DNA from: an uncultured Dehalococcoidia bacterium | Lineage (GTDB): Bacteria; Chloroflexota; Dehalococcoidia; Lucifugimonadales; G958296245 | Assembly (NCBI GenBank): GCA_958296245.1 | Contig: OY282458.1 | Location: 1,974,197 to 2,038,196, forward strand | DNA: 64,000 bases | Direction of reading: 5' to 3' | Shown here: one piece after another, positions 1 to 64,000 of the stretch | Numbering within the stretch: position 1 is the first letter of the stretch | Layout: every line of letters starts with the position of its first letter | Notes under the pieces: generated by a model | Told to the model about the DNA's origin: nothing | What the model saw: only the letters and a program-made list of their open reading frames with translations | The model's database searches: none | Made by a program: the position numbers and the translations under genes

Positions 1-169
1 CCTCTACCCACCGAGCCGCCGATACGTCCTCGGAGAACTCCAAGCCGTCCGGCGCCAGCTTCACCTGCTGGATAGTGATGCCCCCTCCCGTGGAGAGCAT
101 CTCCACGCCGGACATACGGCCTCCCATCTCGCCCAGAGACCTCCTCAACTTCTCAATTTCCGAATCCAA
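1..169 (-). CDS. Partial CDS running off the left edge, unknown function
   Basis: The minus strand is open from the left edge up to the TGA that ends the neighbouring dehydrogenase. The visible peptide has a charged N-terminal helix (DSEIEKLRRSLGEMGGRM) followed by a mixed stretch ending in SAARWVE. No ATG lies near its beginning; the TTG at 169 is the likeliest start, 25 nt after the upstream stop, and ATG codons further in (GRMSGVEM) are alternatives. Nothing in the ~56 visible residues identifies a family. It probably shares a transcript with the dehydrogenase gene. Confidence 0.4.
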   Translation of the reverse strand, partial: MDSEIEKLRRSLGEMGGRMSGVEMLSTGGGITIQQVKLAPDGLEFSEDVSAARWVE

Positions 170-193
170 GACAACCTCGTAGGCCGTATTCTC

Positions 194-1090
194 TCAGGCG
201 CCGCTGATGGTCACGTTGGCCATGTCCTCGATGAAGTTGGCGATAGCCGAATGGTCCGAGTCGCCCTTGCCGTCGTTGATGAGAGAACCTAGCATCTGCT
301 GCACCAAGCTGGTGACCGGCAGCGGTACGCCAAGCTCCTTTCCGGTCAGCAAGGCGTTGTGCAGGTCCTTCTGGTGCAGCCTAATGCGGAACCCGGGCTT
401 GAAGTCGCCGGCGATCATCATCGGCGCCTTAGCGTCCATCACCGTGCTTCCGGCGAGGCCGCCCCTGATCGCCTCGTAGACGACCTGCGGGTCTAGCCCC
501 GCCTTCCTCGCGAGCACCAGAGCCTCCCCTACCGCCTCGACGTTGGCCGCCACTACGATCTGATTCGCAAGCTTGGTCGTGTTGCCGGCCCCGTAGCCGC
601 CGCACAGCACGACGCTGCCCCCCAGAACGTCGAGAAGGCCTCGGTTCGCCTCGAAGACGTCCTTTTTGCCTCCAACCATGATCGCGAGCGTGCCGTCAAT
701 GGCCTTGGGTTCGCCCCCGCTTACCGGGGCGTCCAGAAACTCAACCCCGCTTTCTTCGCAGGCCGCGGCGATCTTCTGGGATACGCCGGGCGCAATCGAA
801 CTCATGTCGATGACGGTCGAACCCTTCGACGCCCCCTCGAGCACGCCGCCCGGGCCCAGAATGGCGGCCTCTGAATCGGCGGAATCCGGCACCATGGTAA
901 TTACCACCGGCGCGCTCTCCGCCACCTCTTTGGACGAGGACGCCGCCGACGCGCCATCGGTGGCCAACTCCTCGACGGCGGTGCCGACGACGTCATAGAC
1001 GGTCAGCGAATAGCCGGCCTTGAGAAGGTTCCTGGCCATCGGCCTGCCCATGATGCCCAGCCCGACGATCCCTATTTTTCCTTGGCCCAT
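194..1090 (-). CDS. Beta-hydroxyacid dehydrogenase (tartronate semialdehyde reductase / 3-hydroxyisobutyrate dehydrogenase family)
   Basis: A cytosolic NAD(P)-dependent oxidoreductase of 298 aa, the usual length for the family. The Rossmann motif GLGIMG is at residues 10-15, the substrate-binding motif DAPVSGG at about 120-126, and the catalytic lysine lies in GNTTKLANQ (about K173). The family reduces small 2-hydroxy-3-oxo acids or oxidises 3-hydroxy acids; the exact substrate cannot be read from sequence, but GarR/GlxR-like tartronate semialdehyde reductase is likely. The open frame extends upstream to 1330, but I place the start at 1090 because GGAGGGAAGT directly precedes this ATG and homology begins there. 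Confidence 0.9.
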   Translation of the reverse strand: MGQGKIGIVGLGIMGRPMARNLLKAGYSLTVYDVVGTAVEELATDGASAASSSKEVAESAPVVITMVPDSADSEAAILGPGGVLEGASKGSTVIDMSSIAPGVSQKIAAACEESGVEFLDAPVSGGEPKAIDGTLAIMVGGKKDVFEANRGLLDVLGGSVVLCGGYGAGNTTKLANQIVVAANVEAVGEALVLARKAGLDPQVVYEAIRGGLAGSTVMDAKAPMMIAGDFKPGFRIRLHQKDLHNALLTGKELGVPLPVTSLVQQMLGSLINDGKGDSDHSAIANFIEDMANVTISGA

Positions 1091-1389
1091 ACTTCCCTCC
1101 TTGGAGCCGGGGGCGCCCCCCGGAGTTACTGCTTCAGCGCGTCTGCGTGCAAATCGATTATGCGCGAGGCAGAATATGGCAGTCAAGGCCGTGCGGCCGC
1201 GGAATACGGGGGCGTGCAGAGGGGTGCAGCCCCTTTGCACGGAGTTTGTGAAGCCCTCAGACCCAAGACACGCCTTCCTGACGGGAATGTTCCGGCGGAG
1301 TTGACTACCGTCGGGGGGCGCCCCTAACATGGCCGTGAGGAGGCATCTGCGGCGCCGCTATGGAGTTACAAGCACAGACGGGAGGGGTT
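1091..1389. other. Divergent intergenic region with GC-rich hairpins
   Basis: About 300 bp separates the minus-strand dehydrogenase start from the plus-strand acetyltransferase start, so promoters for both must lie here, although no clear -35/-10 pair stands out. It contains a strong inverted repeat around 1211-1235 (AGAGGGG, loop TGCAG, CCCCTTT, flanked by TGCA arms) and further GGGGGCGCCCC-type palindromes near 1107-1118 and 1314-1324. These may be transcript structures or dispersed-repeat remnants. No coding sequence is supported. Confidence 0.45.
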
Positions 1390-2181
1390 ATGCCCGAGGA
1401 GATGTCCCGGGCAGGCCAGGCATCGCTGGAGGCGCAGTGGATCAGCAGAGCACAAGGCCCCGCCTGCGAGTTGCTTCACAGACCGGAGATACTCCGAGTC
1501 TTCACCGGCGCGCCGTCTCAGTCTCTCAACTGCGTCGTGCGGGCCAGATTCGAAGAGTCGGAGGCCGACGCGTGGATTCGGGAGACCCACGACTACTTCC
1601 GATCGAAGGGTGTCCCTATGATCTGGTGGGTCAGCCCCTTCTCCAAACCCCACGACCTGGGCGAGAGGCTGTCCGCATACGGCGCCGAACGGCTGAAGGA
1701 CGACCTCCCCGCGATGGCCGTGGAGCTGCGCCGACTGAACGACAGTGCGTCCCCGCCCCGCGAATTGGTCATCGAGCACGTGACCGACGCGGAGGGCCTG
1801 CGGAGATTCACGGACGCCTTCGCCGCCGGCGCCGGGGCGCCGGATGAGATGAGGGCGGCCTTCTTGCGCATGAACGCCGGCGCCGGCTATGGCCGGGACT
1901 GTGGATGGCGGCACTACGTGGGGATGCTGTCGGGGAATCCCGTCGCAACGGCTTCTCTACACCTCGCGGGGGGTGTCGCCGGCATTAACGCCGTCGGGAC
2001 GGCGCCCCAAGCCCGGCGGCTCGGAATCGGGACCTCGGTTACGCTGGCCGCCCTGAGATACGCCAGAGGGCGGGGCTACCGGATCGGAGCGTTGAAATCA
2101 TCGCAGATGGCCTACGGGATGTACCGGAGGATGGGCTTCGAGGAGTGCTACAAATACGCGATATACGCTTGGAGGGCCTAA
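1390..2181 (+). CDS. GNAT-family N-acetyltransferase
   Basis: The C-terminal half is a GNAT fold: VGTAPQARRLGIGTSVT (about residue 200 on) contains the acetyl-CoA pyrophosphate-binding R/Q-x-x-G-x-G loop, followed by a helix and the typical ending MAYGMYRRMGFEECYKYAIY. The N-terminal half is less conserved and may be a second degenerate GNAT lobe. The acceptor is unknown. I chose ATG 1390 because GGGAGGGG lies just upstream; ATG 1360 in the same frame is the alternative. It sits 1 nt before the GTG of the sugar isomerase gene, so the two are probably translationally coupled. Confidence 0.8.
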   Translation: MPEEMSRAGQASLEAQWISRAQGPACELLHRPEILRVFTGAPSQSLNCVVRARFEESEADAWIRETHDYFRSKGVPMIWWVSPFSKPHDLGERLSAYGAERLKDDLPAMAVELRRLNDSASPPRELVIEHVTDAEGLRRFTDAFAAGAGAPDEMRAAFLRMNAGAGYGRDCGWRHYVGMLSGNPVATASLHLAGGVAGINAVGTAPQARRLGIGTSVTLAALRYARGRGYRIGALKSSQMAYGMYRRMGFEECYKYAIYAWRA

Positions 2182-2182
2182 C

Positions 2183-3034
2183 GTGAGAACCGCTGAGAAC
2201 TCCCCCAGCTGGTCGGCTGCAGGCATAGCAGACCGCCTCGGGGCTTCGACTATCGCCTTCACCAGAGACAGACCGATCGGCGCTCGGGAGATTGCGCAGA
2301 TGAGGGAGTGGGGCATAACACGGATCGAGGTCTGCGCGACCGGCAGCCCGGCGCATTTCGACTGCCGGGACGCCGCGCAGGTCTCCGAGGTCGTGGCCGA
2401 GTGCCGCAGGCAAGGTGTTACAATCGTGTCTCTCCACAGTCCCGATCTCCCATATGCCGCAAAGGATGAGGGAGAACGTCGGCGCGCCGTGACCGAGGGT
2501 ATCTACGCAGCCAGGGTTGCTGAGGAGATGGGCGCCGGGGTGATGGTCTGCCATCTGGGCGCCAACGAGCGCTCAGAGAAGACGGCTGTGGAGATGCTCC
2601 GGCAGCTCGACGGTTCCTCCATCAGACTGGCCGGCGAGAACGGCCAGGACCTGCGCGACTACATTGCCGTCGTCGACAGGGTAGGCTCAGACCGGTTCGG
2701 TATGGTCGTCGACGTGGGGCACACCAGGGACGAGGACGGAGTCAACCCGTTCATAAAGAAGGACCGCGCCAGGGAGAACATGGCCCAGTGCGGGGACCGC
2801 CTGATTCACCTCCACCTGCACGACTTCATAGACCGAGACCACTACGCCCCGTTCGACCCCGGCGGATTGTTGCAGTGGGGCGAAGTCTTCGCCGCCTTTA
2901 GCGACGTCGACTACAAGGGCGTCTTCATGTTCGAAGCCGTCTGGCCGGCGCACAAAGCCGACGTAGAGCCCGAATACGTCCTGAAGCAGACGGCGGCGTT
3001 CCCCCAGACCTTCGCGGACAGGTACGGGCAGTAA
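2183..3034 (+). CDS. Sugar phosphate isomerase/epimerase (xylose isomerase-like TIM barrel)
   Basis: A 283-aa protein with AP endonuclease 2 / xylose isomerase-type barrel strands: VTIVSLHSP, MVCHLGANE, RFGMVVDVGHT and LIHLHLHD. The Glu, Asp and His residues at strand ends (LAGEN, VDVGHT, HLHLHD, FEAV) match the divalent-metal site of the family. Members isomerise or epimerise sugars and related polyols; the substrate here is unknown. The GTG start is supported by GGAGGG 7 nt upstream, inside the end of the acetyltransferase gene. An RraA-like gene follows after 90 bp. Confidence 0.82.
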   Translation: MRTAENSPSWSAAGIADRLGASTIAFTRDRPIGAREIAQMREWGITRIEVCATGSPAHFDCRDAAQVSEVVAECRRQGVTIVSLHSPDLPYAAKDEGERRRAVTEGIYAARVAEEMGAGVMVCHLGANERSEKTAVEMLRQLDGSSIRLAGENGQDLRDYIAVVDRVGSDRFGMVVDVGHTRDEDGVNPFIKKDRARENMAQCGDRLIHLHLHDFIDRDHYAPFDPGGLLQWGEVFAAFSDVDYKGVFMFEAVWPAHKADVEPEYVLKQTAAFPQTFADRYGQ

Positions 3035-3124
3035 TCGGCCCGACTACGGCCCAGTTGGAAGGGTGAATGCAAGTTCGTCGAAGCGCTTTTCCGCAGCTAG
3101 AGACAACAAGAGGAGGCACATCCC

Positions 3125-3805
3125 GTGACCCACGTTACGCCGGACCAGCTGGAGGCACTGAGGCTGATGCAGTCCTGCACCATCGCCAACGCCATCGAGA
3201 CCTTCGAGATCAAGCCGCGCAACGAGGGTTTCATGTCCCCTGAGATCAAGTGCATGTTCCCCGGCCTGGGCGGGATGATCGGCTACGCCGTTACCGCCGT
3301 AATCGCCGCCGACTCGCCCCCCACCAGCAACATGAACGTGCCGCGCCCCGACTGGTTCGACCAGATACTTCAGATCCCCGAACCCAGGGTAGTGGTCATG
3401 CACGACCTGGACGCCCCCAACCCGGTCGGCTCTTTCTGGGGCGAGGTGCAGAGCAACATCCACCGCAGACTCGGATGCACCGGCACCGTTACCGACGGCG
3501 GGGTGCGCGACGTCGACGAGATGCAGGAGTTGGGGTTCCACGCCTTCTCAAGCAGCGTCCTAGTGTCCCATGCCTACATCCACATCGTGGACGTCAACGT
3601 GCCGGTCAACGTGGGCGGTCTAAGAGTCAGCCCGGGAGACATCGTAATGGGCGACAAGCACGGAGTCCTGACCATCCCTGCGGAGATCGCGAGCGGCATT
3701 CCGGAGGCCGTGGAGAAGATCGAGCGGCGGGAGCGCGCCATCATAGACCTGTGCAGATCCGCCGATTTCGACCTCGACCGACTCAAGGAGCTGGTTGGGA
3801 GGTAG
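3125..3805 (+). CDS. RraA family protein (HMG/CHA aldolase-like)
   Basis: A 226-aa cytosolic protein with the family signature GTVTDGGVRDVDEM near residues 121-134. In this family the Arg-Asp pair helps bind a divalent metal and the oxo-acid substrate. Class II 4-hydroxy-4-methyl-2-oxoglutarate aldolases and RNase E regulators share the fold. Given the catabolic neighbours, an aldolase or decarboxylase role is more likely than RNase regulation. The GTG start follows AGGAGG with good spacing. The C-terminal helix (IERRERAIIDLCRSADFDLDRLKELVGR) is typical of the group. Confidence 0.85.
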   Translation: MTHVTPDQLEALRLMQSCTIANAIETFEIKPRNEGFMSPEIKCMFPGLGGMIGYAVTAVIAADSPPTSNMNVPRPDWFDQILQIPEPRVVVMHDLDAPNPVGSFWGEVQSNIHRRLGCTGTVTDGGVRDVDEMQELGFHAFSSSVLVSHAYIHIVDVNVPVNVGGLRVSPGDIVMGDKHGVLTIPAEIASGIPEAVEKIERRERAIIDLCRSADFDLDRLKELVGR

Positions 3806-4020
3806 ACGTCCGGCGCACTCGACCCCATACCGGCAATGCCCGCTGCGTTCGGAATGACAGTCGGGCAGGCGCTGGGCGCTGCGGGAATTTTGGGCGGCTC
3901 CCACGGTTCAACTCATGGAGGCTGAACGGTTACCCAAGCCACCCAAGCCGGGCGGCGTTGAGACGTATCCGTGGCTGTGATACCATTCAGGCCCAACCGC
4001 AGAGGTTGCGAGGTGAGGCA

Positions 4021-4359
4021 ATGACAACCCCTCGGTGGACTTTCATCACCAATCACGGGCTGGTACTCAGCTACATTTCTCACAATCCCAGCCATACCGC
4101 TCGGGAGATAGCCAATCACGTCGGGATCACTGAGCGCACCACACACAAGATAATTGCCGACCTCGAGGAGGCCGGCTACATAGAGCGGGCCCGGGTCGGT
4201 CGGAAGAACATCTATAGCGTCGATCCCAGCCTACCTCTGAGACACCACACGAAGCGGGAAATTCTGGTAGAGGACCTACTGGACGCCATCTCGCACGTAA
4301 TGCCCTCGGACTCCCCAGCCTCCGAGGAGCCGCCGGCACAGGCTACGGGGACGGCGTAG
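4021..4359 (+). CDS. Winged helix-turn-helix transcriptional regulator
   Basis: A 112-aa protein with one winged-helix domain: helix 2 and the recognition helix (SHTAREIANHVGITERTTHKIIADLEEAGYI), then a short wing (ERARVGRKNIYSVD). This layout matches MarR/ArsR/IclR-type DNA-binding domains. The C-terminus is acidic and Pro/Ala-rich with no ligand domain. ATG 4021 is preceded by GAGGTGAGG; the open frame continues upstream without a supporting start. It stands alone between the RraA-like gene and the large glycosyltransferase gene, so its targets are unknown. Confidence 0.8.
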   Translation: MTTPRWTFITNHGLVLSYISHNPSHTAREIANHVGITERTTHKIIADLEEAGYIERARVGRKNIYSVDPSLPLRHHTKREILVEDLLDAISHVMPSDSPASEEPPAQATGTA

Positions 4360-4414
4360 CCCTCGAGTACCCCCAGAACCCTAGATTCAGACAACTTCCC
4401 CGACGCCGCATGGT

Positions 4415-4420
4415 TATAAT
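4415..4420 (+). promoter_or_regulatory. Possible -10 box (TATAAT)
   Basis: A perfect TATAAT lies 50 nt upstream of the TTG start of the 1073-aa membrane protein. No good TTGACA-like -35 box sits 16-18 bp upstream (the hexamer there is CAACTT), so the call is weak. Confidence 0.3.
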
Positions 4421-4470
4421 CATAGTCTCGCCCATGACAGAACTATGCGCCAACTTCCACCACCTCTAGC

Positions 4471-7400
4471 TTGTCCTCGACACTAAAAACCCTTCCTTGG
4501 CCGGGATCTCTACGCCCTGCCCTCATCGCCCGCTTAGGGGCGGTGCGGTCGCTGGCGTCCCGCGCGCCCTACCCTGTCTGGGCGCTGGCCGCCTGCGCCC
4601 TCTTCCTGATGGCGGGCCTCGCCGTGCTGGACGACTATGGGGTATCAGCGGATGAGCCAAATCAACGAAGCATCGCCGCAGCGAACCTCAACTACATTCT
4701 GGGGGACCGCAACGCTCTACCGGAGGACCACAATAGATTCTACGGCGTGGCGTTCGAGATGCCGCTCTTGTGGGTGGAACGCGTCCTGGGGCTGGAGGAC
4801 ACCCGCAGCATATACCTGACCCGCCATATCCTGACCCACCTGTTCTTCCTGACCGGGGGCCTCTTCTGCTCGCTGCTGGCCTACAGGCTGTTCAACAGCA
4901 GGCTGCTGGCGTTGTTCGCCCTGCTGCTGTTCCTGCTGCACCCGCGCATCTACACCCACTCGTTCTTCAACAGCAAGGACGTACCGTTCCTCAGCATGTT
5001 CATGGTCGCCCTGTACCTCACACACCGGGCTTTCAGGCGCGATACGGTGTGGGCGTTCGCGCTGTGCGGCGTGGCCGTGGGGCTGCTGACGAACCTGCGC
5101 GTCATGGGCGTGATGCTGTTCCCTGCCGTCCTGGGTATGCGCCTGCTGGACCTCTACTACGCGGCGGGGCGTGAGGAGCGCAAGCGCATCCTGCTGACTG
5201 GCGGCGTGTTCCTGCTGGCCGGAGCGATCACGCTGTACGCGGTTTCTCCGTATCTGTGGAGCAACCCGCTCAGGTTCCTGGAAGCGCTTTCGGTATTGTC
5301 CCAGCACCCATATGATTCCCCTCAGCTATTCCAAGGCGAACGCATACCCATACCAGAGCTGCCGTGGCGTTACATTCCCACCTGGATCGCTATCACCACG
5401 CCGCCGTTTGCGCTCCTGCTGGGCCTGATCGGAACGGTCGCCGTCTGCTATCGCGGCACAACCCGCCCCGGCGATATTCTGCGTAAGGCTACGCTGCGTT
5501 TCGAGGTCTTGCTCATAGGCTGCCTCGTGCTGCCCTTCCTGGCAGTAGTGATTCTGGATCCGAACATCCATGACGGGTGGCGCCAGATGTATTTCCTCTG
5601 GGCGCCGTTCTGCCTGCTGGCGGTGTTCGGCCTCCACTGGTTGGCGTCGGTGTTCAAGCGCGCGTCGATGCGGTTAGTGATATATGGGTTGGCCGCCGTT
5701 GGCGTGGCCTTCGTCGTCGTCGAGATGTCTCAAATTCATCCCCACCAGCACGTCTATTTCAACTTACTGGTGGACCGGACGACCCCGGGCTATCTGAGCT
5801 CACATTACTATATGGATTATATGGGGACTTTGCACCGCGAAGCGTTGGAACACCTGCTGGCGAAGTACCCCTCTTCCGAGATATATGCGAACTGCTGCCA
5901 CGCAGACCGGAACCGGAGCATATTGCCGGAATCGGACCGCAACAGGATATTCGTCAAAGGTATTGACGGCGACCGCGTTGACTTCCAGATCATCAATGAC
6001 CGCGATCACACAACCTCTGCACAACGGGAGCCTGATTTGTACGCACCCGTTGTCTATACCCGCCGGATCTACAACACCGACGTCCTCACCGTATACGGCA
6101 TCAACTCGTCCATGTGGGACGACGCCACGATGGAGCGAGTCCGTGAAGAGTACCGGTCGGTGGTGTTGGGAGAACCTGTAATCCGCGAGGCCTTCGACGT
6201 ATACTTCAGAGGAAACGCTCTGTACTACGTCAAGGAGCCGTGCTTCCCGGCCGACGTACAGACGAACTTCCTCCTGAACCTCATCCCGGTCGACGCGCAG
6301 GACCTCCCCGACGACCGCAAGGAGCACGGGTTCGACAACCTCGACTTCAGCTTCGAGCGGCGCGGCGTGACGTTTGACGGCGGATGCATGGCAAAGCGCC
6401 TCCTCCCGGAGTACCCCATAGACAGCATCGAAACCGGGCAGTTCGTACGGGAGGGAGAGGGATATAGGAATATCTGGCGCGGAGAGTTTCGGGTAGAAGA
6501 CCAGGCCCCGGTAGTGAACGTAGTAGAGCGCTTTCGGGGAGAGTATCGGTCGGTGGTGTCGGGAGAACCTGCATTCCGCTCGACCTTCGACGTGTACCTC
6601 AAAGGAAACAGTCTGTACTACGTCAAAGAGCCGTGCTCCCCGGACGACGTGCAGGCGCGCATCTTCCTGTACTTAAACCCGGTCGACGCGCAGGACCTTC
6701 CCGAGCGCCGCAGGGAGGAGGAATCCGACAACCTAGACTTCAGCTTCCACATGCACGGCATACCGTTCGACGGCAGATGCATGGCAAAGCGCCTCCTCCC
6801 GGAGTACCCCATAGACAGCATCGAAACCGGGCAGTTCGTACAGGAGGGGGAAGGGTATAAGAATATCTGGCGCGGAGAGTTCCAGGTAGAAGAATATGCC
6901 GCGTTGGAGCGCCTCCGGGGAGGGTATCGGTCGGTGGTGTCGGGGGGACCTGCAATCCGCTCGACCTTCGACGTGTACCTCAGAGGAAACAGTCTGTACT
7001 ACGTCAAAGAGCCGTGCTCCCCGGACGACGTACGGGCGTCTTTCTTCCTGCACGTAAACTCGGTCGACGCGCAGGACCTCCCCGACGACCGCAGGCAGCA
7101 CGGGTTCGAAAACCTTGACTTCACATTCGACCAGTACGGCGTTATGTTCGACGGGAAGTGTATGGTAGGGCGCGACCTCCCGGAGTACCCCATCGCCGGC
7201 ATCAGTACAGGGCAGTTCGAACCGGACGGGGAAGACTATAACAATATCTGGCTCGGGCAGCGCGTGTTCCGGGTAGCCCGGGACGCCGAGGCGGAGGGCG
7301 TCCGGAAAGAGTATGAGTCGGTGGCGGCAGGAGAGCCTATAATCCGCTCGACCTTCGAGGTGTATTTCAGCGAAAACACTTTTTACTACGTCAAGGAGCC

Positions 7401-7692
7401 GTGCTCCCTAGCCGACGTACTGGGGTATTTCTCCCTGCACCTCAGCCCGGTCGACGTGCAGGACCTCCCCGACGACCGCAGGCAGTACGGGTTCGACAAC
7501 CTTGACTTCAGATTCGACGACTTAGGCATGATGTTCGACGGGGGGTGCATGGCAAAGCGCGACCTCCCGGAGTACCCCATAGACAGCATCAGAACCGGGC
7601 AATACCTACCGAACGAGAAAGGCTATAGTAGTATCTGGTACAGCGAGTTCCGAGTGGAGGACGCAGCAATGGAGCGCTTTCAGGAAGAGTAG
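4471..7692 (+). CDS. GT-C (GT39/ArnT-like) membrane glycosyltransferase with four tandem C-terminal modules
   Basis: A 1073-aa protein. Residues about 30-430 are polytopic, and the first external loop has the acidic pair VSADEPNQ, typical of lipid-phosphate-sugar-dependent GT-C enzymes (PMT, ArnT). After an extracytoplasmic stretch come four tandem ~125-aa copies of a module with the skeleton VY...N.LYYVKEPC...VDAQDLP...FDNLDF.F...G.CM...LPEYPI..I.TGQ. The module occurs once at the end of many glycosyltransferases elsewhere in the window; this is the only protein with four. Each copy has two conserved cysteines (KEPC and G-x-C-M), which could form a disulfide outside the membrane. The start is the TTG at 4471: no ATG occurs before the first membrane segment and the Shine-Dalgarno is weak. 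Donor and acceptor are unknown. Confidence 0.82.
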   Translation: MSSTLKTLPWPGSLRPALIARLGAVRSLASRAPYPVWALAACALFLMAGLAVLDDYGVSADEPNQRSIAAANLNYILGDRNALPEDHNRFYGVAFEMPLLWVERVLGLEDTRSIYLTRHILTHLFFLTGGLFCSLLAYRLFNSRLLALFALLLFLLHPRIYTHSFFNSKDVPFLSMFMVALYLTHRAFRRDTVWAFALCGVAVGLLTNLRVMGVMLFPAVLGMRLLDLYYAAGREERKRILLTGGVFLLAGAITLYAVSPYLWSNPLRFLEALSVLSQHPYDSPQLFQGERIPIPELPWRYIPTWIAITTPPFALLLGLIGTVAVCYRGTTRPGDILRKATLRFEVLLIGCLVLPFLAVVILDPNIHDGWRQMYFLWAPFCLLAVFGLHWLASVFKRASMRLVIYGLAAVGVAFVVVEMSQIHPHQHVYFNLLVDRTTPGYLSSHYYMDYMGTLHREALEHLLAKYPSSEIYANCCHADRNRSILPESDRNRIFVKGIDGDRVDFQIINDRDHTTSAQREPDLYAPVVYTRRIYNTDVLTVYGINSSMWDDATMERVREEYRSVVLGEPVIREAFDVYFRGNALYYVKEPCFPADVQTNFLLNLIPVDAQDLPDDRKEHGFDNLDFSFERRGVTFDGGCMAKRLLPEYPIDSIETGQFVREGEGYRNIWRGEFRVEDQAPVVNVVERFRGEYRSVVSGEPAFRSTFDVYLKGNSLYYVKEPCSPDDVQARIFLYLNPVDAQDLPERRREEESDNLDFSFHMHGIPFDGRCMAKRLLPEYPIDSIETGQFVQEGEGYKNIWRGEFQVEEYAALERLRGGYRSVVSGGPAIRSTFDVYLRGNSLYYVKEPCSPDDVRASFFLHVNSVDAQDLPDDRRQHGFENLDFTFDQYGVMFDGKCMVGRDLPEYPIAGISTGQFEPDGEDYNNIWLGQRVFRVARDAEAEGVRKEYESVAAGEPIIRSTFEVYFSENTFYYVKEPCSLADVLGYFSLHLSPVDVQDLPDDRRQYGFDNLDFRFDDLGMMFDGGCMAKRDLPEYPIDSIRTGQYLPNEKGYSSIWYSEFRVEDAAMERFQEE
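6130..7662 (+). repeat. Four tandem copies of a ~375-bp coding repeat (KEPC module)
   Basis: Copies begin near 6130, 6523, 6904 and 7291. Each encodes about 125 aa from an E-E/G-Y-x-S-V motif through FDVYxxxN, YYVKEPC, VDAQDLP, NLDFxF, a G-x-C motif, LPEYPI and TGQ to an aromatic-rich end. Copies 1 and 2 share long identical stretches of DNA, for example the stretch coding AKRLLPEYPIDSIETGQFV, which indicates recent duplication or conversion. Confidence 0.9.
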
Positions 7693-7792
7693 GCGTTATG
7701 TTCGGCGGATGCGGGGCAAGATTTCAGGATGGGACTCGCCGACGCTCTCGGTGATGGCCGCCCCGTAGTGGTTGTGGAAGAACGCGCCGCGC

Positions 7793-9397
7793 TTACCCGC
7801 CTGGCTCGTATATCTCGGTGGCGGGGTGGTACTGGTACCAGCCGAACCAGAACGAGGTAAGCGTCGGGATGCGCGGCAGCGTCCTAGACGGGTCGTCCTC
7901 TTTTACGAGCGCCTCTTCGGTGACCTCCCATCGCGCCCCGCCGGCATCCAGCAGGAATCCGGGCGCGCCGTCGTCCCTGCCGCCATCCACCGAGAACGTC
8001 TCGCCTTCCCGCGCGTATGCGCGGGCGGAGCGGGATTCGCCGGATGCGGCAAGGACGACGGCGACGCCTCCCACCGTGTCGTTGACCACTCGTACCTTGC
8101 GGAGGTCCTCCACCTTGTAGGCCTTTTCCCCGTCGCCGACCGCGAGGCCGATGACCACCTTCTTGGGCTCTATGACAGGGTCGCGGAGCCACACCGGGAA
8201 CCTTATCTCGTCGGTCGTGAAGTAGTCGTTGTAGATAGCCCTGGGGTCATCCTCAGGCACGTAGAATTCAGGTTCGTATACGCCCGTCTGCTTGGACAAC
8301 ACGGTCGTATCCGGGTGCTCGGCCAGCCACTCCGCCCAGGTCGTGACGACGGCAGGGAAGAACGGCTGCTCGATCCCGGAGTCGGCGAGGGGACCGATTA
8401 TGGGCTCCCCGGTGAACTGATGCCACAGGGACCTGGTGGCGCGGTCGTACATGACCTTGTTGCTGCGGTAGAGAAGCCCCGACGTCCCGAAGGTGGTCCT
8501 CTGGCCGTTTACGATGCCGGAATACACGATTCCGGTTCCGCAGAGCGTTCAGTAGACCAGGGATATCGGCTCGCCTCCCAGCTCGTCATTAGCGAGTTCG
8601 TGCGCGTTCATTATCCGCAGCGGGTACGCCCTGTGCTCGCCGTTTATGGACACTCCGAACACCCTGTCGTCGGGTTCCAGGTAACCTGCCAGCTCCGGGG
8701 ATACGTGCGGCGGGTCCTCCAGGGGCGGGATGCCGTCCACCGCCACCCCTCCCCATAGGATCTCCGTAAGGTCGGCCCTGGAGAACTCGATTGCCGGCTC
8801 CATGAGACCGGCCATTTCCGGGTCTATCAGACCCAGGAGATTGACCTTCCAGCTCGGGTACTCCGGGGGAGGGGCGTAATCGGCCCGGCGGGGGCCTAGC
8901 CACTCCCGCCACGCGCGCAGGTCCAGGCCGAAGTCCTGTCCGGTCAGAGCGCTGACGGTCTCGACGCCGAACTGGGCCAGGTCGCGGCTGAAGAAGAGCG
9001 CCGACTCGAGGATCACGGGGACCTGCGAAGTGTCGCCCTCCTCCTCGGCCCTGGTCAACGCCGCCACGGTGTACTCGGGAGGATGGCCGATGCCGGACAG
9101 CGTGAGGAACATGTTGAGGTTGGGGTCGTAGACGAACGGCGGTTCGAGGGCGGCCTCGGCCGTGGGAGAAGGAGAAGGGACGGGCATGACCTCCGCCGTG
9201 GGAGACGGGGAGGGAGCGGGCACGACCTCCGCCGTGGGAGACGGGGCAGGCGCTGCCGTCGAGACAGCGGTGGGCGCAGGCGCCGTTGCGGTAGCCTCGG
9301 CGCCGGGTTCTGCCGGCGAGCCCCGGCAGGCCGTTGCCAGAATAGCTACGGCTGCCGCTAAAGCCGCCAGCAGGGATATGCGATTCGTCAAGACCAT
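7793..9397 (-). CDS. DUF3179 lipoprotein with in-frame TGA at the YCxLCG cysteine (candidate selenoprotein)
   Basis: Reading through one TGA at 8549-8551 gives a 534-residue protein. It has a lipoprotein signal (lipobox LATAC, Cys about residue 24), a long Pro/Thr/Ala-rich linker with repeats of PSPTAEV, and a full DUF3179 domain: NGEHRAYPLRIMNAHELAND, then SLVY-[TGA]-TLCGTGIVYSG, then TSGLLYRSNKVMYDRATRSLW. As I recall the family, the motif is YCPLCG, so TGA sits exactly on the first cysteine, giving a U-x-x-C redox motif if read as selenocysteine. The frame is intact on both sides for hundreds of codons. A hairpin lies 14-32 nt after the TGA (separate entry). Other genes here end in TGA, so it is a normal stop codon. 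The alternative is a nonsense mutation in a dying gene. The DUF3179 reaction is unknown; the protein is probably anchored outside the membrane. Confidence 0.75.
8517..8551 (-). promoter_or_regulatory. Putative bacterial SECIS element following the in-frame TGA
   Basis: Immediately 3' of the TGA (8549-8551) the transcript contains CCGGAAU - CGUGU - AUUCCGG: a perfect 7-bp stem (8529-8535 with 8517-8523) closing a 5-nt loop whose second base is G. The loop starts 21 nt after the TGA. Published bacterial SECIS models, as I remember them, require a short apical loop roughly 16-37 nt after the UGA with a G among its first two bases; this hairpin satisfies that. Confidence 0.6.
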
Positions 9398-9414
9398 AGA
9401 AACGTCTGCTGTAG

Positions 9415-9420
9415 ATTATA
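9415..9420 (-). promoter_or_regulatory. Possible -10 box for the DUF3179 gene
   Basis: TATAAT on the minus strand ends 17 nt before the ATG at 9397, which would give a very short 5' leader. The -35 region is not recognisable. Confidence 0.35.
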
Positions 9421-9459
9421 CGGATGCCGCGGCCAAGCCGGATTCTGCGCCAGAACGAG

Positions 9460-10590
9460 CTAGCACCCGACAAGCTCCTCGCGAAGCCGCCTTATAACCG
9501 TTTCCATCTCGTCGTCCGTAAGGTTGAATGGATCGACGGCCATCTCATCGGGGCCGCCCAGGCTGTTCAGGTATATTGGCGGATCGCCGGCCTGCATTGC
9601 GGCAAGGATATCGTCTCTGCCGGGTCCGGCCCAGTCGTCGGTCAACCTGATCACGGCTGTGGGGATATGGTAGTCGTATGGGTCGTGCTCAACGGTTGCC
9701 TCCACGCCGGGGACCTCGACGAGAGCGTCCACGGCCTGCCGGCACATGCGGATATACGCCCGTGTTTCGGCCTCTTCGTCCTCGCCGGCGAATATGCGCA
9801 GAGCGGTGATGAGGCCTATGATCTCCTCCTTAGCGACCTTCATCGAGCGGCCTATGAAGCGGTTTGGGCTGGCGTTGGCCGCCGCGGCCTCGATCAGGTC
9901 GGCGCGGCCGCAGAGGATCCCGGCGCCCTGAGGCCCTCGGACGGCCTTGCCGCCGCTGAAGACCACCATGTCGGCGCCCTGTGCGACGAACTTGCGGAGG
10001 TTCTCACGCGGCGGGAGCCTGGACGCAGCATCCACGATGACGGGGGTCCCCATTGCGTGAGCGATCTCGATTACCTGCGGCAGCGTAAGCGCTATGCGCG
10101 ACGTGAACGGGGAGATCAAGTAGGCCACGGCTGCCGTATTGTCGTTGATGGCGGATTCCAGCTCCCACGGAGCACAGCTTCGCCCGTTTCCAACGCCCAC
10201 GAGTTCGGCCCCTGCGGCGCGGTACGCCTGATCGTAGCTGAACCGGTGGGTGTTCTGGATGACGATCTCGTTCCGCATCCCCTGGGTGTCGGGCAGCCGG
10301 GACATCTTCACCGGGTCGGAGCCCGCAATGCAGGCCGCCGCCTGGAGGAGGAGGCCGCCGGCGGCGCCGCTCGAGACCAATCCGGCCTCGGCGCCCGTGA
10401 TGCATGCGATGACCTTGCCCGCCTCGCGGTTGAGCTCCTCCAAGTGGACCATGACGGTGGCGGCATCGTTCATAGCCCGGATGGCTTCGGGGCGAAGCCT
10501 GCTGCCGCCGTACATCGTCGTGGAGCCGGACGCGGTGATTATCGGCTGGACGCCGACGTCGCGGTAGACCTGCGCGGGATCGTCTGACAA
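9460..10590 (-). CDS. SelA-like / DgaE-like PLP-dependent enzyme
   Basis: A 376-aa fold-type I PLP protein. Early residues GVQPIITASGSTTMYGGS and the region TGAEAGLVSSGAAGGLLLQAA match the SelA/D-glucosaminate-6-phosphate ammonia-lyase group. The PLP aspartate is in PVIVDAAS and the Schiff-base lysine in MVVFSGGKAVRGPQGAGILCG. Genuine selenocysteine synthase is longer (about 450-470 aa), so this is more likely a lyase or dehydratase acting on an amino sugar acid. A TTG start at 10590 is the only reasonable choice: an ATG just upstream meets TAA at its third codon. It lies upstream of the DUF3179 gene on the same strand, 62 bp apart; a functional link is not shown. Confidence 0.8.
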   Translation of the reverse strand: MSDDPAQVYRDVGVQPIITASGSTTMYGGSRLRPEAIRAMNDAATVMVHLEELNREAGKVIACITGAEAGLVSSGAAGGLLLQAAACIAGSDPVKMSRLPDTQGMRNEIVIQNTHRFSYDQAYRAAGAELVGVGNGRSCAPWELESAINDNTAAVAYLISPFTSRIALTLPQVIEIAHAMGTPVIVDAASRLPPRENLRKFVAQGADMVVFSGGKAVRGPQGAGILCGRADLIEAAAANASPNRFIGRSMKVAKEEIIGLITALRIFAGEDEEAETRAYIRMCRQAVDALVEVPGVEATVEHDPYDYHIPTAVIRLTDDWAGPGRDDILAAMQAGDPPIYLNSLGGPDEMAVDPFNLTDDEMETVIRRLREELVGC

Positions 10591-10840
10591 CGCCTCTTTA
10601 CCTCATGCCCGGTCGGCCAAGATACCGGAGAAGGCTATCAGGGGAACCCAAGCGCTGCAAGCGCCGAGAGCGATGGGCGGGCAGTGCTTTCGAGTTGGCG
10701 ATTGTGTCGCGGGCGCCGCACCAAGAAGCGGCAGGTTGTTGGTGGAAAAGGGCTCAGTAAGGACGGGAGAGTTGCCTCGCGCGTGTGTATAATGTGCGGC
10801 GGTACGGAAGACCCGTTCGGCTGAATAGGAGGAAAGTGAA
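10591..10840. other. Divergent promoter region
   Basis: 250 bp lie between the SelA-like gene (minus) and the aldolase operon (plus). A perfect TATAAT at 10788-10793 is 47 nt upstream of the aldolase ATG and is its likely -10 box; no convincing -35 pairs with it. No coding sequence is supported. Confidence 0.45.
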
Positions 10841-11590
10841 ATGCCGTCGCTCAGTGAGAAAGCCCTGTCTCTGAAGAGACGTATCAATGCCGGCGAAACC
10901 GTTGTGGGGGTGTCGGCCCCCGTGAGCTCCGACGCAGCCGCGCTCAGAGCCGTCTTGGACAGCGGCGAGTACGACTTCGTCTCCACCGACAGCCAACACA
11001 GCGCCTACAACGAGGATAGGTTGGTCTCGTTCTGCGAGGCGGCTGCGGATCTCGACGCGCCGGTCCAGTTCCGCATCAAGCACACCCGTCACACGTATTT
11101 GATAGGGAACGTGCTCGACCTCGGCCCCACGTGCGTTGAGGTGCCGCAAGTCGAGACTGAGGAGACGGTGGACGACGCGGTAGCCAATTTCTACTACGCG
11201 CCCCAGGGCGTACGCAGTTGGGGCGGCGCCCACCGGGTGAACTTCGACGCGAGCGTCGACCACCGGAAGTACCGTAAGTGGTGGGGTGAGACCGGCGTGC
11301 TCTGGGCGCAGATCGAGTCGGTGGCCTCGGTAACGGCCTCGCGGCGCCTGGCCAAGCCCGGTGTCGATTGCCTCTCCTTCGGGCCGATGGATTTGACCAT
11401 AAGCTTGGAGGGGCATCCGGGGCACCCGTTCAAGACCGTGGACGACTGCGTCAAGCATACGGTGGAGCAACTCCACGGCTCCGGCGTTGCGGTCTGCTTC
11501 CGCATCCCGGGCCCCGAGCAGCGGCAGAAGTACATCGACATGGGCGTTACGGTCCTGCTCGAGTCGCCTAGCTTGCGAGGCGCGAGGTAG
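10841..11590 (+). CDS. HpcH/HpaI-type aldolase
   Basis: A 249-aa cytosolic TIM-barrel protein of the 2-dehydro-3-deoxyglucarate / 4-hydroxy-2-oxovalerate aldolase family. The early motif DFVSTDSQHSAYNEDRL corresponds to the D-x-E-H segment of the family, although Glu is replaced by Ser-Gln here. Metal-site and substrate-loop equivalents are VLWAQIESVASV and CLSFGPMDL. The family cleaves hydroxy-oxo acids to pyruvate and an aldehyde. The ATG follows AGGAGGAAAGTGAA, a strong ribosome site. It starts an operon with two NHL proteins, a DUF1801 protein and phosphonoacetate hydrolase. Confidence 0.82.
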   Translation: MPSLSEKALSLKRRINAGETVVGVSAPVSSDAAALRAVLDSGEYDFVSTDSQHSAYNEDRLVSFCEAAADLDAPVQFRIKHTRHTYLIGNVLDLGPTCVEVPQVETEETVDDAVANFYYAPQGVRSWGGAHRVNFDASVDHRKYRKWWGETGVLWAQIESVASVTASRRLAKPGVDCLSFGPMDLTISLEGHPGHPFKTVDDCVKHTVEQLHGSGVAVCFRIPGPEQRQKYIDMGVTVLLESPSLRGAR

Positions 11591-11595
11591 TACGC

Positions 11596-12549
11596 ATGGT
11601 TGAACTCGGGAGCGGCGAGCACACCTACGAAGTATCAGGCGAAGATTGGGGCGACCTGCCGGATGGCTGGACCTATCGGGAGGCGACGGCGGTCGCGGTG
11701 GACTCCAGCGACGCCGTTTACGTATTCAACAGGGGAGGCCACTCGGTCATAGTATACGACCGGGACGGTAAGATGATCCGGTCCTGGGGCGACGGTATCT
11801 TCAACTCTCCCCACGGGGTTGCGATAGGCCCTGACGACAGCGTTTACTGCGTGGATACCGGCCACCACTCGGTGCGCAAGTTCACTCAGGACGGCAACTT
11901 GCTGCTTACGATTGGCCCCGACAACGACCCGGCGCCGGCGATGAGCGGGCGGCCCTACAATAGGCCCACCCACGCCGCGGTGGACCCGCGCAACGGCGAC
12001 CTCTACGTCTCGGACGGCTACGCGAATGCCCGCGTACACAAGTACGACCCCAATGGACGCTACCTGCTGTCCTGGGGTGAATCGGGGACGGACGAGGGCG
12101 AGTTCAACGTTGTCCACAACATAGCCGTGGACAACGACGGCAGGGTCTACGTAGCCGACCGCGAGAACAGGCGGATTCAGATATTCGACTCCAACGGCAA
12201 GTACCTTGAGCAGTGGGTCAATCTGTCCAGGGCCGCGGCCGTCTGCATCGACAATCGCGGCGGCGGGCTGGTCTACGTCGGGGAGTACTTCGCCGGCGGC
12301 GCCACCAACAGAATCGGCGCCGACCTAGGGCCGAGAGTGACCATATTCGACGCCGGGGGCAACGTGGTGGCAAGGCTGGGCAGGGAATCGTACGGCGACG
12401 AGCCGGGGCGCTTCTACTCTCCCCACGCCGTCGCGGTGGACTCGCGGGGCGACATATACGTCGCGGAGGTCTCCTACAGCGATTACGGTCAGCTGATGGA
12501 GCCTCCCAGGGAGCTGCGCTCTCTTCAGAAGCTCGTAAAGAAAGGCTAA
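11596..12549 (+). CDS. NHL-repeat beta-propeller protein (copy 1)
   Basis: A 317-aa protein made of NHL blades: repeated segments such as AVAVDSSDAVYVFNR, HGVAIGPDDSVYCVDTG, HAAVDPRNGDLYVSDGYANARVHKYDP, IAVDNDGRVYVADRENRRIQIF and HAVAVDSRGDIYVAEV. It resembles the peptidyl-alpha-hydroxyglycine alpha-amidating lyase group, but no signal peptide is visible and activity cannot be assumed. The ATG is 6 nt after the aldolase stop, so the two are coupled. The next gene is a close paralogue. Confidence 0.85.
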   Translation: MVELGSGEHTYEVSGEDWGDLPDGWTYREATAVAVDSSDAVYVFNRGGHSVIVYDRDGKMIRSWGDGIFNSPHGVAIGPDDSVYCVDTGHHSVRKFTQDGNLLLTIGPDNDPAPAMSGRPYNRPTHAAVDPRNGDLYVSDGYANARVHKYDPNGRYLLSWGESGTDEGEFNVVHNIAVDNDGRVYVADRENRRIQIFDSNGKYLEQWVNLSRAAAVCIDNRGGGLVYVGEYFAGGATNRIGADLGPRVTIFDAGGNVVARLGRESYGDEPGRFYSPHAVAVDSRGDIYVAEVSYSDYGQLMEPPRELRSLQKLVKKG

Positions 12550-12564
12550 GGCCAAGGAGTAGAC

Positions 12565-13524
12565 ATGGCAACGCTGGGGGCGGGCAATCATACCTACCAA
12601 ATGGGCGGCGAGAACTGGGGGACGCTGCCTGAGGGCTGGTCGCTGGTGGAGGCGGCGGGGGTAGCCGTCGACTCCAATGACTTGGTCTACGTATTCACCC
12701 GGGGCGAGCACCCCGTCATCGTCTTCGATTCCGAAGGCAATTGCGTGCGCTCGTGGGGCGAGGATGAGAAATTCGTGCATCCCCACGGGATAGCCGCGGC
12801 CCCGGACGACTCGATAATCTGCGTGGACGACGGCCTTCACTCCGTCCGCGTCTATACCCCGGAGGGCAGGCTGCGGATGACGCTGGGCGAGGAGGGCAAG
12901 CCGTCGCCGGTGATGAGCGGGGACCCGTTCAACCGGCCAACCCACGCCGTAGTAGACCCCAACGACGGCGCCATATACGTTGCCGACGGGTACGCCAACG
13001 CCCGCGTTCACAAGTATGACCACGACGGGCGCTACCTCTTCTCCTGGGGCGAGTCCGGCACGGATCCCGGCCAGTTCAACATCGTGCACAACATAGCCGT
13101 CGACAAGGAGGGCTGGGTCTATATTGGCGACAGGGAGAACCACCGCGTCCAGGTCTTCTCTTCTAGCGGCGTCTTCGAGGCCCAGTGGATCAACATGGCT
13201 CGCCCGGCAGGTGTGGTCATCGACTGGAGGGGCGGCCAGAACATATATCTGGCCGAGTTCTGGTCCGCCATTGCGACCAACGCCGAAGGCGCCCGGCTCG
13301 GGCCGCGGGTCAGCATCCTGGACAGGAGCGGGAACACGCTGGTAAGGCTGGGCGAGGAGCCGCCCGGCGGCGCCGCGGGGCGGTTCTACGCGCCGCACGG
13401 GATAGCGGTCGATTCCAAGGGCGACATCTACGTGGCGGAGGTGTCCAGCTCCGAATACGGCGCCAAGCAGGACCCGCCTGTCAAGGGCTTGCGCACCATG
13501 CGCAAGCTCACCAAGCGTACCTGA
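12565..13524 (+). CDS. NHL-repeat beta-propeller protein (copy 2)
   Basis: A 319-aa paralogue of the preceding gene, with a matching start (GNHTYQMGGENWGTLPEGW versus GEHTYEVSGEDWGDLPDGW) and the same blade order, ending IAVDSKGDIYVAEVSSSEYG. It arose by tandem duplication and has diverged moderately across its length, so the two probably have distinct ligands. AAGGAGTAGAC precedes the ATG. It lies within the aldolase-phnA operon. Confidence 0.85.
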   Translation: MATLGAGNHTYQMGGENWGTLPEGWSLVEAAGVAVDSNDLVYVFTRGEHPVIVFDSEGNCVRSWGEDEKFVHPHGIAAAPDDSIICVDDGLHSVRVYTPEGRLRMTLGEEGKPSPVMSGDPFNRPTHAVVDPNDGAIYVADGYANARVHKYDHDGRYLFSWGESGTDPGQFNIVHNIAVDKEGWVYIGDRENHRVQVFSSSGVFEAQWINMARPAGVVIDWRGGQNIYLAEFWSAIATNAEGARLGPRVSILDRSGNTLVRLGEEPPGGAAGRFYAPHGIAVDSKGDIYVAEVSSSEYGAKQDPPVKGLRTMRKLTKRT

Positions 13525-13538
13525 GACCGGAGGGCGCC

Positions 13539-13898
13539 ATGCGGCGCAGCAAGAATGTCGATTCCTGGATGGGCGAGCTCGATCCGTCCGTCCGCCGGAT
13601 CGCGCAGGCGATACGGGACCTGGTCGAAGACGCCTCCCCCGGTCTGAAAGAGAGCATCAAGTGGAGCCAGCCGGTCTACGCGGGACGCTCCAACGTGCTT
13701 TACATCGGCGCCACTGACAGCTACGTCAAGCTGGGCTTCTTCAAAGGCGGTTACCTGAGCGGGGCAGCGTGCGGGATGGACGGCGACGGTAAGAGCATGC
13801 GGCACGTCAAGGTCAGGGACCCGGAAGACTTGGACCGGGCGCGCCTAACCGCCTGGGTCCGGGAGGCTGTCGAGTTGGATAGCCGCCTGCCGGCGTGA
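13539..13898 (+). CDS. DUF1801 (YdhG-like) domain protein
   Basis: A 119-aa protein with the DUF1801 pattern: an N-terminal helix pair (WMGELDPSVRRIAQAIRDLVEDASPGLKESIKWSQPVYAG), then NVLYIGATDSYVKLGFFKGGYLS and a C-terminal helix. The family is small and cytosolic and its biochemistry is unsettled (it includes an iron-chaperone-like fold). ATG 13539 follows CCGGAGGGCGCC. It is the fourth gene of the operon, 14 nt after copy 2 of the NHL pair. Confidence 0.8.
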   Translation: MRRSKNVDSWMGELDPSVRRIAQAIRDLVEDASPGLKESIKWSQPVYAGRSNVLYIGATDSYVKLGFFKGGYLSGAACGMDGDGKSMRHVKVRDPEDLDRARLTAWVREAVELDSRLPA

Positions 13899-13958
13899 CC
13901 TAATGCTCATGCCGGCAGAGCTTCGGCAACTGCATCGGAGAGGCGGTATAGACGTAAC

Positions 13959-15224
13959 GTGAGACCGACCAAGGACCGGGCCCCGGTCGTGGAGCTCAAC
14001 GGCGTCGCCTATCAGCGGCCCGCCCGCCCGGTGGTGGTCGTGTGCGTCGACGGCGGCGACCCGGCATACTTCGACAGCGCCTTGGAAGACGGCTCCATGC
14101 CGGCCCTGGCCTCCTTTGTGAAGGACGGCTTCCGCACAGTGGCGCATGGCGTCGTACCCAGCTTCACCAACCCCAACAACATGTCCATCATTACGGGAGC
14201 GCCGCCCTCGGTGCACGGGGTGCCCGGCAACTACTTCCTGGACCCGTGCACCGGGCAGGGGGTGATGATGAACGCCCCTCGTTTTCTGCGGTCGGAGTCG
14301 GTACTGGGCGCGTTCTCCCGCGCCGGGGCTCGCGTAGCGGCCATCACGGCCAAGGACAAGCTGCGCGCTCTGTTGAGGCACGGCGTAGACGTGACTACTG
14401 GCAGCGTGGTCTTCTCGGCTGAGAAGGCCGACCGGTGTACGCTGCACGAGTGCGGGGTCGAAGACGTTCCGGGCCTGGTAGGTCAGCCGCTGCCGGGCGT
14501 CTACTCCGCCGAGTTGTCCCTGTTCGCAGTGGAGGCAGCCGTCAGGATTCTCGAGGAGCGCCGGCCCGACCTGACCTATCTATCGCTCACCGACTACGTT
14601 CAGCACACCCACCCGCCGGGCAGCCCGGAGATCGCCAGCTTCATGACGCGCTTGGATGAGGGGCTCGGGCGGCTGGCTGCTCTGGGCGCGACCGTTGCCG
14701 TCACCGCCGATCACGGCATGAGCGACAAGGCTAGGCCCGACGGGACTCCAAACGTCCTATATCTGAAGGACGGCTTGGACTCCAGGTTCGGCGTCGGCGA
14801 AACCGAGGTGGTATTGCCCATCACCGACCCCTACGTGGCTCATCACGGCTCCCTTGGCGGCTTTGCCTGGATATACTGCGGCGGGACCCTGGTCCAAGAC
14901 GTCATAGAGTGGGCGCGGACTCTGCCGGGCGTGGAGAGTGTTTACGATCGAGACTCTGCCTGCCGGGAGTTCGAATTGCCCCGCGACAGAGTGGGGGACG
15001 TTGCGATCGTGGCCGACGCGGGCACGGCGCTGGGCTCTGCGCCGGAGGCGCATGACCTGTCGGGGCTGGCTGGCCGCCGGCTACGCTCCCACGGCGGAGC
15101 CGCAGAGCGCCGCGTGCCGTTCATCCTGTCCCGACCGCTCAACGACTCCTACGCCCGCAGGGCCGCCGAAGCCGCCGTACTCCGCAACTACGACGTGTTC
15201 GACTACGCCGTCAACGGCGTCTGA
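13959..15224 (+). CDS. phnA: Phosphonoacetate hydrolase
   Basis: A 421-aa zinc-dependent enzyme of the alkaline phosphatase superfamily that cleaves the C-P bond of phosphonoacetate to acetate and phosphate. The key segments match the Pseudomonas PhnA family closely: VCVDGGDP with metal ligand D31, PSFTNPNNMSIITG with the nucleophilic Thr at about 70, MMNAPRFLR, TAKDKLRALL, FSAEKAD, LTDYVQH, TADHGMSDK and LRSHGG. The GTG at 13959 is the best start; GGAGAGGCGG lies about 10 nt upstream. It is last in the aldolase-NHL operon, which suggests organic acid or phosphonate scavenging. Confidence 0.92.
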   Translation: MRPTKDRAPVVELNGVAYQRPARPVVVVCVDGGDPAYFDSALEDGSMPALASFVKDGFRTVAHGVVPSFTNPNNMSIITGAPPSVHGVPGNYFLDPCTGQGVMMNAPRFLRSESVLGAFSRAGARVAAITAKDKLRALLRHGVDVTTGSVVFSAEKADRCTLHECGVEDVPGLVGQPLPGVYSAELSLFAVEAAVRILEERRPDLTYLSLTDYVQHTHPPGSPEIASFMTRLDEGLGRLAALGATVAVTADHGMSDKARPDGTPNVLYLKDGLDSRFGVGETEVVLPITDPYVAHHGSLGGFAWIYCGGTLVQDVIEWARTLPGVESVYDRDSACREFELPRDRVGDVAIVADAGTALGSAPEAHDLSGLAGRRLRSHGGAAERRVPFILSRPLNDSYARRAAEAAVLRNYDVFDYAVNGV

Positions 15225-15288
15225 AGCCCGTCGGCGTCAGGCTTCGTACAGAGGCGGGGCGGCCTCCTCCGAACACCGTAATTCGAAT

Positions 15289-15714
15289 CTATTGACTCGC
15301 AGCGCAGCGCCAAAGACGCATGCCGGTGATCCCGCCAATCAGCACGAACAGCGGATCGATGAATACCCAGAAGGTCCGGCGAAGCTGACTCTGGGCCTCC
15401 GAGGACATCAGATCATCGGTCCAGTTCCAGAAGAACCAGAGCGCCAATACGATGGTCGCGTATAGCGCCAAGTTGACCTCAACGTACTCCCGGGTGATGG
15501 ATCCGTCCGTCTCCGTCCTGTCCAAGGCGCGTTTGCGGAGGTAGTGTACGACCAGCGCGACCACCACCACCGCCGCCATGGGCCAATTCAGGATATTCCA
15601 TCCAAGGCCGACGTCCACGGCGTCCTCGTATAGCGCAGACGCCACGAAATGCACAGTCACCGCGAGCGCTGCGACGATCAGGAAGACCGCAAGCAACCTC
15701 TTCACTACGTCCAT
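15289..15714 (-). CDS. Small four-helix membrane protein, unknown function
   Basis: A 141-aa protein with four predicted membrane segments: LLAVFLIVAALAVTVHFVAS, NWPMAAVVVVALVVHYL, LALYATIVLALWFFWNW and a last one around FVLIGGITGMRLW. No family is recognised. The ATG at 15714 follows AAGGAG with good spacing; the frame continues upstream but without a ribosome site. It has its own promoter candidate and converges with phnA. Confidence 0.7.
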   Translation of the reverse strand: MDVVKRLLAVFLIVAALAVTVHFVASALYEDAVDVGLGWNILNWPMAAVVVVALVVHYLRKRALDRTETDGSITREYVEVNLALYATIVLALWFFWNWTDDLMSSEAQSQLRRTFWVFIDPLFVLIGGITGMRLWRCAASQ

Positions 15715-15776
15715 GTGCTCACTCTCCTTTTCGAATCTGAGGCCGTGTCCACGGGAGCCACAGAGAACGCGCCGAG

Positions 15777-15804
15777 GGTATACCACCGCAGAGAGCGGGG
15801 TCAA
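15777..15804 (-). promoter_or_regulatory. Sigma-70-like promoter for the 15289-15714 gene
   Basis: On the minus strand TTGACC (15799-15804) and TATACC (15777-15782) are 16 bp apart and 63 nt upstream of the ATG. The spacer contains a small inverted repeat (CCGC-TCTCT-GCGG) that could be an operator. Confidence 0.5.
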
Positions 15805-15846
15805 ACTTTAGGCGGCAGGTAATTGCCAACAGAGACAGGGCGCCGG

Positions 15847-17334
15847 TCAGGCATCCGAAGGCGGCGAATGTCTTACGGCAAAGTCCTCTTCCGGCGAATA
15901 GACCAGTCTCTTACGGCCTCTGACCGCAAAGTAGAGTAGCCCCACGGCGAACCAGACCACACAGCCATAGACGCCCACGCGGTAGTCGGAGCTGAGGAAG
16001 AGGGAGCACAGCGTGGCGAAGGCAATCAATGCCGCTATAATTGCGCCCGCGTTGCCCAGAGGGCTGACGTACGGACGCTCGATCGCCGGGAATCGGTTCC
16101 GCAACATGACGAATGAGACCATCTGCATGATGTAGGCGATGACGGCGCCGAACACCGCCATGTTCAGCAGTACGGCCCCCACCTGCGCATCTGCGCCAAA
16201 CCAGTCATCTCCGAACTCGATCAGGAGGGCAACGCAGTATCCGATTACGGCGCCTGCGATTAGGGCCACGTGCGGAGTTTTCCGATTGGGCAGCGTCACT
16301 GAAAGCCAGTGTGGGAGATAACCCGAACGCGACAGCGAGTATATGTTGCGGCCATAGGCGTAGATGATGGTGTGGAAACTGGCGACCAGACCGGCGACCG
16401 CGGCCAGGGCCAGGGCCGACGCGCCAATGCCCTCTCCGAAGATTGTATTGAAAGCAAGGAGCAGCGGCTCCTCGGACTGTCCGACTGCTGCTGCGCCAGG
16501 CGCGATTCCGGCATTCAGGAACAGGGTCAAGGCGGAAGCTACGATCAAAGTGAGGATTCCCCAGAGCAGAGCTTTGGGCATGTCCTGCTTGGGATTGCGC
16601 GACTCTTCCGCCGCCAACGGCAGCTGTTCGATGGCAAGATAAAACCATATGGCAAACGGCAGCGCTTGAGCAACCCCGCCCCAGCCGAAGGGCAGAAGGC
16701 GAGAGTTGCCGGGGTCGGGTTCGATGTTCAAGGCCATGTCCCAGTTGAAGTGCGGAATCGCGCCCACCCAGAACACAAGTAGAATTGCCAATGCTAGGAG
16801 AGTGATGAAGACGGAGAACTTGAAGGTCGCCTCCACCCCGACGATGTTGAGGCCCACGAAAAGGGTATAGAAGATCAGCCACCATACCGGCGCGGGGATC
16901 TCAACGCCGAACATGCTGTTAAAGACGGCGCCCACGTAGCCGCCGATCCCGACCACTATCACCGCGGGCGTGAGTATGTATTCGATATTCTCGGACAGCC
17001 CGGTGATGAATCCGCCCCACGGCCCCATCGCCGTCCGCCCGAAGGAATAGGCCCCGCCCGTGTGCGGCAACGCCGGCGACATTTCTGCTATTCCATAGCA
17101 GATGCCGACGTACATGACAGCGACGATGACCGTCGCTATCGCCAGACCGCCAAAGCCGCCGACGCCCAGCCCAAAATTCCAGCCGAAGAAGTCCCCGGAG
17201 ATGACCGCGCCGACGCCCAGCGCCCAAAGGGAGAATGCCCCGGCGTAGCGTCTCAGTCCGCGCCTTGCGAAATAGTCATCATCGGCAACGCGGTACTCCA
17301 CGGAGCCGACCCTGCGTCTGTCTGAATCGTTCAT
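15847..17334 (-). CDS. APC-family amino acid/amine permease, ethanolamine permease-like
   Basis: A 495-aa inner-membrane transporter with about 12 hydrophobic segments. The first helix contains ALGVGAVISGDFFGWNFGL, the ethanolamine permease form of the APC G-x-G-I substrate motif, and IAEMSPALPHTGGAYSFGRTAMG follows. The sequence LAAEESRNPKQDMPKALLWG is the conserved cytoplasmic loop. Ethanolamine or a small amino acid is the likely substrate. AAGGCCAAG precedes the ATG. No ethanolamine-degradation genes are adjacent. Confidence 0.82.
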   Translation of the reverse strand: MNDSDRRRVGSVEYRVADDDYFARRGLRRYAGAFSLWALGVGAVISGDFFGWNFGLGVGGFGGLAIATVIVAVMYVGICYGIAEMSPALPHTGGAYSFGRTAMGPWGGFITGLSENIEYILTPAVIVVGIGGYVGAVFNSMFGVEIPAPVWWLIFYTLFVGLNIVGVEATFKFSVFITLLALAILLVFWVGAIPHFNWDMALNIEPDPGNSRLLPFGWGGVAQALPFAIWFYLAIEQLPLAAEESRNPKQDMPKALLWGILTLIVASALTLFLNAGIAPGAAAVGQSEEPLLLAFNTIFGEGIGASALALAAVAGLVASFHTIIYAYGRNIYSLSRSGYLPHWLSVTLPNRKTPHVALIAGAVIGYCVALLIEFGDDWFGADAQVGAVLLNMAVFGAVIAYIMQMVSFVMLRNRFPAIERPYVSPLGNAGAIIAALIAFATLCSLFLSSDYRVGVYGCVVWFAVGLLYFAVRGRKRLVYSPEEDFAVRHSPPSDA

Positions 17335-17430
17335 CTTGGCCTTATATCAATTACGCAGTCTGCCGGGTTGGGAGCAAACGCGAGGTTTGCGTCTCGCCCG
17401 ATTTCCGTCATCCGCGCCCTTGGCCCACTA

Positions 17431-19530
17431 CTACTCAGCAAGGCGTACCTCCCCCGCCCAGGGGTGGTTGTAGCCGCCTTCCACGGGCACGTACTGGCCG
17501 GTCATGATGCGGGTAATATCATACTCAGGGAGGTCAACTTCCACCAGGCATATACCGCCGGCCCTCGCGCCGCTCCGGTCAAAGATGAAGTCCAGGTTGT
17601 CGAAGCCGTGCTGCCGGCGATGGTCGGGCAGGTCATTCACGTCGGCGGGAATCAGGTGGAGGAAGAACAACGCCTCCGTGTCGGCGAGGGCGCACGGCTC
17701 CTTGACGTAGGCCAGCGTGTTTTCGCTGAGATATACGTCCCAGTCGGAGCGAATTACCGGCTCGCCGAATACAACCGCATCGTAGGCGGATGCGAACGTC
17801 TCGTACGCCGGTCCGACGAACTCTTTGGCGTTGGCAATCAGAGAGACGTCGAGATGTCTGCGAGCTCTGTGAGCCATGACATGCTCGACTGAAATTCGCT
17901 CTCCCAGCAGCCTCCAACTCTCCTCCCGTATTGATTTGTTGCCGTGGACCAGGAAGATTCTATTTGGGACACTGGGACGCGAGACGGCTAACCTCAACAT
18001 TTCCTGGGCACACTCTTCGAAGGCGCTCCAGCATTGTGCCTTTCCATAGTGGTAGTTGCTCGGTTTCTCATCCTGATGGAACTTCATAGAAGGGGCTGCC
18101 AACATGTTTGCGTAAACCATGTCTCCTTCTTCCACATTATCTTCCAGAAAGGCGAGAACGGCTTTGGTGTTGTCGCCTTTCTCATACCGGCCTTTCACAT
18201 ACGGACTGTCCTGCCGCATATCGTCCACTCCGGCAAGCGCTATTGCGCCGACGGCCGCGGCGGCCAGCCCCGGAGCCAGCCACGCCCGGCGCGTGAGCGA
18301 GGCAAGACTATCAGCCGTCCAATGGATGGAGACGCCGGCCGCCAGAAAGATGATCGGCCCCAGATAGAGGTTTGGGCGAATCCCGCCCATAGGATAAAGG
18401 GCCGGCAGGGCGGCGAAAATGGCGATGCCAACGGCAAGCAGGGCCAGGGTTGCAATGGCATCGAATCGCCGCCTCTTCAGGGATGCCGTCAGCATAAGAG
18501 CCAATGCCCCAACCACCAGTATGGCGACGGCTTCCGGCAGATGATATTTCAGGAGATTCCAAGTGCGGGAAACCGCGAATCCAAGAACGTCGACTGCATC
18601 ATATGCCCCTCGATAATTGTACCAGTCGCCCTAATAGCCCCCTTCCCGCCACTGATAGCGCACAGTGACCGCATAGCTTATGGCGCACCCAGCCAGAAAG
18701 CACGCCGCCGGCCAGAGCAAGACGATGCGCCGCTCGAGCCAATTGCGAATTCGGCCTATGTATGTATTCCTTTCCGCCGCCAAGGTCGAGGAGGCGGGTA
18801 GAACCACAGCAGCGCCCATTACGGCAACGCCGAACAGCGCCAAACCGTACTGGAGCAACGGCGCGAGGAATAGCGCAACGCAGAGCAGGACCTTCCGGCC
18901 GTCCCGCAGATACCACAGCAGCCCCGCTATCATCAGCACGGCCAGCAGCACGTCGGTGGAGTATTCCCGCGCATCCTGGGCATGCTCTATGGCGGCAACG
19001 GAAAGAGTCGTCAGCAGCGCCGCCAGAAACGCGGCCCACCGGGCAACCCCGAGGCGCGGCAGCAAGAATAACATCACGGCAACGGTCAGAACGCTGGCCG
19101 TAGCCGGCAGAACGCGGACACTGAAGGCGGAGACATCCACTTTCTGGACCGCCCACAGCGCCAAGGGATACAGTATGGGCGAGGAGTTACAGCAACGGGT
19201 ACCGGAGATGACTTCCGGGAGAGTGCCGCTCGAATTATTGGCGGCAACCGCTTCGATAGGTTGACATTTGCTCGCTGCCTGACAGAGAACACCTCTCGAA
19301 TTATTGGCGGCAACCGCTTCGTCAAACCATAGGTCATTCCCCGGCAGGTCATAGAAGCGCAGCGTCGCCGCCACTATGAGCAGGCACACGAACGCCGCAA
19401 GGGCCAGCCATTCCTGAGAACGGGGAAGGAGGAATACCCCTCCCCTCGTACTTATGTTCTGGTAGCGCACGGTCAGGGCGCGCCACAGATTCAGCGCGAA
19501 GCCCTGCAAGCCGTTCCCGTTACTCCCCAA
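17431..19530 (-). pseudogene. GT-C glycosyltransferase with C-terminal KEPC module, interrupted by an amber codon
   Basis: In frame, this 699-residue reading is a near copy of the intact neighbour at 19520-21511, but a TAG at 18631-18633 replaces a Trp codon (EGGY-stop-GDWYNY versus EEGWWGDWYNY), splitting it at about residue 300. It also has a 66-bp in-frame duplication near 19229-19321 that repeats EAVAANNS around the catalytic loop. The N-terminal half holds membrane segments and the acidic loop pair WFDEAV; the C-terminal half holds further helices, an external region and the KEPC module. The TTG start lies inside the stop region of the upstream gene (11-nt overlap). Truncated halves might still be made, but loss of function is more likely. 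Confidence 0.8.
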
Positions 19531-21511
19531 GCCGTATCTCCCCCTCCCAGGGGTGGTTGTAGACGCCTTCCACGGGCACGAACTGGCCGGTCATGATGCG
19601 GGTAATATCATACTCAGGGAGGTCAACTTCCACCAGGCATATCTCGCCGGCCTTCACGCCGCGCCCGTAGAAATTGAAGTCCAGGTTGTCGAAGCCGTGC
19701 TGCCGGCGGTGGTCGGGCAGGTCATTCACGTCGGCGGGAATCAGGTGGAGGAAGAACAACGCCTCCGTGTCGGCGCGGGCGCACGGCTCCTTGACGTAGG
19801 CCAGGGTGTTTTCGCTGAGATATACGCCCCAGTCGGAGCGAATTACCGGCTCGCCGAATACAACCGCATCGTAGGCGGATGCGAACGTCTCGTACGCCGG
19901 TTCGACGAACTCTTTGGCGTTGGCAATCAGAGAGACGTCGAGATGTCTGCGAGCTCTGTGAGCCATGACGTGCTCGACTGAAATTCGCTCTCCCAGCAGC
20001 CTCCAACTCTCCTCCTGTATTGATTTGTTGCCGTGGACCAGGAAGATTCTATTTGGGACACTGGGACGCGAGACGGCTAACCTCAACATTTCCTGGGCAC
20101 ACTCTTCGAAGGCGCTCCAGCATTGTGCCTTTCCATAGTGGTAGTTGTTCGGTTTTTCATCCTGATGGAACTTCATAGAAGGGGCTGCCAACATGTTTGC
20201 GTAAACCATGTCTCCTTCTTCCACATTATCTTCCAGAAAGGCGAGAACGGCTTTGGTGTTGTCGCCTTTCTCATACCGGCCTTTCACATACGGACTGTCC
20301 TGCCGCATATCGTCCACTCCGGCAAGCGCTATTGCGCCGACCGCCGCGGCGGCCAGCCCCGGAGCCAGCCACGCACGGCGCGTGAGCGAGGCAAGACTAT
20401 CAGCCATCCAATGGATGGAGACGCCGGCCGCCAGAAAGATGATCGGCCCCAGATAGAGGTTTGGGCGAATCCCGCCCAGAGGATAAAGGGCCGGCAGGGC
20501 GGCGAAAATGGCGATGCCAACGGCAAGCAGGGCCAGGGTTGCAATGGCATCGAATCGCCGCCTCTTCAGAGATGCCGTCAGCATAAGAGCCAATGCCCCA
20601 ACCACCAGTATGGCGACGGCTTCCGGCAGATGATATTTCAGGAGATTCCAAGTGCGGGAAACCGCGAATCCAAGAACGTCGACTGCATCATATGCCCCTC
20701 GATAATTGTACCAGTCGCCCCACCAGCCCTCTTCCTGCCACTGATAGCGCACAGTGACCGCATAGCTTATGGCGCACCCAGCCAGAAAGCACGCCGCCGG
20801 CCAGAGCAAGACGATGCGCCGCTCGAGCCAATTGCGAATTCGGCCTAAGTATGTATTCCTTTCCGCCGCCAAGGTCGAGGAGGCGGGTAGAACCACAGCA
20901 GCGCCCATTACGGCAACGCCGAACAGCGCCAAACCGTACTGGAGCAACGGCGCGAGGAACAGCGCAACGCAGAGCAGGGCCTTACGGCCGTCCCGCAGAT
21001 ACCACAGCAGCCCCGCTATCATCAGCACGGCCAGCAGCGTGCCGGTGGAGTATTCCCGCGCATCCTGGGCATGCTCTATGGCGGCAACCGAAAGCGTCGC
21101 CAGCAGCGCAGCCAGAAACGCGGCCCACCGGGCAACCCCGAGGCGCGGCAGCAACAATAACATCACCGCCACAGTCAAGACGCTGGCCGCCGCCGGCAGA
21201 ACGCGGATGCTGAAGGGGGAGACATCCACTTTCTGGACCGCCCACAGCGCCAGGGGGTACAGGACCGGCGAGGAGTTGCGGGAGCGGGTATTGGGGATCA
21301 CGTCCGAGAGGGAGCCGCTCGAATTACTGGAGGCAACGGCTTCGTCATACGATACGGATCCCTCCGGCAGGTTATAGAAGCGCAGCGCCGCCGCGACTAC
21401 GAGCAGGCACACGAACGCCGCAAGGACCAGCCGTTCCGGAGAAACGCGCGCCGTCAGGACGCGCCACAGATTCAGCGCGAAGCCCTGCAAGCCGTTCCCG
21501 TTACTCCCCAA
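19520..21511 (-). CDS. GT-C (GT39/ArnT-like) membrane glycosyltransferase with C-terminal KEPC module
   Basis: A 663-aa protein with a leader (GSNGNGLQGFALNLWR), a first membrane helix ([19 protein letters not shown]), then an external loop with the acidic pair SYDEAVASSN, about 10-12 further helices, an external region and the KEPC module ([21 protein letters not shown] to the end). The acidic loop is typical of lipid-linked sugar transferases. The TTG at 21511 is spaced about 8 nt from a GGGAGGGGGAG encoded by the last codons of the upstream gene, and the stop of that gene overlaps the start by 11 nt. Confidence 0.82.
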   Translation of the reverse strand: MGSNGNGLQGFALNLWRVLTARVSPERLVLAAFVCLLVVAAALRFYNLPEGSVSYDEAVASSNSSGSLSDVIPNTRSRNSSPVLYPLALWAVQKVDVSPFSIRVLPAAASVLTVAVMLLLLPRLGVARWAAFLAALLATLSVAAIEHAQDAREYSTGTLLAVLMIAGLLWYLRDGRKALLCVALFLAPLLQYGLALFGVAVMGAAVVLPASSTLAAERNTYLGRIRNWLERRIVLLWPAACFLAGCAISYAVTVRYQWQEEGWWGDWYNYRGAYDAVDVLGFAVSRTWNLLKYHLPEAVAILVVGALALMLTASLKRRRFDAIATLALLAVGIAIFAALPALYPLGGIRPNLYLGPIIFLAAGVSIHWMADSLASLTRRAWLAPGLAAAAVGAIALAGVDDMRQDSPYVKGRYEKGDNTKAVLAFLEDNVEEGDMVYANMLAAPSMKFHQDEKPNNYHYGKAQCWSAFEECAQEMLRLAVSRPSVPNRIFLVHGNKSIQEESWRLLGERISVEHVMAHRARRHLDVSLIANAKEFVEPAYETFASAYDAVVFGEPVIRSDWGVYLSENTLAYVKEPCARADTEALFFLHLIPADVNDLPDHRRQHGFDNLDFNFYGRGVKAGEICLVEVDLPEYDITRIMTGQFVPVEGVYNHPWEGEIRLGE

Positions 21512-23501
21512 GCCGTATCTCCCCCTCCCAGAGGTGGTCGTAGCCGCCTTCAACTGGCACGTACTGGCCGGTGCTGATGCGGGCAATATCATACTCAGGG
21601 AGATCCACCGCCGCTATGCATTTACCGTCGAATATCAAGCCGCGCCGGTCGAAGCGGAAGTCCAGGTTGTCGAAGCCGTGCCGCTTGCGCTGGTCGGGGA
21701 GGTCGTTCACGTCAACAGGGTACAGGGCCAGCAAGAACCACGCCTCCGTGTCGGCGCGGGCGCACGGCTCCTTGACGTAGGCCAGCGTGTTTTCGCTGTG
21801 ATATACGTCAAAATCGGAGCGGATTACGGGTTCGCCGGATACCAGCGCCTCGTAAGTGGAACGGGCCGCCAGTTCGCTGGACTCTTTGATGTTCCCAATC
21901 AGAGCGATACTGTATTCTCCGTCGTCAGCAATGACGCGCTCAACTGAAACTTGCTCGCCCAGCAGCTCCAATTCCTCCTGTATTGATTTGCCGTGGACCA
22001 GGAAGATTCTATCTGGAACATTGGGTAACAAGGCGACTAAATCGACCATCTGACGAAGACACGGGCGGAGACCCGGTTCGGCGGAGGGCCCACACCAGAG
22101 GGTCCCGTGGTAGTAATTGCCCGGGCTTTCCTCTTCTCCTTGATAGAACTTTATAGAAGGGGCTGCGTACATGGTTGCGTAAACCATGTCCTCTTCCCGC
22201 ACTCGTTCTTCCAGTACGGCAAAAATGGATTTGATGTTTTGACGTGTCTGGTACGGACTGTCCTGCCTCATCGCGCCCACTCCAGCAAAGGCTATTGCGC
22301 CGACCGCCGCAGCGGCCAGCGCCGGCGCCAGCCACGCCCGGCGCGTGAGCGAGGCAAGACTATCAGTCATCCAATGGATGGAGACGCCGGCCGCCAGAAA
22401 GATGACCGGCCCCAGATAGAGGTTTTGGCGAATCCTTCCCAGAGGGTAAACTGTTAACAGGGCGGCGAAAATGGCGATTCCAACGGCAAGCAGGGCCAGG
22501 GTTGCAATGGCATCGAGTCGCCGCCTCTTCAGGGATGCCAACAGCATCAGGGCCAATGCGCCAACCGCCAATACGGCAACGGCTTCCGGCAAATGAAGCG
22601 TCAATAACCTCCGAATCCCATCAATCGAAAACTCGAAGATCGCGGGCGCATCGAATCCTCCCTGATAGTAATACGCCGATAGATAGCCCCAGCCCCCTTC
22701 CTGCCACTGATAGCGCAAAGTAACCGCGTAGCTTATGGCGCACCCAGCCAGAAAGCACGCCGCGGGCCAGAGCAAGACGATGCGCCGCTCGAGCCAATTG
22801 CGAAACCGGCCTATGTATGTATTCCGTTCCGGCGCCGCCAAGGTCGAGGAGGCGGGTAGAACCACAGCAGCGCCCATTACGGCAACGCCGAACAGCGCCA
22901 AACCGTACTGGATCAACGGCGCGAGGAACAGCGCAACGCAGAGCAGGGCTTTCCTGCCGTCCCGCAGATACCACAGCAGCCCCGCTATCATCAGCACGAC
23001 CAGCAGCGCGTCGATGGAGTATTCCCGCGCATCCTGGGCATGCTCTATGGCGGCAACGGAAAGAGTCGCCAGCAGAGCCGCCAGAAACGCGGCCCACCGA
23101 GCAACCCCGAGGCGCGGCAGCAAAAATAACATCACGGCAACGGTCAGAACGCTGGCCGCCGCCGGCAGAACGCGGATGCTGAAGACAGAGACATCCACCT
23201 TCTGGACCGCCCACAGCGCCAGGGGGTACAGGATCGGCGAGGAGTTGCGGGAGCGGGTATTGGAGACCACCTCCGAGAGGGAGCCGCTCGCATTACTGGA
23301 GGCAACGGCTTCGTCATACCGTACGGAAGTCCCCGGCAGGTTATAGAAGCGCAGACCCGCCGCGACTACGAGCAGGCACACGAACGCCGCAAGGACCAGC
23401 CGTTCCCGAGAACGGGGGGAAGGAAATACCCCCCCCCTCGTACTTATGTTCTGATAGCGCACGGTCAGGGCGCGGCGGTTACTACTCTGCGGCGGCGTCA
23501 T
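21501..23501 (-). CDS. GT-C (GT39/ArnT-like) membrane glycosyltransferase with C-terminal KEPC module
   Basis: A 666-aa paralogue of the two genes downstream of it (RYDEAVASSNASGS loop). It differs most in the external region between the last helices and the module, where donor or acceptor specificity may lie. The ATG at 23501 overlaps the stop of the upstream gene by 20 nt, giving a chimeric leader ([18 protein letters not shown]). A run of nine G at 23429-23437 lies in the leader and is in frame with the rest of the protein. The module ends WEGEIRLGE. Confidence 0.82.
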   Translation of the reverse strand: MTPPQSSNRRALTVRYQNISTRGGVFPSPRSRERLVLAAFVCLLVVAAGLRFYNLPGTSVRYDEAVASSNASGSLSEVVSNTRSRNSSPILYPLALWAVQKVDVSVFSIRVLPAAASVLTVAVMLFLLPRLGVARWAAFLAALLATLSVAAIEHAQDAREYSIDALLVVLMIAGLLWYLRDGRKALLCVALFLAPLIQYGLALFGVAVMGAAVVLPASSTLAAPERNTYIGRFRNWLERRIVLLWPAACFLAGCAISYAVTLRYQWQEGGWGYLSAYYYQGGFDAPAIFEFSIDGIRRLLTLHLPEAVAVLAVGALALMLLASLKRRRLDAIATLALLAVGIAIFAALLTVYPLGRIRQNLYLGPVIFLAAGVSIHWMTDSLASLTRRAWLAPALAAAAVGAIAFAGVGAMRQDSPYQTRQNIKSIFAVLEERVREEDMVYATMYAAPSIKFYQGEEESPGNYYHGTLWCGPSAEPGLRPCLRQMVDLVALLPNVPDRIFLVHGKSIQEELELLGEQVSVERVIADDGEYSIALIGNIKESSELAARSTYEALVSGEPVIRSDFDVYHSENTLAYVKEPCARADTEAWFLLALYPVDVNDLPDQRKRHGFDNLDFRFDRRGLIFDGKCIAAVDLPEYDIARISTGQYVPVEGGYDHLWEGEIRLGE
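23429..23437 (-). repeat. Poly-G tract (9) inside the leader of a glycosyltransferase gene
   Basis: Nine G on the coding strand, codons AGG GGG GGG GTA, within the leader peptide ISTRGGVF. The frame is intact at this length; gain or loss of one base would disconnect the leader start from the protein. Confidence 0.8.
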
Positions 23502-25146
23502 AAGCCCTGTTGACTTTGAATATGATGCCGTCGGACAACTCCGCTACCGGCTCCAGGTACGGCAGCTCCTCTATACCGTACTCGTAATCGGACGCAAAGG
23601 AATGGAGCCAGGCGACATATGTGCCGTCCGCCGCATTTTCTATCTGCCATTTCGCCCCGGTATTGAGCTTCCAGCCTAGGTCTGTATCGTCTGCGTGCGT
23701 AGCCAGATAATCATCTTCGCGGCCGGTGTATAGATGTATAATGGACGAGTTGCTGAGTACCGGAACGTCAACCGGCGCTTCCCGAAGATACTGCAAGACT
23801 TCCGAATTGGCCCAGGCGGGGCCTATACCTTCTATACCTTGTCCATTGGCCCGAATGATTTCACGCGCGTTGAAGGCCGCGCCGCCGACAAGCCAGAGAG
23901 AAAAGGCCAGGGCAATGACCACGACCAGCAGGCAGTGCGTCTCTTCTGCCCCCCGTACAATCGTTCTAATTATTGGCAATTTGCCAGCAGCTGACGGTAA
24001 TGTACGCCCACGCGCATAGCTCAGAAATCTGTCCAGGGCAAACACCGCCGCGAACAGAAGCGGGATGTACGCGGGGGACAGATACCTGCCGCCCAGGGGC
24101 AGGATTTCGGTACGCGATTGCGCCGCCGCGAGGAAAATCAGGTACACCAGGGCAAAGCCGCCGAACAGGTAGAACGGACGAGACCCTTCCATACCCTCGC
24201 CCTTCCGGTGCGAGCGAACCAATGTATACCCAACGGCTGCCGCCAGCGTCAGCAGAACAACTGCGGCGAATACTGCGGCAGCGGTCCTGACATCCCCCGG
24301 CGGCAGGTAGAAGAACACCCACCGGGCCAAGTCGCTGAGGAACTTGTCCAGAATCTCCAACAAGCTATACGGCGGCGACGGCAATCTGTGTCCGTGGATT
24401 CTGCCATGTATCAGGATGTTCTGCACAAGCCACAGTCCCACCGGCGCCGCGGCAATCAGTAGATACAGACCGATGCGCCTCGCCTTCTCCAACGGCGCGG
24501 CGCCGCGCTGTAAGAGCAGCAGGGGCACGATGGTTATGATCAAGGTGACGCCGACGTAGCGAGTCAGGAAGGCCAGGGAAGCGAAGGCCGCCGCCCAAAT
24601 CAGGTCCGAACGCTTGGCAGTATCGAGGAACCGGGCGCTCAGGACCAGTGAAAGCGTAACGAACAGAATGAAGGGCGCTTCGGACATGGCCATGGATGCG
24701 ACTCTGGTCAGCGGGAGCGCCAGCATGATGGCGAGACAAGCACAGATGACAAGGAAGCGATGCCGGATGCGCCGCCGCAGCCCTTGACCGGCGACGAATA
24801 TGGTCAGCCCGAAGATGGCGGCGTTCAGCGGGCCGGCGACGTCGTAAGGATCGAACACCCCAAGGCTGGCTGCGGCCAACAGCATGGGATACAGAGGCGG
24901 CCAGTGCAGGTAGGGCCATTCGTAAATCTGAACGAACCATTCCCCGTCCAGCAGGTTCCGTGCCGTGGATATGTAGGCGGCCCAATCCCCATCCAGCCCC
25001 ACGCCATAGGCCGCTTCCCGCGCCATGATGAGAACCGCGCCCAGGACGGCAATAGCGGCCAGCAACAGGGTGAAGTATGCGCTGCGGGCGCCGCGCGCCG
25101 GATACGATGGACTCATACTCCGCCCGTCAATCTGCGGCGGCGTCAT
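23482..25146 (-). CDS. GT-C membrane glycosyltransferase without KEPC module (copy 2 of tandem pair)
   Basis: A 554-aa polytopic protein. The first external loop is GVGLDGDWAAYISTARNLLDGEWF followed by EWPYLHWPPLYPMLLA, the pattern of GT39/GT83-like enzymes. It ends LEPVAELSDGIIFKVNRAYDAAAE, exactly where the related protein at 41105-43150 continues into the KEPC module. It is a tandem duplicate of the next gene upstream (25127-26782). The ATG at 25146 overlaps that gene's stop by 20 nt; ATG 25116 (MSPSYP) is an alternative start. Confidence 0.82.
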   Translation of the reverse strand: MTPPQIDGRSMSPSYPARGARSAYFTLLLAAIAVLGAVLIMAREAAYGVGLDGDWAAYISTARNLLDGEWFVQIYEWPYLHWPPLYPMLLAAASLGVFDPYDVAGPLNAAIFGLTIFVAGQGLRRRIRHRFLVICACLAIMLALPLTRVASMAMSEAPFILFVTLSLVLSARFLDTAKRSDLIWAAAFASLAFLTRYVGVTLIITIVPLLLLQRGAAPLEKARRIGLYLLIAAAPVGLWLVQNILIHGRIHGHRLPSPPYSLLEILDKFLSDLARWVFFYLPPGDVRTAAAVFAAVVLLTLAAAVGYTLVRSHRKGEGMEGSRPFYLFGGFALVYLIFLAAAQSRTEILPLGGRYLSPAYIPLLFAAVFALDRFLSYARGRTLPSAAGKLPIIRTIVRGAEETHCLLVVVIALAFSLWLVGGAAFNAREIIRANGQGIEGIGPAWANSEVLQYLREAPVDVPVLSNSSIIHLYTGREDDYLATHADDTDLGWKLNTGAKWQIENAADGTYVAWLHSFASDYEYGIEELPYLEPVAELSDGIIFKVNRAYDAAAE

Positions 25147-26782
25147 ATGCCCTGTTGACCTTGAATATGACGCCGTCGGACAGTTCCGCCACCGGCTCCA
25201 GGTAAGGCAGCTCCTCTATGCTGTAATCGTAATCCGGCGCAAAGGAATGGAGCCAGGCGATATACGTGCCGTCTGCCGCATTTTCTATCTGCCATTTCGC
25301 TCCGGTATTGAGCTTCCAGCCCCGGTCCGAATCGTCTGCGTGCGTAGCCAGATAATCATCTATCTGACGGCCGGTGAGGATGTATAGAATTAACGAGTTG
25401 CACAGCGCCGGAACGTCAACCGGCGCTTCCCGAAGATACTGCAAGACTTCCGAATTGGCCCAAGGGGGCCCCTCCACTCCTATACCTTGTTCATTGACAC
25501 GAATGATTTCACGCGCGTTGAAGGCCGCGCCGCCGGCAAGCCAGAGAGAGAAGGCTAGGGCAATGACCACGACCAGCAGGCTGTGCGTCTCTTCTGCCCC
25601 CCCCCGTACAATCGTTCTAATTATTGGCAATTTGCCAACAGCCGACGGCAATGTACGCCCACGGGCATAGCTCAGGAACCTGTCCAGAGCAAGCACCGCC
25701 GCGAACAGAAGGGGGATGTACGCGGGGGACAGAAGCCTGCCGCCCAGGGGCAGGATTTCGGTACGCGATTGCGCCGCCGTGAGGAAAATCAGGTACACCA
25801 AGGCAAAGCCGCCGAACAGGTAGAACGGACGAGACCCTTCCATACCCGCGTCCTTCCGGTGCGAGCGAACGAATGTATACCCAACGGCTGCCGCCAGCGT
25901 CAGCAGAACAACTGCGGCGAATACCGCTGCGTCGGCCCTGACATCCCCCGGCGACAGGTAGAAGAACACCCACCCGGCCACGTCGCTGAGGAACTTGTCC
26001 AGAATCTCCAACAAGCTATACGGCGGCGGCCGTCTGGGTCCGTGGATTACGCCATGCAGCAGGACGTTCTGCACAAGCCACAGCCCCACCGGCGCCGCGG
26101 CAATCAGCGAGTACAGCCCAATGCGCTTCGCCTTCTCCAACGGCGCGGCGCCGCGCTGTAAGAGCAGCAGGGGCACGACGGTTATGATCAAGGCGACGCC
26201 CACGTAGCGAGTCAGGAGGGCCAGGGAGGCGAAGGCCGCCGCCCAAATCAGGTCCGACCGCTTGGCGGTATCGAGGAACTTGGAGGTCAGGACCAGTGAA
26301 AGCGTAACGAACAGGATGAAGGGCGCTTCGGACATGGCCATGGATGCGACCTGGTTCAGGGGGACCGCCAGCATGATGGCGAGACAAGCCACGACTATCA
26401 GGAAAGGATGCTGAACGTGCCGCCGCAGCCCCTGACCGGCGACGAATATGGTGAGTCCGAAGATGGCGGCGTTCAGCGGGCCGGCGACGTCGTAAGGATC
26501 GAACACCCCAAGGCTGGCTGCGGCCAACAGCACGGGATACAGAGGCGGCCAGTGCAGATAGGGCCATTCGTAAACCCGATTGAACCATTCCCCGTCCAGC
26601 AGGTTGCGGGCCGTGGATATGAAGGCGGTCGAATCCCAGGCCAGCCCCACGCCATAGGTCGCCTCCCGCGCCAGGATGATGGCCGCGCCCAGGACGGCAA
26701 TAGCGGCCAGCAGCAGGTCGAACCGGCCCGGGCGGATTGCGGCGGGCAGGCTTATCAGAGGCACAACATACACTCGAAGCAA
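25127..26782 (-). CDS. GT-C membrane glycosyltransferase without KEPC module (copy 1 of tandem pair)
   Basis: A 551-aa paralogue of the following gene, highly similar throughout (for example EAPFILFVTLSLVL and RGAAPLEKA). Loop residues GVGLAWDSTAFISTARNLLDGEW and LHWPPLYPVLLA match the GT-C pattern. It lacks the KEPC module. The TTG at 26782 is the first start in frame, with AAGG upstream; GTG 26773 is possible. It is the first gene of the minus-strand run 17431-26782 and is directly preceded by the 162-bp repeat array, which may contain its promoter. Confidence 0.8.
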   Translation of the reverse strand: MLRVYVVPLISLPAAIRPGRFDLLLAAIAVLGAAIILAREATYGVGLAWDSTAFISTARNLLDGEWFNRVYEWPYLHWPPLYPVLLAAASLGVFDPYDVAGPLNAAIFGLTIFVAGQGLRRHVQHPFLIVVACLAIMLAVPLNQVASMAMSEAPFILFVTLSLVLTSKFLDTAKRSDLIWAAAFASLALLTRYVGVALIITVVPLLLLQRGAAPLEKAKRIGLYSLIAAAPVGLWLVQNVLLHGVIHGPRRPPPYSLLEILDKFLSDVAGWVFFYLSPGDVRADAAVFAAVVLLTLAAAVGYTFVRSHRKDAGMEGSRPFYLFGGFALVYLIFLTAAQSRTEILPLGGRLLSPAYIPLLFAAVLALDRFLSYARGRTLPSAVGKLPIIRTIVRGGAEETHSLLVVVIALAFSLWLAGGAAFNAREIIRVNEQGIGVEGPPWANSEVLQYLREAPVDVPALCNSLILYILTGRQIDDYLATHADDSDRGWKLNTGAKWQIENAADGTYIAWLHSFAPDYDYSIEELPYLEPVAELSDGVIFKVNRAYDAAAD

Positions 26783-26794
26783 CCTTAGTTACGC

Positions 26795-27442
26795 CTGCTT
26801 TATCGGGGCTGCGCCAGTCAAGAAAGACCTCAGGAGAAACTGTTCAGACTCTGTGAGGACTCGAAGAGGGAATCCAGGAGATCCTCCCTTCTGGGCTGGG
26901 GGTCTGGGGGCTGTGCCCCCAGTTACCAATGGGCGGGCGGGTGGGATCAAAGACGTCTGCTTTATCGGGGCTGCGCCAGTCAAGAAAGACCTCAGGAGAA
27001 ACTGTTCAGACTCTGTGAGGCTCGAAGAAGGAAGTCCAAGATTCTCCCGTCGGGGCTGGGGGTCTGGGGGCTGTGCCCCCAGTTTACCAAGGGGCGGGCG
27101 GGTGGGTATCAAAGACGTCTGCTTTATCGGGGCTGCGCCAGTCAAGAAAGACCTCAGGAGAAACTGTTCAGACTCTGTGAGGCTCGAAGAAGGAAGTCCA
27201 AGATTCTCCCGTCGGGGCTGGGGGTCTGGGGGCTGTGCCCCCAGTTTACCAAGGGGCGGGCGGATGGGTATCAAAGACGTCTGCTTTATCGGGGCTGCGC
27301 CAGTCAAGAAAGACCTCAGGAGAAACTGTTCAGACTCTGTGAGGACTCGAAGAAGGAAGTCCAAGATTCTCCCGTCGGGGCTGGGGGTCTGGGGGCTGTG
27401 CCCCCAGTTTACCAAGGGGCGGACGGGTGGGATCAAGAACAA
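26795..27442. repeat. Four tandem 162-bp direct repeats with hairpins
   Basis: Units starting CTGCTTTATCGGGGCTGCGC occur at 26795, 26957, 27119 and 27281, exactly 162 bp apart. Units 2 and 3 are nearly identical; unit 1 is the most diverged. Each has the conserved stretch AACTGTTCAGACTCTGTGAG and a perfect hairpin CTGGGGGC-TGT-GCCCCCAG followed by TTT. Because 162 is a multiple of 3, long open frames exist on both strands, but they carry no recognisable protein. The array fills most of the 825-bp gap between divergent genes 25127-26782 and 27608-28303. Confidence 0.9.
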
Positions 27443-27607
27443 CCATCCTTTGGTGACATGTTACATTATCCGGTGTGAGACGGGCGCTGAGGGTTCGTTG
27501 TACAATGGGCTGGCGCCGTTGACCCGCGCCGCAAACGGCAAGCCTGATGGCTTTGGCGCGCCCACGGCGGCGCTTGGTCTAACGCCATCCGGCAGGGACT
27601 ATGAGCT

Positions 27608-28303
27608 ATGACGACTACCACTTCAGCCCAGAACGTTGCAGCCAAGGGTACTGAAGACCTCGGCCCCCTGCGCCCGCTGTCGGTCAACATCCGGCCCATC
27701 CTGGAATCCGTGGCCGGGCTGCTCACCGATGCCGAGATTGACGACTGGTTCGAGGGTCTCGCCAAAGCCAACGAAGGGCGCGGCTTCCACCTGGAATTGT
27801 TCTGTGGGGGAGAACTGGTAATCAATCCTATGGTAAACATGGACAGCACTTTCGCGGAAGCGGAACTTATAGGGAGACTACTCGTTTGGGCAGAGCAACA
27901 AGGCGGGCGCGTTACCAGCTCCCGGGCGATAGTACGGCTACCCGACGGCTCGCGGGTTGAACCGGACGCGGGCTGGTTGTCGCCAAGCCAACTGGCAGAG
28001 TTGCCGCCTATTTCCGCCGGGAGACCCATCACAGTTTGCCCCGCCTTTGTCGCCGAAATCATGTCAGCCACCGATTCCCTGGCGCCCTTGCAGCGCAAGA
28101 TGGAGCGCTACGCCGCCAACGGCGCACGGCTCGGCTGGCTGATTGACCCCTACCGGCGGCGGGTCCACGTCTACCGGCCCGACGCGGGACCGGAGTTGCT
28201 GGACGACCCGGAAACCATCAGCGGCGCACCGGTATTGCCCGGATTCGTGTTTGAGGTGGGCCGCCGGATCTTTGACCTGCACCGGCCCGCGCGGCAAGGA
28301 TAG
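27608..28303 (+). CDS. Uma2-family (DUF820) PD-(D/E)XK nuclease-like protein, copy 1
   Basis: A 231-aa protein. The PD-(D/E)XK core is visible as SRVEPDAGW (acidic residue), FVAEIMSATD (Glu) and a downstream KMERYAANGARLGWLIDP helix-strand. The family is widespread and usually of unknown biological role. The ATG at 27608 follows CAGGGACT; a second, out-of-frame ATG lies 7 nt upstream. The first ~55 and last ~95 residues are essentially the same as in copy 2, but the middle differs. Confidence 0.85.
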   Translation: MTTTTSAQNVAAKGTEDLGPLRPLSVNIRPILESVAGLLTDAEIDDWFEGLAKANEGRGFHLELFCGGELVINPMVNMDSTFAEAELIGRLLVWAEQQGGRVTSSRAIVRLPDGSRVEPDAGWLSPSQLAELPPISAGRPITVCPAFVAEIMSATDSLAPLQRKMERYAANGARLGWLIDPYRRRVHVYRPDAGPELLDDPETISGAPVLPGFVFEVGRRIFDLHRPARQG

Positions 28304-28521
28304 GCGCGATGGCGGATCCGCCGCTCCCGGTTGGCAAGGACCTCACGAAAACCATCTTTGACAACCATCCTGTGAGACGGGCGATGAGGGTTCGTTGTAC
28401 AATGGGCTGGCGCACGTTGACCCGCGCCGCAAACGGCGGGCCATAGGATACGGCAAGCTGTGGCGCGCCCACGGCGGCGCTTGGTCTGACGCCAAACGCC
28501 ATCCGGCAGGGACTATGAGCT

Positions 28522-29217
28522 ATGACGACTACCACTTCAGCCCAGAACGTTGCAGCCAAGGGTACTGAAGACCTCGGCCCCCTGCGCCCGCTGTCGGTCA
28601 ACATCCGGCCCATCCTGGAATCCGTGGCCGGGCTGCTCACCGATGCCGAGATTGACGACTGGTTCGAGGGTCTCGACCGGGTCAACGAGGGGCGAGGCTT
28701 TTGCCTGGAGCTGACCGCCGAGGGAGAGCTGGTAATCAGTCCGATGGTGAATATAGATGGCCTTTTTGCCGAAACGGAGTTAATCACCGATTTGAAAGTC
28801 TGGTCCAGAGAGTACGGAGGTTATGCTTTCGGCGCCAATGCCAATATGCGCTTGCCCGACGGCTCGCGAATACGGCCCGGCGCCCTATGGCTGTCCCCGG
28901 AGCAGACGGCGGCCATGCCGCCGGTTTCCGCCGGGGGAGCGATAACCTTCTGCCCCGCCTTTGTCGCCGAAATCATGTCAGCCGCCGATACCCTGGCGCC
29001 CTTGCAGCACAAGATGGAGCGCTACGCCGCCAACGGCGCACGGCTCGGCTGGCTGATTGACCCCTACCGGCGGCGGGTCCACGTCTACCGGCCCGACGCG
29101 GGGCCGGAGTTGCTGGACGACCCGGAGACCATCAGCGGCGCACCGGTATTGCCCGGATTCGTGTTTGAGGTGGGCCGCCGGATATTCGACCTGCACCGGC
29201 CCGCGCGGCAAGGATAG
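28522..29217 (+). CDS. Uma2-family (DUF820) PD-(D/E)XK nuclease-like protein, copy 2
   Basis: A 231-aa tandem duplicate (914-bp period) of the preceding gene. Upstream sequence is also duplicated, including a TTGTACAATGGGCTGGCGC stretch about 120 nt before each start. The N- and C-terminal thirds match copy 1 nearly exactly, while residues about 56-140 (VNEGRGFCLELTAEGELVISP through WLSPEQTAAMPPVS) have diverged strongly. Core residues SRIRPGALW, VAEIMSAAD and KMERY remain, but the first acidic residue (Asp in VEPD) is Gly here, so this copy may be less active or inactive. Confidence 0.85.
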   Translation: MTTTTSAQNVAAKGTEDLGPLRPLSVNIRPILESVAGLLTDAEIDDWFEGLDRVNEGRGFCLELTAEGELVISPMVNIDGLFAETELITDLKVWSREYGGYAFGANANMRLPDGSRIRPGALWLSPEQTAAMPPVSAGGAITFCPAFVAEIMSAADTLAPLQHKMERYAANGARLGWLIDPYRRRVHVYRPDAGPELLDDPETISGAPVLPGFVFEVGRRIFDLHRPARQG

Positions 29218-29372
29218 GCGCGATGGCGGATCCGCCGCTCCCGGTTGGTTCGGAGGGCGCTCCACAAGCGCAGACCTTGCGCCCACCGCCCTGACCCCTC
29301 TCCACCTATCGCTAATCCTCGTCTGGGAGATGTTCTTAAGAAGCTGCTGATGACCACTCTCAAAGGAAGCAA

Positions 29373-30257
29373 TTGCAACCAGCAGTGACTCCCCGCGTAG
29401 ATATGAGAGTATTGAAAAGGCTGGTCCGCAATATCCTCCCGGCGCGGGTGCATGGCGAGATCCGCCGGGTGGTCCATACCTGGCGGCTCAACCGGGCGCC
29501 TGTGATGACGGCGGACGTTGCCCCGCTTCCCAGGGCGGCGGAGATCTCATTCTCGGATATGCTCCGGGGCGGCGGCATAGCCGACGGCTGGGAAGAGGCG
29601 AAAACCTCGATAGATGAAGTCTTCGAATACGCGCCGGGGATTCACGCCATGGACCCCGAAAGCTGCCGGGCAATCTACCACCTGATCCGCCGTCTTCAAC
29701 CGCGCTCCGTTCTGGAAATCGGCACCAACCGCGGCGCATCCACCTTACACGCCGCCATGGCAATGCGGGAGTACCGGAATGCAGGACGCCCGCCCCGTAT
29801 GGTCACCGTGGACTTGTTTGACGTCAACGATCCTGCTACCGTCGAGGCGAAACGATACCGCATCGTAACCCCGCCCCGGGAGATGCTGGCCCGGCTGGAC
29901 TGCGCCGACATGGTCGAGTTTTCCATCGCCCGGTCCACGGACTATCTGGACGGACGCGAAGCGGAGTTCGATTTCATCCTCATGGACCACGCCGCCGCCG
30001 CGGACATAATCTACCGGGACATCGCGCTGGCAATCAGGGCCCTGCGCCCGGGCGGCCAACTGTTGATTCATCCCTACTTCCCCGACAGGAAACCCCTGCG
30101 GACGGAGGAGCGCGTCAACTCCGACTCCTACCTTGCCGTGCGCCGTCTGCGCAGGCAAGGCGCCCGCCTGGCCGCCTTGCCCCTGGGCACGCTGCCCTGG
30201 CCGACGAAGCCCGGCGGGTCGAACCTCACCAGTCTGGCCCTCTTGGCGAGGGAATGA
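29373..30257 (+). CDS. Class I SAM-dependent methyltransferase (Methyltransf_24-like)
   Basis: A 294-aa protein. The SAM-binding motif I is SVLEIGTNRGASTLHAA, motif II is MVTVDLFDV, and the post-I acidic region is EFDFILMDHA. This arrangement resembles cephalosporin hydroxylase / O-methyltransferase-like proteins of polysaccharide clusters. The TTG at 29373 has AAAGGAAG 5 nt upstream; ATG 29403 is the alternative. It begins a plus-strand operon of surface polysaccharide genes running to 37558, so a glycan or lipid-glycan acceptor is likely. Confidence 0.75.
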   Translation: MQPAVTPRVDMRVLKRLVRNILPARVHGEIRRVVHTWRLNRAPVMTADVAPLPRAAEISFSDMLRGGGIADGWEEAKTSIDEVFEYAPGIHAMDPESCRAIYHLIRRLQPRSVLEIGTNRGASTLHAAMAMREYRNAGRPPRMVTVDLFDVNDPATVEAKRYRIVTPPREMLARLDCADMVEFSIARSTDYLDGREAEFDFILMDHAAAADIIYRDIALAIRALRPGGQLLIHPYFPDRKPLRTEERVNSDSYLAVRRLRRQGARLAALPLGTLPWPTKPGGSNLTSLALLARE

Positions 30258-30287
30258 CCAACGGCGGACCGCCCTAGAGGATATGAC

Positions 30288-31886
30288 ATGACCTATTTCA
30301 TACAAGAGATTGCGGGGATAGAGCAACCCGAGGCATCGCCTGTTCCTGCCCGCCGCAGGCGGATTATGATAATCGACCCGCCTTTCAAGCGCCTCTACCA
30401 TGACAATGCCTCACTGGTGAAATTCCCCCTGGCGCTTGGCTATCTCTCGGGGGCGGTCTTGAAGTGGACGGATTGGAAGGTCCAGGCCTACAACGCCGAC
30501 TTCAACCCGAAAAAGAGGGCTATCTCACTCGACAACGTAACCCGCATCAGGGAAGGGATGGAGCGTTACCTGCGGACGCTGGAGGACCCGGCAGCGCCCA
30601 TCTGGGAAGAGGTGCGGTCGGCCATAACGGAGTTCGGCCCGGACGTCGTTGGCATAAGCTCCAAGACCCAGAACTTCCCGTCCGCGATGAAGGTTGCGCG
30701 AATCGCCAAGGAGCATGACCCCGATACGCTGGTCGTCCTGGGCGGCCCCCACGCCAGCTTGTCCACAGAGAGGGCGCTGGACTGCCCTGATATCGACGTG
30801 GCCGCGCTGGGTGAAGGGGAGATGACGCTGGTCGGTCTGCTCGAGGCCAGGCAAAGCGGCGCGCCGCTGAGCGAGGCGCCGGGGATCGCGTACCGTCGGC
30901 GCGGGCGAGTGGCGCTCACACCACCGCGCGCTCAGATCTCCGACTTGGACGCGCTGCCCTTCCCCTCGGAATATGCGCCGCAAGTCCTTCGGGACTACGA
31001 GAGCTACCCGCCCGAAGCCTTCGGATACGTCTTCTCGGCTCGCGGCTGCCCTTACAGCTGCACCTTCTGCGAGTCCAAAGCCATCTGGACGCAGAAGACC
31101 CGCTGGCGCTCGCCTGAAAACGTGGTGAGAGAGATCAAGATGCTGATGGAGCGGGGCGTCCGGTACGTCTACTTCGACGATGACACGTTCGGCATACACC
31201 CGCGTTATATCGAGGAGCTATGCGGCTTGATGGAAACCGAGTGCCCCGGGCTCAAGTGGGGCTGCGAGATAACGGTCGGCGTGGTCAAGGAACAGTCGGT
31301 CGAATACATGCGACGCTCCGGCTGCGTGCGGGTCAATATCGGTATCGAGTCCGGAAACAACCGGATACTGCGCAGCGTGAAGAAGGGGCACACCATCGAG
31401 AAGGCGTATCCGGCGGTTGACCTCTGCCGGCAGGCGGGCATCGAAGTCGGCGCCTTCTTCATGATTGGCTTCCCGGAGGAGACTGAGGAGACGCTGCGAG
31501 ACACTCTGACGGCCATCGAGAAGATCAACGCCGATAACATCATGCTGAGCATCTTCACTCCCTATCCGGGATCCGAGCTGTTCCAGGTGTGCAAGGACCT
31601 TGGGGTGGTGGACGACGACTTCGACATTACGATCTACAACCACCAGAGCCCGGAGAACTGCTTCACCGCCTTCATTCCGCCGGAGCGCTTCAAAGAGCTG
31701 GTGCGGGAGTCGATGGCCGTTGTAACGCGCAAGAACCGCCGCGGCCGGTGGCGCCGAGTGGTCATGATGCTGCTCCATCGCGACTTCTATCGAACGATGC
31801 ACATGGCGCGGCGGTTCCTCCTCACCCGCGCGTCGTGGTATTCCGCGCGCGTCATCAGACGCCGCCGTTCAGAGCCGGTAGCCTGA
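30288..31886 (+). CDS. B12-binding domain radical SAM protein
   Basis: A 532-aa protein. The N-terminal region (about 25-210) is a cobalamin-binding Rossmann domain (IMIIDPP, PDVVGISSKT, LVVLGGPHAS, DIDVAALGEGE). The radical SAM core has the 4Fe-4S motif CPYSCTFC (C254, C258, C261), followed by YVYFDDDTF and VNIGIESGNN. Such enzymes methylate or rearrange unactivated carbons, often in lipid or glycan biosynthesis. It lies 30 nt after the methyltransferase gene and is co-directional with the glycan genes. Confidence 0.88.
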   Translation: MTYFIQEIAGIEQPEASPVPARRRRIMIIDPPFKRLYHDNASLVKFPLALGYLSGAVLKWTDWKVQAYNADFNPKKRAISLDNVTRIREGMERYLRTLEDPAAPIWEEVRSAITEFGPDVVGISSKTQNFPSAMKVARIAKEHDPDTLVVLGGPHASLSTERALDCPDIDVAALGEGEMTLVGLLEARQSGAPLSEAPGIAYRRRGRVALTPPRAQISDLDALPFPSEYAPQVLRDYESYPPEAFGYVFSARGCPYSCTFCESKAIWTQKTRWRSPENVVREIKMLMERGVRYVYFDDDTFGIHPRYIEELCGLMETECPGLKWGCEITVGVVKEQSVEYMRRSGCVRVNIGIESGNNRILRSVKKGHTIEKAYPAVDLCRQAGIEVGAFFMIGFPEETEETLRDTLTAIEKINADNIMLSIFTPYPGSELFQVCKDLGVVDDDFDITIYNHQSPENCFTAFIPPERFKELVRESMAVVTRKNRRGRWRRVVMMLLHRDFYRTMHMARRFLLTRASWYSARVIRRRRSEPVA

Positions 31887-32013
31887 CGGCTGCGTGGAAC
31901 AAGGGTTGTGGGCTGAAATGATTCCAGAAGTTCGTCGGGGAAAGGCTCGCCCTGTTTGACCCGGCGAAGATTCGACGCCTTGTATTATCAACACGTTCGG
32001 TAAGCGGTAGCAA

Positions 32014-32928
32014 ATGGGCATTCTGCGTCTCCTGACCCGCTATGCACCCCCGCCGGCCAAGAAAGCGTACCGACGACTTTTCGGCGAAGAGCAGTGGTTC
32101 CTTGCCGTGAACGCAGGCCTGCCTCTGACCGATTCCGCAATGAGCGGAGGGGCGCGCTCGCCGCAGCTGAAAGCGCATCATGCCCCGCCCGGCCGCTTCT
32201 GGGCCGACCCATTTCCCATAGTCGTTGACGGCAAGGTCTGGGTGTTCTTCGAGGATTACTCCTTCGCGTCAAAGAAAGCCGTCATCGCGTGCGCTCCGGT
32301 GTCCGCCGACGGCGGCCTGGGTGAAGTCGCCGCCGCGTTGGAATGCCCCTACCATCTCTCCTACCCGTTTGTCTTCGAGCATCGAGGCCGACTCTACCTG
32401 ATTCCCGACACCTGGGACGAGAATCGGGTTGACCTGTGGCGCTGCCGCCGGTTCCCCGACGATTGGACGAGAGAACGGACGCTGTTGGACGGCGTGAGCA
32501 TGAGCGACCCGACGCTGCACCGGCAGGACGGTAAGCTGTGGCTGTTCGGCACGGTGAGCGAGGCGAGGGCGCGGGCCAATGACGAGCTGCACGTCTATAT
32601 GGCCGATGCTCCGGAGGGCGCGTGGCGGCCCCACCCGGCCAATCCGGTGGTGTCCGACCGCCGCCGGGCCCGGCCGGCGGGCCGGCTGTTTTTCCGGGAG
32701 GGCCGCCTGATTCGCCCGGGGCAGGATTGCAGCGGACGCTACGGGGGCGCGGTCGTCCTCAATCGGGTGGATGAACTGAACGAACGCGCCTATGCCGAAA
32801 CCCCCATCGGGCGCATTGACAGCTCCGGGCTGCCCGGCAACCGGGGCACGCACACGGTCAATTACGCCGGCGGCCTCGAATTCCTGGACGGGCGTGTCCT
32901 GCGCAGACGAACAGGGTCGGCGGATTGA
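32014..32928 (+). CDS. GINT1 N-terminal-like five-bladed propeller protein of a glycan cluster
   Basis: A 304-aa protein. GRFWADPFPIVVDGKVWVFFEDY, PYHLSYPFVFEHRGRLYLIPD, SMSDPTLHRQDGKLWLF and DCSGRYGGAVVLNRV are repeated blade motifs of a GH43/GINT1-N-like propeller seen in bacterial surface polysaccharide loci. Its role (sugar hydrolysis, transfer or binding) is not established. The ATG lies 127 nt after the radical SAM gene with a weak ribosome site. Confidence 0.72.
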   Translation: MGILRLLTRYAPPPAKKAYRRLFGEEQWFLAVNAGLPLTDSAMSGGARSPQLKAHHAPPGRFWADPFPIVVDGKVWVFFEDYSFASKKAVIACAPVSADGGLGEVAAALECPYHLSYPFVFEHRGRLYLIPDTWDENRVDLWRCRRFPDDWTRERTLLDGVSMSDPTLHRQDGKLWLFGTVSEARARANDELHVYMADAPEGAWRPHPANPVVSDRRRARPAGRLFFREGRLIRPGQDCSGRYGGAVVLNRVDELNERAYAETPIGRIDSSGLPGNRGTHTVNYAGGLEFLDGRVLRRRTGSAD

Positions 32929-33004
32929 CGCCAATGCAAGAGGGCCGTTTCACCCTAATAATGGCTGCGCCGGCAGGGGTAGGTATTTCACTTAGAGCTT
33001 GCGT

Positions 33005-34093
33005 ATGTCGGGTCCTCCCCGCGCGATGAGGGTTCTGCTGATCGGACCGCTGCCCAGCAAGTCGGCGTCGCTTGGAGAACCCATCGGCGGGGCCAGGGTG
33101 ACTTTTGCGGAAGCGGTCCGGGAGTTGGACCTGCGAGGCTTCGACCTTGACGTCGTCAACACGGCCAGGCCGAGGCCCAATCTGCCCCTTTGGAAAATTC
33201 TGGCTTACGAGCTGCTCACCTTCGCGCGGGTGGTCTGGACGGTCCTGCGGCGGGCCCGGCGCTGCGACCTGGTATTCCTGCACATGTCGGCCTATTCGGC
33301 GCTGACGGCGGCCTTCGCCATCTGGGCCCTGTGCCAGGCTCTGCGCCGCCCCCTGGCCTTGCGGTTCTTCGGGGACAGCCTCTATTTCACCTACCATCGC
33401 TATGGGCCGGCCCGCCGCTGGCTGATGGACAAGACCTTTCTGCGGGCCCCGCTGGTGTATGAGGAAAGATGGACGCCACGGGAGTTCAGCAGCCGGGGCA
33501 ACTTCCGCTGGCTGGCCAACACCAGGGACATCATCCCCGCGGAAACCGGGCAGAGCCGGGATGGTGTCCGCAGACTGGTATTCATGGGCCAACTCAGGAA
33601 GGAAAAGGGGCTGGCCGAGGCGCTGGAGGCGTGCCGTTCCCTGCCCGAGGACTGCCATCTCCGAGTGTTCGGGCCCCGGATGCCCAACACCGACTTTTCC
33701 CTGTTCGACAGCCACCCCAGGGCGACCTACGGCGGGGCGCTGGAGCCGGAGGAGGCGCAGCGCGTCCTAGCCGAACACGACCTGCTGCTGTTCCTAAGCT
33801 ACATGAGAAGCGAGGGCACTCCGGGAGTCATTATAGAGGCCTTCCAGTGCGGCGTGCCGGTTGTGGCAACCTCGATAGGCGGAGTCCCCGAGCAGGTGGA
33901 ACACGAAAGGAGCGGGCTGCTGGTGGAGCCTCGCTCCGTCCCGGAGTTGAAGGCGGCGATCGAGCGGCTGATTGACGACCCGGCCCTGTACCGGCGGCTT
34001 TGCGCCGGGGCCAGGCAGCGCGGCGAGTTCTTCCGAGGCGGGCGCCATTTCGACCGGTTGGCCGAGGAGCTGCGGGGCTTGGCCCGCAAGTAA
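33005..34093 (+). CDS. GT4-family glycosyltransferase (GT-B fold)
   Basis: A 362-aa protein. The start MRVLLIGPLPSKSASLGEPIGGARVTF is the N-terminal Rossmann domain with a glycine-rich acceptor loop. The C-terminal domain has RRLVFMGQLRKEKGL, GALEPEEAQRVLAEHDLLLFLSYMRSEGTPGVIIEAFQCGVPVVAT, which contains the E-x7-E motif typical of GT4. It should add a sugar from a nucleotide donor on the cytoplasmic side. ATG 33005 is chosen over the in-frame TTG 32999. It is followed after 6 nt by the flippase gene. Confidence 0.88.
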   Translation: MSGPPRAMRVLLIGPLPSKSASLGEPIGGARVTFAEAVRELDLRGFDLDVVNTARPRPNLPLWKILAYELLTFARVVWTVLRRARRCDLVFLHMSAYSALTAAFAIWALCQALRRPLALRFFGDSLYFTYHRYGPARRWLMDKTFLRAPLVYEERWTPREFSSRGNFRWLANTRDIIPAETGQSRDGVRRLVFMGQLRKEKGLAEALEACRSLPEDCHLRVFGPRMPNTDFSLFDSHPRATYGGALEPEEAQRVLAEHDLLLFLSYMRSEGTPGVIIEAFQCGVPVVATSIGGVPEQVEHERSGLLVEPRSVPELKAAIERLIDDPALYRRLCAGARQRGEFFRGGRHFDRLAEELRGLARK

Positions 34094-34099
34094 GCAAAG

Positions 34100-35419
34100 A
34101 TGCTTACCCAGTTGCTCTCGGCCTCGGACCGGCTCGCAGCGCGGCAGACCCTCTGGATGGGCGCCATTACGGCGGTCCAGCTCTTGGGCGGACTGGCCCA
34201 GGTAGCCATCTCCGCCCGGATACTTGGACCGGAGGGTTTCGGCGTCTTGGCCGTCATCATCGCCGTAGCCGCGCTCATCCACGGTCTCTTGGCCGCGCCT
34301 GGGGGTGAAGCCGTCATAACCTTCGTAACGCGGGCCGTGGCGGAGGAAAGGCCGCAAGAGGCAGCCCGCATACTGCGTTTCACCATTGCCGCGTCCCTGG
34401 GGCTGTCGCTCATCGCCTACGCCTTTATTGCGGTCATCGTACTCATGGCAAGCAGCCTGCTGGGGATCGACGACGCCCACCGGGGCATAGCGCTGACGTA
34501 CGGCGTCGTGGGCATCTTCCTGGCTACGCGGACCGAAAGCCTGGCGGTCCTGCGGTTGTCCGACCGGGTATCCCTGGGTTTGGCAATCATTCTGGCGGGC
34601 GTTCTGACCCGGGTCGCCCTGCTCGGAATAGTATGGCTGCAGGGGGGCGGGCTGTTCGAGGTGGTCTTGGCGCATATTGCCGGCGTCGCGGTGGGCGGGG
34701 CCGGGATGCTCGTTGCCGCGGCAGTATCGGCGCCTCGGGCGGGGATAGCCTGCTTCCTACGCTCGCTATCGCTCAGAGTCCCGCCTGGCGTGGCGCGCTT
34801 CCAGGCCGGAGTATTCGGAAGGTCCACCGTCTCGGCATTGGCCTATCATATGGACACTCTCCTGGTGGCGCAATTTACCGGCGCGGCGGACGTGGGACTG
34901 TACCGTGCGGCGAGGCAGATCACCGAAACCGGACACTATCCGTTCCAGCCGCTAAAGGATGGCGTGCAGCTCCAATACAGCAAGCAATGGTACTCGGGCC
35001 GGGGCGGGGCGCTGCGCCGCACCTCGCTGCTGTTCAGCCTGGTGTCCTTCGCGTCGGCGGCAGCGCTATTCGGGCTGCTTGCCGTCTTCCATCGATTCAT
35101 AACGCGGCTCATCCTGGGAGCCGAGTTCTCGGACGCCGCCCCGCTGCTGCTGATTATGATTTTGGGCGCATTCGCCGTCAACAGCATTTCCGCGCTTACT
35201 ACGCTGCCTGCGGCCGTTGGGCGCGTCTTGCCGCTGTTGGCAGCGGAGATAGGCGGCTTGGCGGTCTTCGTCGTGCTCATCGTATGGCTGGTCCCGATGG
35301 GCGGCGCGGAAGGCGCGGCCTGGGCCAATACTGCATACTACAGCGTCATTGCCTTGATCATGGTACCCTTTATAATCTCAACCTTGCGGCAGAGCCGACA
35401 TTTACAGTGGAAACAGTAG
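34100..35419 (+). CDS. Lipid-linked oligosaccharide flippase (Wzx / polysaccharide biosynthesis family)
   Basis: A 439-aa membrane protein with about 12-14 helices and the family's early signature ITAVQLLGGLAQVAISARILGPEGFGVLAVI. The middle AYHMDTLLVAQFTGAADVGLYRAARQITE matches the MOP-superfamily half-repeat. It probably flips undecaprenyl-linked glycans across the inner membrane, supplying substrate for polymerases or ligases. It is tightly linked to the GT4 gene. Its 3' end (CTTGCGGCAGAGCCG through the stop) is repeated before the gene at 36629. Confidence 0.88.
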   Translation: MLTQLLSASDRLAARQTLWMGAITAVQLLGGLAQVAISARILGPEGFGVLAVIIAVAALIHGLLAAPGGEAVITFVTRAVAEERPQEAARILRFTIAASLGLSLIAYAFIAVIVLMASSLLGIDDAHRGIALTYGVVGIFLATRTESLAVLRLSDRVSLGLAIILAGVLTRVALLGIVWLQGGGLFEVVLAHIAGVAVGGAGMLVAAAVSAPRAGIACFLRSLSLRVPPGVARFQAGVFGRSTVSALAYHMDTLLVAQFTGAADVGLYRAARQITETGHYPFQPLKDGVQLQYSKQWYSGRGGALRRTSLLFSLVSFASAAALFGLLAVFHRFITRLILGAEFSDAAPLLLIMILGAFAVNSISALTTLPAAVGRVLPLLAAEIGGLAVFVVLIVWLVPMGGAEGAAWANTAYYSVIALIMVPFIISTLRQSRHLQWKQ

Positions 35420-35426
35420 AGAGCGC

Positions 35427-36558
35427 ATGTGCAGTCCCAAGTCCCAAGTCCCAAGTCCCAAGTCCCAAGTCCCAAGTCCCAAGTCCCAAGTCCCAAGTCC
35501 CAAGTCCCAAGTCCCAAGTCCCAAGTCCCAAGTCCCAAGTCCCAAGTCCCAAGTCCCAAGTCCCAAGTCCCAAGTCCCCCCACCCCGCAACCGGGCTCGA
35601 CGCCAAAGTTCCTGTGATTGGTTACCTCTGTCTGTGTCTGAGCGTATTTTTCTTCAGCTTTCTCCTCGTTGCCGCCCCGGAGACATTGCGTGTGCTGACC
35701 CGGGAAGACTCCTGGGTGGAGAACCTCACTGCGGTATGGTTTCTCCTGGCGGGCTTCCTGCTGTTCGGCACGGCCTGGATGGAGCGCAGCGTCTCCCGTC
35801 GCTGCGCCTATATTCTCGGCGGTATCGCGATGGTGTTCGCGTTTGGCGAAGAGATCAGTTGGGGGCAGCGTATCTTCGGGTTTGCGACGCCCGACTTCTT
35901 GATGTCCTTGAATGAGCAGAAGGAATTCAACGTCCACGGTATCAGGAGTGTAGTGTTCAGCATTATCTACTTGAATAGCGCAATGGTCCTGTGCGTGGCA
36001 ACCGGCGCAGCCTTCTTTTGCCGAAAAGACAGGCTTTTCGGGATTCCGTTGCCGTCAATTATGCTGATGCTGGTCTTTCTGATAATGCTTTCCTATGAGT
36101 CCGGAGTGTGGGTCAGAGATGCAACAGGAATGGGCTTCGGAGAATACCTGGTGCGCACCAGACTATTCTACGGATTTACCGTGGCTGAGGTGAAGGTGCT
36201 GCTGCTGCTCTTTTGCATCTTCGCCCTGATTTCACGGCAAGTCAAACTGGTAGTCGCTTTCGTTGCAACCCTGGCCCTCGTTCTTGCCTTCTCTTATGTG
36301 AACTATGATAATGTGTACCGCCTTAATATCATCGAACGTGGAAGTTTGTTTGAGGTGCGGGAGTACCTGTTCGGCATCGGCTGCCTTTTCTATTCTTTGG
36401 AGCTCATGCTGGCCCAGAGACGGCTGGCGGCAATTTTACCGGCCTCGTTCAGTGGCCTGAAACTGCCAGGCGGAGGGGTCCCGTTCTGGCTGATGGCCTG
36501 CTCTCTGGTAATTGCAGGCAGTATCGCGTTGATATTTTTTGAGTATTTCAGCGGTTAG
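35427..36558 (+). CDS. Candidate phase-variable membrane protein, currently out of frame with its ATG
   Basis: The paralogue at 36629 shows the layout: ATG, a short Pro-rich stretch, then the membrane domain beginning VPVIGYLCLCLSVFFFSFLL. Here the equivalent ATG (35427, GAGAGCGC upstream) is followed by 20 copies of a 7-bp repeat and runs into the wrong frame, ending at 35915 after 162 codons. The membrane domain (from about 35600, with motif FGEEISWGQRIFGFATPDFL and a late VREYLFGIGCLFYSLELMLAQ) is open to the stop at 36558. Loss of one repeat unit, or gain of two, would join them. A GTG at 35407 is already in frame with the membrane domain and could give low expression. Function is unknown; context suggests surface glycan export or lipid modification. 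Confidence 0.7.
35433..35578 (+). repeat. Heptanucleotide microsatellite (AGTCCCA)n, 20 full copies
   Basis: Perfect head-to-tail 7-bp units run from 35433 to 35572 with a partial 21st. None of the six frames meets a stop inside the tract, so it reads as PKSQVPS repeats in plus frames. Seven is not divisible by 3, so each unit gained or lost changes the downstream frame. Confidence 0.95.
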
Positions 36559-36628
36559 GTCAAAGCTGCGCTATGATCTAAACCCTGCGGCAGAGCCGCC
36601 GTTTACGGCGGAAACGGTAGAGGAGCGC

Positions 36629-37558
36629 ATGTCCACCTCCCAGCCCCCAGTCCCCCCACCCCGCAACCGGCTCGACACCAAAGTTCCTGTGATTGGTTAC
36701 CTCTGTCTGTGTCTGAGCGTATTTTTCTTCAGCTTTCTCCTCGTTGCCGCCCCGGAGACATTGCGTGTGCTGACCCGGGAAGACTCCTGGGTGGAGAGCC
36801 TCACTGCGGTGTGGTTTCTCCTGGCGGGCTTCCTGCTGTTCGTCACGGCCTGGATGGAGCGCAGCGTCTCCCGGCGCTGCGTCTATATTCTCGGCGGTAC
36901 GGCGATGGTGTTCGTGTTTGGCGAAGAAATCAGTTGGGGGCAGCGCATCTTCGGGTTTGCGACGCCCGACTTCTTGATGTCCTTGAATGAGCAGGAAGAA
37001 ATCACTGTCCACAATACCGCCAATGGACTGTTTGACATTATATACTTGAACGGTCTGCTGGCCCTGTGTATGGCAACCAGCGCGGCTTTCTTTTGCCGGA
37101 AAGGCAGGCTTTTCGGGATTCCGTTGCCGTCGATTCTGCTGATGCTAGGCTTTCTGATAATACTTTCTTATGAATCAGGAACGGGCCTCAGAAATGCATT
37201 CGAAGGGAACTTCAGAGACTACTTGGCGGGTGTCAGACTATCCTTCGGATTTATTGTGGTTGAGGAGAAGGTGCTGCTTCTGCTCTTTCTCATCTTCACC
37301 TTGTTTTCAGGGCAAGTCAAATTGGTCATTGCTTCCGCTGCAACCCTGGCGCTCGTTTCGGCTCTCTTGTTCGTGAACTACTATAGTAGCATCGATCGTG
37401 GAAGTTTGTTTGAGGTGCGGGAGTACCTGTTCGGCATAGGCTGCCTCTTCTATTCTTTGGAGCTCATGCTGGCTCAGGAACGGTTAGCGGCAATATCACG
37501 AGCAAAATTCAGCGGCCTGAAACTGCCGGGCGGATGGGTTCCATCCTGGCTGCGGTGA
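36629..37558 (+). CDS. Polytopic membrane protein, tandem paralogue of the 35427 gene
   Basis: A 309-aa protein with about 8 membrane segments. It shares long identical stretches with the upstream copy (LRVLTREDSWVE, WMERSVSRRC, FGEEISWGQRIFGFATPDF). After the ATG it has a short non-repetitive MSTSQPPVPPPRNRLDTK in place of the heptamer array, so it shows the intact, permanently in-frame form. GAGGAG lies just before the ATG. The family is unrecognised. It is the last gene of the plus-strand polysaccharide operon and converges with the deacetylase gene. Confidence 0.75.
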   Translation: MSTSQPPVPPPRNRLDTKVPVIGYLCLCLSVFFFSFLLVAAPETLRVLTREDSWVESLTAVWFLLAGFLLFVTAWMERSVSRRCVYILGGTAMVFVFGEEISWGQRIFGFATPDFLMSLNEQEEITVHNTANGLFDIIYLNGLLALCMATSAAFFCRKGRLFGIPLPSILLMLGFLIILSYESGTGLRNAFEGNFRDYLAGVRLSFGFIVVEEKVLLLLFLIFTLFSGQVKLVIASAATLALVSALLFVNYYSSIDRGSLFEVREYLFGIGCLFYSLELMLAQERLAAISRAKFSGLKLPGGWVPSWLR

Positions 37559-37607
37559 GGTCCTTCGCTTCGCTCAGAGCGACAAGGGGAAATTCCGCAC
37601 TTTCCAG

Positions 37608-38804
37608 CTAAGGGCGCGGGCGAAGCGTGTAGGGACGCTCGTTTGGCTTCAGCGAAATCATGGCGGCCTCCGTGTCGAAGACAAGCTCATCCAGCAATTC
37701 GCCGTCCTGGGAAACGGTGAATGGTCTGCCAACCCAATCCTTTGGCTGGTCGAACAGGATGGTCAACGGTTGGTTGAACCTGACGTTTTCCAGACCGTCG
37801 GACAGCGTAATCGTGATGCTTTCGGTTCCGGGGCTGCCCTCGACCGGTTCAACCTTAATCTCGGCATTCTCCCTTTCCCGGACATAGAGGGTTATGTCGT
37901 TCATAGAAGCCGTCCAGAAATCACGCGCCGCGATTGATTGAACGTCTTTGCGGAATTCGTCCCAAGCGTACCATCCCCAATGCCTCTGTCCGATGCTATG
38001 GTAGGTCAATATAACCCACGCGGTCCGCACCAATGCCTCATCCAGGATAGGCGTCAACTCGTCATTGTCGTTGATACAGGCGCGGCAATCCTGAAACTCG
38101 ATGCTTTGCATCTCCAACGCTTGCAAGCCGAACCAATTGTCGGGCGCCAGCCGGGACCCTGGGATATTGTAGAACCTCTTCGGGTCTAGGGTCTGTAGTC
38201 TGCCGCTCAAAAATCCGGAAGCCTCCAAAGCCCGTTGCGTCTCTTCTTCGTGTCCGGCGCTTCTCGGATAGGCGTAGGCGACGGGCTTCATTCCCCAATC
38301 TTCCATGGTGTCGTAGTTGGCCTGGAAAGATTGGAAGGCCTCTTCGTAAGACAACTCGTCGTGGTCTACGTGATCGTGGCCATGCCCAAAATAGCTGAAC
38401 CCATTGGGGACCAGCTCCGACATCAGATAGGCGATCCGCTCATCGTCAGGCCCGCTGAATATGCGATCACCGTTAAAGGAATTTCTGGTCACTATTTCAT
38501 AGCCCATTACGAGGCCCTGCTCCATCACGTAGCTATCTATGTCCGGTTCCCTTCCGCGGATGGGCCAGTCATCGTTGGTAATCGAGATTGCGGCGGTGTG
38601 GTTGTCAAACCACTTTGCGACTGAAGCGTTCAGGGGGCCCGGGGTAGGAGTTGGGACGTCCGGCGCCTGGGACCGGCATCCCGCCGCCAGTACCAAAACG
38701 CCGAGCAGCAGCAACGCCCCCGCCATCATTGCAACGCAAGACGGCAAGGCGCGCCACAGATTGTTCAGTGCGAAGCCTTGCAGGCCGTTCTCCTTACTGT
38801 TCAA
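37608..38804 (-). CDS. Polysaccharide deacetylase-like (NodB-type) lipoprotein
   Basis: A 398-aa protein read from the TTG at 38804. The shared leader (NSKENGLQGFALNNLWR) runs into a lipoprotein signal (AGALLLLGVLVLAAGC). The catalytic region resembles carbohydrate esterase 4: AAISITNDDWP (Asp-Asp motif), GHGHDHVDHDELSYEE (His metal site) and AYAYPRSAG. A later TYHSIGQRHWGW fits the C-terminal active-site His. It probably deacetylates an amino sugar in the surface glycan. ATG 38729 is an alternative start, but then no positive charge precedes the hydrophobic segment. It lacks the KEPC module although it has the leader, and its start overlaps the upstream stop by 11 nt. Confidence 0.75.
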   Translation of the reverse strand: MNSKENGLQGFALNNLWRALPSCVAMMAGALLLLGVLVLAAGCRSQAPDVPTPTPGPLNASVAKWFDNHTAAISITNDDWPIRGREPDIDSYVMEQGLVMGYEIVTRNSFNGDRIFSGPDDERIAYLMSELVPNGFSYFGHGHDHVDHDELSYEEAFQSFQANYDTMEDWGMKPVAYAYPRSAGHEEETQRALEASGFLSGRLQTLDPKRFYNIPGSRLAPDNWFGLQALEMQSIEFQDCRACINDNDELTPILDEALVRTAWVILTYHSIGQRHWGWYAWDEFRKDVQSIAARDFWTASMNDITLYVRERENAEIKVEPVEGSPGTESITITLSDGLENVRFNQPLTILFDQPKDWVGRPFTVSQDGELLDELVFDTEAAMISLKPNERPYTLRPRP

Positions 38805-41115
38805 GGCGGATCTCCCCCTCCCAGAGGCGGTTGTAGCCGCCGGCCGCGGGGACGTACTGGCCTGTCCTGATTTCGGAGACATTATATTCCGGGAGAGGAA
38901 TTTTCACCATACATTTGCCGTCGAGTATCTCGCCGCGCCAGTCAAATCTAAAGTCCAGGTTGTCGAAGCCGTATTGCCGGCGATGGTCGGGCAGGTCGTT
39001 CACGTCAACCGGGTATAGGTGAAGGAAGAATACCGCCTCCGTGTCGGCGCGGGCGCACGGCTCCTTGACGTAGATGAGGTGGTTTCCGATGAGATGCACG
39101 TCAAAGCTGGAGCGGATTGACGGCGGGCGGTCTCCGACCAGCCTTGCCAGATAATCGCTCGCTGCTATAGCTTCAACCCTGACTGGCGGGAGTGCATCGT
39201 GGGGCAGCACAACGGCGTCCACGCACAGCCCCGTCTCCGTTTGCGCCCAGGCGTTGGCGGCCAGTCCATCCGCTGCGCCAACCCAAGACCACGCTATCCA
39301 CTCGTTCGGCGCGCAATTCCTGACGAACGCCTGCGCCAGCCGGCCGTCCACGATCAGCCCGATGCCATCCGACTGATGGTCGAAGTGGGGTTCAATCCTC
39401 TCCCAAGTCCTGGCGACGGTATTTTCATCTGCCGGCAGATCGATGGGCCGTAGTTGGAGTCTTAGTGGTGAACCTTCAAAGCTCCTAGGGTCGGCAAAAT
39501 GAGTTATCCCGAATTCTCGATGGAGAGCATCATATCCGTCTCTAGCCAGCTTTCTCGCGTGGAGATAGTCATAGGAGTTGACTAGGCCATCCAAGTTCAC
39601 CACTGGAAAGCGCGAGAAGTACCCGATGCCGCCGGCTTCATACGACCCGACCACGCTGTCCTCGGGAAGCACGCGGTTCATAAGCTGCGTACCCCCATAA
39701 ACAGCTTCAGTCCATTCGGTCCATGAGTCGTCAGTTCTGGTTGAGACACTAATCGCTTCAACACGCTGAAATGGCTCGGTGAAATCGGCCTTGATAAACA
39801 GGAAGGCCGCGCCCGCAAGGACGATGCCCAAACTCAGGATGTTGGTCGCGTGCTGCGACTTCGGCCCGATGAACCGGCGAATGAAGTAAATGGCGACGTA
39901 ACATCGTACGGGAACAATCAGCGCCGTCATCAGGTACGCCGGGACAAAATACCAAGACCAAGGACCCAAGGAAGGGTGAATCGTGAGAACAGTCTGTGCG
40001 AATTTGGCCAGATGGCCGGCCGCCAAACCGAACATGCCCACCAGGAAGGCCAGCAGAAGCCAATCTTTCCGACTCCGGGAGCGGCGGGCGAACCACCAGA
40101 CCAGCAGCAAATAGGCGCAAACCTCCAGCGCAACCAGCAGCCCATCGTTTAAGACAGGAATCTGCAATATGTCCTGGAAGTTCTGCGCCAAGCTGTATCC
40201 ACCTTCCTGCTCCCACCTGAGCTGCGACCAGAAATTCTTGGTCGCGCCGCTCACCGGCGCGATGCCGCCGAACACGAGCCAGTTGTAGGCGAAATACACC
40301 AGGATGCCTGCGCCGGCGGCGAGAAACGGGACGACCGCCTTCACGGAGCGCGCGGAACGAGCCCACTCTCCGAGTGACGCGCTGGGCGCTCGTTCCTGCC
40401 GCGACCATTCCATAAGCAGCAACGCCGCCGTGGCGGCCAGCGATATGGCGATGTATTCCAGGCGCACCCAAGGCAGGGCGAAGGTGACCGCGGCCAACGG
40501 CCACTGCCACCGCGCCGGGCTTCGGGCAAAGAGGCAAGCGGTCAGAATGAACAGGCCCAACATGAACAGCGCCGCCGCCGCTTCCATTCCTTGAATCAAG
40601 GACCGGTTCTGGTAGAACATCGGCAGCGCGGCGAACATCAGATACCACGGCTGGCGCGCCAGCCGGGCGGCCGCGGCGACGAGGGCTACGCCGCCGGCGA
40701 TGAGCATGATCTCGAACGCCTTGATGCCGAACAGCGCGGCTTCCTTGTCGAATACCCAGTAGAACGGCGTAATCAGCAGCAGCCAGAGGGGGTGATATCC
40801 GTTGGTGCGCGTGATGCCGCCGTCGAAGGTCGAGAACTTCCCCTCAGTCAGGTTGCTGGCGATCTGGAAGTAGTAGAAGGCGTCATCGTGCATGTGGGAG
40901 ATAAGGTTGATGAGGTCGAAGCGGGCGAGCATGTACCAGGCGAACCCGGCGCCGTATGCCAGGACGCCAGCGACGAATAGGGCGAACAGCCCGTGGCGCA
41001 GCCTGGAGGAAGGAATTACCCCCCCCCCTCCAGTACTCATGTTCTGATAACGCGCCGCCAAGGCGCTCCACAGATTCAGCGCGAAGCCTCGCACGGCGTT
41101 CCCGTTACTGCTCAA
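38794..41115 (-). CDS. GT-C membrane glycosyltransferase (LFALFV type) with KEPC module, leader in frame
   Basis: A 773-aa protein and the reference member of four related genes (also 51616, 56127, 58479). It has a leader SSNGNAVRGFALNLWS, a G10 tract coding Gly, a first helix [22 protein letters not shown], an external loop HDDAFYYFQIASNL with [17 protein letters not shown], many helices, an external segment ([33 protein letters not shown]) and a C-terminal KEPC module. The DD pair in the first loop is the likely catalytic or metal site of GT-C enzymes. The TTG at 41115 overlaps the upstream stop by 11 nt. An ATG inside the leader (MSTGGGG) is a second possible start, just before the G tract. 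Confidence 0.82.
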   Translation of the reverse strand: MSSNGNAVRGFALNLWSALAARYQNMSTGGGGVIPSSRLRHGLFALFVAGVLAYGAGFAWYMLARFDLINLISHMHDDAFYYFQIASNLTEGKFSTFDGGITRTNGYHPLWLLLITPFYWVFDKEAALFGIKAFEIMLIAGGVALVAAAARLARQPWYLMFAALPMFYQNRSLIQGMEAAAALFMLGLFILTACLFARSPARWQWPLAAVTFALPWVRLEYIAISLAATAALLLMEWSRQERAPSASLGEWARSARSVKAVVPFLAAGAGILVYFAYNWLVFGGIAPVSGATKNFWSQLRWEQEGGYSLAQNFQDILQIPVLNDGLLVALEVCAYLLLVWWFARRSRSRKDWLLLAFLVGMFGLAAGHLAKFAQTVLTIHPSLGPWSWYFVPAYLMTALIVPVRCYVAIYFIRRFIGPKSQHATNILSLGIVLAGAAFLFIKADFTEPFQRVEAISVSTRTDDSWTEWTEAVYGGTQLMNRVLPEDSVVGSYEAGGIGYFSRFPVVNLDGLVNSYDYLHARKLARDGYDALHREFGITHFADPRSFEGSPLRLQLRPIDLPADENTVARTWERIEPHFDHQSDGIGLIVDGRLAQAFVRNCAPNEWIAWSWVGAADGLAANAWAQTETGLCVDAVVLPHDALPPVRVEAIAASDYLARLVGDRPPSIRSSFDVHLIGNHLIYVKEPCARADTEAVFFLHLYPVDVNDLPDHRRQYGFDNLDFRFDWRGEILDGKCMVKIPLPEYNVSEIRTGQYVPAAGGYNRLWEGEIRLEQ
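41019..41028 (-). repeat. Poly-G tract (10) in glycosyltransferase leader, in frame
   Basis: Ten G on the coding strand: ACT GGA then GGG GGG GGG GTA. At this length the leader start and the membrane protein share a frame. Confidence 0.85.
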
Positions 41116-43150
41116 GCCGGAACTCCCCCTCCCAGAGGTGATCGAAACCGCCGGCTAGGGGCACGAACTGGCCGGTGCTGATGCGGGCAATATCATACTC
41201 CGGGAGAGCAATCGCCGCCATACACCGCCCATCAAGTATCACGCCGCTCCCGTAGAAACTGAAATCCAGGTTGTCGAAGCCGTACCGGCGGCGATGATAG
41301 GGAAGGTCGTTCACGTCAACCGGATACACGGCGAGGAAGAACCACGCCTCCACGTCGGCGCGGGCGCACGGCTCCCTGACGTATACCAGCGTGTTATCGC
41401 TGAGATAGACGTCGAAGTCGGAGCGAATGACGGGTTCGCCGGACACCATTGACACCAGCTCCTCATAGGCGGCCTGCTGCGCGCCGGCGCTGTCAAATGC
41501 TTCGTTCACCCTGAATATGGCGCCATCGGCCAGCTCCGCCACCGGCTCCAACGGGAGCGGCGACTCCATCTGCCAGAGGCCGCAAACTATCCGGCGGCCT
41601 TCGCCCTGGCCGACCCATACGATGTGCTTTTCCGGTTCCCCATGCTCTCGAGATTTCTCGACGACCCGCTCGAACCAGACTTGGCAATCGTAGACGTCCT
41701 GCAAGTTCCGCCGCGGCACGGCAACCAAGGTCACCAGCGTTCCCGGAACACCCGCGTTCCATCGGATTACGTTGGGGGCGTTGCTGTAGTACCGGCCGGA
41801 AACCGGGTTCGCCCGCACATACTCCACGATCTCGGAATCCTCCCAGTACGCCGTATTGAGACTCCTGCCGATGTACCCCGATTCCAGCGCTTCGGCGGTC
41901 AATCGCAGATTATGCTGCGCCGAGGCGCCGATATGCCAGCCGCCGCCAATCAGCGCCAGAGCGACTAGCCCCCACCGAAACGCGGACATCCCGCCCGTCG
42001 CCCTGTGGCGCAGCAGCCCGTCCAGCCAGAACGCCCCAACGAACAGCAACGGAACATAGACCGGCGCGAGGAATCGGCTGTCTATGCCCTGCTCGGCCGT
42101 GAACGGCACCAACACGGTTAAAATGGCAAGGTACGCCAGAGCGAATATCCAGAAGACGTAAGACGCCCTTCCTGAACGGGGAGGGGTGAGGAGCAGCGCC
42201 GCCAGCAGCACAACCAGGCCGGCAATCAGCCATGGCGAGTGCAACTCCCAGCGGGGCTGGGGCAGCAGCGGGTTGGCCCACCCTTCGAACACCACGATGA
42301 TCTGCACCAGTCCATCGAACAGGGACTGCCCCGACGCTGAGGACCGGTCCCCGGTAAGTGTCCCGGAGACCAGGTAGTTGCGCGCCAGCGCCGCCGCGAG
42401 GGGGAGCGACGATATGGCGCCGAAGGCCAGGGCGTCCTGCAGCCGCTGGCGCACCGGGGCGTCCCGGCGCAAAAGGATCATAAGGACTGCGGAGAAGATC
42501 AGCGCAACCCCGATGTACCGCGTCACCGCGGACAGCGCGGCGAATACCGCGGAAAGCGCGAGGGCCCGCTTGCCGCTTCTCCGGTTCAAGAACGACTCCA
42601 AAGGCATCAAGGCAAGGACGGTGAACAGGATGAAGAGGGATTCACTCAGAAGGGTCGAAGCGAAATGAGCGAGGGGAACGGCTACCGTCACTGCCACTGC
42701 CGCGCCCAGCGCAATCGCCGGCGTCTGGAGACGCCGGCTCAGCCAGAGGCCCGACGCCAGGATGAGCAGACCGAAGGCGGCTGCGTTAAGTAACCGGCCC
42801 CCGTCCACCGGCTCGATGCCGAACAGGCTCAGGAACGCCATTGCTATGGAGAAGAAGGGCGCGTACAACACCATCGGCCTGCCGCCGGGGCTTAGCAGAC
42901 CATCCCCGGCGGCCAGACTCTCGGCTGCCGATATGTAGTTGAAGGCCCAGTCGATCGACGCGCCGTAGGTGGAAGTGCGGACCAGGACGTGCGCCGCGCC
43001 CAAGACCGCGACGAGGGCGATGAGCGCCGGAAATGCGGAGCGCCTGATGGAGAGGGAAATACCCGCCCCCGTACTCATGTTCTGATAACGCGCCGCCAAG
43101 GCGCTCCACAGATTCAGCGTGAAGCCTCGCACGTGCCTGCTGGGAAGCAA
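41105..43150 (-). CDS. GT-C membrane glycosyltransferase with KEPC module, related to the 23482/25127 pair
   Basis: A 681-aa protein with leader remnant RHVRGFTLNLWS, first external loop ASIDWAFNYISAAESLAAGDGL followed by MVLYAPFFSIA, about 10-12 helices and the core ending LEPVAELADGAIFRVNEAF. That ending corresponds to the C-terminus of the two module-less genes at 23482 and 25127; here the protein continues into a complete KEPC module (VYLSDNTLVYVREPC to WEGEFRLEQ). The start is a TTG at 43150, just after the stop of the 70-aa gene; ATG 43079 (MSTGAG) is the alternative. Its last codons supply the ribosome site for the next gene. Confidence 0.82.
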   Translation of the reverse strand: MLPSRHVRGFTLNLWSALAARYQNMSTGAGISLSIRRSAFPALIALVAVLGAAHVLVRTSTYGASIDWAFNYISAAESLAAGDGLLSPGGRPMVLYAPFFSIAMAFLSLFGIEPVDGGRLLNAAAFGLLILASGLWLSRRLQTPAIALGAAVAVTVAVPLAHFASTLLSESLFILFTVLALMPLESFLNRRSGKRALALSAVFAALSAVTRYIGVALIFSAVLMILLRRDAPVRQRLQDALAFGAISSLPLAAALARNYLVSGTLTGDRSSASGQSLFDGLVQIIVVFEGWANPLLPQPRWELHSPWLIAGLVVLLAALLLTPPRSGRASYVFWIFALAYLAILTVLVPFTAEQGIDSRFLAPVYVPLLFVGAFWLDGLLRHRATGGMSAFRWGLVALALIGGGWHIGASAQHNLRLTAEALESGYIGRSLNTAYWEDSEIVEYVRANPVSGRYYSNAPNVIRWNAGVPGTLVTLVAVPRRNLQDVYDCQVWFERVVEKSREHGEPEKHIVWVGQGEGRRIVCGLWQMESPLPLEPVAELADGAIFRVNEAFDSAGAQQAAYEELVSMVSGEPVIRSDFDVYLSDNTLVYVREPCARADVEAWFFLAVYPVDVNDLPYHRRRYGFDNLDFSFYGSGVILDGRCMAAIALPEYDIARISTGQFVPLAGGFDHLWEGEFRLEQ

Positions 43151-43155
43151 CGCAG

Positions 43156-43368
43156 CTAGAAGCCGGGATAACTCCTTTCGCGCTTCGTCTCACCAGTAGC
43201 GGGATCTGGCAAGCCGATGGTGGCCCGGTGTGTGCCCAGCGGCGCCAGCCTATATCGAGTTTTCAAATGCGGGGCTATCTCCTCGATATACTTCTGCAAA
43301 GCATCCAAGGAATCGCGATCCAAATGAGGGTTTTTACTTATGATTTCGTTAATATCAGGCTTATCCAT
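43156..43368 (-). CDS. Small hypothetical protein (70 aa)
   Basis: Starts MDKPDINEIISKNPHLDRD, predicted mostly helical, and ends with a polar tail (GETKRERSYPGF). ATG 43368 is preceded by CCAGGAGTCCAAA, a good ribosome site, so I prefer it to the longer reading from 43413. It lies 62 nt after the ClpP-fold proteinase gene, has similarly low GC, and probably forms a two-gene unit with it. No family recognised. Confidence 0.6.
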   Translation of the reverse strand: MDKPDINEIISKNPHLDRDSLDALQKYIEEIAPHLKTRYRLAPLGTHRATIGLPDPATGETKRERSYPGF

Positions 43369-43430
43369 TTTGGACTCCTGGTTGAAGTCAGACGAATCAG
43401 CTATGACTCTCAATGTCTAATGGCGATGGC

Positions 43431-44306
43431 TCATTGAAGTGGCACAAGGTTTCCGGCAACGTGGACCGCCATGATGATCCTTCGCTTGCCCAAATAATCC
43501 TCAAACAGATCGTGATAACTCCTAATGGCGTTGCACAACTTATGGTTGATTCCAAAGTCATCTATCACTAGATTAAGTTCATGTCTCAAGACGTCCATGG
43601 ATATTCCATATCCGTGACTGTGCCACCGTTCGGTATCATTTAGCTTTTTGGCGATGCTTGCTGCTCTACTAGTCCGCATTTGATTGGTGACTCTTTTACT
43701 ACGTCCTTCAGTCACTTTCCAATCTCTAAATTTATAGTTGACGAGCCATTCCTTGAGCAGGCTAATCGTCAACTCACGCGCCTGGTCAAACTTATACAGC
43801 TCGGCCTGATCGAAATTCAGTAGCAGCGCTACCTCTCCTTTGGTTATATGTCCATGAGTCTTTTTCAAAAGCTCTTCATACCTAGCTAGGTATCCAAGGG
43901 CGGGCACCAGATCGCCCGTCCCTGATTCAACCTGCGGGTCGATGGGGCCTAGGCGAGAGTAGTAGTCCATGTGAATTGCGTTGCCGGACAAGGCCAGCAC
44001 TGTACCTGCGGAGAAGGCGCGGTTGGGAATTACGAACTCCACGTAGTCGTAATGATGCCTGAAGGTCTCCACAATGCGCGCCACGGTTTCGATGTATCCG
44101 CCGCTCGTGGTCAGCAGAACGGCAAGCTTGTCGCGCTTGGCATCATTGGCCTTGGACTCGATGACGCTCCGGATGGCGTCGTCAACGCCGCCAATCAAAG
44201 CGCCTCTGTAAGCGACCACATCCGCATTAAACTTGCTTTCAAGCTCGCGGATGCGCTCGTCTAGCTGCTCCTCTATGAAGTCGTTGGCGTCAGTCGGGCT
44301 AACCAC
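43431..44306 (-). CDS. ClpP-fold serine proteinase-like protein (SDH/SppA family)
   Basis: A 291-aa protein. The ClpP/crotonase-fold signature is visible: LAVLLTTSGGYIETVARIVE (oxyanion loop), VIPNRAFSAGTVLALSG (nucleophilic Ser in SAGT) and MDYYSRLGPIDPQV (the region of the catalytic acid or base). It most resembles the serine dehydrogenase proteinase group, cytosolic proteins of unclear biology. An acidic N-terminal coiled segment precedes the fold. It starts at GTG 44306 after CAGGAGTGAAC. The gene is visibly poorer in GC than the glycosyltransferases around it and has its own promoter, which suggests later acquisition. Confidence 0.8.
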   Translation of the reverse strand: MVSPTDANDFIEEQLDERIRELESKFNADVVAYRGALIGGVDDAIRSVIESKANDAKRDKLAVLLTTSGGYIETVARIVETFRHHYDYVEFVIPNRAFSAGTVLALSGNAIHMDYYSRLGPIDPQVESGTGDLVPALGYLARYEELLKKTHGHITKGEVALLLNFDQAELYKFDQARELTISLLKEWLVNYKFRDWKVTEGRSKRVTNQMRTSRAASIAKKLNDTERWHSHGYGISMDVLRHELNLVIDDFGINHKLCNAIRSYHDLFEDYLGKRRIIMAVHVAGNLVPLQ

Positions 44307-44337
44307 CGTTCACTCCTGACTGATCATACATCTGTTC

Positions 44338-44367
44338 AGTATATCGGCTGAGTGAACGGCCAATCAA
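44338..44367 (-). promoter_or_regulatory. Sigma-70-like promoter for the ClpP-fold proteinase gene
   Basis: On the minus strand TTGATT (44362-44367) and TATACT (44338-44343) are 18 bp apart, about 32 nt upstream of the GTG start. This is one of the better promoter matches in the window. Confidence 0.55.
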
Positions 44368-44444
44368 GTCAGGCCCGCCCCAACGTTCACTGAACCCCAA
44401 CGTGCGCCTTCAGATATTGCCCTTCATCAAGTGCGCCTGGGCCG

Positions 44445-44592
44445 CTACTCAGCAAGCCGAAACTCCCCCTCCCAGAGGTGATCGAAACCGCCGGCCAGGG
44501 GCACGAACTGGCCGGCGCTGATGCGGGCAATATCATACTCCGGGAGAGCAATCGCCGCCATACATCGCCCATCGAGTATCACGCCGCGCTCG
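44445..44592 (-). pseudogene. Remnant of a KEPC module (last ~47 residues only)
   Basis: In frame and intact to its TAG, this fragment reads [36 protein letters not shown] and DHLWEGEFRLAE. It is nearly identical in DNA to the end of the 41105-43150 gene but has no glycosyltransferase attached; the upstream side joins the 3' end of the NCS2 permease gene. The ~300-bp gap between the permease and the proteinase gene holds this remnant plus the proteinase promoter. It marks a deletion or insertion breakpoint in the array. Confidence 0.85.
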
Positions 44593-44613
44593 CGGCGGTC
44601 TCGCGTGTGGGAA

Positions 44614-46341
44614 CTACCTGCCGCCCTCGACGCGCACGGTCACGATGTCTATGTCGTGATATTGCTGATGGCGCACGGACGCTGCGAAATGTTTGAGCAG
44701 GCGTAGAGAGAGTTCGCGTTCGTCCGACTCGGCCCACTCGCCGAGCAACGTCATCCGGTCCTCTATGTTTCCCTCGCCGACCACCGCCGCGAACTCCAGT
44801 TCCGCCGTTTCCCGATTGCCGCGCGCCGTCACCCGCAGGCGCCGCTTTTCGCCGGCCGCTTCGTCGTCCTGCGGGAGGAGGCTCAGCAGCGTTTCCTCGC
44901 CGGCCGCGCACAGCCGTTCGGTAGAGGCGTCGTTCCAGCCAAGGCGCACGGCGAACGCACGCAGGAACGTATCGACCTTCGGCACGGCGGCTACGTCCAA
45001 ATCCGCTTGGAAGCGCCTTGGGCGCGGATCGGTCAGGCCTGCGAACAGGGTCAGCGCGATCGCGACGAGTCCGCCGCTCGTCATACCGTTGCTGAGCAGC
45101 ATGCGCCAACCGTCGCCGAGGAGGTCCGCGAATATCAGGTCGCTCTGGAAACCCATCCCGATCCAGAACGCGACCCCCGCCACCATGGATTTGCGGTAGT
45201 CGAGGCCGCCCTGAACGACGAGTTTCATTCCCTGTATGAACATCATCGACATCAGTACCGTCAGGTAGGCGGAGACGACGGGGCCCGGAATGGCGAGCAG
45301 GGCCGCCGCGGCCTTGGGCAGGAACGCCAGCCCGGCGAGCACAATCCCCGCCCACACCCCGACGCTGCGCGCGGCGACGCCGGTCAGTTCGACGAGCGAC
45401 GGGCTCGCCGAGAAGGTCGTGTTCGGCATAGTGCCGGCGATGCCGGCGAGCAGGTTGCCGAGGCCGTCCGCCCCGATCGCCCCTTGCACCGCGCGGAAAT
45501 CGACCGCGCGCGGCGTGCGCCACGAGACCCGCTGAATGGCGACGGCATCCCCGGCGATCCTGATGGACCCTATCAGGGTGACGAACGCGAACGTCGGCAA
45601 GAACAGCCAGAAGCGGGCGTCGAACTCCAGGTCGAGCCCCGGCCAGGCGTTGGCGGGAACGCCGACCCAGGGCGCTTCGAGCACCGGGCCGGCGTCGTAC
45701 AGCCCGAACGCCGCGGCGACCGCGCAGCCGGCGGCGAGGCCGATGACCGGCGCCCATAGCCGCCAGGCGCCCGAGGCGTAGAGCGCGATGGCGGCGATCA
45801 CCACCAGGCTGGCGGCGGCGCTGGCCGGGGCGGCGGCCGGCGAGGCGCCTTCGGGCACGTCCGTCAGTATGTCGAACACCAGGGGCATGATGGTGGTGAC
45901 GAGCAGCAGTAGCACGGTGCCCAAGACGACCGGCGTAAAGATGCGCCGCAGCAGCGAGAGCCGCTCGGCCAGCACGAACTGGAGAGGAACCGTCAGGACG
46001 ATGAGGGTCGCCAGCAGAGCCGGCCCGCCCTCGACGAGCACTGTGACGCAGACCGCGATGAACACGCCGGAGGTGTTCGCTAGGAGCAGGTGCCCGGAGC
46101 CGAAACGCCCGAACCGGACGGCTTGGAGTACGGTGGTCGCCCCCCTGACGGCCAGCGCCATGAAGACCATCCAGGTCAGATAAGTCTCGCTTCCACCCGC
46201 CGCCCGGACCACGACGACCGGCGTAAACACGATTCCGCCAAAGATCAGGACGGCGGCTTGCAGACCCATGCCGAAGGCAAGGGCCTGCGGAGGCCGTTCG
46301 TCGGGTTGGTAACGGATATCGTGCGCGGTTTTCGATGCCAC
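44614..46341 (-). CDS. NCS2-family nucleobase (xanthine/uracil) permease with C-terminal cytosolic domain
   Basis: A 575-aa protein. Residues about 20-440 have 12-14 membrane segments with NCS2 features: a first helix QAAVLIFGGIVFTPVVVV, the motif GLGNLLAGIAGTMPNTTFSAS and the later GPVVSAYLTVLM. The last ~125 residues (from DTFLRAFAVRLGWNDAS) form a soluble domain including AAGEETLLSLL and VRHQQYHDIDIVTVRV. Plain NCS2 proteins are about 430-470 aa, so this is a fusion; the domain looks like a degenerate HATPase-type fold, possibly regulatory. It probably imports purines, unrelated to glycans, and interrupts the array. Confidence 0.8.
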   Translation of the reverse strand: MASKTAHDIRYQPDERPPQALAFGMGLQAAVLIFGGIVFTPVVVVRAAGGSETYLTWMVFMALAVRGATTVLQAVRFGRFGSGHLLLANTSGVFIAVCVTVLVEGGPALLATLIVLTVPLQFVLAERLSLLRRIFTPVVLGTVLLLLVTTIMPLVFDILTDVPEGASPAAAPASAAASLVVIAAIALYASGAWRLWAPVIGLAAGCAVAAAFGLYDAGPVLEAPWVGVPANAWPGLDLEFDARFWLFLPTFAFVTLIGSIRIAGDAVAIQRVSWRTPRAVDFRAVQGAIGADGLGNLLAGIAGTMPNTTFSASPSLVELTGVAARSVGVWAGIVLAGLAFLPKAAAALLAIPGPVVSAYLTVLMSMMFIQGMKLVVQGGLDYRKSMVAGVAFWIGMGFQSDLIFADLLGDGWRMLLSNGMTSGGLVAIALTLFAGLTDPRPRRFQADLDVAAVPKVDTFLRAFAVRLGWNDASTERLCAAGEETLLSLLPQDDEAAGEKRRLRVTARGNRETAELEFAAVVGEGNIEDRMTLLGEWAESDERELSLRLLKHFAASVRHQQYHDIDIVTVRVEGGR

Positions 46342-46370
46342 GATCTATCACTCATGGTCCTCGGCGCGGG

Positions 46371-46459
46371 GGAGGCCCCGGGCCGGAGGAGCGCCGCCAT
46401 AAGCGGTGGACGTGGCGGCAGCTATGTCGCAGGAGGCCCCGGGCCGGAGGAGCGCCGCC
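46371..46459. repeat. Pair of 28-bp direct repeats upstream of the permease gene
   Basis: GGAGGCCCCGGGCCGGAGGA plus GCGCCGCC occurs at 46371-46398 and 46432-46459, 61 bp apart, in the 188-bp gap between the methyltransferase stop and the permease start. Each copy contains the palindrome GGCCCCGGGCC, with one mismatch in its symmetry. Possible regulatory or recombination site; no other content seen. Confidence 0.75.
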
Positions 46460-46529
46460 CATGCCGGGACCTTCAGGCTGCCAACCCGCAGGGGCTCGCG
46501 CGCGCCGCCGCGCACTGGCGCCCTGCCAT

Positions 46530-47378
46530 CTATGGCCGCCGGTAAATCGCATATACGGAAGCCGCAATGTAGTCGCGCAACAAAGGCACACGCGACAATA
46601 GGTTGGAAAGCCGCCAGAGCACAGGCCAGCGTTTCAACTGCGGGTTCACAATCAACCGTTCCGTTCTCCATCCCACTTCTTCGACGTAACTAAGAAACTC
46701 CGAAAACCTCATTTTGTTCAGCCCTTCCCGCGTATCTTCGAACGTCTCGGCCTCATCCGCCACAGGCCGCCAGAACTCGCGCCTGAGACGCATGAGCGCG
46801 GCTTCCGAAAACAGGACTCCCAGCCACGGTATGCGGAATCTGAAGAACCGGTTCAGGTGGTCCCCGAAAGGTGAATGAAACAGCGGGCCAAACGCTATGA
46901 TTATCCTTCCCCCAGCAATTCTTGACTTGAGGACGCCGTCAATACGGCGGAGGCAATCGCCAGGGCGTTCCACGTGCTCAAACATCTCGTGAGAAAGTAC
47001 GACGTCATACTCCCTATCGTTCGGCATATCATGAACATTCACGCACTCGAATGTGACCTTGTCCTGCAACTGCATCTCCCTGGCGCAGCGCTTTGCGATT
47101 TCGATGTAATACGGGTCTTTATCAATACCCGTCACCTGTCCGCACCCGCGCTGCGCCAGCGCCAAGGACATCTCTCCCATGCCGCACCCGACCTCCAGGT
47201 AGCGCATAGCCGGATCAATGGGAATTTCGTTGTCCAAGCGGCGGTCCCATTTTTCGAAGCGAGCCTTCGCGGATTCGATGTTCAGATCACGCTCAAGCTG
47301 ACGAAGCTCCTCCGCTTCGGGGTGCCTGCCATGCGCGAATAGCCGAAGCAGCCTGTAATCAATCGCCTCACCAAACAT
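46530..47378 (-). CDS. Class I SAM-dependent methyltransferase
   Basis: A 282-aa protein. Motif I is YLEVGCGMGEMSLALAQRG, followed by VTGIDKDPYYIEIA, with DVVLSHEMFEHVERP as the motif III region, typical of UbiE/Methyltransf_11-type enzymes. The C-terminal half has hydrophobic stretches (FFRFRIPWLGVLFSEAAL) suggesting a lipid-linked substrate. It lies downstream of a glycosyltransferase gene, with a diverged copy of the array leader (CGCATTATCAGAACAT then GAGGGAGGGG) between them, so it occupies a slot in the array. ATG 47378 has only a weak ribosome site. Confidence 0.8.
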   Translation of the reverse strand: MFGEAIDYRLLRLFAHGRHPEAEELRQLERDLNIESAKARFEKWDRRLDNEIPIDPAMRYLEVGCGMGEMSLALAQRGCGQVTGIDKDPYYIEIAKRCAREMQLQDKVTFECVNVHDMPNDREYDVVLSHEMFEHVERPGDCLRRIDGVLKSRIAGGRIIIAFGPLFHSPFGDHLNRFFRFRIPWLGVLFSEAALMRLRREFWRPVADEAETFEDTREGLNKMRFSEFLSYVEEVGWRTERLIVNPQLKRWPVLWRLSNLLSRVPLLRDYIAASVYAIYRRP

Positions 47379-47443
47379 TTAACTCACGTCGCGATAGGAA
47401 AATACCCCTCCCTCTATGCAAATGTTCTGATAATGCGCCGGGT

Positions 47444-49465
47444 TCATTTGCCTTCTCTCCAAGGGAACTCCACCTTCCAGACCTGCCCCTGGCCGGGGAC
47501 GTACTGGCCGGTGCTGACGCGGAGAATATCATACTCCGGGAGAGCCGCCGCCGCCATACATCTCCCGTCGAGTATCTCGCCGCGCCCGTCGAAGCGGAAG
47601 TCAAGGTTGTCGAAGCCGTATTGCCGGCGATGGTCGGGAAGGTCGTTCACGTCAACCGGGTGCAGGTGGAGGAAGAACGCCGCCTCCGTGTCGGCTGGGG
47701 CGCACGGCTCCTTGACGTAGGTCAGCGTGTTTTCGCGGAGATAGACGTCGAAGGTGGAGCGAATTACGGGTTCGCCGGACACGAACGCCTTGTTGGCAGC
47801 GCGGGCCGCCGGTTCGACAGACTCTTTGACGTTCTCAATCAGAAAGATATGGAAATATCCGTCAGCAAGGATACGTTCAACTGAAACTTGCTCGCCCAGC
47901 AGCTCAAACACCTCCCCTATTTGATTGAGATCATAGACCAAGAAGATTCTATTTGGGGGGTGCGAGATGACTAAATCGGCCATCTCACGGAGACACGGAT
48001 CGGCGGATTCCGTACACCAGTAGGTCCCATAGTAGTAATTGGCCGGTCTTCCCTCTCTTCCTTGATAGAACCGGATGGCCGGGACCGTCCCATAGACTGC
48101 GAAAACCATGTCATCTTCCCGCACCCGTTCTTTCAGTACGGCAAGAACGGATTTGATGTTCTCAGGTGTCTTGTACGGACTGTCCCGCCGCATGGCGCCC
48201 ACCCCGGCAAGCGCTATTACGCCGACGGCCGCGACGGCCAGCGCCGGAGCCAGCCCCCCCCGGCGCGTCAGCCCGGACAGACTATCCGCCATCCAATGGA
48301 TGGATACGCCGGCGGCCAGAAAGATGACCGGCCCCAGATAGAGGTTTTGGTGAATGCCCCCAAGGGGATATATTCCCAGCACGGCGGCGCCGACGGAAAC
48401 TGCAATGCAAAACGAAAGTAAAACTGCGATGACACTGCCTGAAAACGTTCCTTGAAACTTTCTGAGGAACGCTGCGGCCAATAGGATCGCGAATGCGGCA
48501 AGCGCCGCTGTCGCCACGACCCCCGGCAAATGATACGTCAATAAACGCCAAATCCCATCAATCGAAAACTCGAAGATTGCAGGCGCATCGAATCCTCCCT
48601 GATAGTAATACGCCGATAGATAGTCATCCGTGGCGAAGTCCGGTTGAGACCACTGATAGCGCACAGTGACCGCGTAGCTTATGCCGCACCCCGCTAGAAA
48701 GCACGCTGCCGGCCAGAGCAAGACGATGCGCTGCCGGAGCCAGTTACGAACCCGGCCTAAGTACGAATTACACTCCGGCGCCGCCAAGGTCCGGGGGGAG
48801 GGTAGAACCATAGCGGCGCACATTACGGCGGCGCCGAAAAGGACCAAACCGTACTGGAGCAGCGGCCCGAGGAACAGCGCAACGCAGAGCAGGGCCTTCC
48901 TGCCGTCCCGCAGATACCACAGCAGCCCCGCTATCATCAGCGCGGCCAGCAGCGCGTCAATGGAGTATTCCCGCGCATCCTGGGCGTGCTCTATGGCGGC
49001 AATCGAAAGAGTCGCCAACAGGGCCGCCAGAAACGCAGCCCATCGGGCAACCCCGAGGCGCGGCAGCAAAAATAACATCACGGCAACGGTCAGAACGCTG
49101 GCCGCCGCCGGCAGAACGCGGACGCTGAAGGGCGTGCTCTCGACTTTCTGGGCCGCCCACAGCGCCAGGGGATACAGGATGGGCGAGGAGTTACAGCAAC
49201 GGGTACCTAATATGACTTCCGGGAGCGCGCCCCTGGAGATATTGGCCGCCGCCGCTTCGTCATGCCGTAGAGATTGCTCCGGCAGGTCATAGAAGCGCAG
49301 ACCCGCCGCCACTACGAGCAGGCACACGAACGCCGCAAGGGCCAGCCATTCCAGACGGGAGGAAGGAAATACCCCTCCCCTCGCGCCTATGTTCTGATAG
49401 CGCACTGTCAGGGCGCGCCGCATATTCAGCGCGAGGTCCTGCAGGCCGCGGCGGTTACTGCTCAA
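47444..49465 (-). CDS. GT-C (GT39/ArnT-like) membrane glycosyltransferase with KEPC module
   Basis: A 673-aa relative of the 17431/19520/21501 trio, sharing [21 protein letters not shown] and [11 protein letters not shown], with loop [20 protein letters not shown]. The middle region ([20 protein letters not shown]) matches the 21501 gene almost exactly, whereas the following segment is different, which indicates mosaicism. Its KEPC module has an atypical end ([19 protein letters not shown]) and so lacks the usual ribosome-site codons. The TTG at 49465 overlaps the upstream stop by 11 nt, and its leader ([25 protein letters not shown]) is in frame. Confidence 0.82.
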
Positions 49466-51626
49466 GGCGTATCTCCTCCTCCCAGAAGTGGCGGAAACCG
49501 CCTTCCACTGGCACGTACTGGCCGGTGCTGATGCGGGCAATAGCATACTCAGGGAGATCCACCGCCGCCATGCATTTGCCGTCAAGTATCACGCCGCGCT
49601 CGTAGAAATTGAAGTCCAGGTTGTCGAAGCCGTGCTGCCGGCGGTGGTCGGGCAGGTCGTTCACGTCAACCGGGTACAGGGCCAGGAAGAACCACGCCTC
49701 CGTGTCGGCGCGGGCGCACGGCTCCTTGACGTAGGTCAGCGTGTTTTCGCTGAGATATACGTCGAAGGTGGAGCGGATCGCCGGCTCGCTGTCTCTGATC
49801 AGTCTTGCCATATAATCGCCCACCGGCTCCGTTCCACCGGCTATCCGCAAGTCGTGTCCGGCGAAGCTCGCCACGACCCAGTCATGGTCGTCGGAGTCGA
49901 AGGGCATCCACAGATCGGGTCCGACCTTCACGGCGTACTGACCTCGGTCGAGGGCTTCAGCTTCGCTGGAGGCCGCAGGATGCGCTGTAAAGTTGACGCC
50001 GCGCTCCATCAGGTATCCGGGCGGCGGCTGGCGATCGTGGGCGATTGCGCGCTGGTGGTTGGGTGTTGTGACAGGATTGCGCGCCACCGTCGCATCGGTC
50101 AAGCCGAAGATGTCGATGACTTTCAGGTCAGGAAGGTAATAGAACCGTATGCCGAGCTTTGCGCCTGCCATCAGCGCGTCATCAGGAATCACTCCCCGCT
50201 CCATATTCTCGTAGGGCTGCCATCGGCGTAGCTGGCGGTTGGCGAACTCGCGGTGTTCCGCGAATCGTGAAGCGACATCCTGCTCAATAGACTGACGGCG
50301 CAGGTCGTTGGAGATAGCGGCCAGCGCCGACATCCCCGGCGCGGCCAGCAGCCAGCGGGCGTTGCGCTCGTCGAGCTCTATGTGAAGTCTCCAGATTCGT
50401 TTGTCAATCCTGGCGCCCTCGATCAACAGTTCTCCCTGTATGGCGCCGCAGTAGAAGATGACGGGGATGAACAGGATGAGCGCGCAAGCCCTCGCTCCCG
50501 GCAGCCGGAGTCGGTGGGAGTGGGGTATGCGCCGCCAGTCGAAGGCGGCGATCCGCGAGCCGATGCAGACGGTCCCCACAGCGGCCGGCAGCGCCAGCAG
50601 CGGCCAGTAGAAGTCCAGCGGGCGATATTCAAAGTGGTCGCCGCCAATCCGCATCACGTATGCCATGTGGACAGCGATTAGCAGCAGGACCAGAGCATAG
50701 ATCCCGTCGCGGCTCTCCCGCCACCGATGCCGCAGAGCAACCCACGCCAGGGGAATCAGCAGGTACAGCCCCGTCTCCAGCGCCGCCGACCACAGGTAGC
50801 GAAAGCCCGACTCGTACCACGGGCGAACGTGCTTGGCGTAGTAGGTGTTGGGCAGCCACTCGCCGTAGTAGGCGAAGCGGAACAGGAAGTGGGCCGCCAC
50901 TACGATGACGAAGGGCGCCGCCAGGTACGCCAATTCGCGCCAGTCCACCCGCAGCCCCTTGGCGTCGGCCATCCGCTGCGCCGCGAACCAGCCGAAGCAG
51001 CACACCGCAATCAGCGGCCCTTCCGGTCGGGTCAGGGCAGCCCCGATCAGGCTCGCTGACGCCGCCAGCAGGCCCGCTCGCCCATCTCGGTATAGGCTCA
51101 GGCAGACGACGGCCACTACGATGAAGAAGGTGAACTGCCGCGTTTCCAGCCCGCCGCCCGAGGTCCACACCGCGAAGGTCGCGCTGCTGCACACCAACCC
51201 CAAGGCCATCCAGCCGACCAGTCCCCGGTTTCGCAGCGAGGGCAGGCGCGCTATCCACCACAGCATCGCGCCGACGGTCCCGGCGGTGAAGGCCACCGAC
51301 AGCCACGGCGCCGCGTCCTCCGGGGCCGCGCCCAGCGCCCGCCAGATGGCGGCCAGCTCCAGCACCCACAGGAAGTTGGAGTAGCCCTCCACCCGCTCGC
51401 CGGGGTTGAAGACCAGGCCGTGGCCCTCCAGCAGGTTGCGGACGTAGCGGAAGCTGATGAAGGCGTCGTCGGTCAGGAACCACGACACCGAGGCCAGCCA
51501 GGCCAACAGCGCCAGCCAGGGCAGGCAGGCCAGTATGAGACTGAGGGATGTGCCCTTTAGCGGCCCTGTCAGGGCGCGCCGCATATTCAGCGCGAAGCCC
51601 CGCAGGCCGTTACCGTTACTGTTCAA
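49455..51626 (-). CDS. GT-C membrane glycosyltransferase (AftB/ZomB-like loop) with KEPC module
   Basis: A 723-aa protein. After leader [19 protein letters not shown] comes a helix and the signature [21 protein letters not shown] followed by [14 protein letters not shown], known from mycobacterial arabinofuranosyltransferase AftB-like proteins and their bacterial relatives. Further helices, an external region ([28 protein letters not shown]) and the KEPC module follow. It is closely similar to the 53991 gene. The TTG at 51626 overlaps the upstream stop by 11 nt. The leader has no poly-G tract. The module ends EEEIRLEQ. Confidence 0.82.
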
Positions 51627-53886
51627 GGCGTATCTCCCCCTCCCAGAGGTGGTTGTAGCCGCCGGGCACGGGCACGTACTGGCCGGTGCTGACACGGGCA
51701 ATATCATACTCAGGGAGAGGGATTTTCACTAGGCATTTGCCTTCTGATATCGTGCCGCGCTCGTAGAAATTGAAGTCCAGGTTGTCGAAGCCGTGCCGCT
51801 TGCGATGGTCGGGGAGGTCGTTCACGTCAACAGGGTGCAGGTGGAGGAAGAACCACGCCTCCACGTCGGCGCGGGCGCACGGCTCCCTGACGTAGGTCAG
51901 CGTGTTTTCGCTGAGATATACGTCCCAGTCGGAGCGGATTGCCGGCGGGCTCTCTCCGACCAGTCTTGCCAAGTAATCGCCGGCCTGCATTGTTTCAACC
52001 CTAAAAGGCGGGAGCGCATTGTGGGGCAGCACAACGGCGTCCACGCACAGCCCCGTCCCCGTTTGCGTCCAGGCTCTGACAGCCGGTTCATCCGCCGCGC
52101 CAGTCCATGACCACACTGCCAGCTTGTCCGGCGCGCAATCTCTGACGAACGCCTGCGCCATCCGGCCGTCCACAATCACCCCTATGCCATCCGACCGGTG
52201 GTCGAAGTGCGGCTCCATCCGTTCCCAGAACCAGTCGGAACGATTGGTCCCGCCCGATGACGTCTCCGGCGGCTCGGCGCTCAGGAGCGTGAATTGGCGT
52301 CTGTAGTGGGACGGCGAGCCTTCGAACAGTATTGCGCCCCCGCTCGGGCGCGCCAAGCGTTGGAGAACCTGGTCTCCCTTTCGGGCCACGTTGGCGAAGT
52401 GGGTAATTCCGTAGCGCTGGTAGAACGCGGTGTCGGTTCCTTCCTTTCGGGCGCGCAGGTAGTCGTAGGAGTTGACCAGACCGTCCAGGTTCACCACCGG
52501 AAAGCGCGAGAAGTACCCGATGACTCCGGCATCCCACGACCCGACCACGCTGTCCTCGGGCAACACGCGGTCCGTAACCTGCACACCCATATGAGAAGTA
52601 ACCTCCCATTCGCGGCCGGTCCACTCGCTGAGACGGTCAACATATCGGAACGGCCCGGCGAAGTCCGCCTTCGTAAGCAGGAAAACCGCGCCAACAACGA
52701 CGATGCCCACGCTCACAATGTTGGCTGCCCGGGGCGACCTCGGCCCGATGAAACGGCGGATGAAGTGGATGGCGACATAGCACCTTACGGGAGTAGTGAG
52801 CGCCGCCAGCATGTACGCCGGGACGAAGTACCAGCTATCACTCCCCCAGTAGGGATCCACGGTGAGAGCGGTCTGAGCGAACTTGGCGAGGTGGCCGACC
52901 GCCAAGCCGAACACGCACACCAGGAAGGCCAGCAGCAGCCAGTCGTCTCGGCTCCGAGAGCGGCGGGCGGACCACCAGACCAGAACGACGTAGGCGCAGA
53001 CCTCCAGCGCGGCCAGCAGCTCGTAGTCGAAGACATGAATCTGCAAGACATCCCGGAAGTTCTGAACGAAGCTGTACCCGCCTTCCTCCTCCCATAGCCA
53101 CTGCGACCACATCTGCTTGGTCGCGCCACTCACCGGCGTCACGCCCCCGAACACCAGCCCGTTGTATGCGAAGTACACCAGGATGCCGCCCACCGCGCCC
53201 AGCAGCGGAACCACGGCGTCCAGCGCAGATAGGGTGCCAAGCCTTGCCCCCTCTCCCTCGACGGGTGAGGGTGATTCCCGCCTCGACCACTCGATGAGAC
53301 CGAGCGCGGCGGTGACCGCCAACGATATGGCGATGTACTCCAGGCGCACCCAAGGCAGGGCAAAGGCGGCGGCGGCCAGAGGCCACCTCCAACGCCCACG
53401 GTCCCGCGCGTAGAGCATCACGGCCAAGAAGAACAGCCCCAGCATGAACAGCGCGGACGCCGCTTCCAAACCATGAAATAAGCCGTGGTACCGGTAGAGC
53501 AGCGGCAGCAGGGCGAACAGCAGAATCCAGGGCAGGCGCGCCAGCCGGGCGGCCACGGCGACCAGCGCCGCCCCGCCTGCGATGAGCATGACCTCGAACG
53601 CCTTGATGCCGAACAGCGCCGCTTCCTTGTCGAACACCCAGTAGAAGGGCGTGATCAGCAGCAGCCAGATGGGATGGTAGCCGTTCGTCCGGGTGATGCC
53701 GCCGTCGAAGGTGGAGAGGTTCCCCGAGGCGAGGTTATAAGCTATCTGGAAGTAATAGAAGGAGTCGTCGCCGTTGACGTCGCGGATGAGGTTGACAAAG
53801 TCGAAGCGGGCCAGCATGTACCAGGCGAACCCGGCGCCGTAGGCCAAGACGCCGGCGACGAATAGGGCGAACAGCCCGTTGCGCAA
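51616..53886 (-). CDS. GT-C membrane glycosyltransferase (LFALFV type) with KEPC module, leader out of frame
   Basis: At least 756 aa from the TTG at 53886 ([16 protein letters not shown]). The leader TTG at 54001 would add about 38 residues as in the 38794 gene, but an 11-G tract leaves it one base out of frame. The TTG at 53886 has no purine-rich ribosome site nearby (AATTCCTTCCTCCCGG precedes it), so expression from the leader may be off in this state. Loop [31 protein letters not shown] and the external [16 protein letters not shown] match the type. The module ends WEGEIRLEQ. Confidence 0.8.
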
Positions 53887-53903
53887 CCGGGAGGAAGGAA
53901 TTA

Positions 53904-53914
53904 CCCCCCCCCCC
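53904..53914 (-). repeat. Poly-G tract (11) in glycosyltransferase leader, out of frame
   Basis: Eleven G between ACA and TAATTCC on the coding strand. Ten G would connect leader and protein as in the 38794 gene. Confidence 0.85.
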
Positions 53915-53990
53915 TGTACTTATGTTCTGAAAGCGCACTGTCAGGGCGCACCACAGATTGTTCAGCGTGAAGCCCTGCAGGCCGCGGCGG

Positions 53991-54024
53991 TTACTGCTCA
54001 AGGCGTATCTCCCCCTCCCAGAGG
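53991..54024 (-). promoter_or_regulatory. Representative cassette junction: ribosome site and TTG start inside the 3' end of a gene
   Basis: The last codons of the upstream module, reading W-E-G-E-I-R-L-E-Q-stop, are TGGGAGGGGGAGATACGCCT then TGAGCAGTAA. They contain GGGAGGGGGAG and, 7 nt later, a TTG followed by AGC AGT AAC that opens the conserved leader of the next gene. The same arrangement occurs with TTG at 19530, 21511, 38804, 41115, 49465, 51626, 54001, 58489 and 60870. Confidence 0.6.
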
Positions 54025-56111
54025 TGGTTGAAACCGCCTTCCACGGGGACGTACTGGCCGGTGCTGACGCGGGCAATAGCATACTCAGGGAGAGCAATCG
54101 CCGCCATGCATTTACCGTCGAATATCACGCCGCGCCCGTCGAAGCTAAAGTCGAGGTTGTCGAAGCCGTACTGCCTGCGATGGCCGGGCAGGTCGTTCAG
54201 GTCAACAGGGTCTAGGTGCAGAAAGAACCTCGCCTCTATATCGGCGGGGGCGCACGGCTCCTTGACGTAGGTCAGCGTGTTGTCGCTGAGATATACGTCA
54301 AAGGTGGAGCGAATCACCGGCTCGCTGTCTCTGATCAGTCTTGCCATATAATCGCCCACCGGCTCCGTTCCACCGGCTATCCGCAAGTCGTGTGCGGCGA
54401 AACTTGCCACGACCCAGTCATGGTCGAAGGAGTCGAAGGGCATCCACAGGCCGGGTCCGACCTTCACGGCGTACTGACCTCGGCGGAGGGCCTGGGCTTC
54501 GCTGGAGGCCGCAGCATGCACTGTAAAGTTGACGCCGCGCTCCATCAGGTATCCGGGCGGCGGCTGGCGATCGTGGGCGATTCCGCGCTGGTGGTTGGGT
54601 TTTGTGACAGGATTGCGCGCCACCGCCGCATCGGTCAAGCCGAAGATGTCGATGACTTTCAGATCCGGAAGATAATAGAACCTGCCGAGACCTCCGCCTG
54701 CTGTCAGCGCGTCATCGGGAATAACTCCCCGCTCCATATTCTCGTAGGGCTGCCACCAGCGCATCTGCTCGTTGGCGAACTCGCGGTGTTCCGCGAATGG
54801 TGAAGCGACATCCTGCTCAACAGACTGACGGCGCAGGTCGTTGGAGATGGCGGTCAACACAGGCATCCCCGGCGCTGCCAGCAGCCAGCCTGCATTGCCC
54901 TCGTCGATCTCTATGTGAAGTCTCAGGATGCGCTCGTCAACCTTGGCGCCCTCGAAGAATAGCGCTGCCTGTATGGCGCCGCAGTAGAAGATGACGGGGA
55001 TGAACAGGATGAGCGCGCAGGTCCTTGCTCCCGGCAGCCGGAGTCGGTGGGAGTGGGGTATGCGCCGCCAATCGAAGGCGGCGATCCGCGAGCCGATGCA
55101 GACGATCCCCTCGGCTGCCGGCAGCGCCAGCAGCGGCCAGTAGAAGTCCAGCGGGCGATATTCAAAGTGGTCGCCGCCAATCCGCATCACGTATGCCATG
55201 TGGACAGCGATTAGCAGCAGGACCAGAGCATAGATCCCGTCGCGGGTCTCTCGCCACCGATGCCGCAGCGCAACCCACGCCAGGGGAATCAGCAGGTACA
55301 GCCCCGTCTCCAGCGCCGCCGACCACAGGTAGCGAAAGCCCGACTCGTACCACGGGCGGACGTGCTTGGCGTAGTAGGTGTTGGGCAGCCACTCGCCGTA
55401 GTAGGCGAAGCGGAACAGGAAGTGGGCCGCCACTACGATGACGAAGGGCGCCGCCAAGTACGCCAGTCCGCGCCAGTCCACCCGCATCCCCTTGGCGTCG
55501 GCCATCCGCTGCGCCGCGAACCAGCCGAAGCAGCACACCGCAATCAGCGGCCCTTCCGGTCGGGTCAGGGCCGCACCGATCAGGCTGAACGACGCCGCCA
55601 GCAGGCCCGCTCGCCCATCTCGGTATAGGCTCAGGCAGACGACGGCCACTACGATGAAGAAGGTGAACTGCCGCGTTTCCAGCCCGCCGCCCGAGGTCCA
55701 CACGGCGAAAGTCGCGCTGCTGCACACCAACCCCAAGGCCATCCAGCCGACCAATCCTCTGTTTCGCAGCGAGGGCAGGCGTGCTATCCACCACAGCATC
55801 GCGCCGACGGTCCCGGCGGTGAAGGCCACCGACAGCCACGGCGCCGCGTCCTCCGGGGCAACGCCCAGCGCCCGCCAGATGGCGGCCAGCTCCAGCACCC
55901 ACAGGAAGTTGGAGTAGCCTTCCACCCGCTCGCCGGGGTTGAAGACCAGGCCGTGGCCCTCCAGCAGGTTGCGGACGTAGCGGAAGCTGATGAAGGCGTC
56001 GTCGGTCAGGAACCACGACACCGAGGCCAGCCAACCCAACAGCGCCAGCCAGGGCAGGCAGACCAGTATGAGAGCAATGGCCGGTCTTGCGTCTCGACCG
56101 ATCCTTGTCAT
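53991..56111 (-). CDS. GT-C membrane glycosyltransferase (AftB/ZomB-like loop) with KEPC module
   Basis: A 706-aa close paralogue of the 49455 gene with the same [21 protein letters not shown] signature; differences cluster in the external region and module. It starts at ATG 56111 after GAGAGGCACGG, 15 nt beyond the upstream stop, so it is the one large gene of the right-hand array without the shared leader. Its short unique N-terminus is TRIGRDARPAIALILVCLPW. With the 56127 gene it forms a two-gene unit that resembles the 51616-49455 unit. Confidence 0.85.
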   Translation of the reverse strand: MTRIGRDARPAIALILVCLPWLALLGWLASVSWFLTDDAFISFRYVRNLLEGHGLVFNPGERVEGYSNFLWVLELAAIWRALGVAPEDAAPWLSVAFTAGTVGAMLWWIARLPSLRNRGLVGWMALGLVCSSATFAVWTSGGGLETRQFTFFIVVAVVCLSLYRDGRAGLLAASFSLIGAALTRPEGPLIAVCCFGWFAAQRMADAKGMRVDWRGLAYLAAPFVIVVAAHFLFRFAYYGEWLPNTYYAKHVRPWYESGFRYLWSAALETGLYLLIPLAWVALRHRWRETRDGIYALVLLLIAVHMAYVMRIGGDHFEYRPLDFYWPLLALPAAEGIVCIGSRIAAFDWRRIPHSHRLRLPGARTCALILFIPVIFYCGAIQAALFFEGAKVDERILRLHIEIDEGNAGWLLAAPGMPVLTAISNDLRRQSVEQDVASPFAEHREFANEQMRWWQPYENMERGVIPDDALTAGGGLGRFYYLPDLKVIDIFGLTDAAVARNPVTKPNHQRGIAHDRQPPPGYLMERGVNFTVHAAASSEAQALRRGQYAVKVGPGLWMPFDSFDHDWVVASFAAHDLRIAGGTEPVGDYMARLIRDSEPVIRSTFDVYLSDNTLTYVKEPCAPADIEARFFLHLDPVDLNDLPGHRRQYGFDNLDFSFDGRGVIFDGKCMAAIALPEYAIARVSTGQYVPVEGGFNHLWEGEIRLEQ

Positions 56112-56126
56112 CCGTGCCTCTCACCC

Positions 56127-58442
56127 TTACTCAGCAAGCCGGAACTCCCCCTCCCAGAAGTGGCGGAAACCGCCTTCCACTGGCACGTACTGGCCGGTGC
56201 TGACACGGGCAATAGCATACTCAGGGAGATCCGCCGCCGCCATACATCTCCCGTCAAATATCAAGCCGCGCTGATCGAAGTGGAAGTCCAGGTTGTCGAA
56301 GCCGTGCCGCTTGCGATAGTCGGGCAGGTCGTTCACGTCAACAGGGTGCAGGTGGAGGAAGAACCACGCCTCCACGTCGGCGCGGGCGCACGGCTCCCTG
56401 ACGTAGGTCAGCGTGTTGTCGCTGAGATATACGTCGAAGGTGGAGCGGATCGCCGGCGGGCTCTCTCCGACCAGTCTTGCCAAGTAATCGCCGGCCTGCA
56501 TTGTTTCAACCCTAAAAGGCGGGAGCGCATTGTGGGGCAGCACAACGGCGTCCACACACAGCCCCGTCTTCGTTTGCGTCCAGGCTCTGACAGCCGGTTC
56601 ATCCGCCGCGCCAGTCCATGACCACACTGCCAGCTTGTCCGGCGCGCAATCTCTGGCGAACGCCTGCGCCATCCGTCCGTCCACTATCAGCCCTATGCCA
56701 TCCGACCGGTGGTCGAAGTGCGGCTCCATCCGCTGCCAGAACCAGTCGGAACGACTGGTCCCGCCCGATGACGTCTCCGGCGGCTCGGCGAGCCAGATCC
56801 TGAATTGGAGCTCACCATGGCGAGAGTGGTGATACGGCGGCCCTTCGAACAGCATCGCGTCCACGTCCTGAATGGCGGGCCAGACGTCGGCGAAGTGGGT
56901 AACCCCGTAACGCCGGTGGAACGTGGCGGTGTCGCTTCCTTCCCTTTGAGCGTAGTCGTAGGAGTTGACCAGACCGTCTAGGTTCACCACCGGAAAGCGC
57001 GAGAAGTACCCGATGACGCCAGCGGACCACGACCCTACCACGCTGCCATCGGGCAGCGCATGGTCCATAACCTGCACACCCATATGAGAGGTAACCTCCC
57101 ATTCGTGGCTGGTTGACTCGCTTGCCCGGTCAGCATACCGGAATGGCCCCATGAAGTCCGCATTCGCAAGCAGGAAGTACGCTCCGACAACCACGATGCC
57201 CACGCTCACAATGTTGGCTGTCCATGGCCACCTCGATCCGATGAAACGGCGGATGAAGTGGATAGCGATATAGCACCTTACGGGAATGATGAGCGCCATC
57301 ATCAGGTACGCCGGGACGAAATACCAGACATAGCCCCCATAGACAGGGTGTATGGTGAGGACGGTCTGCGCGAACTTGGCGAGGTGGCCAACCGCCAAGC
57401 CGAACACGCAGACCAGAAAGGCAAACAGCAGCCAGTCCTTCCGGTTCTTGGAACGGCGGGCGAGCCACCAGACCAGAACGACGTAGGCGCAGACCTCCAG
57501 CGCGGCCAGCAGCTCGTAGTCGAAGACCGGAATCTGCAAGACGTCCCGGAAGTTCTGAACGAAGCTGTACCCGCCTTCCTCTTCCCATAGCCACTGCGAC
57601 CCCATCTGCTTGAGCGCCCCGCTCACCGGCGTGACGCCCCCGAACACCAGCCCGTTGTATGCGAAGTACACCAGGATGCCGCCGACCGCGCCCAGCAGTG
57701 GCGCAACGGCGTCGAGCGCGATCATGGAACGGACCCGCTCTCGCCAGGACGCGCCGACCTCTCGCGGCGGCCGTGACCACTCGATGAGACCAAGCGCGGC
57801 AGTGACCGCCAGCGATATGGCGATGTACTCCAGGCGCACCCAGGGCAGGGCAAAGGCGACGGCGGCAAGCGGCCACTTCCACCGCGCCGGGTCCCGCGCG
57901 TAGAGCATCACGGCCAAGAAGAACAGCCCCAGCATGAACAGCGCGGACGCCGCTTCCAGTCCAAGAAATAAGCCGTGGTACTGGTAGAGCAGCGGCAGCA
58001 GGGCGAACAGCAGAATCCAGGGCAGGCGCGCCAGCCGGGCGGCCACGACGACCAGCGCCGCCCCGCCTGCGATGAGCATGATCTCGAACGCCTTGATGCC
58101 GAACAAGGCCGCTTCCTTGTCGAACACCCAGTAGAACGGCGTGATGAGCAGCAGCCAGAGGGGATGGTAGCCGTTCGTCCGGGTGATGCCGCCGTCGAAG
58201 GTGGAGAGGTTCCCCGAGGCCAGGTTATAAGCTATCTGGAAGTAATAGAAGGAGTCGTCGCCGTTGACGTCGCGGATGAGGTTGATAAGGTCGAAGCGGG
58301 CCAGCATGTACCAGGCGAACCCGGCGCCGTAGGCCAAGACGCCGGCGACGAATAGGGCGAACAGCCCGTTGCGCAACCGGGAGGAAGGAATTACCCCCTC
58401 CCTGTACTTATGTTCTGATAGCGCGCGGTCAGGGCGCGCCAC
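56127..58442 (-). CDS. GT-C membrane glycosyltransferase (LFALFV type) with KEPC module
   Basis: 771 aa read from the GTG at 58442 ([25 protein letters not shown]), which reads the leader DNA in a different frame from its relatives. From the leader TTG at 58489 translation would stop after 33 codons at GGG TAA, because the G tract is short and interrupted (GGGAGGGGG). Loop [30 protein letters not shown] and external [16 protein letters not shown] define the type. The KEPC module ends WEGEFRLAE. The GTG lacks a clear ribosome site. Confidence 0.78.
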   Translation of the reverse strand: MARPDRALSEHKYREGVIPSSRLRNGLFALFVAGVLAYGAGFAWYMLARFDLINLIRDVNGDDSFYYFQIAYNLASGNLSTFDGGITRTNGYHPLWLLLITPFYWVFDKEAALFGIKAFEIMLIAGGAALVVVAARLARLPWILLFALLPLLYQYHGLFLGLEAASALFMLGLFFLAVMLYARDPARWKWPLAAVAFALPWVRLEYIAISLAVTAALGLIEWSRPPREVGASWRERVRSMIALDAVAPLLGAVGGILVYFAYNGLVFGGVTPVSGALKQMGSQWLWEEEGGYSFVQNFRDVLQIPVFDYELLAALEVCAYVVLVWWLARRSKNRKDWLLFAFLVCVFGLAVGHLAKFAQTVLTIHPVYGGYVWYFVPAYLMMALIIPVRCYIAIHFIRRFIGSRWPWTANIVSVGIVVVGAYFLLANADFMGPFRYADRASESTSHEWEVTSHMGVQVMDHALPDGSVVGSWSAGVIGYFSRFPVVNLDGLVNSYDYAQREGSDTATFHRRYGVTHFADVWPAIQDVDAMLFEGPPYHHSRHGELQFRIWLAEPPETSSGGTSRSDWFWQRMEPHFDHRSDGIGLIVDGRMAQAFARDCAPDKLAVWSWTGAADEPAVRAWTQTKTGLCVDAVVLPHNALPPFRVETMQAGDYLARLVGESPPAIRSTFDVYLSDNTLTYVREPCARADVEAWFFLHLHPVDVNDLPDYRKRHGFDNLDFHFDQRGLIFDGRCMAAADLPEYAIARVSTGQYVPVEGGFRHFWEGEFRLAE

Positions 58443-58478
58443 AGATCGTTCAGCGTGAAGCCTCGCAGGCCGCGGCGG

Positions 58479-60761
58479 TTACTGCTCAAGCCGGAACTCT
58501 CCCTCCCAGAAGTGGTTGTAGCCGCCTTCCACAGGCACGTACTGGCCGGTAAAGATGCGGGCAATATCATACTCAGGGAGAGTCGCCGCCGCCATACATC
58601 TCCCATCGAATATCACGCCGCGCCCGTCGAAACCGAAGTCCAAGTTATCGAAGCCGTGCCGCTTGCGATAGTCGGGAAGGTCGTTCACGTCAACCGGGTA
58701 CAGGGCGAGGAAGAACAACGCCCCCGTGTCGGCGGGGGCGCAAGGCTCCTTCACGTAGATGAGCCTGTTCTCGATGAGATATACGTCGAACTCGGAGCGG
58801 ATTGCCGGCTCGCGGTCGCCGACCAGATCTGCCAAGTAATCGCCGGCCGTCATCGCATCCGCCCGCACCGGAGGGGAGGCGTCGCGGGGCAGCACGAGCG
58901 CGTCCACGCACAGCCCCGTCTTCGTTTGCGTCCAGGCTTTGGGGAACGGTTCAGCCGCGCCAGTCCATGACCACACTGCCAGCTCGTCCGGCGCGCAATC
59001 TCTGGCGAACGCCTGCGCCATCCGTCCGTCCACGACCACTCCGATGTCGCCCGATTGATAGTCGAAGTGCGGCTCCATCCGTTCCCAGAACCAGACGTCG
59101 GCGTCTCTCATTGGGGAGTAGGACCAGAGTTTGAACCGTAGTCTGCTGACATCAGGGTCGGGATGTGGTGCGCCCTCGAACATGACGTTGTCCAAGGCGA
59201 ATCCACGCTTTACATTCAAATCGCCTCCAGCGACGTTCGCGAACAAGGTAATCCCGTAATGCTGATAGAACGCGTACACGGCCTCGGTTATTTCCTTGCG
59301 GGCCTGCCAGTAAGGGTAGCGATTGCGGGCACGATAGTAATCCCAGGAATTGACCAGGCCGTCTAGGTTCACTACCGGAAAACGCGAGAAGTATCCGATG
59401 CTGCCGGCGTCCCACGACCCGACCACGCTGTCCTCGGGCAGCACACGGTCCATAACTCGAACGCCCATATGAGAATTAACCTCAAATTCGCGGCTGGTTG
59501 ACTCGCTTGCCGAGTCGGCATACCGGAACGGTCCTGTGAAGTCCGCCTTTGTAAGCAGAAAGGCTGCTCCGACAACGACGATGCCCACGCTCACAATGTT
59601 GGCTGCCAGGGGCGACCTCGGTCCGATGAAACGGCGGATGAAATGGATGGCTACGTAGCACCTTACGGGAATAAGAAGCGTCATCAGCAGATACGCCGGG
59701 ACGAAGTACCAAGCCTGTTTCCCCCAGGAGGGATGCACGGTGAGAACGGTCTGAGCGAACTTGGCGAGGTGGCCGGCCGCCAGGCCGAACACGCACACGA
59801 GGAAGGCCAACAGCAGCCAGTCTGTGCGGTCCCTGGAACGGCGGACGAACCACCAGACCAGAACGGCGTAAGCGCATATCTCCAGCGCGGCCAGCAGCTC
59901 GTAGTCGAACGCGGGGATCTGCAAGACGTCCCGGAAGTTCTGAACGAAGCTGTATCCGCCTTCGTTATCCCACCGGGCTTGCGACCACATCTGCTTGGTT
60001 GCGCCGCTCACCGGCATCACGCCTCCGAACACCAGCCCGTTGTATGCGAAGTACACCAGGATGCCTGCGCCGGCGGCGAGAAACGGGACGGCCGCCTTGA
60101 CGTAGAGCGCGGAACGAACCCGCTCTCCGAGCGGCGCGCCGGGCGCCCGCTCCCGCCTCGACCACTCGATGAGACCGAGCGCGGCAGTGACCGCCAGCGA
60201 TATGGCGATGTACTCCAGGCGCACCCAAGGCAGGGCAAAGGCGACCGCGGCCAGCGGCCACTTCCACCGCGCCGGGTCCCGCGCGTAGAGCATCACGGCC
60301 AAGAAGAACAGCCCCAGCATGAACAGCGCGGCGGCCGCTTCCAGTCCCAGGAATAGGTTGCGCTGCTGGTACAGCATCGGCAGCGCGGCGAACAGCAGAA
60401 TCCAGGGCAGCCGCGCCAGCCGGGCGGCCACGACGACCAGGGCAACCCCGCCGGCGATGAGCATGATCTCGAACGCCTTGATGCCGAACAAGGCCGCTTC
60501 CTTGTCGAACACCCAGTAGAAGGGCGTAATCAGCAGCAGCCAGAGGGGATGGTAACCGTTCGTCCGGGTGATGCCGCCGTCGAAGGTAGAGAAGTTCCCC
60601 GAGGCCAGGTTATATGCAATCTGGAAGTAATAGAAGGAGTCGTCGCGGTTTACGTCCCGGATGAGGTTGACAAAGTCGAAGCGGGCCAGCATGTACCAAG
60701 CAAACCCGGCGCCGTATGCCAGGACGCCGGCGACGAACAGAGCGAACAGCCCGTTGCGCAA
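58479..60761 (-). CDS. GT-C membrane glycosyltransferase (LFALFV type) with KEPC module, leader out of frame
   Basis: At least 760 aa from the TTG at 60761. The leader TTG at 60870 is one base out of frame because of a 9-G tract. Loop [36 protein letters not shown] and [18 protein letters not shown] define the type. The external region differs from its paralogues (WQARKEITEAVYAFYQHYGI). The module ends WEGEFRLEQ and supplies the next junction. It is the most upstream intact glycosyltransferase of the right-hand array. Confidence 0.8.
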   Translation of the reverse strand: MRNGLFALFVAGVLAYGAGFAWYMLARFDFVNLIRDVNRDDSFYYFQIAYNLASGNFSTFDGGITRTNGYHPLWLLLITPFYWVFDKEAALFGIKAFEIMLIAGGVALVVVAARLARLPWILLFAALPMLYQQRNLFLGLEAAAALFMLGLFFLAVMLYARDPARWKWPLAAVAFALPWVRLEYIAISLAVTAALGLIEWSRRERAPGAPLGERVRSALYVKAAVPFLAAGAGILVYFAYNGLVFGGVMPVSGATKQMWSQARWDNEGGYSFVQNFRDVLQIPAFDYELLAALEICAYAVLVWWFVRRSRDRTDWLLLAFLVCVFGLAAGHLAKFAQTVLTVHPSWGKQAWYFVPAYLLMTLLIPVRCYVAIHFIRRFIGPRSPLAANIVSVGIVVVGAAFLLTKADFTGPFRYADSASESTSREFEVNSHMGVRVMDRVLPEDSVVGSWDAGSIGYFSRFPVVNLDGLVNSWDYYRARNRYPYWQARKEITEAVYAFYQHYGITLFANVAGGDLNVKRGFALDNVMFEGAPHPDPDVSRLRFKLWSYSPMRDADVWFWERMEPHFDYQSGDIGVVVDGRMAQAFARDCAPDELAVWSWTGAAEPFPKAWTQTKTGLCVDALVLPRDASPPVRADAMTAGDYLADLVGDREPAIRSEFDVYLIENRLIYVKEPCAPADTGALFFLALYPVDVNDLPDYRKRHGFDNLDFGFDGRGVIFDGRCMAAATLPEYDIARIFTGQYVPVEGGYNHFWEGEFRLEQ

Positions 60762-60778
60762 CCGGGAGGAAGGAATTA

Positions 60779-60787
60779 CCCCCCCCC
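60779..60787 (-). repeat. Poly-G tract (9) in glycosyltransferase leader, out of frame
   Basis: Nine G following AC on the coding strand. Eight or eleven G would connect the leader TTG at 60870 with the protein. Confidence 0.85.
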
Positions 60788-60859
60788 GTACTTATGTTCT
60801 GATAGCGCGCGGTCAGGGCGCGCCAAAGATTCAGCGCGAATCCCCGCAGGCCGCGGCGG

Positions 60860-61041
60860 TTACTGTTCAAGCCGTATCTCTCCCTCCCAGAAGTGGTTGT
60901 AGCCGCCTTCCACAGGCACGTACTGGCCGGTGGTGAAGTGGGTAAATCTCATACTCAGGGAGAGCCGCCGCCAGGCATTCGCCGTTGAATATCACGCCGC
61001 GCCCGCGGCGAGTGCGATGAGCGCCGGAAATGCGGAGCGTC
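60860..61041 (-). pseudogene. Collapsed glycosyltransferase gene: leader-proximal scrap joined to KEPC module remnant
   Basis: The 3' part reads as the module end (ARGVIFNGEC) but is frameshifted near 60930-60950, where GTGGTGAAGTGGGTAAATC replaces the usual GTGCTGATGCGGGCAATATC. The 5' part (61012-61039) matches the DNA for RSAFPALIAL at the start of the 41105-43150 gene. So a gene of that type lost nearly everything between. It still supplies GAGAGATACGGCTTGAACAG as the junction for the downstream gene. Confidence 0.75.
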
Positions 61042-61078
61042 TTAGTTGCTGCCAAAGTTGGGGCGCTTGGGCCCGTTG

Positions 61079-61954
61079 TCACGGCGTGAGCCTTGGAAGC
61101 GCTCGATAATCGTAAATGGCGTCGTCCGGCTGCCCGGTTTTTCGCAAGTATATCCCCTCTCTCACTTGCCGGGATGAATTCTTGACTATGCAACGGCACG
61201 CAACGGCCGAAGCGTCCAATATCTTCAGGGATTCTTGAGAGAGGCGGGGCCTTTCCGCATCGTCGGCCAGGGGAACGAAGAACGCCTTGTTGACCGCCTC
61301 GTTCTCCTTGATTCGCTGCAATAGACGCCTGAAGCCAAGATGGCGCAGAGTAAAGCCGCACCAGTGCCCAAAGGTCGAGAGCCACAGAGACCTGGCGCGA
61401 ACCGCCTGGTTCACGGCTTGTCGTGGAGTACGGTCGAACTTCGGCGCTCCGCAGAGGGAAGGCAAGACGTCCATCACAGCGTCCGTATCCTGGGTAAGAG
61501 CGGAAAAAGAGAGCGTCAGGACATCGGCATTGGTCCGGAAAATATCTGCGAGGCGTTCGGGGGTCAATCTATCGCGTACAACCGCCGCCTCCAGCCGCCG
61601 CGCGCCCAGGAGCGCTGAAAGCTCTGCCCGGCTTCTGCGGAATTGCATCATCGAAATTGCGCGGTCCCGGTGGTCTCTGAGAAGCACCACCAGCAATACC
61701 CTGAAACCCTCTTCCCCCAGATCATCGACGCTGCGGGACAGCTTGGCGTCGGCATAGGCCAAATTGGCCACGTCGCACAGGAGTTGACCCCGCCCATCCA
61801 GCCGTCTCCGGGCCCGTCTGAACGCCCTTGGAGAGCGGTAGTAGTACCGCTCCTTGATTTCGGGGAAGACGAAGTTGGGATGGCCTCTCAAGAGCCGGTA
61901 CAGGAATTCGCTCCCCGACCGCCCAGGCCCCACCACCAGCAGATAATCGTACAC
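61079..61954 (-). CDS. Sulfotransferase family protein
   Basis: A 291-aa protein. The 5'-phosphosulfate loop is at the N-terminus (LLVVGPGRSGSEFLYRLLRG) and the 3'-phosphate site is LLRDHRDRAISMMQFRRSR (Arg and Ser). It should transfer sulfate from PAPS to a carbohydrate or lipid, consistent with surface glycan modification. The GTG at 61954 starts 3 nt after the stop of the O-antigen ligase gene, so the two are co-translated. No frame damage is seen. Confidence 0.85.
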   Translation of the reverse strand: MYDYLLVVGPGRSGSEFLYRLLRGHPNFVFPEIKERYYYRSPRAFRRARRRLDGRGQLLCDVANLAYADAKLSRSVDDLGEEGFRVLLVVLLRDHRDRAISMMQFRRSRAELSALLGARRLEAAVVRDRLTPERLADIFRTNADVLTLSFSALTQDTDAVMDVLPSLCGAPKFDRTPRQAVNQAVRARSLWLSTFGHWCGFTLRHLGFRRLLQRIKENEAVNKAFFVPLADDAERPRLSQESLKILDASAVACRCIVKNSSRQVREGIYLRKTGQPDDAIYDYRALPRLTP

Positions 61955-61957
61955 GTT

Positions 61958-63706
61958 TTAGACTGCCTTCTGATTCTTGCCCCCGCCTTCCGTCACGCCG
62001 CAGTTGGGTCTTTGCCCCTGAACGAGGAACGCCGCCGTGGCGCAGGCCAAGCCGATGAGGAAATTGTAAGCCCCCATGGTGAGTAAATGGTGAAACGCCA
62101 GGCCGAACAAGGCCATCACGATAACCCATCCCACGACCAAATCCCTGCCCAAGGACTTCGGCACAGTCCAGAGCAACCGCATCAAGAAGAACAGCGAAAG
62201 CAAGTATAACGCCAATGGAATGATGCCCGCTTCGCCAATCAGCATCAGGTACACGTTGTGGACTCCGGTCGGTATCCCTTCGTTTCCGATAAGGGCGCCC
62301 TCCATATAGTGGAGCTGATACAAGCCGTGACCTACGATGGGCGAGGCCAGGGCTTTTTCGGCGCCCAATTCCCAGAGGTATACCCGCCGCGCCAGACCTC
62401 CCACTCTGTATGAACAGGTCTCTCCCCGAATGGACGACATGTCCCATCTAACCTGTTCCAGCCGAGGGGCATTCGCTTCGCTTGCCGCCATTACCGGGCC
62501 CACGTCCACGGTCTGCGCCCAGTAGATCTCACCCTCTTTTTCGTAGTACACGTAGCTGTGCAGGAACTTGCCCCTATCCGAGTCGGTCGGGGTGTAGCTG
62601 CAGGACCCATCCCCTGCGACGTCGGTCCAGGTGGCGTCGTCGGGTACGTTGTCGCCCCCGGCGCTGGCGTCGGCTCGCCGCCAACGCCAGGGATTTACCG
62701 GGTCGTCGTCAGCCCAGTGCCGCCAGTCGTAAACCAGGTAGGCGGTGATGAGCGTCCCGACCCGCTTGGCCTCGTCCTCTTCTCGAATCCCGGCGTAGCC
62801 GGGTTTCACTGCCGACGTATCCGGAAGCACCCTCTGAAGCTCCTTAGGAAACGTCTCGGGTAGTGCCCCGAGCGTTGTGGGAGTTCTCGGTTGCCCGAAT
62901 AACACAATTCCCTGAAAGTACACGGTGATCCAAACCAGGACGCCGGCCAGGAGCAGAATAGTCAGGCCGGTATGCAAGAGGTCTTGCCTCAGGCGGCGGA
63001 CGTTCAGCAGCAGGAACGAAGCCAGCATCACGCCCAGAACAATAGCCGCCGTATTGGAAAACGATAAGATTCCCGCGGCGCATCCCAAGACCAGGGCGAG
63101 ATACCCAAGGAGGCGTTGCCGTCCGTTGGATTGAAATGCCAACGCCAGCGCCACCGTCATGCAAGCGATGAAGCCCGCGTCGTTGGGGTCGGTAAAAGCG
63201 CCGGTCAGGCGAAAGGGAAGCCGATACTCCGGCAGCACGCCAATATCGCGCAGCAACGGCGAGGCCAGAACAATGGCGCAGCTTGCCGCCAGAATCACGA
63301 GCGTCCACTTCAACACCGTCTCGGCCCCGATTCGCTCCAGCATCCATCGGCCGCCAACTATGGCAGCCAGGGTGACGACGAAGAAAAAGCCCTGACGCGC
63401 CACGTCTTCGGTCAGCAGCAATTTGGAGTCGGCGGCGAGCGAAGCGCCGGAGGAAATGAAGAGGTAGGACGCTATCGAGGCGAGAAGCAACAATCCAGGC
63501 GTCCCAAGAGACTTCCACCGGCGGAGGCTCACGAAACCCAGCAGAAGCAGGCAACATAGGAGCATAACCCCAAGGACGAGCGGCTCTATCACACCGCCTT
63601 GCAGTCTTATGTGGACCAGGACGGCCAGCGCCCAGAAGGAAAACCCAATGCAGGCGACCGACGCGAACTCCAGTCTCCTCCAGAGTAACGGAATAAGCGG
63701 CAACAT
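61958..63706 (-). CDS. O-antigen ligase / Wzy-like polymerase with an Ig-like insertion
   Basis: A 582-aa membrane protein with 10-12 helices. The Wzy_C/WaaL region is at the end of the large external loop and after it: SPIVGHGLYQLHYMEGAL and GVHNVYLMLIGEAGIIPLALY. Within that loop (about residues 315-410) lies an extra segment, WTDVAGDGSCSYTPTDSDRGK followed by YVYYEKEGEIYWAQT, which has the pattern of bacterial surface Ig-like repeats (W..SYTPT..D.GK..). Typical ligases are about 400-450 aa, so the insertion accounts for the extra length. It acts in the periplasmic leaflet, joining or polymerising lipid-linked glycans. ATG 63706 has a weak ribosome site. Confidence 0.82.
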   Translation of the reverse strand: MLPLIPLLWRRLEFASVACIGFSFWALAVLVHIRLQGGVIEPLVLGVMLLCCLLLLGFVSLRRWKSLGTPGLLLLASIASYLFISSGASLAADSKLLLTEDVARQGFFFVVTLAAIVGGRWMLERIGAETVLKWTLVILAASCAIVLASPLLRDIGVLPEYRLPFRLTGAFTDPNDAGFIACMTVALALAFQSNGRQRLLGYLALVLGCAAGILSFSNTAAIVLGVMLASFLLLNVRRLRQDLLHTGLTILLLAGVLVWITVYFQGIVLFGQPRTPTTLGALPETFPKELQRVLPDTSAVKPGYAGIREEDEAKRVGTLITAYLVYDWRHWADDDPVNPWRWRRADASAGGDNVPDDATWTDVAGDGSCSYTPTDSDRGKFLHSYVYYEKEGEIYWAQTVDVGPVMAASEANAPRLEQVRWDMSSIRGETCSYRVGGLARRVYLWELGAEKALASPIVGHGLYQLHYMEGALIGNEGIPTGVHNVYLMLIGEAGIIPLALYLLSLFFLMRLLWTVPKSLGRDLVVGWVIVMALFGLAFHHLLTMGAYNFLIGLACATAAFLVQGQRPNCGVTEGGGKNQKAV

Positions 63707-63721
63707 ACGTTTTATCTTTGA

Positions 63722-63776
63722 GTCATGTAACTGTTCAGACTTCGTGAGGTCCTTTTTCGACTGGCGCAGCCCCGAT
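63722..63776. repeat. Diverged copy of part of the 162-bp repeat
   Basis: AACTGTTCAGACTTCGTGAG is followed directly by TGAGGTCCTTTTTCGACTGG and CGCAGCCCCGATA, the reverse complement of the beginning of the 162-bp unit at 26795-27442. One half is therefore inverted relative to the tandem array. It lies just upstream of the O-antigen ligase start. Confidence 0.7.
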
Positions 63777-63848
63777 ACTGGTCGAGCTCTTCAACTCCAG
63801 CGATTTCTCCGATACTTCTTTGCCTGAACCTGCAATGGTAATGATAGC

Positions 63849-64000
63849 CTACCTAGAGCCGAGGAACTTATCCCCGTTGAAGTGGATCAAGTGGTCCGGA
63901 ATCTCGGCGACCCAAACCTCAGTCTCCCACGCAATGTTTTCCACGTGCCGCTTGAATTGCCTGAAGTCCAGGAAAGCGCTTACGTACAGTCGCGTGGCGA
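63849..64000 (-). CDS. Partial CDS (3' end) running off the right edge
   Basis: About 50 C-terminal residues are visible: ATRLYVSAFLDFRQFKRHVE then NIAWETEVWVAEIPDHLIHF and NGDKFLGSR, ending at TAG 63849-63851. The composition is that of a soluble protein. I cannot assign it to a family with confidence; a restriction-endonuclease-type C-terminus is a guess. It is not obviously a glycan gene. Confidence 0.55.
   Translation of the reverse strand, partial: ATRLYVSAFLDFRQFKRHVENIAWETEVWVAEIPDHLIHFNGDKFLGSR

Follow-up and report, generated by a model that had tools for sequence, protein, structure and literature searches.

The DNA analysed here, referred to as the window, is a stretch of 64,000 nucleotides within the single-contig, 2.69-Mb genome (98.4% complete) of a marine Dehalococcoidia bacterium. 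Its minus strand carries a DUF3179 gene with an in-frame TGA, and the features needed below are located as follows:

7793..9397, minus strand: DUF3179 gene read as a selenoprotein gene, 534 codons, from ATG at 9397 to TAA at 7795-7793 (Pfam PF11376)
9326..9397, minus strand: N-terminal hydrophobic segment ending in ILATAC (Cys24), read from the translation; probable lipoprotein signal peptide
8789..9124, minus strand: predicted helical HEAT/alpha-Rep-like region (residues 13-124 of the AlphaFold model; alphaRep matches)
8291..8689, minus strand: predicted first Rieske-like beta half, with U283-x-x-C286 and the invariant His266 (AlphaFold, fold matches)
8549..8551, minus strand: in-frame UGA, read as the Sec codon; residue 283, first Cys column of the CxxC motif
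8517..8535, minus strand: SECIS-type hairpin, with 5' arm 8535-8529, loop 8528-8524 and 3' arm 8523-8517
7835..8158, minus strand: predicted second beta half, likewise Rieske-like but lacking the UxxC pair (AlphaFold, fold match)
9460-10590, minus strand: SelA-like PLP enzyme, not a Sec synthase, directly upstream of the DUF3179 gene

Translation of 9397..7793 (minus strand) gives a single internal stop in 534 codons, the TGA at 8551-8549, as the original prediction had stated. The surrounding residues are GGEPISLVY-U-TLCGTGIVYSG, and the Pfam DUF3179 match extends over both sides of the stop (residues 221-527, profile positions 2-292 of 292, 258.8 bits against a cut-off of 27). The flanks are open and conserved, which bears out the earlier statement that both flanking frames are intact, unlike those of a pseudogene. 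The TGA had also been placed at the first Cys of a YCPLCG motif. The Cys column is correct, whereas the wording of the motif is not: the Cys form of this subfamily is YCTLCG, and CPLC belongs to other DUF3179 subfamilies. From the translation the protein is probably extracytoplasmic and lipid-anchored; read by eye, ILATAC24 resembles the lipobox pattern, yet it has Ala at -3. The gene is easily mis-annotated, either as truncated or as two fragments. Its neighbours in the window are uninformative, with no redox partner among them. The adjacent SelA-like PLP enzyme was rejected as the SelA of this genome, as it is DgaE-like (best NCBIfam match to the DgaE family, 220 bits, below the cut-off of that family).

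The genes for Sec insertion, for which a search had been proposed, are all present in the genome: SelA (525.6 bits), SelB (343 bits, in frame), SelD (373 bits, with an in-frame TGA of its own) and a tRNA-Sec with anticodon tca (UCA). The TGA of the SelD gene (L024) reads CAGUAS and is followed by a strong hairpin, UGGCGCA...UGCGCCA. Each of the four DUF3179 genes in the genome contains one TGA only, always at the same column; the motifs are TWUPLC (twice), TWUPIC and VYUTLC, the last being that of the window gene. The hairpins of the paralogues differ in sequence, while the stem and a small loop are kept: CGGGCAU(CGUGU)AUGCCCG, CGGGCAU(AGUCU)AUGCCCG and CCGGUC(UCGUGCAU)GACCGG.

The hairpin of the window gene consists of a perfect 7-bp stem, CCGGAAU/AUUCCGG, closed by the loop CGUGU with G at loop position 2, exactly as claimed originally, and the spacing from UGA to loop is 20 nt. 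RNAfold returns precisely this stem both as the minimum-energy and as the centroid structure, with an energy of -13.3 kcal/mol over 47 nt and -14.7 kcal/mol over 48 nt. Published criteria for bSECIS elements are a loop of 3-9 nt, a stem of 4-16 bp, a G in the first two loop positions, a spacing of 16-37 nt and an MFE of at most -7.5 kcal/mol (PMC13188914), and the window hairpin lies within all of them (5-nt loop, 7 bp, G2, 20 nt, -13.3 kcal/mol). When codons were randomised synonymously, 2.0% of the draws contained a qualifying stem of at least 7 bp, and 0.45% had precisely a 7-bp stem with a 5-nt loop at the same spacing. Relative to dinucleotide shuffles the folding energy is unremarkable (z -0.90, not significant), and reliance was therefore placed on comparative evidence.

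Homologues were collected at several levels. The phylum survey covered 251 genomes, of which 50 had DUF3179, and found TGA copies at the column in 8 genomes besides that of the window. The species-genome scan used as query the part after the Sec, so that it cannot favour Cys or TGA, and found 80 loci, mostly in Dehalococcoidia, SAR202 and other Chloroflexota. The family-level survey found no genome other than the window's own, and a scan of viral_contigs found no relative. The exchange of TGA and Cys at this column, which the original prediction had proposed to look for, is seen in many genomes: 129 copies were readable at the column, 41 with TGA and 88 with TGC or TGT. Only copies with Cys or TGA there could enter this count. 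Six loci failed the pattern: L104 (TGA) and L151, L154 and L157 (Cys), which on inspection fit nevertheless, as well as L068 and L075, which hold fragmentary matches.

Copies with TGA and copies with Cys differ in what follows the codon. Of the 7 stem positions in register with the window hairpin, 5.45 pair in TGA copies and 3.06 in Cys copies (p 5e-9), and the best nearby hairpin scores 17.5 versus 10.2 (p 1e-15), p values that overstate independence as the copies are related. Of 33 distinct TGA copies, 25 pass a strict test that demands at least 6 bp and a G within the first two loop bases, whereas 6 of 88 Cys copies do so; most of the TGA failures have the hairpin type of L004, in which the CGUG loop is offset by one base. 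Among the 21 TGA copies of the covariation set, pairing is kept in 91% of the cells, and the two-sided changes, 28 in number, are spread over five of the seven pairs. The covariation score reaches 0.505, compared with 0.150 in shuffles (0/500) and 0.015-0.114 after sliding of the partner. The stem is not explained by protein coding, since the Cys homologues have largely the same peptide but no stem. This comparative evidence, 41 TGA copies with a hairpin that compensatory changes have preserved, is what we regard as decisive.

A tree of the 129 copies, for which the trait column was masked, requires a minimum of four changes of the Sec/Cys label, all of them forced by starred branches; some deep joins have long branches, for which reason it is left unsaid which of these changes are gains. 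The window copy belongs to a clade of 28 Chloroflexota copies, all of them with Sec (SH-aLRT 96). Another clade, that of TWUPLC, is Sec with Cys copies nested in it, and a lone Anaerolineae Sec copy stands amid Cys relatives. In the phylum survey selA was present in all nine TGA genomes, and it was found in 22 of 26 TGA genomes from named records, the four without it being MAGs. Across genomes the association of Sec-DUF3179 with selA has the right direction and is not significant (31/35 versus 47/64, Fisher p 0.12), since selA is very common in the genomes surveyed.

We read the TGA at 8551-8549 as Sec, and the locus as coding for a genuine selenoprotein that belongs to the known DUF3179 family, with a probability of about 0.95. 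The basis of this reading is computational: the UGA stands in frame at an invariant Cys column, the SECIS is conserved, the Sec machinery is complete and Sec and Cys have been exchanged repeatedly. The selenoprotein originally proposed is strongly supported by the machinery, the SECIS constraints and the exchange. Actual Sec insertion, export and selenenylsulfide chemistry are inferred.

Other readings of the TGA can be weighed against the same data. The codon is one base from TGC or TGT and Cys is the commoner state of the family (88 of 129), as would suit a nonsense mutation of a Cys codon in a pseudogene or a miscall in sequencing. The same-column TGA, however, recurs in four paralogues of one genome and in 41 copies from many independently assembled genomes, both flanks are open and conserved and the hairpin covaries; judged by this conservation in independent genomes the explanation is refuted in practice, and we give it next to no weight. 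A general reassignment of UGA in this organism, to Trp or Gly for instance, is hardly more credible: in-frame TGA does occur in several genes of the genome, but as TGA ends 15 of 42 long, non-overlapping ORFs in the window it is not generally recoded, and in DUF3179 it is found only where homologues have Cys, in a genome with tRNA-Sec, SelA, SelB and SelD.

Sec insertion is generally inefficient, and the UGA might for that reason be a genuine stop codon that is read through only in part or under regulation. The main product would then be an N-terminal protein of 282 residues, made up of the helical domain and a portion of a beta barrel. Such a stop would, on the other hand, fall inside the first beta half, the part downstream of the UGA is conserved and the Cys homologues make the full protein uninterrupted. 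Termination as the main outcome is accordingly considered very unlikely, both for the UGA and for the short product that it would leave.

An AlphaFold model of the protein (48-sequence alignment, pLDDT 95.6) shows helices in the N-terminal region, together with two beta halves, and the first half modelled by itself reaches a pLDDT of 90.5. Among the matches listed for this predicted first half by VIA-align and Foldseek, Rieske-fold chains are found almost exclusively, with the naphthalene dioxygenase ferredoxin (2qpz) at the top (Z 8.8, 92 residues, 2.9 A) and a best Foldseek match of probability 1.00 and E 5.8e-3. The second half has a weak match to a Rieske domain. No thioredoxin-fold chain is among the fold matches listed, which proves nothing. 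The two halves (7835-8689, minus strand) resemble an internal duplication, DRVFGVSINGEHRAYPL...ANDELGGEPISLVY versus KVVIGLAVGDGEKAYKV...VNDTVGGVAVVLA, in which the Cys/Sec pair is kept only in the first half.

Although the predicted fold of the first half resembles that of Rieske [2Fe-2S] ferredoxins and NirD-type proteins, DUF3179 has a UxxC pair instead of CxH...CxxH, the cluster ligands being absent across alignment A2, and there is no profile homology: hhalign against Rieske proteins (PF00355) gives a probability of 1-1.6%, not significant, and PF00355 is absent from the hmmscan matches at E up to 5. The only widely conserved Cys or His positions across alignment A2 are His266, U/C283, C286 and His361, and the invariant His266 goes with the UxxC pair. 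In the model the Sec would end a strand, with the TLCG turn directly after it. By eye, UxxC can be superposed on the Rieske CxxH at an identical distance, 16 residues, from the conserved His; this register is not claimed, as neither the structural ranges nor the weak hhalign register supports it. The model suggests that the first half is probably a Rieske-like beta fold without the usual iron-sulphur ligands. If this is true, a UxxC selenoprotein would here be built on a scaffold of the Rieske type and not on a thioredoxin fold.

In the explanation that we favour, SelB with Sec-tRNA(Sec) would bind the hairpin just 3' of the UGA at 8551-8549 and insert Sec at position 283, which would yield the full protein of 534 residues, and export and lipid anchoring would precede a role in redox reactions. 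At the edge of the Rieske-like beta barrel, Sec283 and Cys286 would then act as redox partners that probably cycle between selenol/thiol and selenenylsulfide, and the cycle would catalyse extracytoplasmic thiol/disulfide or peroxide-type redox chemistry. Taken alone, the redox mechanism through a U283-x-x-C286 selenenylsulfide is one that we mildly favour. One paralogue of the window's genome (L161) lies near genes for cytochrome oxidase subunit II and CtaA, and in the relative G027 (L162 4100-5074, 9976-11118) a convergent Sec-DUF3179 pair lies between two redoxin-type genes, near ResA-like and MerA-like (flavoprotein) genes and an ECF sigma factor. This gene context backs an oxidoreductase role only loosely. 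We would give about even odds to the wider proposal, built in part on the predicted fold, that DUF3179 proteins are extracytoplasmic oxidoreductases with a duplicated Rieske-like fold, a Cys/Sec-x-x-Cys pair in place of the iron-sulphur ligands and repeated switching between Cys and Sec.

It had been implied that DUF3179 is new as a selenoprotein family. This claim fails, as two reviews already list DUF3179 (PF11376) with the motif UxxC/T in their selenoprotein tables (PMC9312934; PMC13188914). The second credits it to Zhang and Gladyshev 2007, from the deltaproteobacterial symbiont of Olavius algarvensis (PMC13188914). In the open literature DUF3179 is rarely mentioned, by three of 5.39 million papers; no function was found given for it there, nor was a paper found with both "selenoprotein" and "SAR202". 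The expansion of Sec-DUF3179 in Chloroflexota (SAR202/Dehalococcoidia) and the Rieske-like fold were apparently not reported before. The window gene shares with the listed DUF3179 selenoproteins the Pfam family and a Sec that comes first in UxxC; it differs in that its genome belongs to Chloroflexota and has four Sec paralogues, and in that its YUTLCG marks a distinct subfamily beside TWUPLC. Cys forms of DUF3179 (YCTLCG, FCPLCN), which occur in Chloroflexota, Pseudomonadota, Actinomycetota and others, have the homologous column in the same domain and are open without a stop, but carry TGC or TGT for TGA and generally lack the SECIS hairpin. Once the TGA is read correctly, this genome regains four redox proteins and SAR202-related bacteria a clade of them, which suggests that the lineage uses selenium in exported proteins. 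The predicted Rieske-like fold offers a structural hint for a DUF that mixes Cys and Sec forms, and its chemistry becomes testable.

Other parts of the window were noted in passing. At 4471-7692 (plus strand) lies a PMT/ArnT-like membrane protein with about four C-terminal tandem repeats of ~110 residues each, following the pattern YRSVV.GEP..RS.FDVY..N.LYYVKEPC. The region 38794-60791 (minus strand) holds an array of eight large hydrophobic ORFs of about 690-790 aa with no Pfam match, and a Wzy_C-like ORF is found beyond it. The ORFs of the array are paralogues that fall into two or more body types, with 66-91% identity inside a type. Their C-terminal 105-125 residues are highly similar throughout, as recombination or gene conversion might produce.

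Follow-up and report, generated by a model that had tools for sequence, protein, structure and literature searches.

Most known contingency loci based on simple repeats come from host-adapted pathogens and commensals, and a literature search found no description of them in Dehalococcoidia, Chloroflexota or sponge-type symbionts. The window analysed here, a stretch of 64,000 nucleotides, lies on a chromosome related most closely, among named organisms, to Dehalococcoidia (Chloroflexota); it contains a long heptanucleotide array at the start of a gene for a membrane protein. The question that this locus raises is whether the array works as a genetic switch through changes in its length and, if so, what such a switch would act upon.

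The heptamer array

The array, (AGTCCCA)20, occupies positions 35433-35572 of the forward strand (+); in a tandem-repeat scan the maximal period-7 run extends over 35433-35578 (20.86 copies, 100% matches). An earlier reading of the DNA by itself (the sequence-only reading) had described a 20-copy heptanucleotide repeat right after the ATG of a membrane-protein gene, free of stop codons in every frame. Both descriptions are accurate: the pure array begins 6 nt 3' of ATG35427, and none of its three frames, all of which were read, contains a stop. The three frames encode one and the same cyclic peptide, Ser-Pro-Lys-Ser-Gln-Val-Pro. Besides being pure and placed in the 5' part of a coding sequence, the array has a unit length, 7, that is not divisible by three. 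The source chromosome is a single contig of 2,685,284 bp, and no second AGTCCCA array was found across these 2.69 Mb, degenerate pattern included. Poly-C/G runs of 10 or more are not generally frequent in this genome either (10 places in 2.69 Mb). Chance alone falls far short of explaining 20 perfect copies. The array is free of substitutions, though the gene that it heads (copy 1) differs from its closest relative by a dS of 0.14 (dN 0.066) and from the neighbouring paralogue (copy 2) by a dS of 0.26, which suggests that the array is under continuing turnover.

The same unit also occurs as (AGTCCCA)8 in another genome of the same class (G367), where it is intergenic; the unit is therefore not specific to switching, nor a hallmark of it. 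This shorter array (L153, G367 contig 55) lies upstream of an ORF that resembles, by eye, a DegT-type aminotransferase. A repeat of a different kind is found at 26791-27436 of the window, where a predicted ORF contains a 162-bp unit repeated four times in tandem (96% matches).

Reading frames and candidate start codons

At 20 units the frame of ATG35427 (35427-35429, +) passes through the array and terminates at 35915 after 162 aa. The coding part for the membrane domain of copy 1 (35579-36558, +) lies in a different frame; it is intact and open to 36558, reads PHPATGLDAK in the frame of the family, and stops short of the C-terminal domain of most relatives. That the ATG frame bypasses the membrane domain and ends at 35915, and that removing one unit or adding two restores it, had been stated in the sequence-only reading and is borne out: between 13 and 25 units, the range tested, ATG35427 joins the domain frame at 13, 16, 19, 22 and 25. 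Two further start codons are available. The first, GTG35407 (35407-35409, +), lies within the end of the flippase gene and joins the domain frame at 17, 20 and 23 units, hence at the present length; the second, GTG35429 (35429-35431, +), overlaps the ATG and is in frame at 18 and 21 units. The earlier description of the repeat as currently out of frame is therefore true for ATG35427, while its implication that the gene is off is not proven, as the two GTGs cover the other phases.

We take ATG35427 to be the homologous, ancestral start of the family, since L056, L057, L059, L061, L063 and L071, six loci with the flippase end in common, carry an ATG at the corresponding position and GTG35407 is replaced by GCG in the paralogue. 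The Shine-Dalgarno duplex of copy 1 amounts to -3.3 kcal/mol, as against -7.9 kcal/mol for the paralogue and a random-site median of -3.1 kcal/mol. Because this ribosome-binding match is weak, translational coupling of copy 1 to the flippase is possible; the flippase stop (35417-35419) ends 7 nt before ATG35427.

The paralogue (36629-37558, +) had been claimed to be intact without a repeat, and indeed its ORF is open from ATG36629 to 37558, lacks a long tract and starts with an ATG that has a good Shine-Dalgarno match. A second frame difference between the copies consists of GGG at 35593-35595 (+) in copy 1 and GG in the paralogue: at 20 units the frame of ATG35427 follows the VPPPRNR of the paralogue and departs only at the extra G. 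The GGG is also found in L056 (the same place as L010) and L054 (the same place as L011), and the family sequence behind the tract typically reads ...GLDNK, so copy 2 is the departing copy. The paralogue was consequently rejected as a frame standard, lacking one G that is present in copy 1, L054 and L056. Both window copies end before a C-terminal domain of approximately 110 residues (FDVYL...) that is carried by most relatives; every second row of the 43-row family alignment (A2) was inspected.

Our preferred reading, to which we assign a probability of roughly three in four, is that of a slipped-strand phase-variation (contingency) locus in which the array is the part that mutates. Heptamers would be gained or lost by replication slippage, and each step would shift the N-terminal frame relative to the intact multi-pass membrane domain, as a unit of 7 does not preserve the triplet frame. 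With 19 or 22 units the full protein would be made from ATG35427; at 20 units the product of this ATG would be a dead end of 162 residues, and full-length protein would arise only via the weak GTG35407. A strict on/off interpretation is weakened by the presence of some start codon for every phase. With GTG35407 in frame now and GTG35429 at 21 units, the switch may instead be graded, such that ATG35427, GTG35429 and GTG35407 each serve one phase, giving three expression levels and a longer or shorter Ser/Pro/Lys-rich N-terminus. Locus L070, with two overlapping ATGs in different frames before a C17 tract, points in the same direction. The GCG of the paralogue in place of GTG35407, and the ribosome-binding match of the latter, which at -2.8 kcal/mol is about the random-site median, argue the other way, and we consider a graded output a tentative possibility only.

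Protein family and locus neighbourhood

The slipped-strand switch would act on a gene that lies directly behind a flippase gene (34100-35419, +; Pfam Polysacc_synt). Pfam assigns the genes further upstream to a GT4-type glycosyltransferase (32999-34093, +; Glycos_transf_1), a GINT1_N-like (glucosamine inositolphosphorylceramide transferase) protein (32014-32928, +) and a B12-binding radical SAM protein (30288-31886, +). Together, these neighbours (flippase, GT4, GINT1_N and radical SAM) suggest that a surface glycan may be altered. As copy 1 is directly behind, and translationally close to, a flippase for lipid-linked glycans, switching would probably alter a surface polysaccharide.

The membrane-protein family itself is previously undescribed. 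It has no match in Pfam (E 0.01) or NCBIfam, with one sub-threshold Pfam row at E 0.45. An AlphaFold2 model of the full-length homologue L057 predicts a helical membrane bundle (pLDDT 81.9), for which Foldseek returned nothing below E 0.06; a structural re-comparison gave only short helices, with Z-scores of at most 7.5, or rhodopsin-like bundles with an rmsd of about 5. We make no claim of function from the fold, as neither comparison yielded a convincing match for L057.

The C-terminal domain of about 110 residues is common to most relatives and to membrane-protein genes at 38794-60761 of the window. Large membrane proteins that share this domain (FDVYL...DNLDF...) are encoded in tandem at 38794-60761 (-) and at 4471-7692 (+), and ORF 4471-7692 apparently contains four copies of it in a row. 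Four ORFs of this large tandem family were scanned against Pfam, with no match.

Repeat tracts at the homologous position

The relatives of copy 1 carry mutable tracts of another type at the same place. C runs of 9-26 are found within 120 nt upstream of the first membrane segment in 14 of 40 family loci; with the heptamer of the window, 15 of the 40 have a mutable tract at the homologous position. These 40 comprise 31 close loci (L053-L083) and 9 of 14 loci of a first scan, of which L010, L011 and L013 were set aside as the same places as L056, L054 and L063, and L014 and L022 were omitted as distant. C/G runs are about 76-fold denser at this position (14 in 4,800 nt) than elsewhere in these loci (14 in 365,881 nt; p ~1e-19), a contrast that is understated, because at least 7 of the 14 runs elsewhere head further family members. 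From the composition of the tract-free members, 0.11 runs of C9 or longer would be expected in 50-nt windows. The tracts recur at the same place in four phyla, and tract presence changes 9 times on the protein tree. The clade of the window copy (support 100/99) comprises (AGTCCCA)20, C14 (L054), C16/C14 (L056) and C26 (L016). The heptamer occupies the position where the closest relatives of the window copy carry poly-C, and a replacement of the repeat type, from poly-C to heptamer, within one gene clade is possible.

Loci with a start codon that lies upstream of the tract and in the frame of the domain number 10 among the 15 with a tract and 24 among the 25 without one (Fisher p 0.02). If ATG only is counted, the contrast is gone (9 of 15 vs 19 of 25, p 0.31), and taken alone we regard it as a weak test.

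Tract mutability and selection on the domain

Divergence of tract length is observed between near-identical paralogues in a relative. In the Caldilineaceae chromosome OY282381.1, loci L079b and L079c are identical at 100 of 100 positions upstream and 596 of 600 (99.3%) downstream of the tract; L079b has G12 with the leader in frame with the domain, L079c has G16 with the leader out of frame. Three further paralogues of this chromosome have G18, G4AG7 and an interrupted tract, respectively, and a local duplication in L056 has tracts of C16 and C14. Homopolymer lengths in relatives are taken from assemblies and may contain a sequencing error of one base; for the four-base difference between G12 and G16 an error is less likely. 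The sequence-only reading had proposed a contingency locus in a polysaccharide operon, a proposal now supported by the tracts in 15 of 40 loci, the length divergence of L079b and L079c, and the glycan neighbours.

Alternatively, the array might be a neutral microsatellite, that is, an accidental expansion in a decaying, dispensable duplicate. The poor Shine-Dalgarno match of copy 1 and the missing C-terminal domain of both copies are compatible with decay, an intact copy adjoins, and the heptamer in G367 is intergenic. Against this, the domain of copy 1 has no other lesion, and the gene downstream of the array is kept intact: it is open to 36558, with dN/dS values of 0.37 in the comparison with L016 (the homologue with C26), 0.49 with L010/L056 and 0.52 with both copy 2 and L011/L054 (from a table of 17 pairs chosen by hand). 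Pairs from the CATQHB genome have higher values (0.68-0.85), which favour neutrality there and indicate that constraint in that genome is slight. Out-of-frame copies of the family keep long open domains, and 15 of the 40 loci, spread over four phyla, have tracts at this very position. We judge a neutral origin improbable. It is very unlikely that the repeat merely sets the length of a flexible N-terminal tail, with the frame made irrelevant by translational slipping or re-initiation: all frames of the array do yield the cyclic Ser-Pro-Lys-Ser-Gln-Val-Pro, but beyond the array they diverge, two of three end early, and the homopolymers of the relatives would give no steady tail at all lengths. 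That the repeat number is an assembly or sequencing artefact is scarcely credible: it is known from one assembly, yet the chromosome is in one contig, the pure 140-nt array is shorter than a long read, and heptamer repeats are less error-prone in sequencing than homopolymers.

A second set of genes with a conserved leader

Tracts are also found in a second set of genes of the source genome. Thirteen genes, of which 8 lie in the window, start with a conserved leader, ALNLWRALTARYQNIST, that is succeeded by a G tract. Of 16 leader matches 14 were read, two with 3 mismatches being left out; one of the 14 (L146) is without tract and ORF. The leader is in frame with the protein in 8 of the 13 genes and out of frame in 5, namely in frame in 3 of 7 genes with uninterrupted G9-G11 and in 5 of 6 with shorter or interrupted tracts. 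Within the window, on the reverse strand (-), G10 (sense strand) at 41019-41028 stands between the common leader, which is in frame, and the first membrane segment of ORF 38794-41115; G11 at 53904-53914 (ORF 51616-53886) and G9 at 60779-60787 (ORF 58479-60761) have the leader out of frame, and G9 at 23429-23437 (ORF 21501-23501) has it in frame. Members of the first family, in Caldilineaceae and in L082, also begin with a leader of this type. Because this leader type is common to both gene sets, tract cassettes and protein modules appear to have been exchanged.

Further tracts were noted outside these sets. At G000:C1:360826-360842 (L029:1501-1517) a G17 tract is contained in an open frame that putatively encodes a DNA methyltransferase (Pfam N6_Mtase); the protein has weak PADLOC matches to type I/II methyltransferases and to PglX, and the gene is possibly a phase-variable restriction or BREX-like gene. 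At position 688 of L063 (OY282371.1) a G19 tract is located at the start of an open frame that is sulfotransferase-like by eye. At L023 (G000:C1:55260) a G13 tract just upstream of an ATG, possibly a spacing tract, precedes an ORF that resembles, by eye, a cob(I)alamin adenosyltransferase.

Taxonomic spread and transfer

A scan of one genome per species (84,980 species), in which distant relatives of the family are undercounted, gave at least 78 loci. The best 31 of these have 46-74% identity and all belong to one accession series (OY282xxx, CATQHxx); they are labelled Dehalococcoidia, Caldilineaceae, Gammaproteobacteria/Pseudomonadales, Nitrospirales, Spirochaetia, Binatia, Vicinamibacterales, Bryobacterales and Latescibacteria. 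Among the loci examined, the family spans at least seven phyla. Closer to the source genome it is found in 3 of 393 genomes of the class (E 1e-40) and in 6 of 59 nearest-relative genomes (E 0.001). We presume a sponge host for the OY282/CATQH community on the basis of its composition.

The protein tree consists of 39 rows, namely 30 of the 31 close loci (L081, which has stops, was excluded), both copies from the window, and 7 loci of the first scan. It requires 11 phylum changes, as compared to a minimum of 6 and to 15.3 with shuffled labels; on this tree the phyla are partly clustered and partly mixed. The loci L059 and L060, from Binatia and Acidobacteriota, are joined with a support of 100/97 and a dS of 0.17. 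At the level of DNA, window 33036-35426 is 88% identical to a Latescibacteria chromosome, and parts of the locus are 87-90% identical to a Gammaproteobacteria chromosome. We infer that loci of the family have moved between phyla. Searches for a mobile vehicle gave no match among phages and none confirmed in IMG/VR, and a Roseovarius plasmid gave one short match (27% of the query).

These observations are consistent with a modular phase-variable device that is shared horizontally by at least seven phyla within a single community, probably that of a sponge: exchangeable slippage cassettes at the N-terminus (poly-C, leader with poly-G, heptamer) would drive a membrane-protein family, often with the common C-terminal domain, in transferable glycan loci. 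We hold this wider proposal to be evenly balanced between true and false.

Comparison with known systems

Contingency genes of Neisseria and Campylobacter carry a poly-C or poly-G tract near the start of surface genes. The relatives in the window family, compared by description, are alike in carrying C9-C26 near the start, but they belong to other organisms and encode other proteins. A further parallel, with a heptanucleotide unit, is neuO of E. coli K1, the capsule O-acetyltransferase of phage CUS-3. As described in the cited account, (AAGACTC)n lies in the 5' coding part and the gene is on when the number of repeats is divisible by three; 64 genomes have 3-53 repeats, 20 being the commonest number and 65.6% being off, and in one culture 93% had 21 repeats, with 1.9% and 5.4% having 20 and 22, respectively (PMC13001214). 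On this account neuO resembles the window gene in having a 5' coding heptanucleotide, full-length translation that depends on frame, and a role in a surface polysaccharide, the last two being predicted from sequence for the window gene. It differs in that neuO encodes an acetyltransferase, whereas the window gene belongs to a multi-pass helical membrane family without a Pfam or NCBIfam match, is chromosomal with no phage relative found, and is adjoined by a repeat-free paralogue. Identity as a NeuO-type capsule O-acetyltransferase was rejected, given no Pfam family at E 0.01 and the predicted helical membrane bundle of L057. If switching holds, neuO would be the nearest counterpart in mechanism, not a homologue.

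In Haemophilus influenzae, heptanucleotide arrays are regarded as mediators of phase variation in the promoters of hmw1A and hmw2A and in genes for TonB-dependent receptors, and unit types differ between strains at homologous genes, according to the source cited (PMC2651432). The likeness to our family consists in heptanucleotide arrays and in differing unit types at homologous genes; the hmw repeats, as described there, are in the promoter, whereas the window repeat is inside the coding part. The G-rich heptamers GGGAATC and GGGGA(C/T)T of Xanthomonas and Nostoc are reported as dispersed and mainly intergenic, with 186 patterns in Xcc (PMC4692102). On the complementary strand the window unit reads TGGGACT and is similarly G-rich; a dispersed repeat of this type was rejected, the source genome having a single, intragenic array.

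Implications

We conclude that the locus is real and probably a functional contingency locus, with a known mechanism in a new protein family and in unexpected organisms. Phase variation would be testable in long reads that already exist, every read giving a separate count of the repeat units. If the modular device is true, the community would hold a common contingency repertoire in which the type of repeat is replaced over time and its position is kept. Phase variation of surface glycans would then be a trait common to an uncultured community.

Follow-up and report, generated by a model that had tools for sequence, protein, structure and literature searches.

A two-cysteine C-terminal module on the glycosyltransferases of an uncultured Dehalococcoidia bacterium: a possible recognition domain for surface-glycan enzymes

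What does a single small domain do at the end of so many glycosyltransferases? The window analysed here, a stretch of 64,000 nucleotides from an uncultured Dehalococcoidia bacterium, raises this question, as the enzymes of its glycosyltransferase (GT) array end time and again in the same module of about 120 residues with two cysteines. An alignment of the 15 full copies spans 120 residues and has 31 invariant columns, among them both cysteines; the profile E-values of the intact copies are 4e-58 or lower, and the family is therefore not due to chance. C-terminal copies are found in the genes ending at 17431, 19520, 21501, 38794, 41105, 47444, 49455, 51616, 53991, 56127 and 58479, and four copies stand in tandem within the 4471 gene. 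The modules of the window stop 0-3 residues before the end of the protein. An earlier note on this DNA had counted 15 intact copies and two remnants and had named motifs in them; all were recovered, at the same coordinates. It had also placed the module on nearly every GT of the array, and two array GTs (23482-25146 and 25127-26782) are indeed the ones without it. Both remnants are 3' pieces, and the frame is broken near 60962, upstream of the second. The copies are:

6142..6501, + strand: module copy 1 of four in tandem, 4471 PMT_2 gene (alignment and profile search)
6535..6894, + strand: copy 2 of four, 4471 gene (alignment and profile search)
6919..7269, + strand: copy 3 of four, 4471 gene (alignment and profile search)
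7303..7662, + strand: copy 4 of four, 4471 gene (alignment and profile search)
17434..17790, - strand: module ending a PMT-type GT; split gene, 5' part in ORF 18631-19530
19526..19879, - strand: module of PMT-type GT 19520-21592 (profile search)
21507..21863, - strand: module of PMT-type GT 21501-23501 (profile search and PMT match)
38797..39159, - strand: module of GT 38794-41115, unnamed GT-C type A (profile search)
41108..41461, - strand: module of LA_3751-like GT 41105-43150 (profile search)
44448..44591, - strand: module remnant, positions 73-120
47456..47800, - strand: module of PMT-type GT 47444-49585 (profile search)
49458..49820, - strand: module of AftB-like GT 49455-51707 (profile search)
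51619..51981, - strand: module of type A GT 51616-53886 (profile search)
53994..54356, - strand: module of AftB-like GT 53991-56111, a paralogue of the 49455 gene (profile search)
56130..56492, - strand: module of type A GT 56127-58442 (profile search)
58482..58844, - strand: module of type A GT 58479-60761; copy used for structure prediction
60863..60943, - strand: module remnant, positions 94-120

Profile search of the whole genome gives 31 matches, the copies outside the window lying near 252-256 kb, 560 kb, 1.60 Mb, 2.04 Mb and 2.66 Mb.

The module is not recognised by the family libraries, having no match in Pfam, NCBIfam or the PDB sequences. The possibility, left open by the earlier note, that a single known GT-C family has it as a standard component found no support in these searches. 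Searches of plasmids, phages and viral contigs yielded neither a family nor a relative, and Foldseek gave no significant match to viral proteins. The cysteine-containing domain of about 80 residues that precedes the module in the type A GTs was considered as a degenerate module and rejected, the profile comparison giving a probability of 2.8%.

AlphaFold2 modelling of the copy at 58482..58844 (pLDDT 94, pTM 0.86) gives a mostly beta structure, confidently predicted to be a beta-sandwich. The best fold matches of this model (Foldseek and VIA-align) are FnIII monobodies and the FnIII domains of cytokine receptors, with Z of 6-7.4. All are weak: the Foldseek E values are 5e-3 or higher, and the top match (Z 7.4, with an rmsd of 3.3 across 94 residues) stays under the confidence level of the tool. 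The FnIII/Ig-like likeness of the predicted fold, with Z under 8, does not decide the matter and may reflect no more than a common arrangement. Like the FnIII/Ig-like domains (PF00041 and relatives), the module is extracytoplasmic, occurs in tandem and is found together with true fn3 domains in one L126 protein. It differs from them in its N-terminal helix, its conserved cysteine pair and its long GFDNLDF loop, and the PF00041 profile finds no fn3 match among the 15 modules scanned; with the same profile, the true fn3 domains of the L126 protein reach 104 bits. Carbohydrate-binding modules (CBMs) are likewise small beta-sandwiches on carbohydrate-active enzymes, and BhCBM56 (5t7a) is among the weak fold matches (Z 6.2). 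The module is set apart from them by its invariant cysteine pair, by its presence on redox proteins also and by the lack of a Pfam CBM match in any of the 15 modules.

The two cysteines, which the earlier note called invariant, are nearly so: of 210 copies, 208 have both, 206 have exactly two, and one has lost both. Among 24 diverse members, down to 24% identity, neither C36 nor C84 varies. Such joint conservation supports the disulfide that had been proposed, which stays a putative bond read from the sequence pattern. The module protein is under purifying selection, with a median dN/dS of 0.45 over 182 pairs (above 1 in 2.7% of pairs), a value that means merely moderate constraint.

Most carriers of the module are polytopic GT-C membrane enzymes. 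In 188 of 193 proteins no more than 30 residues follow the last module, in agreement with the C-terminal placement claimed earlier; 2-4 tandem copies may occur in one protein, and an internal position is rare. The module does lie C-terminal to the last membrane helix, but not directly after it, as a soluble stretch of about 130-230 residues, delimited by crude hydropathy, intervenes. Because crude hydropathy left the GT-C topology unsettled, the extracytoplasmic location is based on the lipoprotein, cytochrome c, sulfotransferase and adhesin-like carriers. The carriers other than GT-C enzymes are lipoproteins that combine a sugar-dehydrogenase (GSDH) beta-propeller with cytochrome c, arylsulfotransferases (PF05935) and a GDSL/SGNH hydrolase; further carriers are a GT-module-deacetylase fusion and a FnIII/cadherin/GLUG giant of 2788 residues, which has a mid-protein copy. 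The non-GT carriers place the module outside the cytoplasm and tie it to surface-glycan work. They also contradict the view of the module as an appendage of GTs only, as at least four non-GT kinds of protein (among them lipoprotein dehydrogenases and an adhesin-like giant) carry it besides several GT-C classes. All the carriers other than GT-C enzymes look exported or membrane-bound, and most look to be acting on sugars; a glycan role is unproven for the cytochrome c/GSDH carriers and for the multi-pass membrane proteins of core class 2. Of the four or more unrelated GT-C types claimed for the catalytic cores, several classes are borne out (AftB-like, LA_3751-like, PMT/PMT_2 and the unnamed type A, a putative GT-C by its sequence pattern). 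Their unrelatedness is not, because most cores merge by single linkage at E<1e-8. A full-length GT model reached a pLDDT of 50, too low to be of use for the assignment of type A.

At the DNA level the repeat exceeds the module and takes in the stop codon and a conserved leader of about 100 nt belonging to the next gene. The same leader follows the modules at 19520, 21501, 38794, 49455, 51616, 53991 and 58479 and the remnant near 60870. In one genome a single eroded leader is scattered over many sites. The modules lie in a surface polysaccharide context (Wzx, Wzy, GTs and a possible sulfotransferase):

41019..41115, - strand: conserved leader peptide M(S/N/G)SNGNGLQGFALNLWRALTARYQN..., with a TTG start overlapping the module stop and a G10 tract at its end
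37608..38882, - strand: polysaccharide deacetylase-like lipoprotein, with the leader and without the module
34100..35419, + strand: Wzx-type flippase of the same surface polysaccharide locus
61958..63706, - strand: Wzy_C-like O-antigen ligase/polymerase, without the module

In the Nitrospirales locus L079, a deacetylase of the 37608..38882 type follows a module within one fused protein.

About 20 genomes from some eight phyla, essentially of one accession block, have 17-65 copies of the module each; elsewhere it is nearly absent. Apart from the genome described here, 17 genomes of several phyla have 17-65 matches apiece. The carrier organisms are probably symbionts living together in a marine sponge. 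Core genes from different phyla are 81-93% identical in nucleotides (dS 0.11-0.44), and the module-carrying genes have therefore moved between phyla recently. Modules on different core classes within one genome are 85-93% identical. Along the module tree the core class changes 40 times, versus 94 when shuffled. Thus, the separate inheritance of module and core proposed earlier holds in part: many swaps have taken place, and the two are partly linked. A few Acidobacteriota have distant single-copy modules on GT-C-like proteins, which suggests that the domain began as a GT-C C-terminal domain; other Chloroflexota also have distant versions at the end of GT-C-like proteins.

We give about an even chance to the proposal that the module is an extracytoplasmic beta-sandwich stabilised by a disulfide and that it provides the enzymes which make or tailor surface glycans outside the cytoplasmic membrane with one shared C-terminal recognition ("address") domain. 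Modules might instead bind one another or a scaffold and so cluster the enzymes. FnIII/Ig-like folds commonly mediate protein contacts, and both the tandem copies and the presence of the module on many enzymes of one pathway would fit, but neither a separate scaffold nor a partner of the cohesin kind was noticed, albeit without a systematic search, and we consider docking rather unlikely. Somewhat harder to accept is a tag that an export, retention or surface-attachment machine, rather than a substrate, recognises once. The T9SS CTD (TIGR04183) and PEP-CTERM are also single C-terminal domains common to many different extracytoplasmic proteins per genome, the T9SS CTD is a C-terminal Ig-like sandwich too, and the strict C-terminal position, varied cargoes and tens of copies per genome suit such a tag. 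Most carriers, however, are multi-pass enzymes with no need for such secretion, tandem and mid-protein copies are ill-suited to a processed tag, and Chloroflexota, which are among the carriers, are generally regarded as single-membraned. None of the 15 modules matches a T9SS CTD or PEP-CTERM model of NCBIfam at E<=1, and the PEP-CTERM hallmarks (short motif, terminal membrane helix, basic tail) are absent, the module itself ending the protein.

It is improbable that the ends of the cassette owe their conservation to a role in gene swapping, with the module as a tolerated passenger. The extent of the DNA repeat over module, stop codon and next leader, the dispersed eroded leader and the near-identical modules on different cores speak for this, whereas the purifying selection, the cysteines kept at 24% identity and the single copies in distant genomes speak against it. 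An ordinary, lineage-specific periplasmic domain of GT-C enzymes, duplicated along with them, is a very improbable explanation. Like the C-terminal domains of AftB, ArnT and PglB, the module is on the outer side, after the membrane part, the 49455 and 53991 cores are AftB-like, and the distant versions in Acidobacteriota and other Chloroflexota end GT-C-like proteins; such a domain is the likely origin of the module. The non-GT carriers (GSDH/cytochrome c, sulfotransferase, SGNH and adhesin-like proteins) rule this explanation out as a complete one. The module is an extra domain past the soluble stretch, it can be carried by proteins other than GTs, and its spread across phyla is sporadic and many-copied.

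For the proposed recognition domain, whose location and spread are observed, a ligand and a mode of action may be proposed. The conserved ordered loop at residues 51-71 (P51...DLP..R...GFDNLDF), together with neighbouring aromatics, would bind one partner common to these communities. This partner would most likely be a surface glycan or a lipid-linked glycan acceptor, a scaffold protein being less likely, and would bring each module-bearing enzyme to the same substrate. The leader-core-module genes may form a pool common to the phyla of one (sponge) community, and the conserved cassette ends may supply the homology for swapping cores and modules. A more tentative extension, which we hold to be possible and doubtful, is that, within a single animal holobiont, bacteria of about eight phyla keep exchanging this surface-glycan gene pool. 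The module would then be a cross-phylum address for a shared surface glycan or a host-derived ligand, and poly-G/poly-C tracts would switch single genes on and off, resulting in surface variation at the level of the community.

A domain missing from the family libraries thus occurs tens of times per genome and follows the community rather than the lineage. The module provides a search profile for such shared gene pools, and the recent transfers, with DNA identity of up to 93% between phyla, make shared surface genes of sponge holobionts directly testable. If the module is indeed an address for surface-glycan enzymes, it would offer a direct way into the question of how symbionts that belong to different phyla reach compatible surfaces in one host.

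A profile search finds 15 intact copies of the module, a two-cysteine domain, and two remnants in the window, in agreement with the copy number and coordinates of the earlier note, and every one of the motif positions listed there is recovered in the sequence. In an alignment of the intact copies, about 120 residues long, 31 columns are invariant and mean column identity is 70%. The window (1,974,197-2,038,196) is part of a 2.685 Mb genome on one contig. This genome contains 31 profile matches, those outside the window lying in small groups elsewhere.

None of the 15 window copies scores above the curated cut-off in Pfam or NCBIfam, and their sole match in the PDB is a designed protein at chance level. 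As judged by the family libraries searched, the domain is new. Its AlphaFold2 model, calculated from a 69-member alignment (mean pLDDT 94.1, pTM 0.86), has a short N-terminal helix followed for the most part by β-strands, and the fold probably belongs to a known general type. FnIII and Ig-like domains are the top-ranked matches (Foldseek, VIA-align); with a best E of 5e-3 and a best Z of 7.4 across 94 residues this assignment is a lead only. Both cysteines are present in 208 of the 210 full modules from fetched loci; 206 modules contain exactly two cysteines, and one module has lost the pair. C36, F45, P51, C84, P91, G101, Q102 and W114 (module numbering) are invariant in 24 members with identities down to 24%. 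In the distant versions from Acidobacteriota (L143, L144) both cysteines are kept and most of the loop as far as F71 is missing. As the cysteines are conserved together, even in these distant versions, a disulfide between them is likely. The median dN/dS of 0.45 (182 close pairs) shows that selection acts on the module protein. In glycosyltransferases (GTs) of core class 6 (L029, L032, L033, L064) several modules are matched only from about position 33-40; the L029 module has lost both cysteines, and that of L064 has an apparent insertion in its N-terminal half.

The fetched loci contain 202 distinct module open reading frames with one to four copies each, and the last copy ends within 30 residues of the stop in 188 of 193 proteins. 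The cores, i.e. the parts ahead of the module, sort into several classes. Those in the window are PMT/PMT_2-like, LA_3751-like, AftB-like and of one unnamed GT-C-looking class. Outside the window the module is found, among others, on a lipoprotein that combines a glucose/sorbosone dehydrogenase propeller with cytochrome c, on an arylsulfotransferase and a GDSL/SGNH hydrolase, in a GT-module-polysaccharide deacetylase fusion, and on a multi-pass membrane protein that Pfam does not match. A single internal module is found in a 2788-residue open frame with fn3, cadherin, LRR and GLUG repeats (L126:2028-10391), probably a secreted protein. Sugars are the substrates of most carrier enzymes. The lipobox, haem and adhesin contexts of the carriers place the module outside the cytoplasm. 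In the GTs it does not directly follow the last membrane helix: a soluble stretch of 130-230 residues separates the two. Other genes of the window region, for a Wzx flippase, a Wzy-like ligase, cytoplasmic GTs and a possible sulfotransferase, are those that a surface polysaccharide locus would be expected to have. One PMT-type GT is broken at 18516-18631, by a stop or frameshift, into frames 18631-19530 and 17431-18516; its paralogues are intact.

Strict peptide patterns, which distant versions would escape, were used to scan 84,980 species genomes and gave 69 loci, all with accessions between OY282352 and OY282565 or CATQHB. They are labeled Dehalococcoidia, Caldilineaceae, Bryobacterales, Vicinamibacterales, Latescibacteria, Entotheonella, Binatia, Nitrospirales, Pseudomonadales and other Gammaproteobacteria. 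Seventeen of the positive genomes have 17-65 copies each. The module is scarce among sampled relatives.

Genomes with the module among sampled relatives (query genome included)
Same order: 5 of 59
Chloroflexota: 7 of 400
Gammaproteobacterial class: 1 of 274
Acidobacteriota: 5 of 247 (three with weak single copies only)
Latescibacterota: 2 of 64
Entotheonella phylum: 1 of 5
Pseudomonadota: 1 of 398
Nitrospirota: 1 of 295

The same mix of taxa has been reported for high-microbial-abundance sponges in the Sanger Aquatic Symbiosis project (PMC12586988, PMC12648040). The papers searched do not name the accessions, so that a sponge origin of the module-bearing genomes is one that we infer. Searches of plasmids, phages and viral contigs yielded no relatives.

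The cores have been transferred recently between phyla. They are 77-90% identical in amino acids and, over 1.2-2.3 kb, 81-93% identical in DNA with dS of 0.11-0.44. Bin contamination is unlikely because the records are chromosome-scale.

Examples of DNA identity of cores between phyla
Binatota-Latescibacterota pair: 93%
Latescibacterota-Acidobacteriota pair: 91%
Window gene 38794 and Latescibacterota: 87%

Within one genome, modules attached to different core classes are on average 65% identical, compared with 60% for the same class across phyla, and some unlike cores of one genome bear modules 85-93% identical. The module tree requires 60 changes of genome label (118 when shuffled) and 40 changes of core class (94 when shuffled, 85 when shuffled within genomes). 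The modules therefore have partly traveled with their cores and partly been exchanged.

The DNA repeat runs past the module stop into the downstream gene, whose conserved start peptide, the leader, is M(S/N/G)SNGNGLQGFALNxLWRALTARYQN. It begins at a TTG overlapping the module stop (ATG in two copies), is found across several phyla and is open in frame in 44 of 52 copies. Its dN/dS of 0.46-0.60 in frame versus 0.92-0.94 in other frames is a modest coding signal. At six dispersed OY282442 loci of one genome (L050, L065, L071, L080, L089, L100) the leader is eroded identically, by a frameshift and an in-frame stop, as if homogenised or copied; the leader is therefore dispensable. The WEGE-(I/F)-R codons at module 3' ends read TGGGAGGGGGAG (e.g. 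window 58482-58520), about 8 nt upstream of the leader TTG. As this sequence could be the Shine-Dalgarno site of the leader, translational coupling may be what conserves part of the WEGE motif.

The leader often terminates in a G run, 8-22 long in other genomes and phyla. In the following window leaders AGAACATNNGTAC precedes a run of 9-11.

23429-23437, minus strand, leader with G run
41019-41028, minus strand, leader with G run
53904-53914, minus strand, leader with G run
60779-60787, minus strand, leader with G run

In type A GTs, the unnamed GT-C class, leader and core are kept in one frame by the run at 38794 but not at 51616 or 58479. Phase variation is possible; the frame differences may instead be HiFi homopolymer errors. 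Poly-C tracts (C9-C21) lie within the coding sequence of PMT-type GT cores, at a single homologous position in several genomes (L044:2186, L046:3312, L047:4965 and 7730, L057:4365, L066:4986, L053:3014). Some are in frame (L057, L053), others out of frame, and they resemble contingency loci.

The best single account is that the module would be an extracytoplasmic recognition domain common to surface-glycan enzymes. The data establish where the module lies, how it is distributed and that it is exchanged; the list of carriers, the conserved ordered loop and the type of fold suggest that it binds a common glycan or else a scaffold. A sorting tag fits less well, as multi-pass enzymes are the majority of carriers, tandem copies are frequent and one copy is internal. 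A pure recombination handle would leave the selection on the module protein unaccounted for. In the favoured account, leader-core-module genes would carry the module across phyla within one community. Its behaviour, that of a portable C-terminal module present in tens of copies and passed between phyla in recent times, is a new variation on known portable C-terminal domains.

What the first reader, a model, noticed from the sequence alone, without database searches (positions are those of the whole stretch)
53991..54024. Cassette junctions: the module's last codons double as ribosome site and start codon for the next gene
At ten junctions the terminal coding sequence (W-E-G-E-I/F-R-L-x-x-stop) contains GGGAGGGGGAG and, at about 7-nt spacing, a TTG that begins a conserved leader peptide ((N/S)SN..GL.GF.LN.WRAL..RYQN). 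Start and stop overlap by 11 nt. Any gene placed downstream of any module is thus automatically translated. The lipoprotein deacetylase at 37608, whose signal peptide gains its positive charge only if the leader is translated, supports leader translation.
Basis: partly seen in the sequence, partly recalled or inferred. Interest (0 to 1): 0.7.

Follow-up and report, generated by a model that had tools for sequence, protein, structure and literature searches.

The report
Overlapping gene junctions with slippery G-runs
In bacteria that probably live in marine sponges, the end of one surface-protein gene carries the ribosome site and start codon of the next, and a run of repeated G's just after that start seems to switch the next gene on or off by changing its reading frame.

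Summary
Twelve gene ends in the window carry a G-rich ribosome site 7 nt before a TTG that overlaps the stop by 11 nt; nine continue into one conserved leader peptide. The leader is genuinely coding: selection acts in one frame, it has no stops, indels are multiples of three, the start is kept (TTG, once ATG), and it recurs in five other bacterial groups. It is fused in frame to glycosyltransferase-like membrane proteins, lipoproteins, release factor RF1 and a radical-SAM enzyme.

"Any downstream gene is automatically translated" is not supported. A G-run often lies between leader and body. With runs under 9 G, leader and body share a frame at 33 of 41 junctions; with 9-18 G, at 7 of 25. Near-identical copies differ almost only in run length (11/9, 16/12). 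A fourth gene type carries a heptamer repeat, poly-C or poly-G at the matching site in different genomes. I read this as phase variation added to translational coupling, on a block (Ig-like C-terminal domain plus leader) shared by unrelated bodies. Switching itself is inferred. Each part is known; the combination and its cross-phylum spread appear new.

The parts
53991..54338 (-). Tail domain (about 112 aa, Ig/FN3-like) at the C-terminus of gene 53991-56111; same domain ends the other array genes
   Evidence: alignment A1/A4; AlphaFold2 pLDDT 92
54009..54019 (-). Ribosome-site-like GGGAGGGGGAG inside the last codons of the tail
   Evidence: pairing -13.1 kcal/mol to own 16S 3' end
53991..54001 (-). 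11-nt overlap: TTG start of leader (54001) to TAA stop of upstream gene
53922..54001 (-). Conserved leader ([26 protein letters not shown]..)
53904..53914 (-). 11-G run between leader and type A body; leader and body in different frames
51616..53903 (-).
60779..60870 (-). Leader (TTG 60870) plus 9-G run (60779-60787), out of frame with body 58479-60761
58394..58489 (-). Leader (TTG 58489) plus GGGAGGGGG, out of frame with body 56127-58442
41019..41115 (-). Leader (TTG 41115) plus 10-G run (41019-41028), in frame with body 38794-41115 (773 codons)
49372..49465 (-). Leader (TTG 49465) plus GGGGAGGGG, in frame with type B gene 47444-49465 (673 codons)
49455..51626 (-). Type C gene beginning with the leader (TTG 51626), in frame, no G-run
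37608..38804 (-). Deacetylase-like lipoprotein beginning with the leader (TTG 38804), in frame
19520..21511 (-). Type B gene beginning with the leader (TTG 21511), in frame; 42-nt deletion relative to its copy removes the run
17431..19530 (-). Type B gene with leader (TTG 19530), in frame, but interrupted by an in-frame stop near 18631
23429..23437 (-). 9-G run in the leader-like N-terminus of the type B gene 21501-23501
56127..56137 (-). Same site and TTG overlap without the conserved leader (also at 44445-44455 and 17431-17441)
35433..35578 (+). Perfect heptamer repeat (AGTCCCA)x20.9 at the 5' end of a type D GT-C-like gene (body frame about 35584-36558)

Best explanation
The junction is a composite expression block. 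The last codons of a swappable Ig/FN3-like C-terminal domain carry a strong ribosome site and an overlapping start (TTG, rarely ATG) for a conserved, translated N-terminal leader of about 28 codons. Ribosomes finishing one gene, or newly loading at the site, begin the leader of the next. Between leader and body many copies hold a G-run that changes length by slipped-strand mispairing; its length decides whether the leader frame continues into the body (ON) or ends at an early stop (OFF). The block thus gives coupled but phase-variable expression, mostly of surface proteins. Shown here: the overlap, leader coding, run-length variation between near-identical copies, frame statistics, and sharing of tail and leader across unrelated bodies and phyla. 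Inferred: use of the TTG in vivo, coupling, slippage in living populations, and ON/OFF phenotype.
For: Leader is coding: frame-specific pN/pS and absence of stops, 3n indels, start kept as TTG/ATG. Strong ribosome sites. In frame at 33/41 junctions with <9 G and 7/25 with >=9 G, Fisher p = 6e-5. Near-identical copies differ almost only in run length: 11 vs 9 and 16 vs 12 at 99.7% identity, 11 vs 10 at 95.7%. 7 of the genome's 22 runs of >=9 G sit at its leaders. Out-of-frame bodies lack a good internal ribosome site (-3.4 and -4.5 kcal/mol). Type D genes have a heptamer, poly-C or poly-G repeat at one homologous 5' position in different genomes. Tails are as alike between body types (0.819) as within (0.825), bodies not (0.446 vs 0.819).
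Against: No within-population length variation could be examined, and the genomes are metagenome assemblies. GGAGG codons are not junction-specific. Some out-of-frame leaders have short or no runs (8 of 41). Of 144 tail ends only 53 have a long overlapping frame. Body frame was taken as the longest open frame, which is ambiguous for a few loci such as L147/L148.
Confidence: 0.68

Rival explanations
1. Plain translational coupling: the overlap always drives the next gene, and the out-of-frame cases are assembly errors in homopolymers.
For: Overlap and strong site; five of nine leaders in the window read straight into the gene. Long homopolymers are error-prone in long-read assemblies (general knowledge).
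Against: Run-length differences of 2 and 4 between 99.7% identical copies in one genome; 9-G runs inside genes resembling PDH-E1-beta, MutL and an FAD enzyme of the same assembly stay in frame; 58489 is out of frame without a long run; repeats other than poly-G occupy the homologous site in type D genes.
Confidence: 0.15
2. The block is only a recombination seam: tail and leader are similar because homologous recombination or gene conversion keeps copies alike, and the junction has no special role in translation.
For: Tail identity does not follow body type; arrays of tandem paralogues; GGAGG also in internal tail copies.
Against: Does not predict frame-specific constraint on the leader, the ATG substitution, in-frame fusion to RF1, radical-SAM and lipoprotein genes, or leaders on genes without an upstream tail. 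Shared seam and translation role are not exclusive.
Confidence: 0.1
3. Programmed slippage of RNA polymerase or ribosome on the G-run: a fraction of products is always in frame, so out-of-frame genes are expressed at a set low level and not switched.
For: Runs of 9 or more identical bases are known slippage substrates (general knowledge). Out-of-frame bodies remain open and uncorrupted (mostly 488-500 codons within the scanned stretch).
Against: Does not by itself explain genomic run-length differences between near-identical copies. No conserved run length was found.
Confidence: 0.05

Closest known systems
Poly-G phase-variable (contingency) genes of Campylobacter, Helicobacter and Neisseria (PMC6321876, PMC2823697, PMC5084427)
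   Same: Homopolymer of 9 or more near the 5' end of the coding region, mixed in- and out-of-frame alleles, surface-related genes
   Different: Here the run follows a conserved leader shared by unrelated genes and starting inside the previous gene; found in uncultured bacteria of several phyla; switching not demonstrated
Translational coupling by overlapping stop and start codons (PMC6728339, PMC10666635)
   Same: Start and stop overlap, ribosome site inside the upstream gene, co-directed pairs
   Different: Typical overlaps are ATGA or TGATG (4 and 1 nt); here 11 nt with TTG, the overlap is part of a shared protein domain, and a conserved leader peptide follows
FN3/Ig-like and other repeat domains of sponge symbionts (e.g. 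PMC8163846)
   Same: Beta-sandwich domain on probable surface proteins of symbiont MAGs, likely shared horizontally
   Different: The tail matches no Pfam or NCBIfam family in the proteins scanned and is only generally Ig/FN3-like (best Z 7.9); it is tied to the leader of the next gene

Membership tests
Simple-sequence-repeat phase-variable (contingency) locus | Homopolymer or short tandem repeat above the slippage threshold (PMC6321876 uses >=7 G/C) inside the reading frame or 5' region | tested here: met
   runs of 9-18 G at 25 of 66 leaders; heptamer x20.9
Simple-sequence-repeat phase-variable (contingency) locus | Repeat length varies between otherwise near-identical sequences | tested here: met
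   between paralogous copies in one genome; between cells or hosts not testable here
Simple-sequence-repeat phase-variable (contingency) locus | Length change moves the gene in and out of frame | tested here: met
   7/25 in frame with >=9 G against 33/41 with <9 G
Simple-sequence-repeat phase-variable (contingency) locus | Reversible ON/OFF expression in a population | not testable with these tools
   needs reads, RNA or protein data
Translationally coupled overlapping gene pair | Start codon of the downstream gene overlaps the upstream stop, same strand | tested here: met
   11-nt overlap at all twelve junctions
Translationally coupled overlapping gene pair | Ribosome site inside the upstream gene | tested here: met
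   but codons not junction-specific
Translationally coupled overlapping gene pair | Downstream translation depends on upstream translation | not testable with these tools
   needs a two-gene reporter with a premature upstream stop
Fibronectin type III / Ig-like domain (for the tail) | Sequence match to a curated FN3/Ig family | tested here: inconclusive
   no Pfam match to the tail in the proteins scanned; fold comparison Z up to 7.9, a common-arrangement level

The most novel reading that the evidence does not exclude
A single portable block (C-terminal surface domain, overlapping start, leader and slippage run) has spread horizontally among symbionts of several phyla and acts as a plug-in, phase-variable expression adapter for whatever gene follows it, giving unrelated symbionts a shared way to vary their surfaces.
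Probability: 0.45. Interest if true: 0.82.

Novelty: new variant of a known kind. Interest (0 to 1): 0.64.

Why it matters
Phase variation is best described in animal and human pathogens. In the paper library searched, one paper held both 'Chloroflexota' and 'phase variation' (on myxobacterial PilY1), and none of the ten holding 'sponge', 'symbiont' and 'phase variation' has a title or abstract about phase variation in sponge symbionts. If confirmed, uncultured symbionts from several phyla switch surface proteins stochastically with a common, transferable module. That bears on how dense symbiont communities persist in an animal that filters and eats bacteria. It also makes a testable claim about junction design: one block serves as C-terminus, ribosome site, start codon and switch.

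Tried and rejected
Selection on the ribosome-site codons: internal copies of the domain carry GGAGG about as often as terminal ones, so this is not evidence for coupling. Leader as untranslated spacer: rejected by frame-specific substitution and 3n indels. Known family for the tail: no Pfam or NCBIfam match covering it in the proteins scanned; PDB sequence search gave only chance-level hits (best E 0.13); fold comparison gave general Ig/FN3-like sandwiches, best Z 7.9. Frame break in gene 17431-19530 as a further slippage site: rejected, the two copies differ only by 3n indels, so the break is an in-frame stop. The 15 other runs of 9 or more G in the genome are scattered, some intergenic and some inside other genes, so poly-G alone is not diagnostic. 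No paper found that lists the OY282 MAG accessions.

Full report
Observation. In the 64-kb window, on the minus strand, twelve ORF ends share ...WEGE(I/F)RLxx-stop (with small variations) containing GGGAGGGGGAG or a one-mismatch form, with a TTG 7 nt beyond it and an 11-nt overlap with the stop. The motif count is well above shuffled expectation (14 against 2.9, largest shuffle 8). The organism's 16S ends GGATCACCTCCTTT, and predicted pairing to the twelve sites is -11.2 to -15.7 kcal/mol against -4.4 +/- 2.8 for random TTGs.

What the genes are. The array contains large membrane proteins of at least three unrelated body types, weakly resembling PMT/GT-C glycosyltransferases or an arabinofuranosyltransferase model. 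They end in the same domain of about 112 aa. AlphaFold2 gives a confident beta-sandwich (pLDDT 92), generally Ig/FN3-like but without a strong match. Within the window, tail DNA identity is 0.825 between genes of one body type and 0.819 between genes of different types, while body identity falls from 0.819 to 0.446. The tail therefore travels independently of the body.

Distribution. The tail domain is in this genome (33 copies) and in 4 of 58 same-order relatives (19-31 copies each), and in 7 of 400 genomes sampled across the phylum, this one included. A scan of genomes of 84,980 species gave 304 relatives; the 74 best loci lie in MAGs labelled Dehalococcoidia, Bryobacterales, Entotheonella, Latescibacteria, Pseudomonadales, Binatia and Caldilineaceae. 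That set resembles lineages reported from sponge metagenomes (e.g. PMC12586988), so a sponge origin is likely, but the record titles do not state it. A sequence-only model of the junction (R1) matches 16 of 18 tail-bearing genomes. Tail DNA is 67-84% identical across phyla, which suggests horizontal transfer; no tree test was made.

The leader is coding. Over 37 copies, after removing the part shared with the upstream gene, pN/pS is 0.55 (bootstrap 0.47-0.64) in the leader frame and 1.19 and 0.87 in the other two; stops occur in 0, 36 and 14 copies respectively. Leader indels are 3 nt or multiples. The start is TTG in 36 of 37 and ATG in L077. In L025 the stop lies six bases further on (17-nt overlap), but the TTG and leader are kept. 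The leader's second half also begins genes with no tail immediately upstream, with a clear ATG and AAGGAGAG site in Entotheonella (L172, L173); Caldilineaceae copies (L174) have an ATG-started form. It is fused in frame to glucose/sorbosone dehydrogenase-cytochrome c lipoproteins (L011, L028, L155), deacetylase-like lipoproteins (L025, L039, window 37608), RF1 (L058) and a radical-SAM/SPASM enzyme (L166).

The missed feature: the G-run. After the leader many copies have a G-run. Over 66 distinct leaders, those with fewer than 9 G are in frame with the body in 33 of 41 cases, those with 9-18 G in 7 of 25 (Fisher p = 6e-5), near the one third expected if frame were random. The 66 are related sequences, so the p-value is indicative. 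The sister junction at 41115 has 10 G and reads through 773 codons. Internal starts of the out-of-frame bodies have weak ribosome sites (-3.4 at 53886 and 60761, -4.5 at 58442), so those alleles look OFF.

Is the run-length difference real? Entotheonella copies L147/L148 are 99.7% identical over 798 bp with 11 against 9 G; two Caldilineaceae copies are 99.7% identical with 16 against 12; L172/L173 are 95.7% identical with 11 against 10. In the window's genome 22 runs of 9 or more G exist and 7 are at its leaders. Runs of 9 G inside ORFs resembling PDH-E1-beta, MutL and an FAD enzyme stay in frame (identified by eye), which argues against a general homopolymer error. Most tellingly, the type D gene downstream of 35427 has (AGTCCCA)x20.9 where its relatives in other genomes have poly-C of 10-17 (L186, L182, L050, L064, L091) or leader plus poly-G up to 18 (L174). 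Other relatives have no repeat there. Three repeat types at one homologous position point to selection for an unstable tract.

Terminal and internal copies of the tail use GGAGG-forming codons about equally (90/111 and 13/16). The ribosome site may therefore be a pre-existing property of W-E-G-E coding that was exploited, not created, for coupling. Tail ends also occur without a coupled gene: of 144 distinct ends, 53 have an overlapping start with at least 150 open codons, 42 have only a later start, and 49 have neither within 150 nt.

Mechanism by strength of support. Shown: overlap, coding leader, strong site, run-length variation, frame statistics, module sharing. From established knowledge: overlapping pairs are translationally coupled in tested cases (PMC6728339), and G-runs of this length cause ON/OFF switching in Campylobacter (PMC6321876). 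Not shown: TTG use, coupling, slippage in the living population, phenotype.

Novelty. Coupling and poly-G phase variation are both known. A shared tail-start-leader-run block used by unrelated genes in several phyla is, as far as the searches here go, not described; the library searched is partial.

Noticed in passing
window 35433-35578: Perfect (AGTCCCA)x20.9 between ATG 35427 and the body of a GT-C-like gene; the ATG frame and body frame differ, while a GTG at 35407 overlapping the upstream stop is in the body frame. The only multi-base repeat of its kind in all loci fetched.
   Followed up: yes
window 4471-7692: A 1073-aa GT-C-like protein on the plus strand with about four tandem copies of the same tail domain (spacing 381-393 nt).
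   Followed up: partly
window 17431-19530: Type B gene split by an in-frame stop near 18631 although 95% identical to its intact neighbour.
   Followed up: partly
L205 (own genome, 993.5-996.5 kb): Array of direct repeats (ATCCGCGACCTAGCGGTCGCGGCCCCATTGAAG..) with unique spacers, looks like a CRISPR array.
   Followed up: no
L203 (about 360.8 kb) and L209 (about 2049.6 kb) of the own genome: Runs of 17 and 18 G away from any leader; the first inside a long ORF, the second outside any ORF of 90 codons or more.
   Followed up: no
window 26791-27436: Four tandem copies of a 162-bp unit (96% matches).
   Followed up: no
L058 3338: Tail domain gene directly upstream of and overlapping release factor RF1, with a short leader in frame.
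   Followed up: partly
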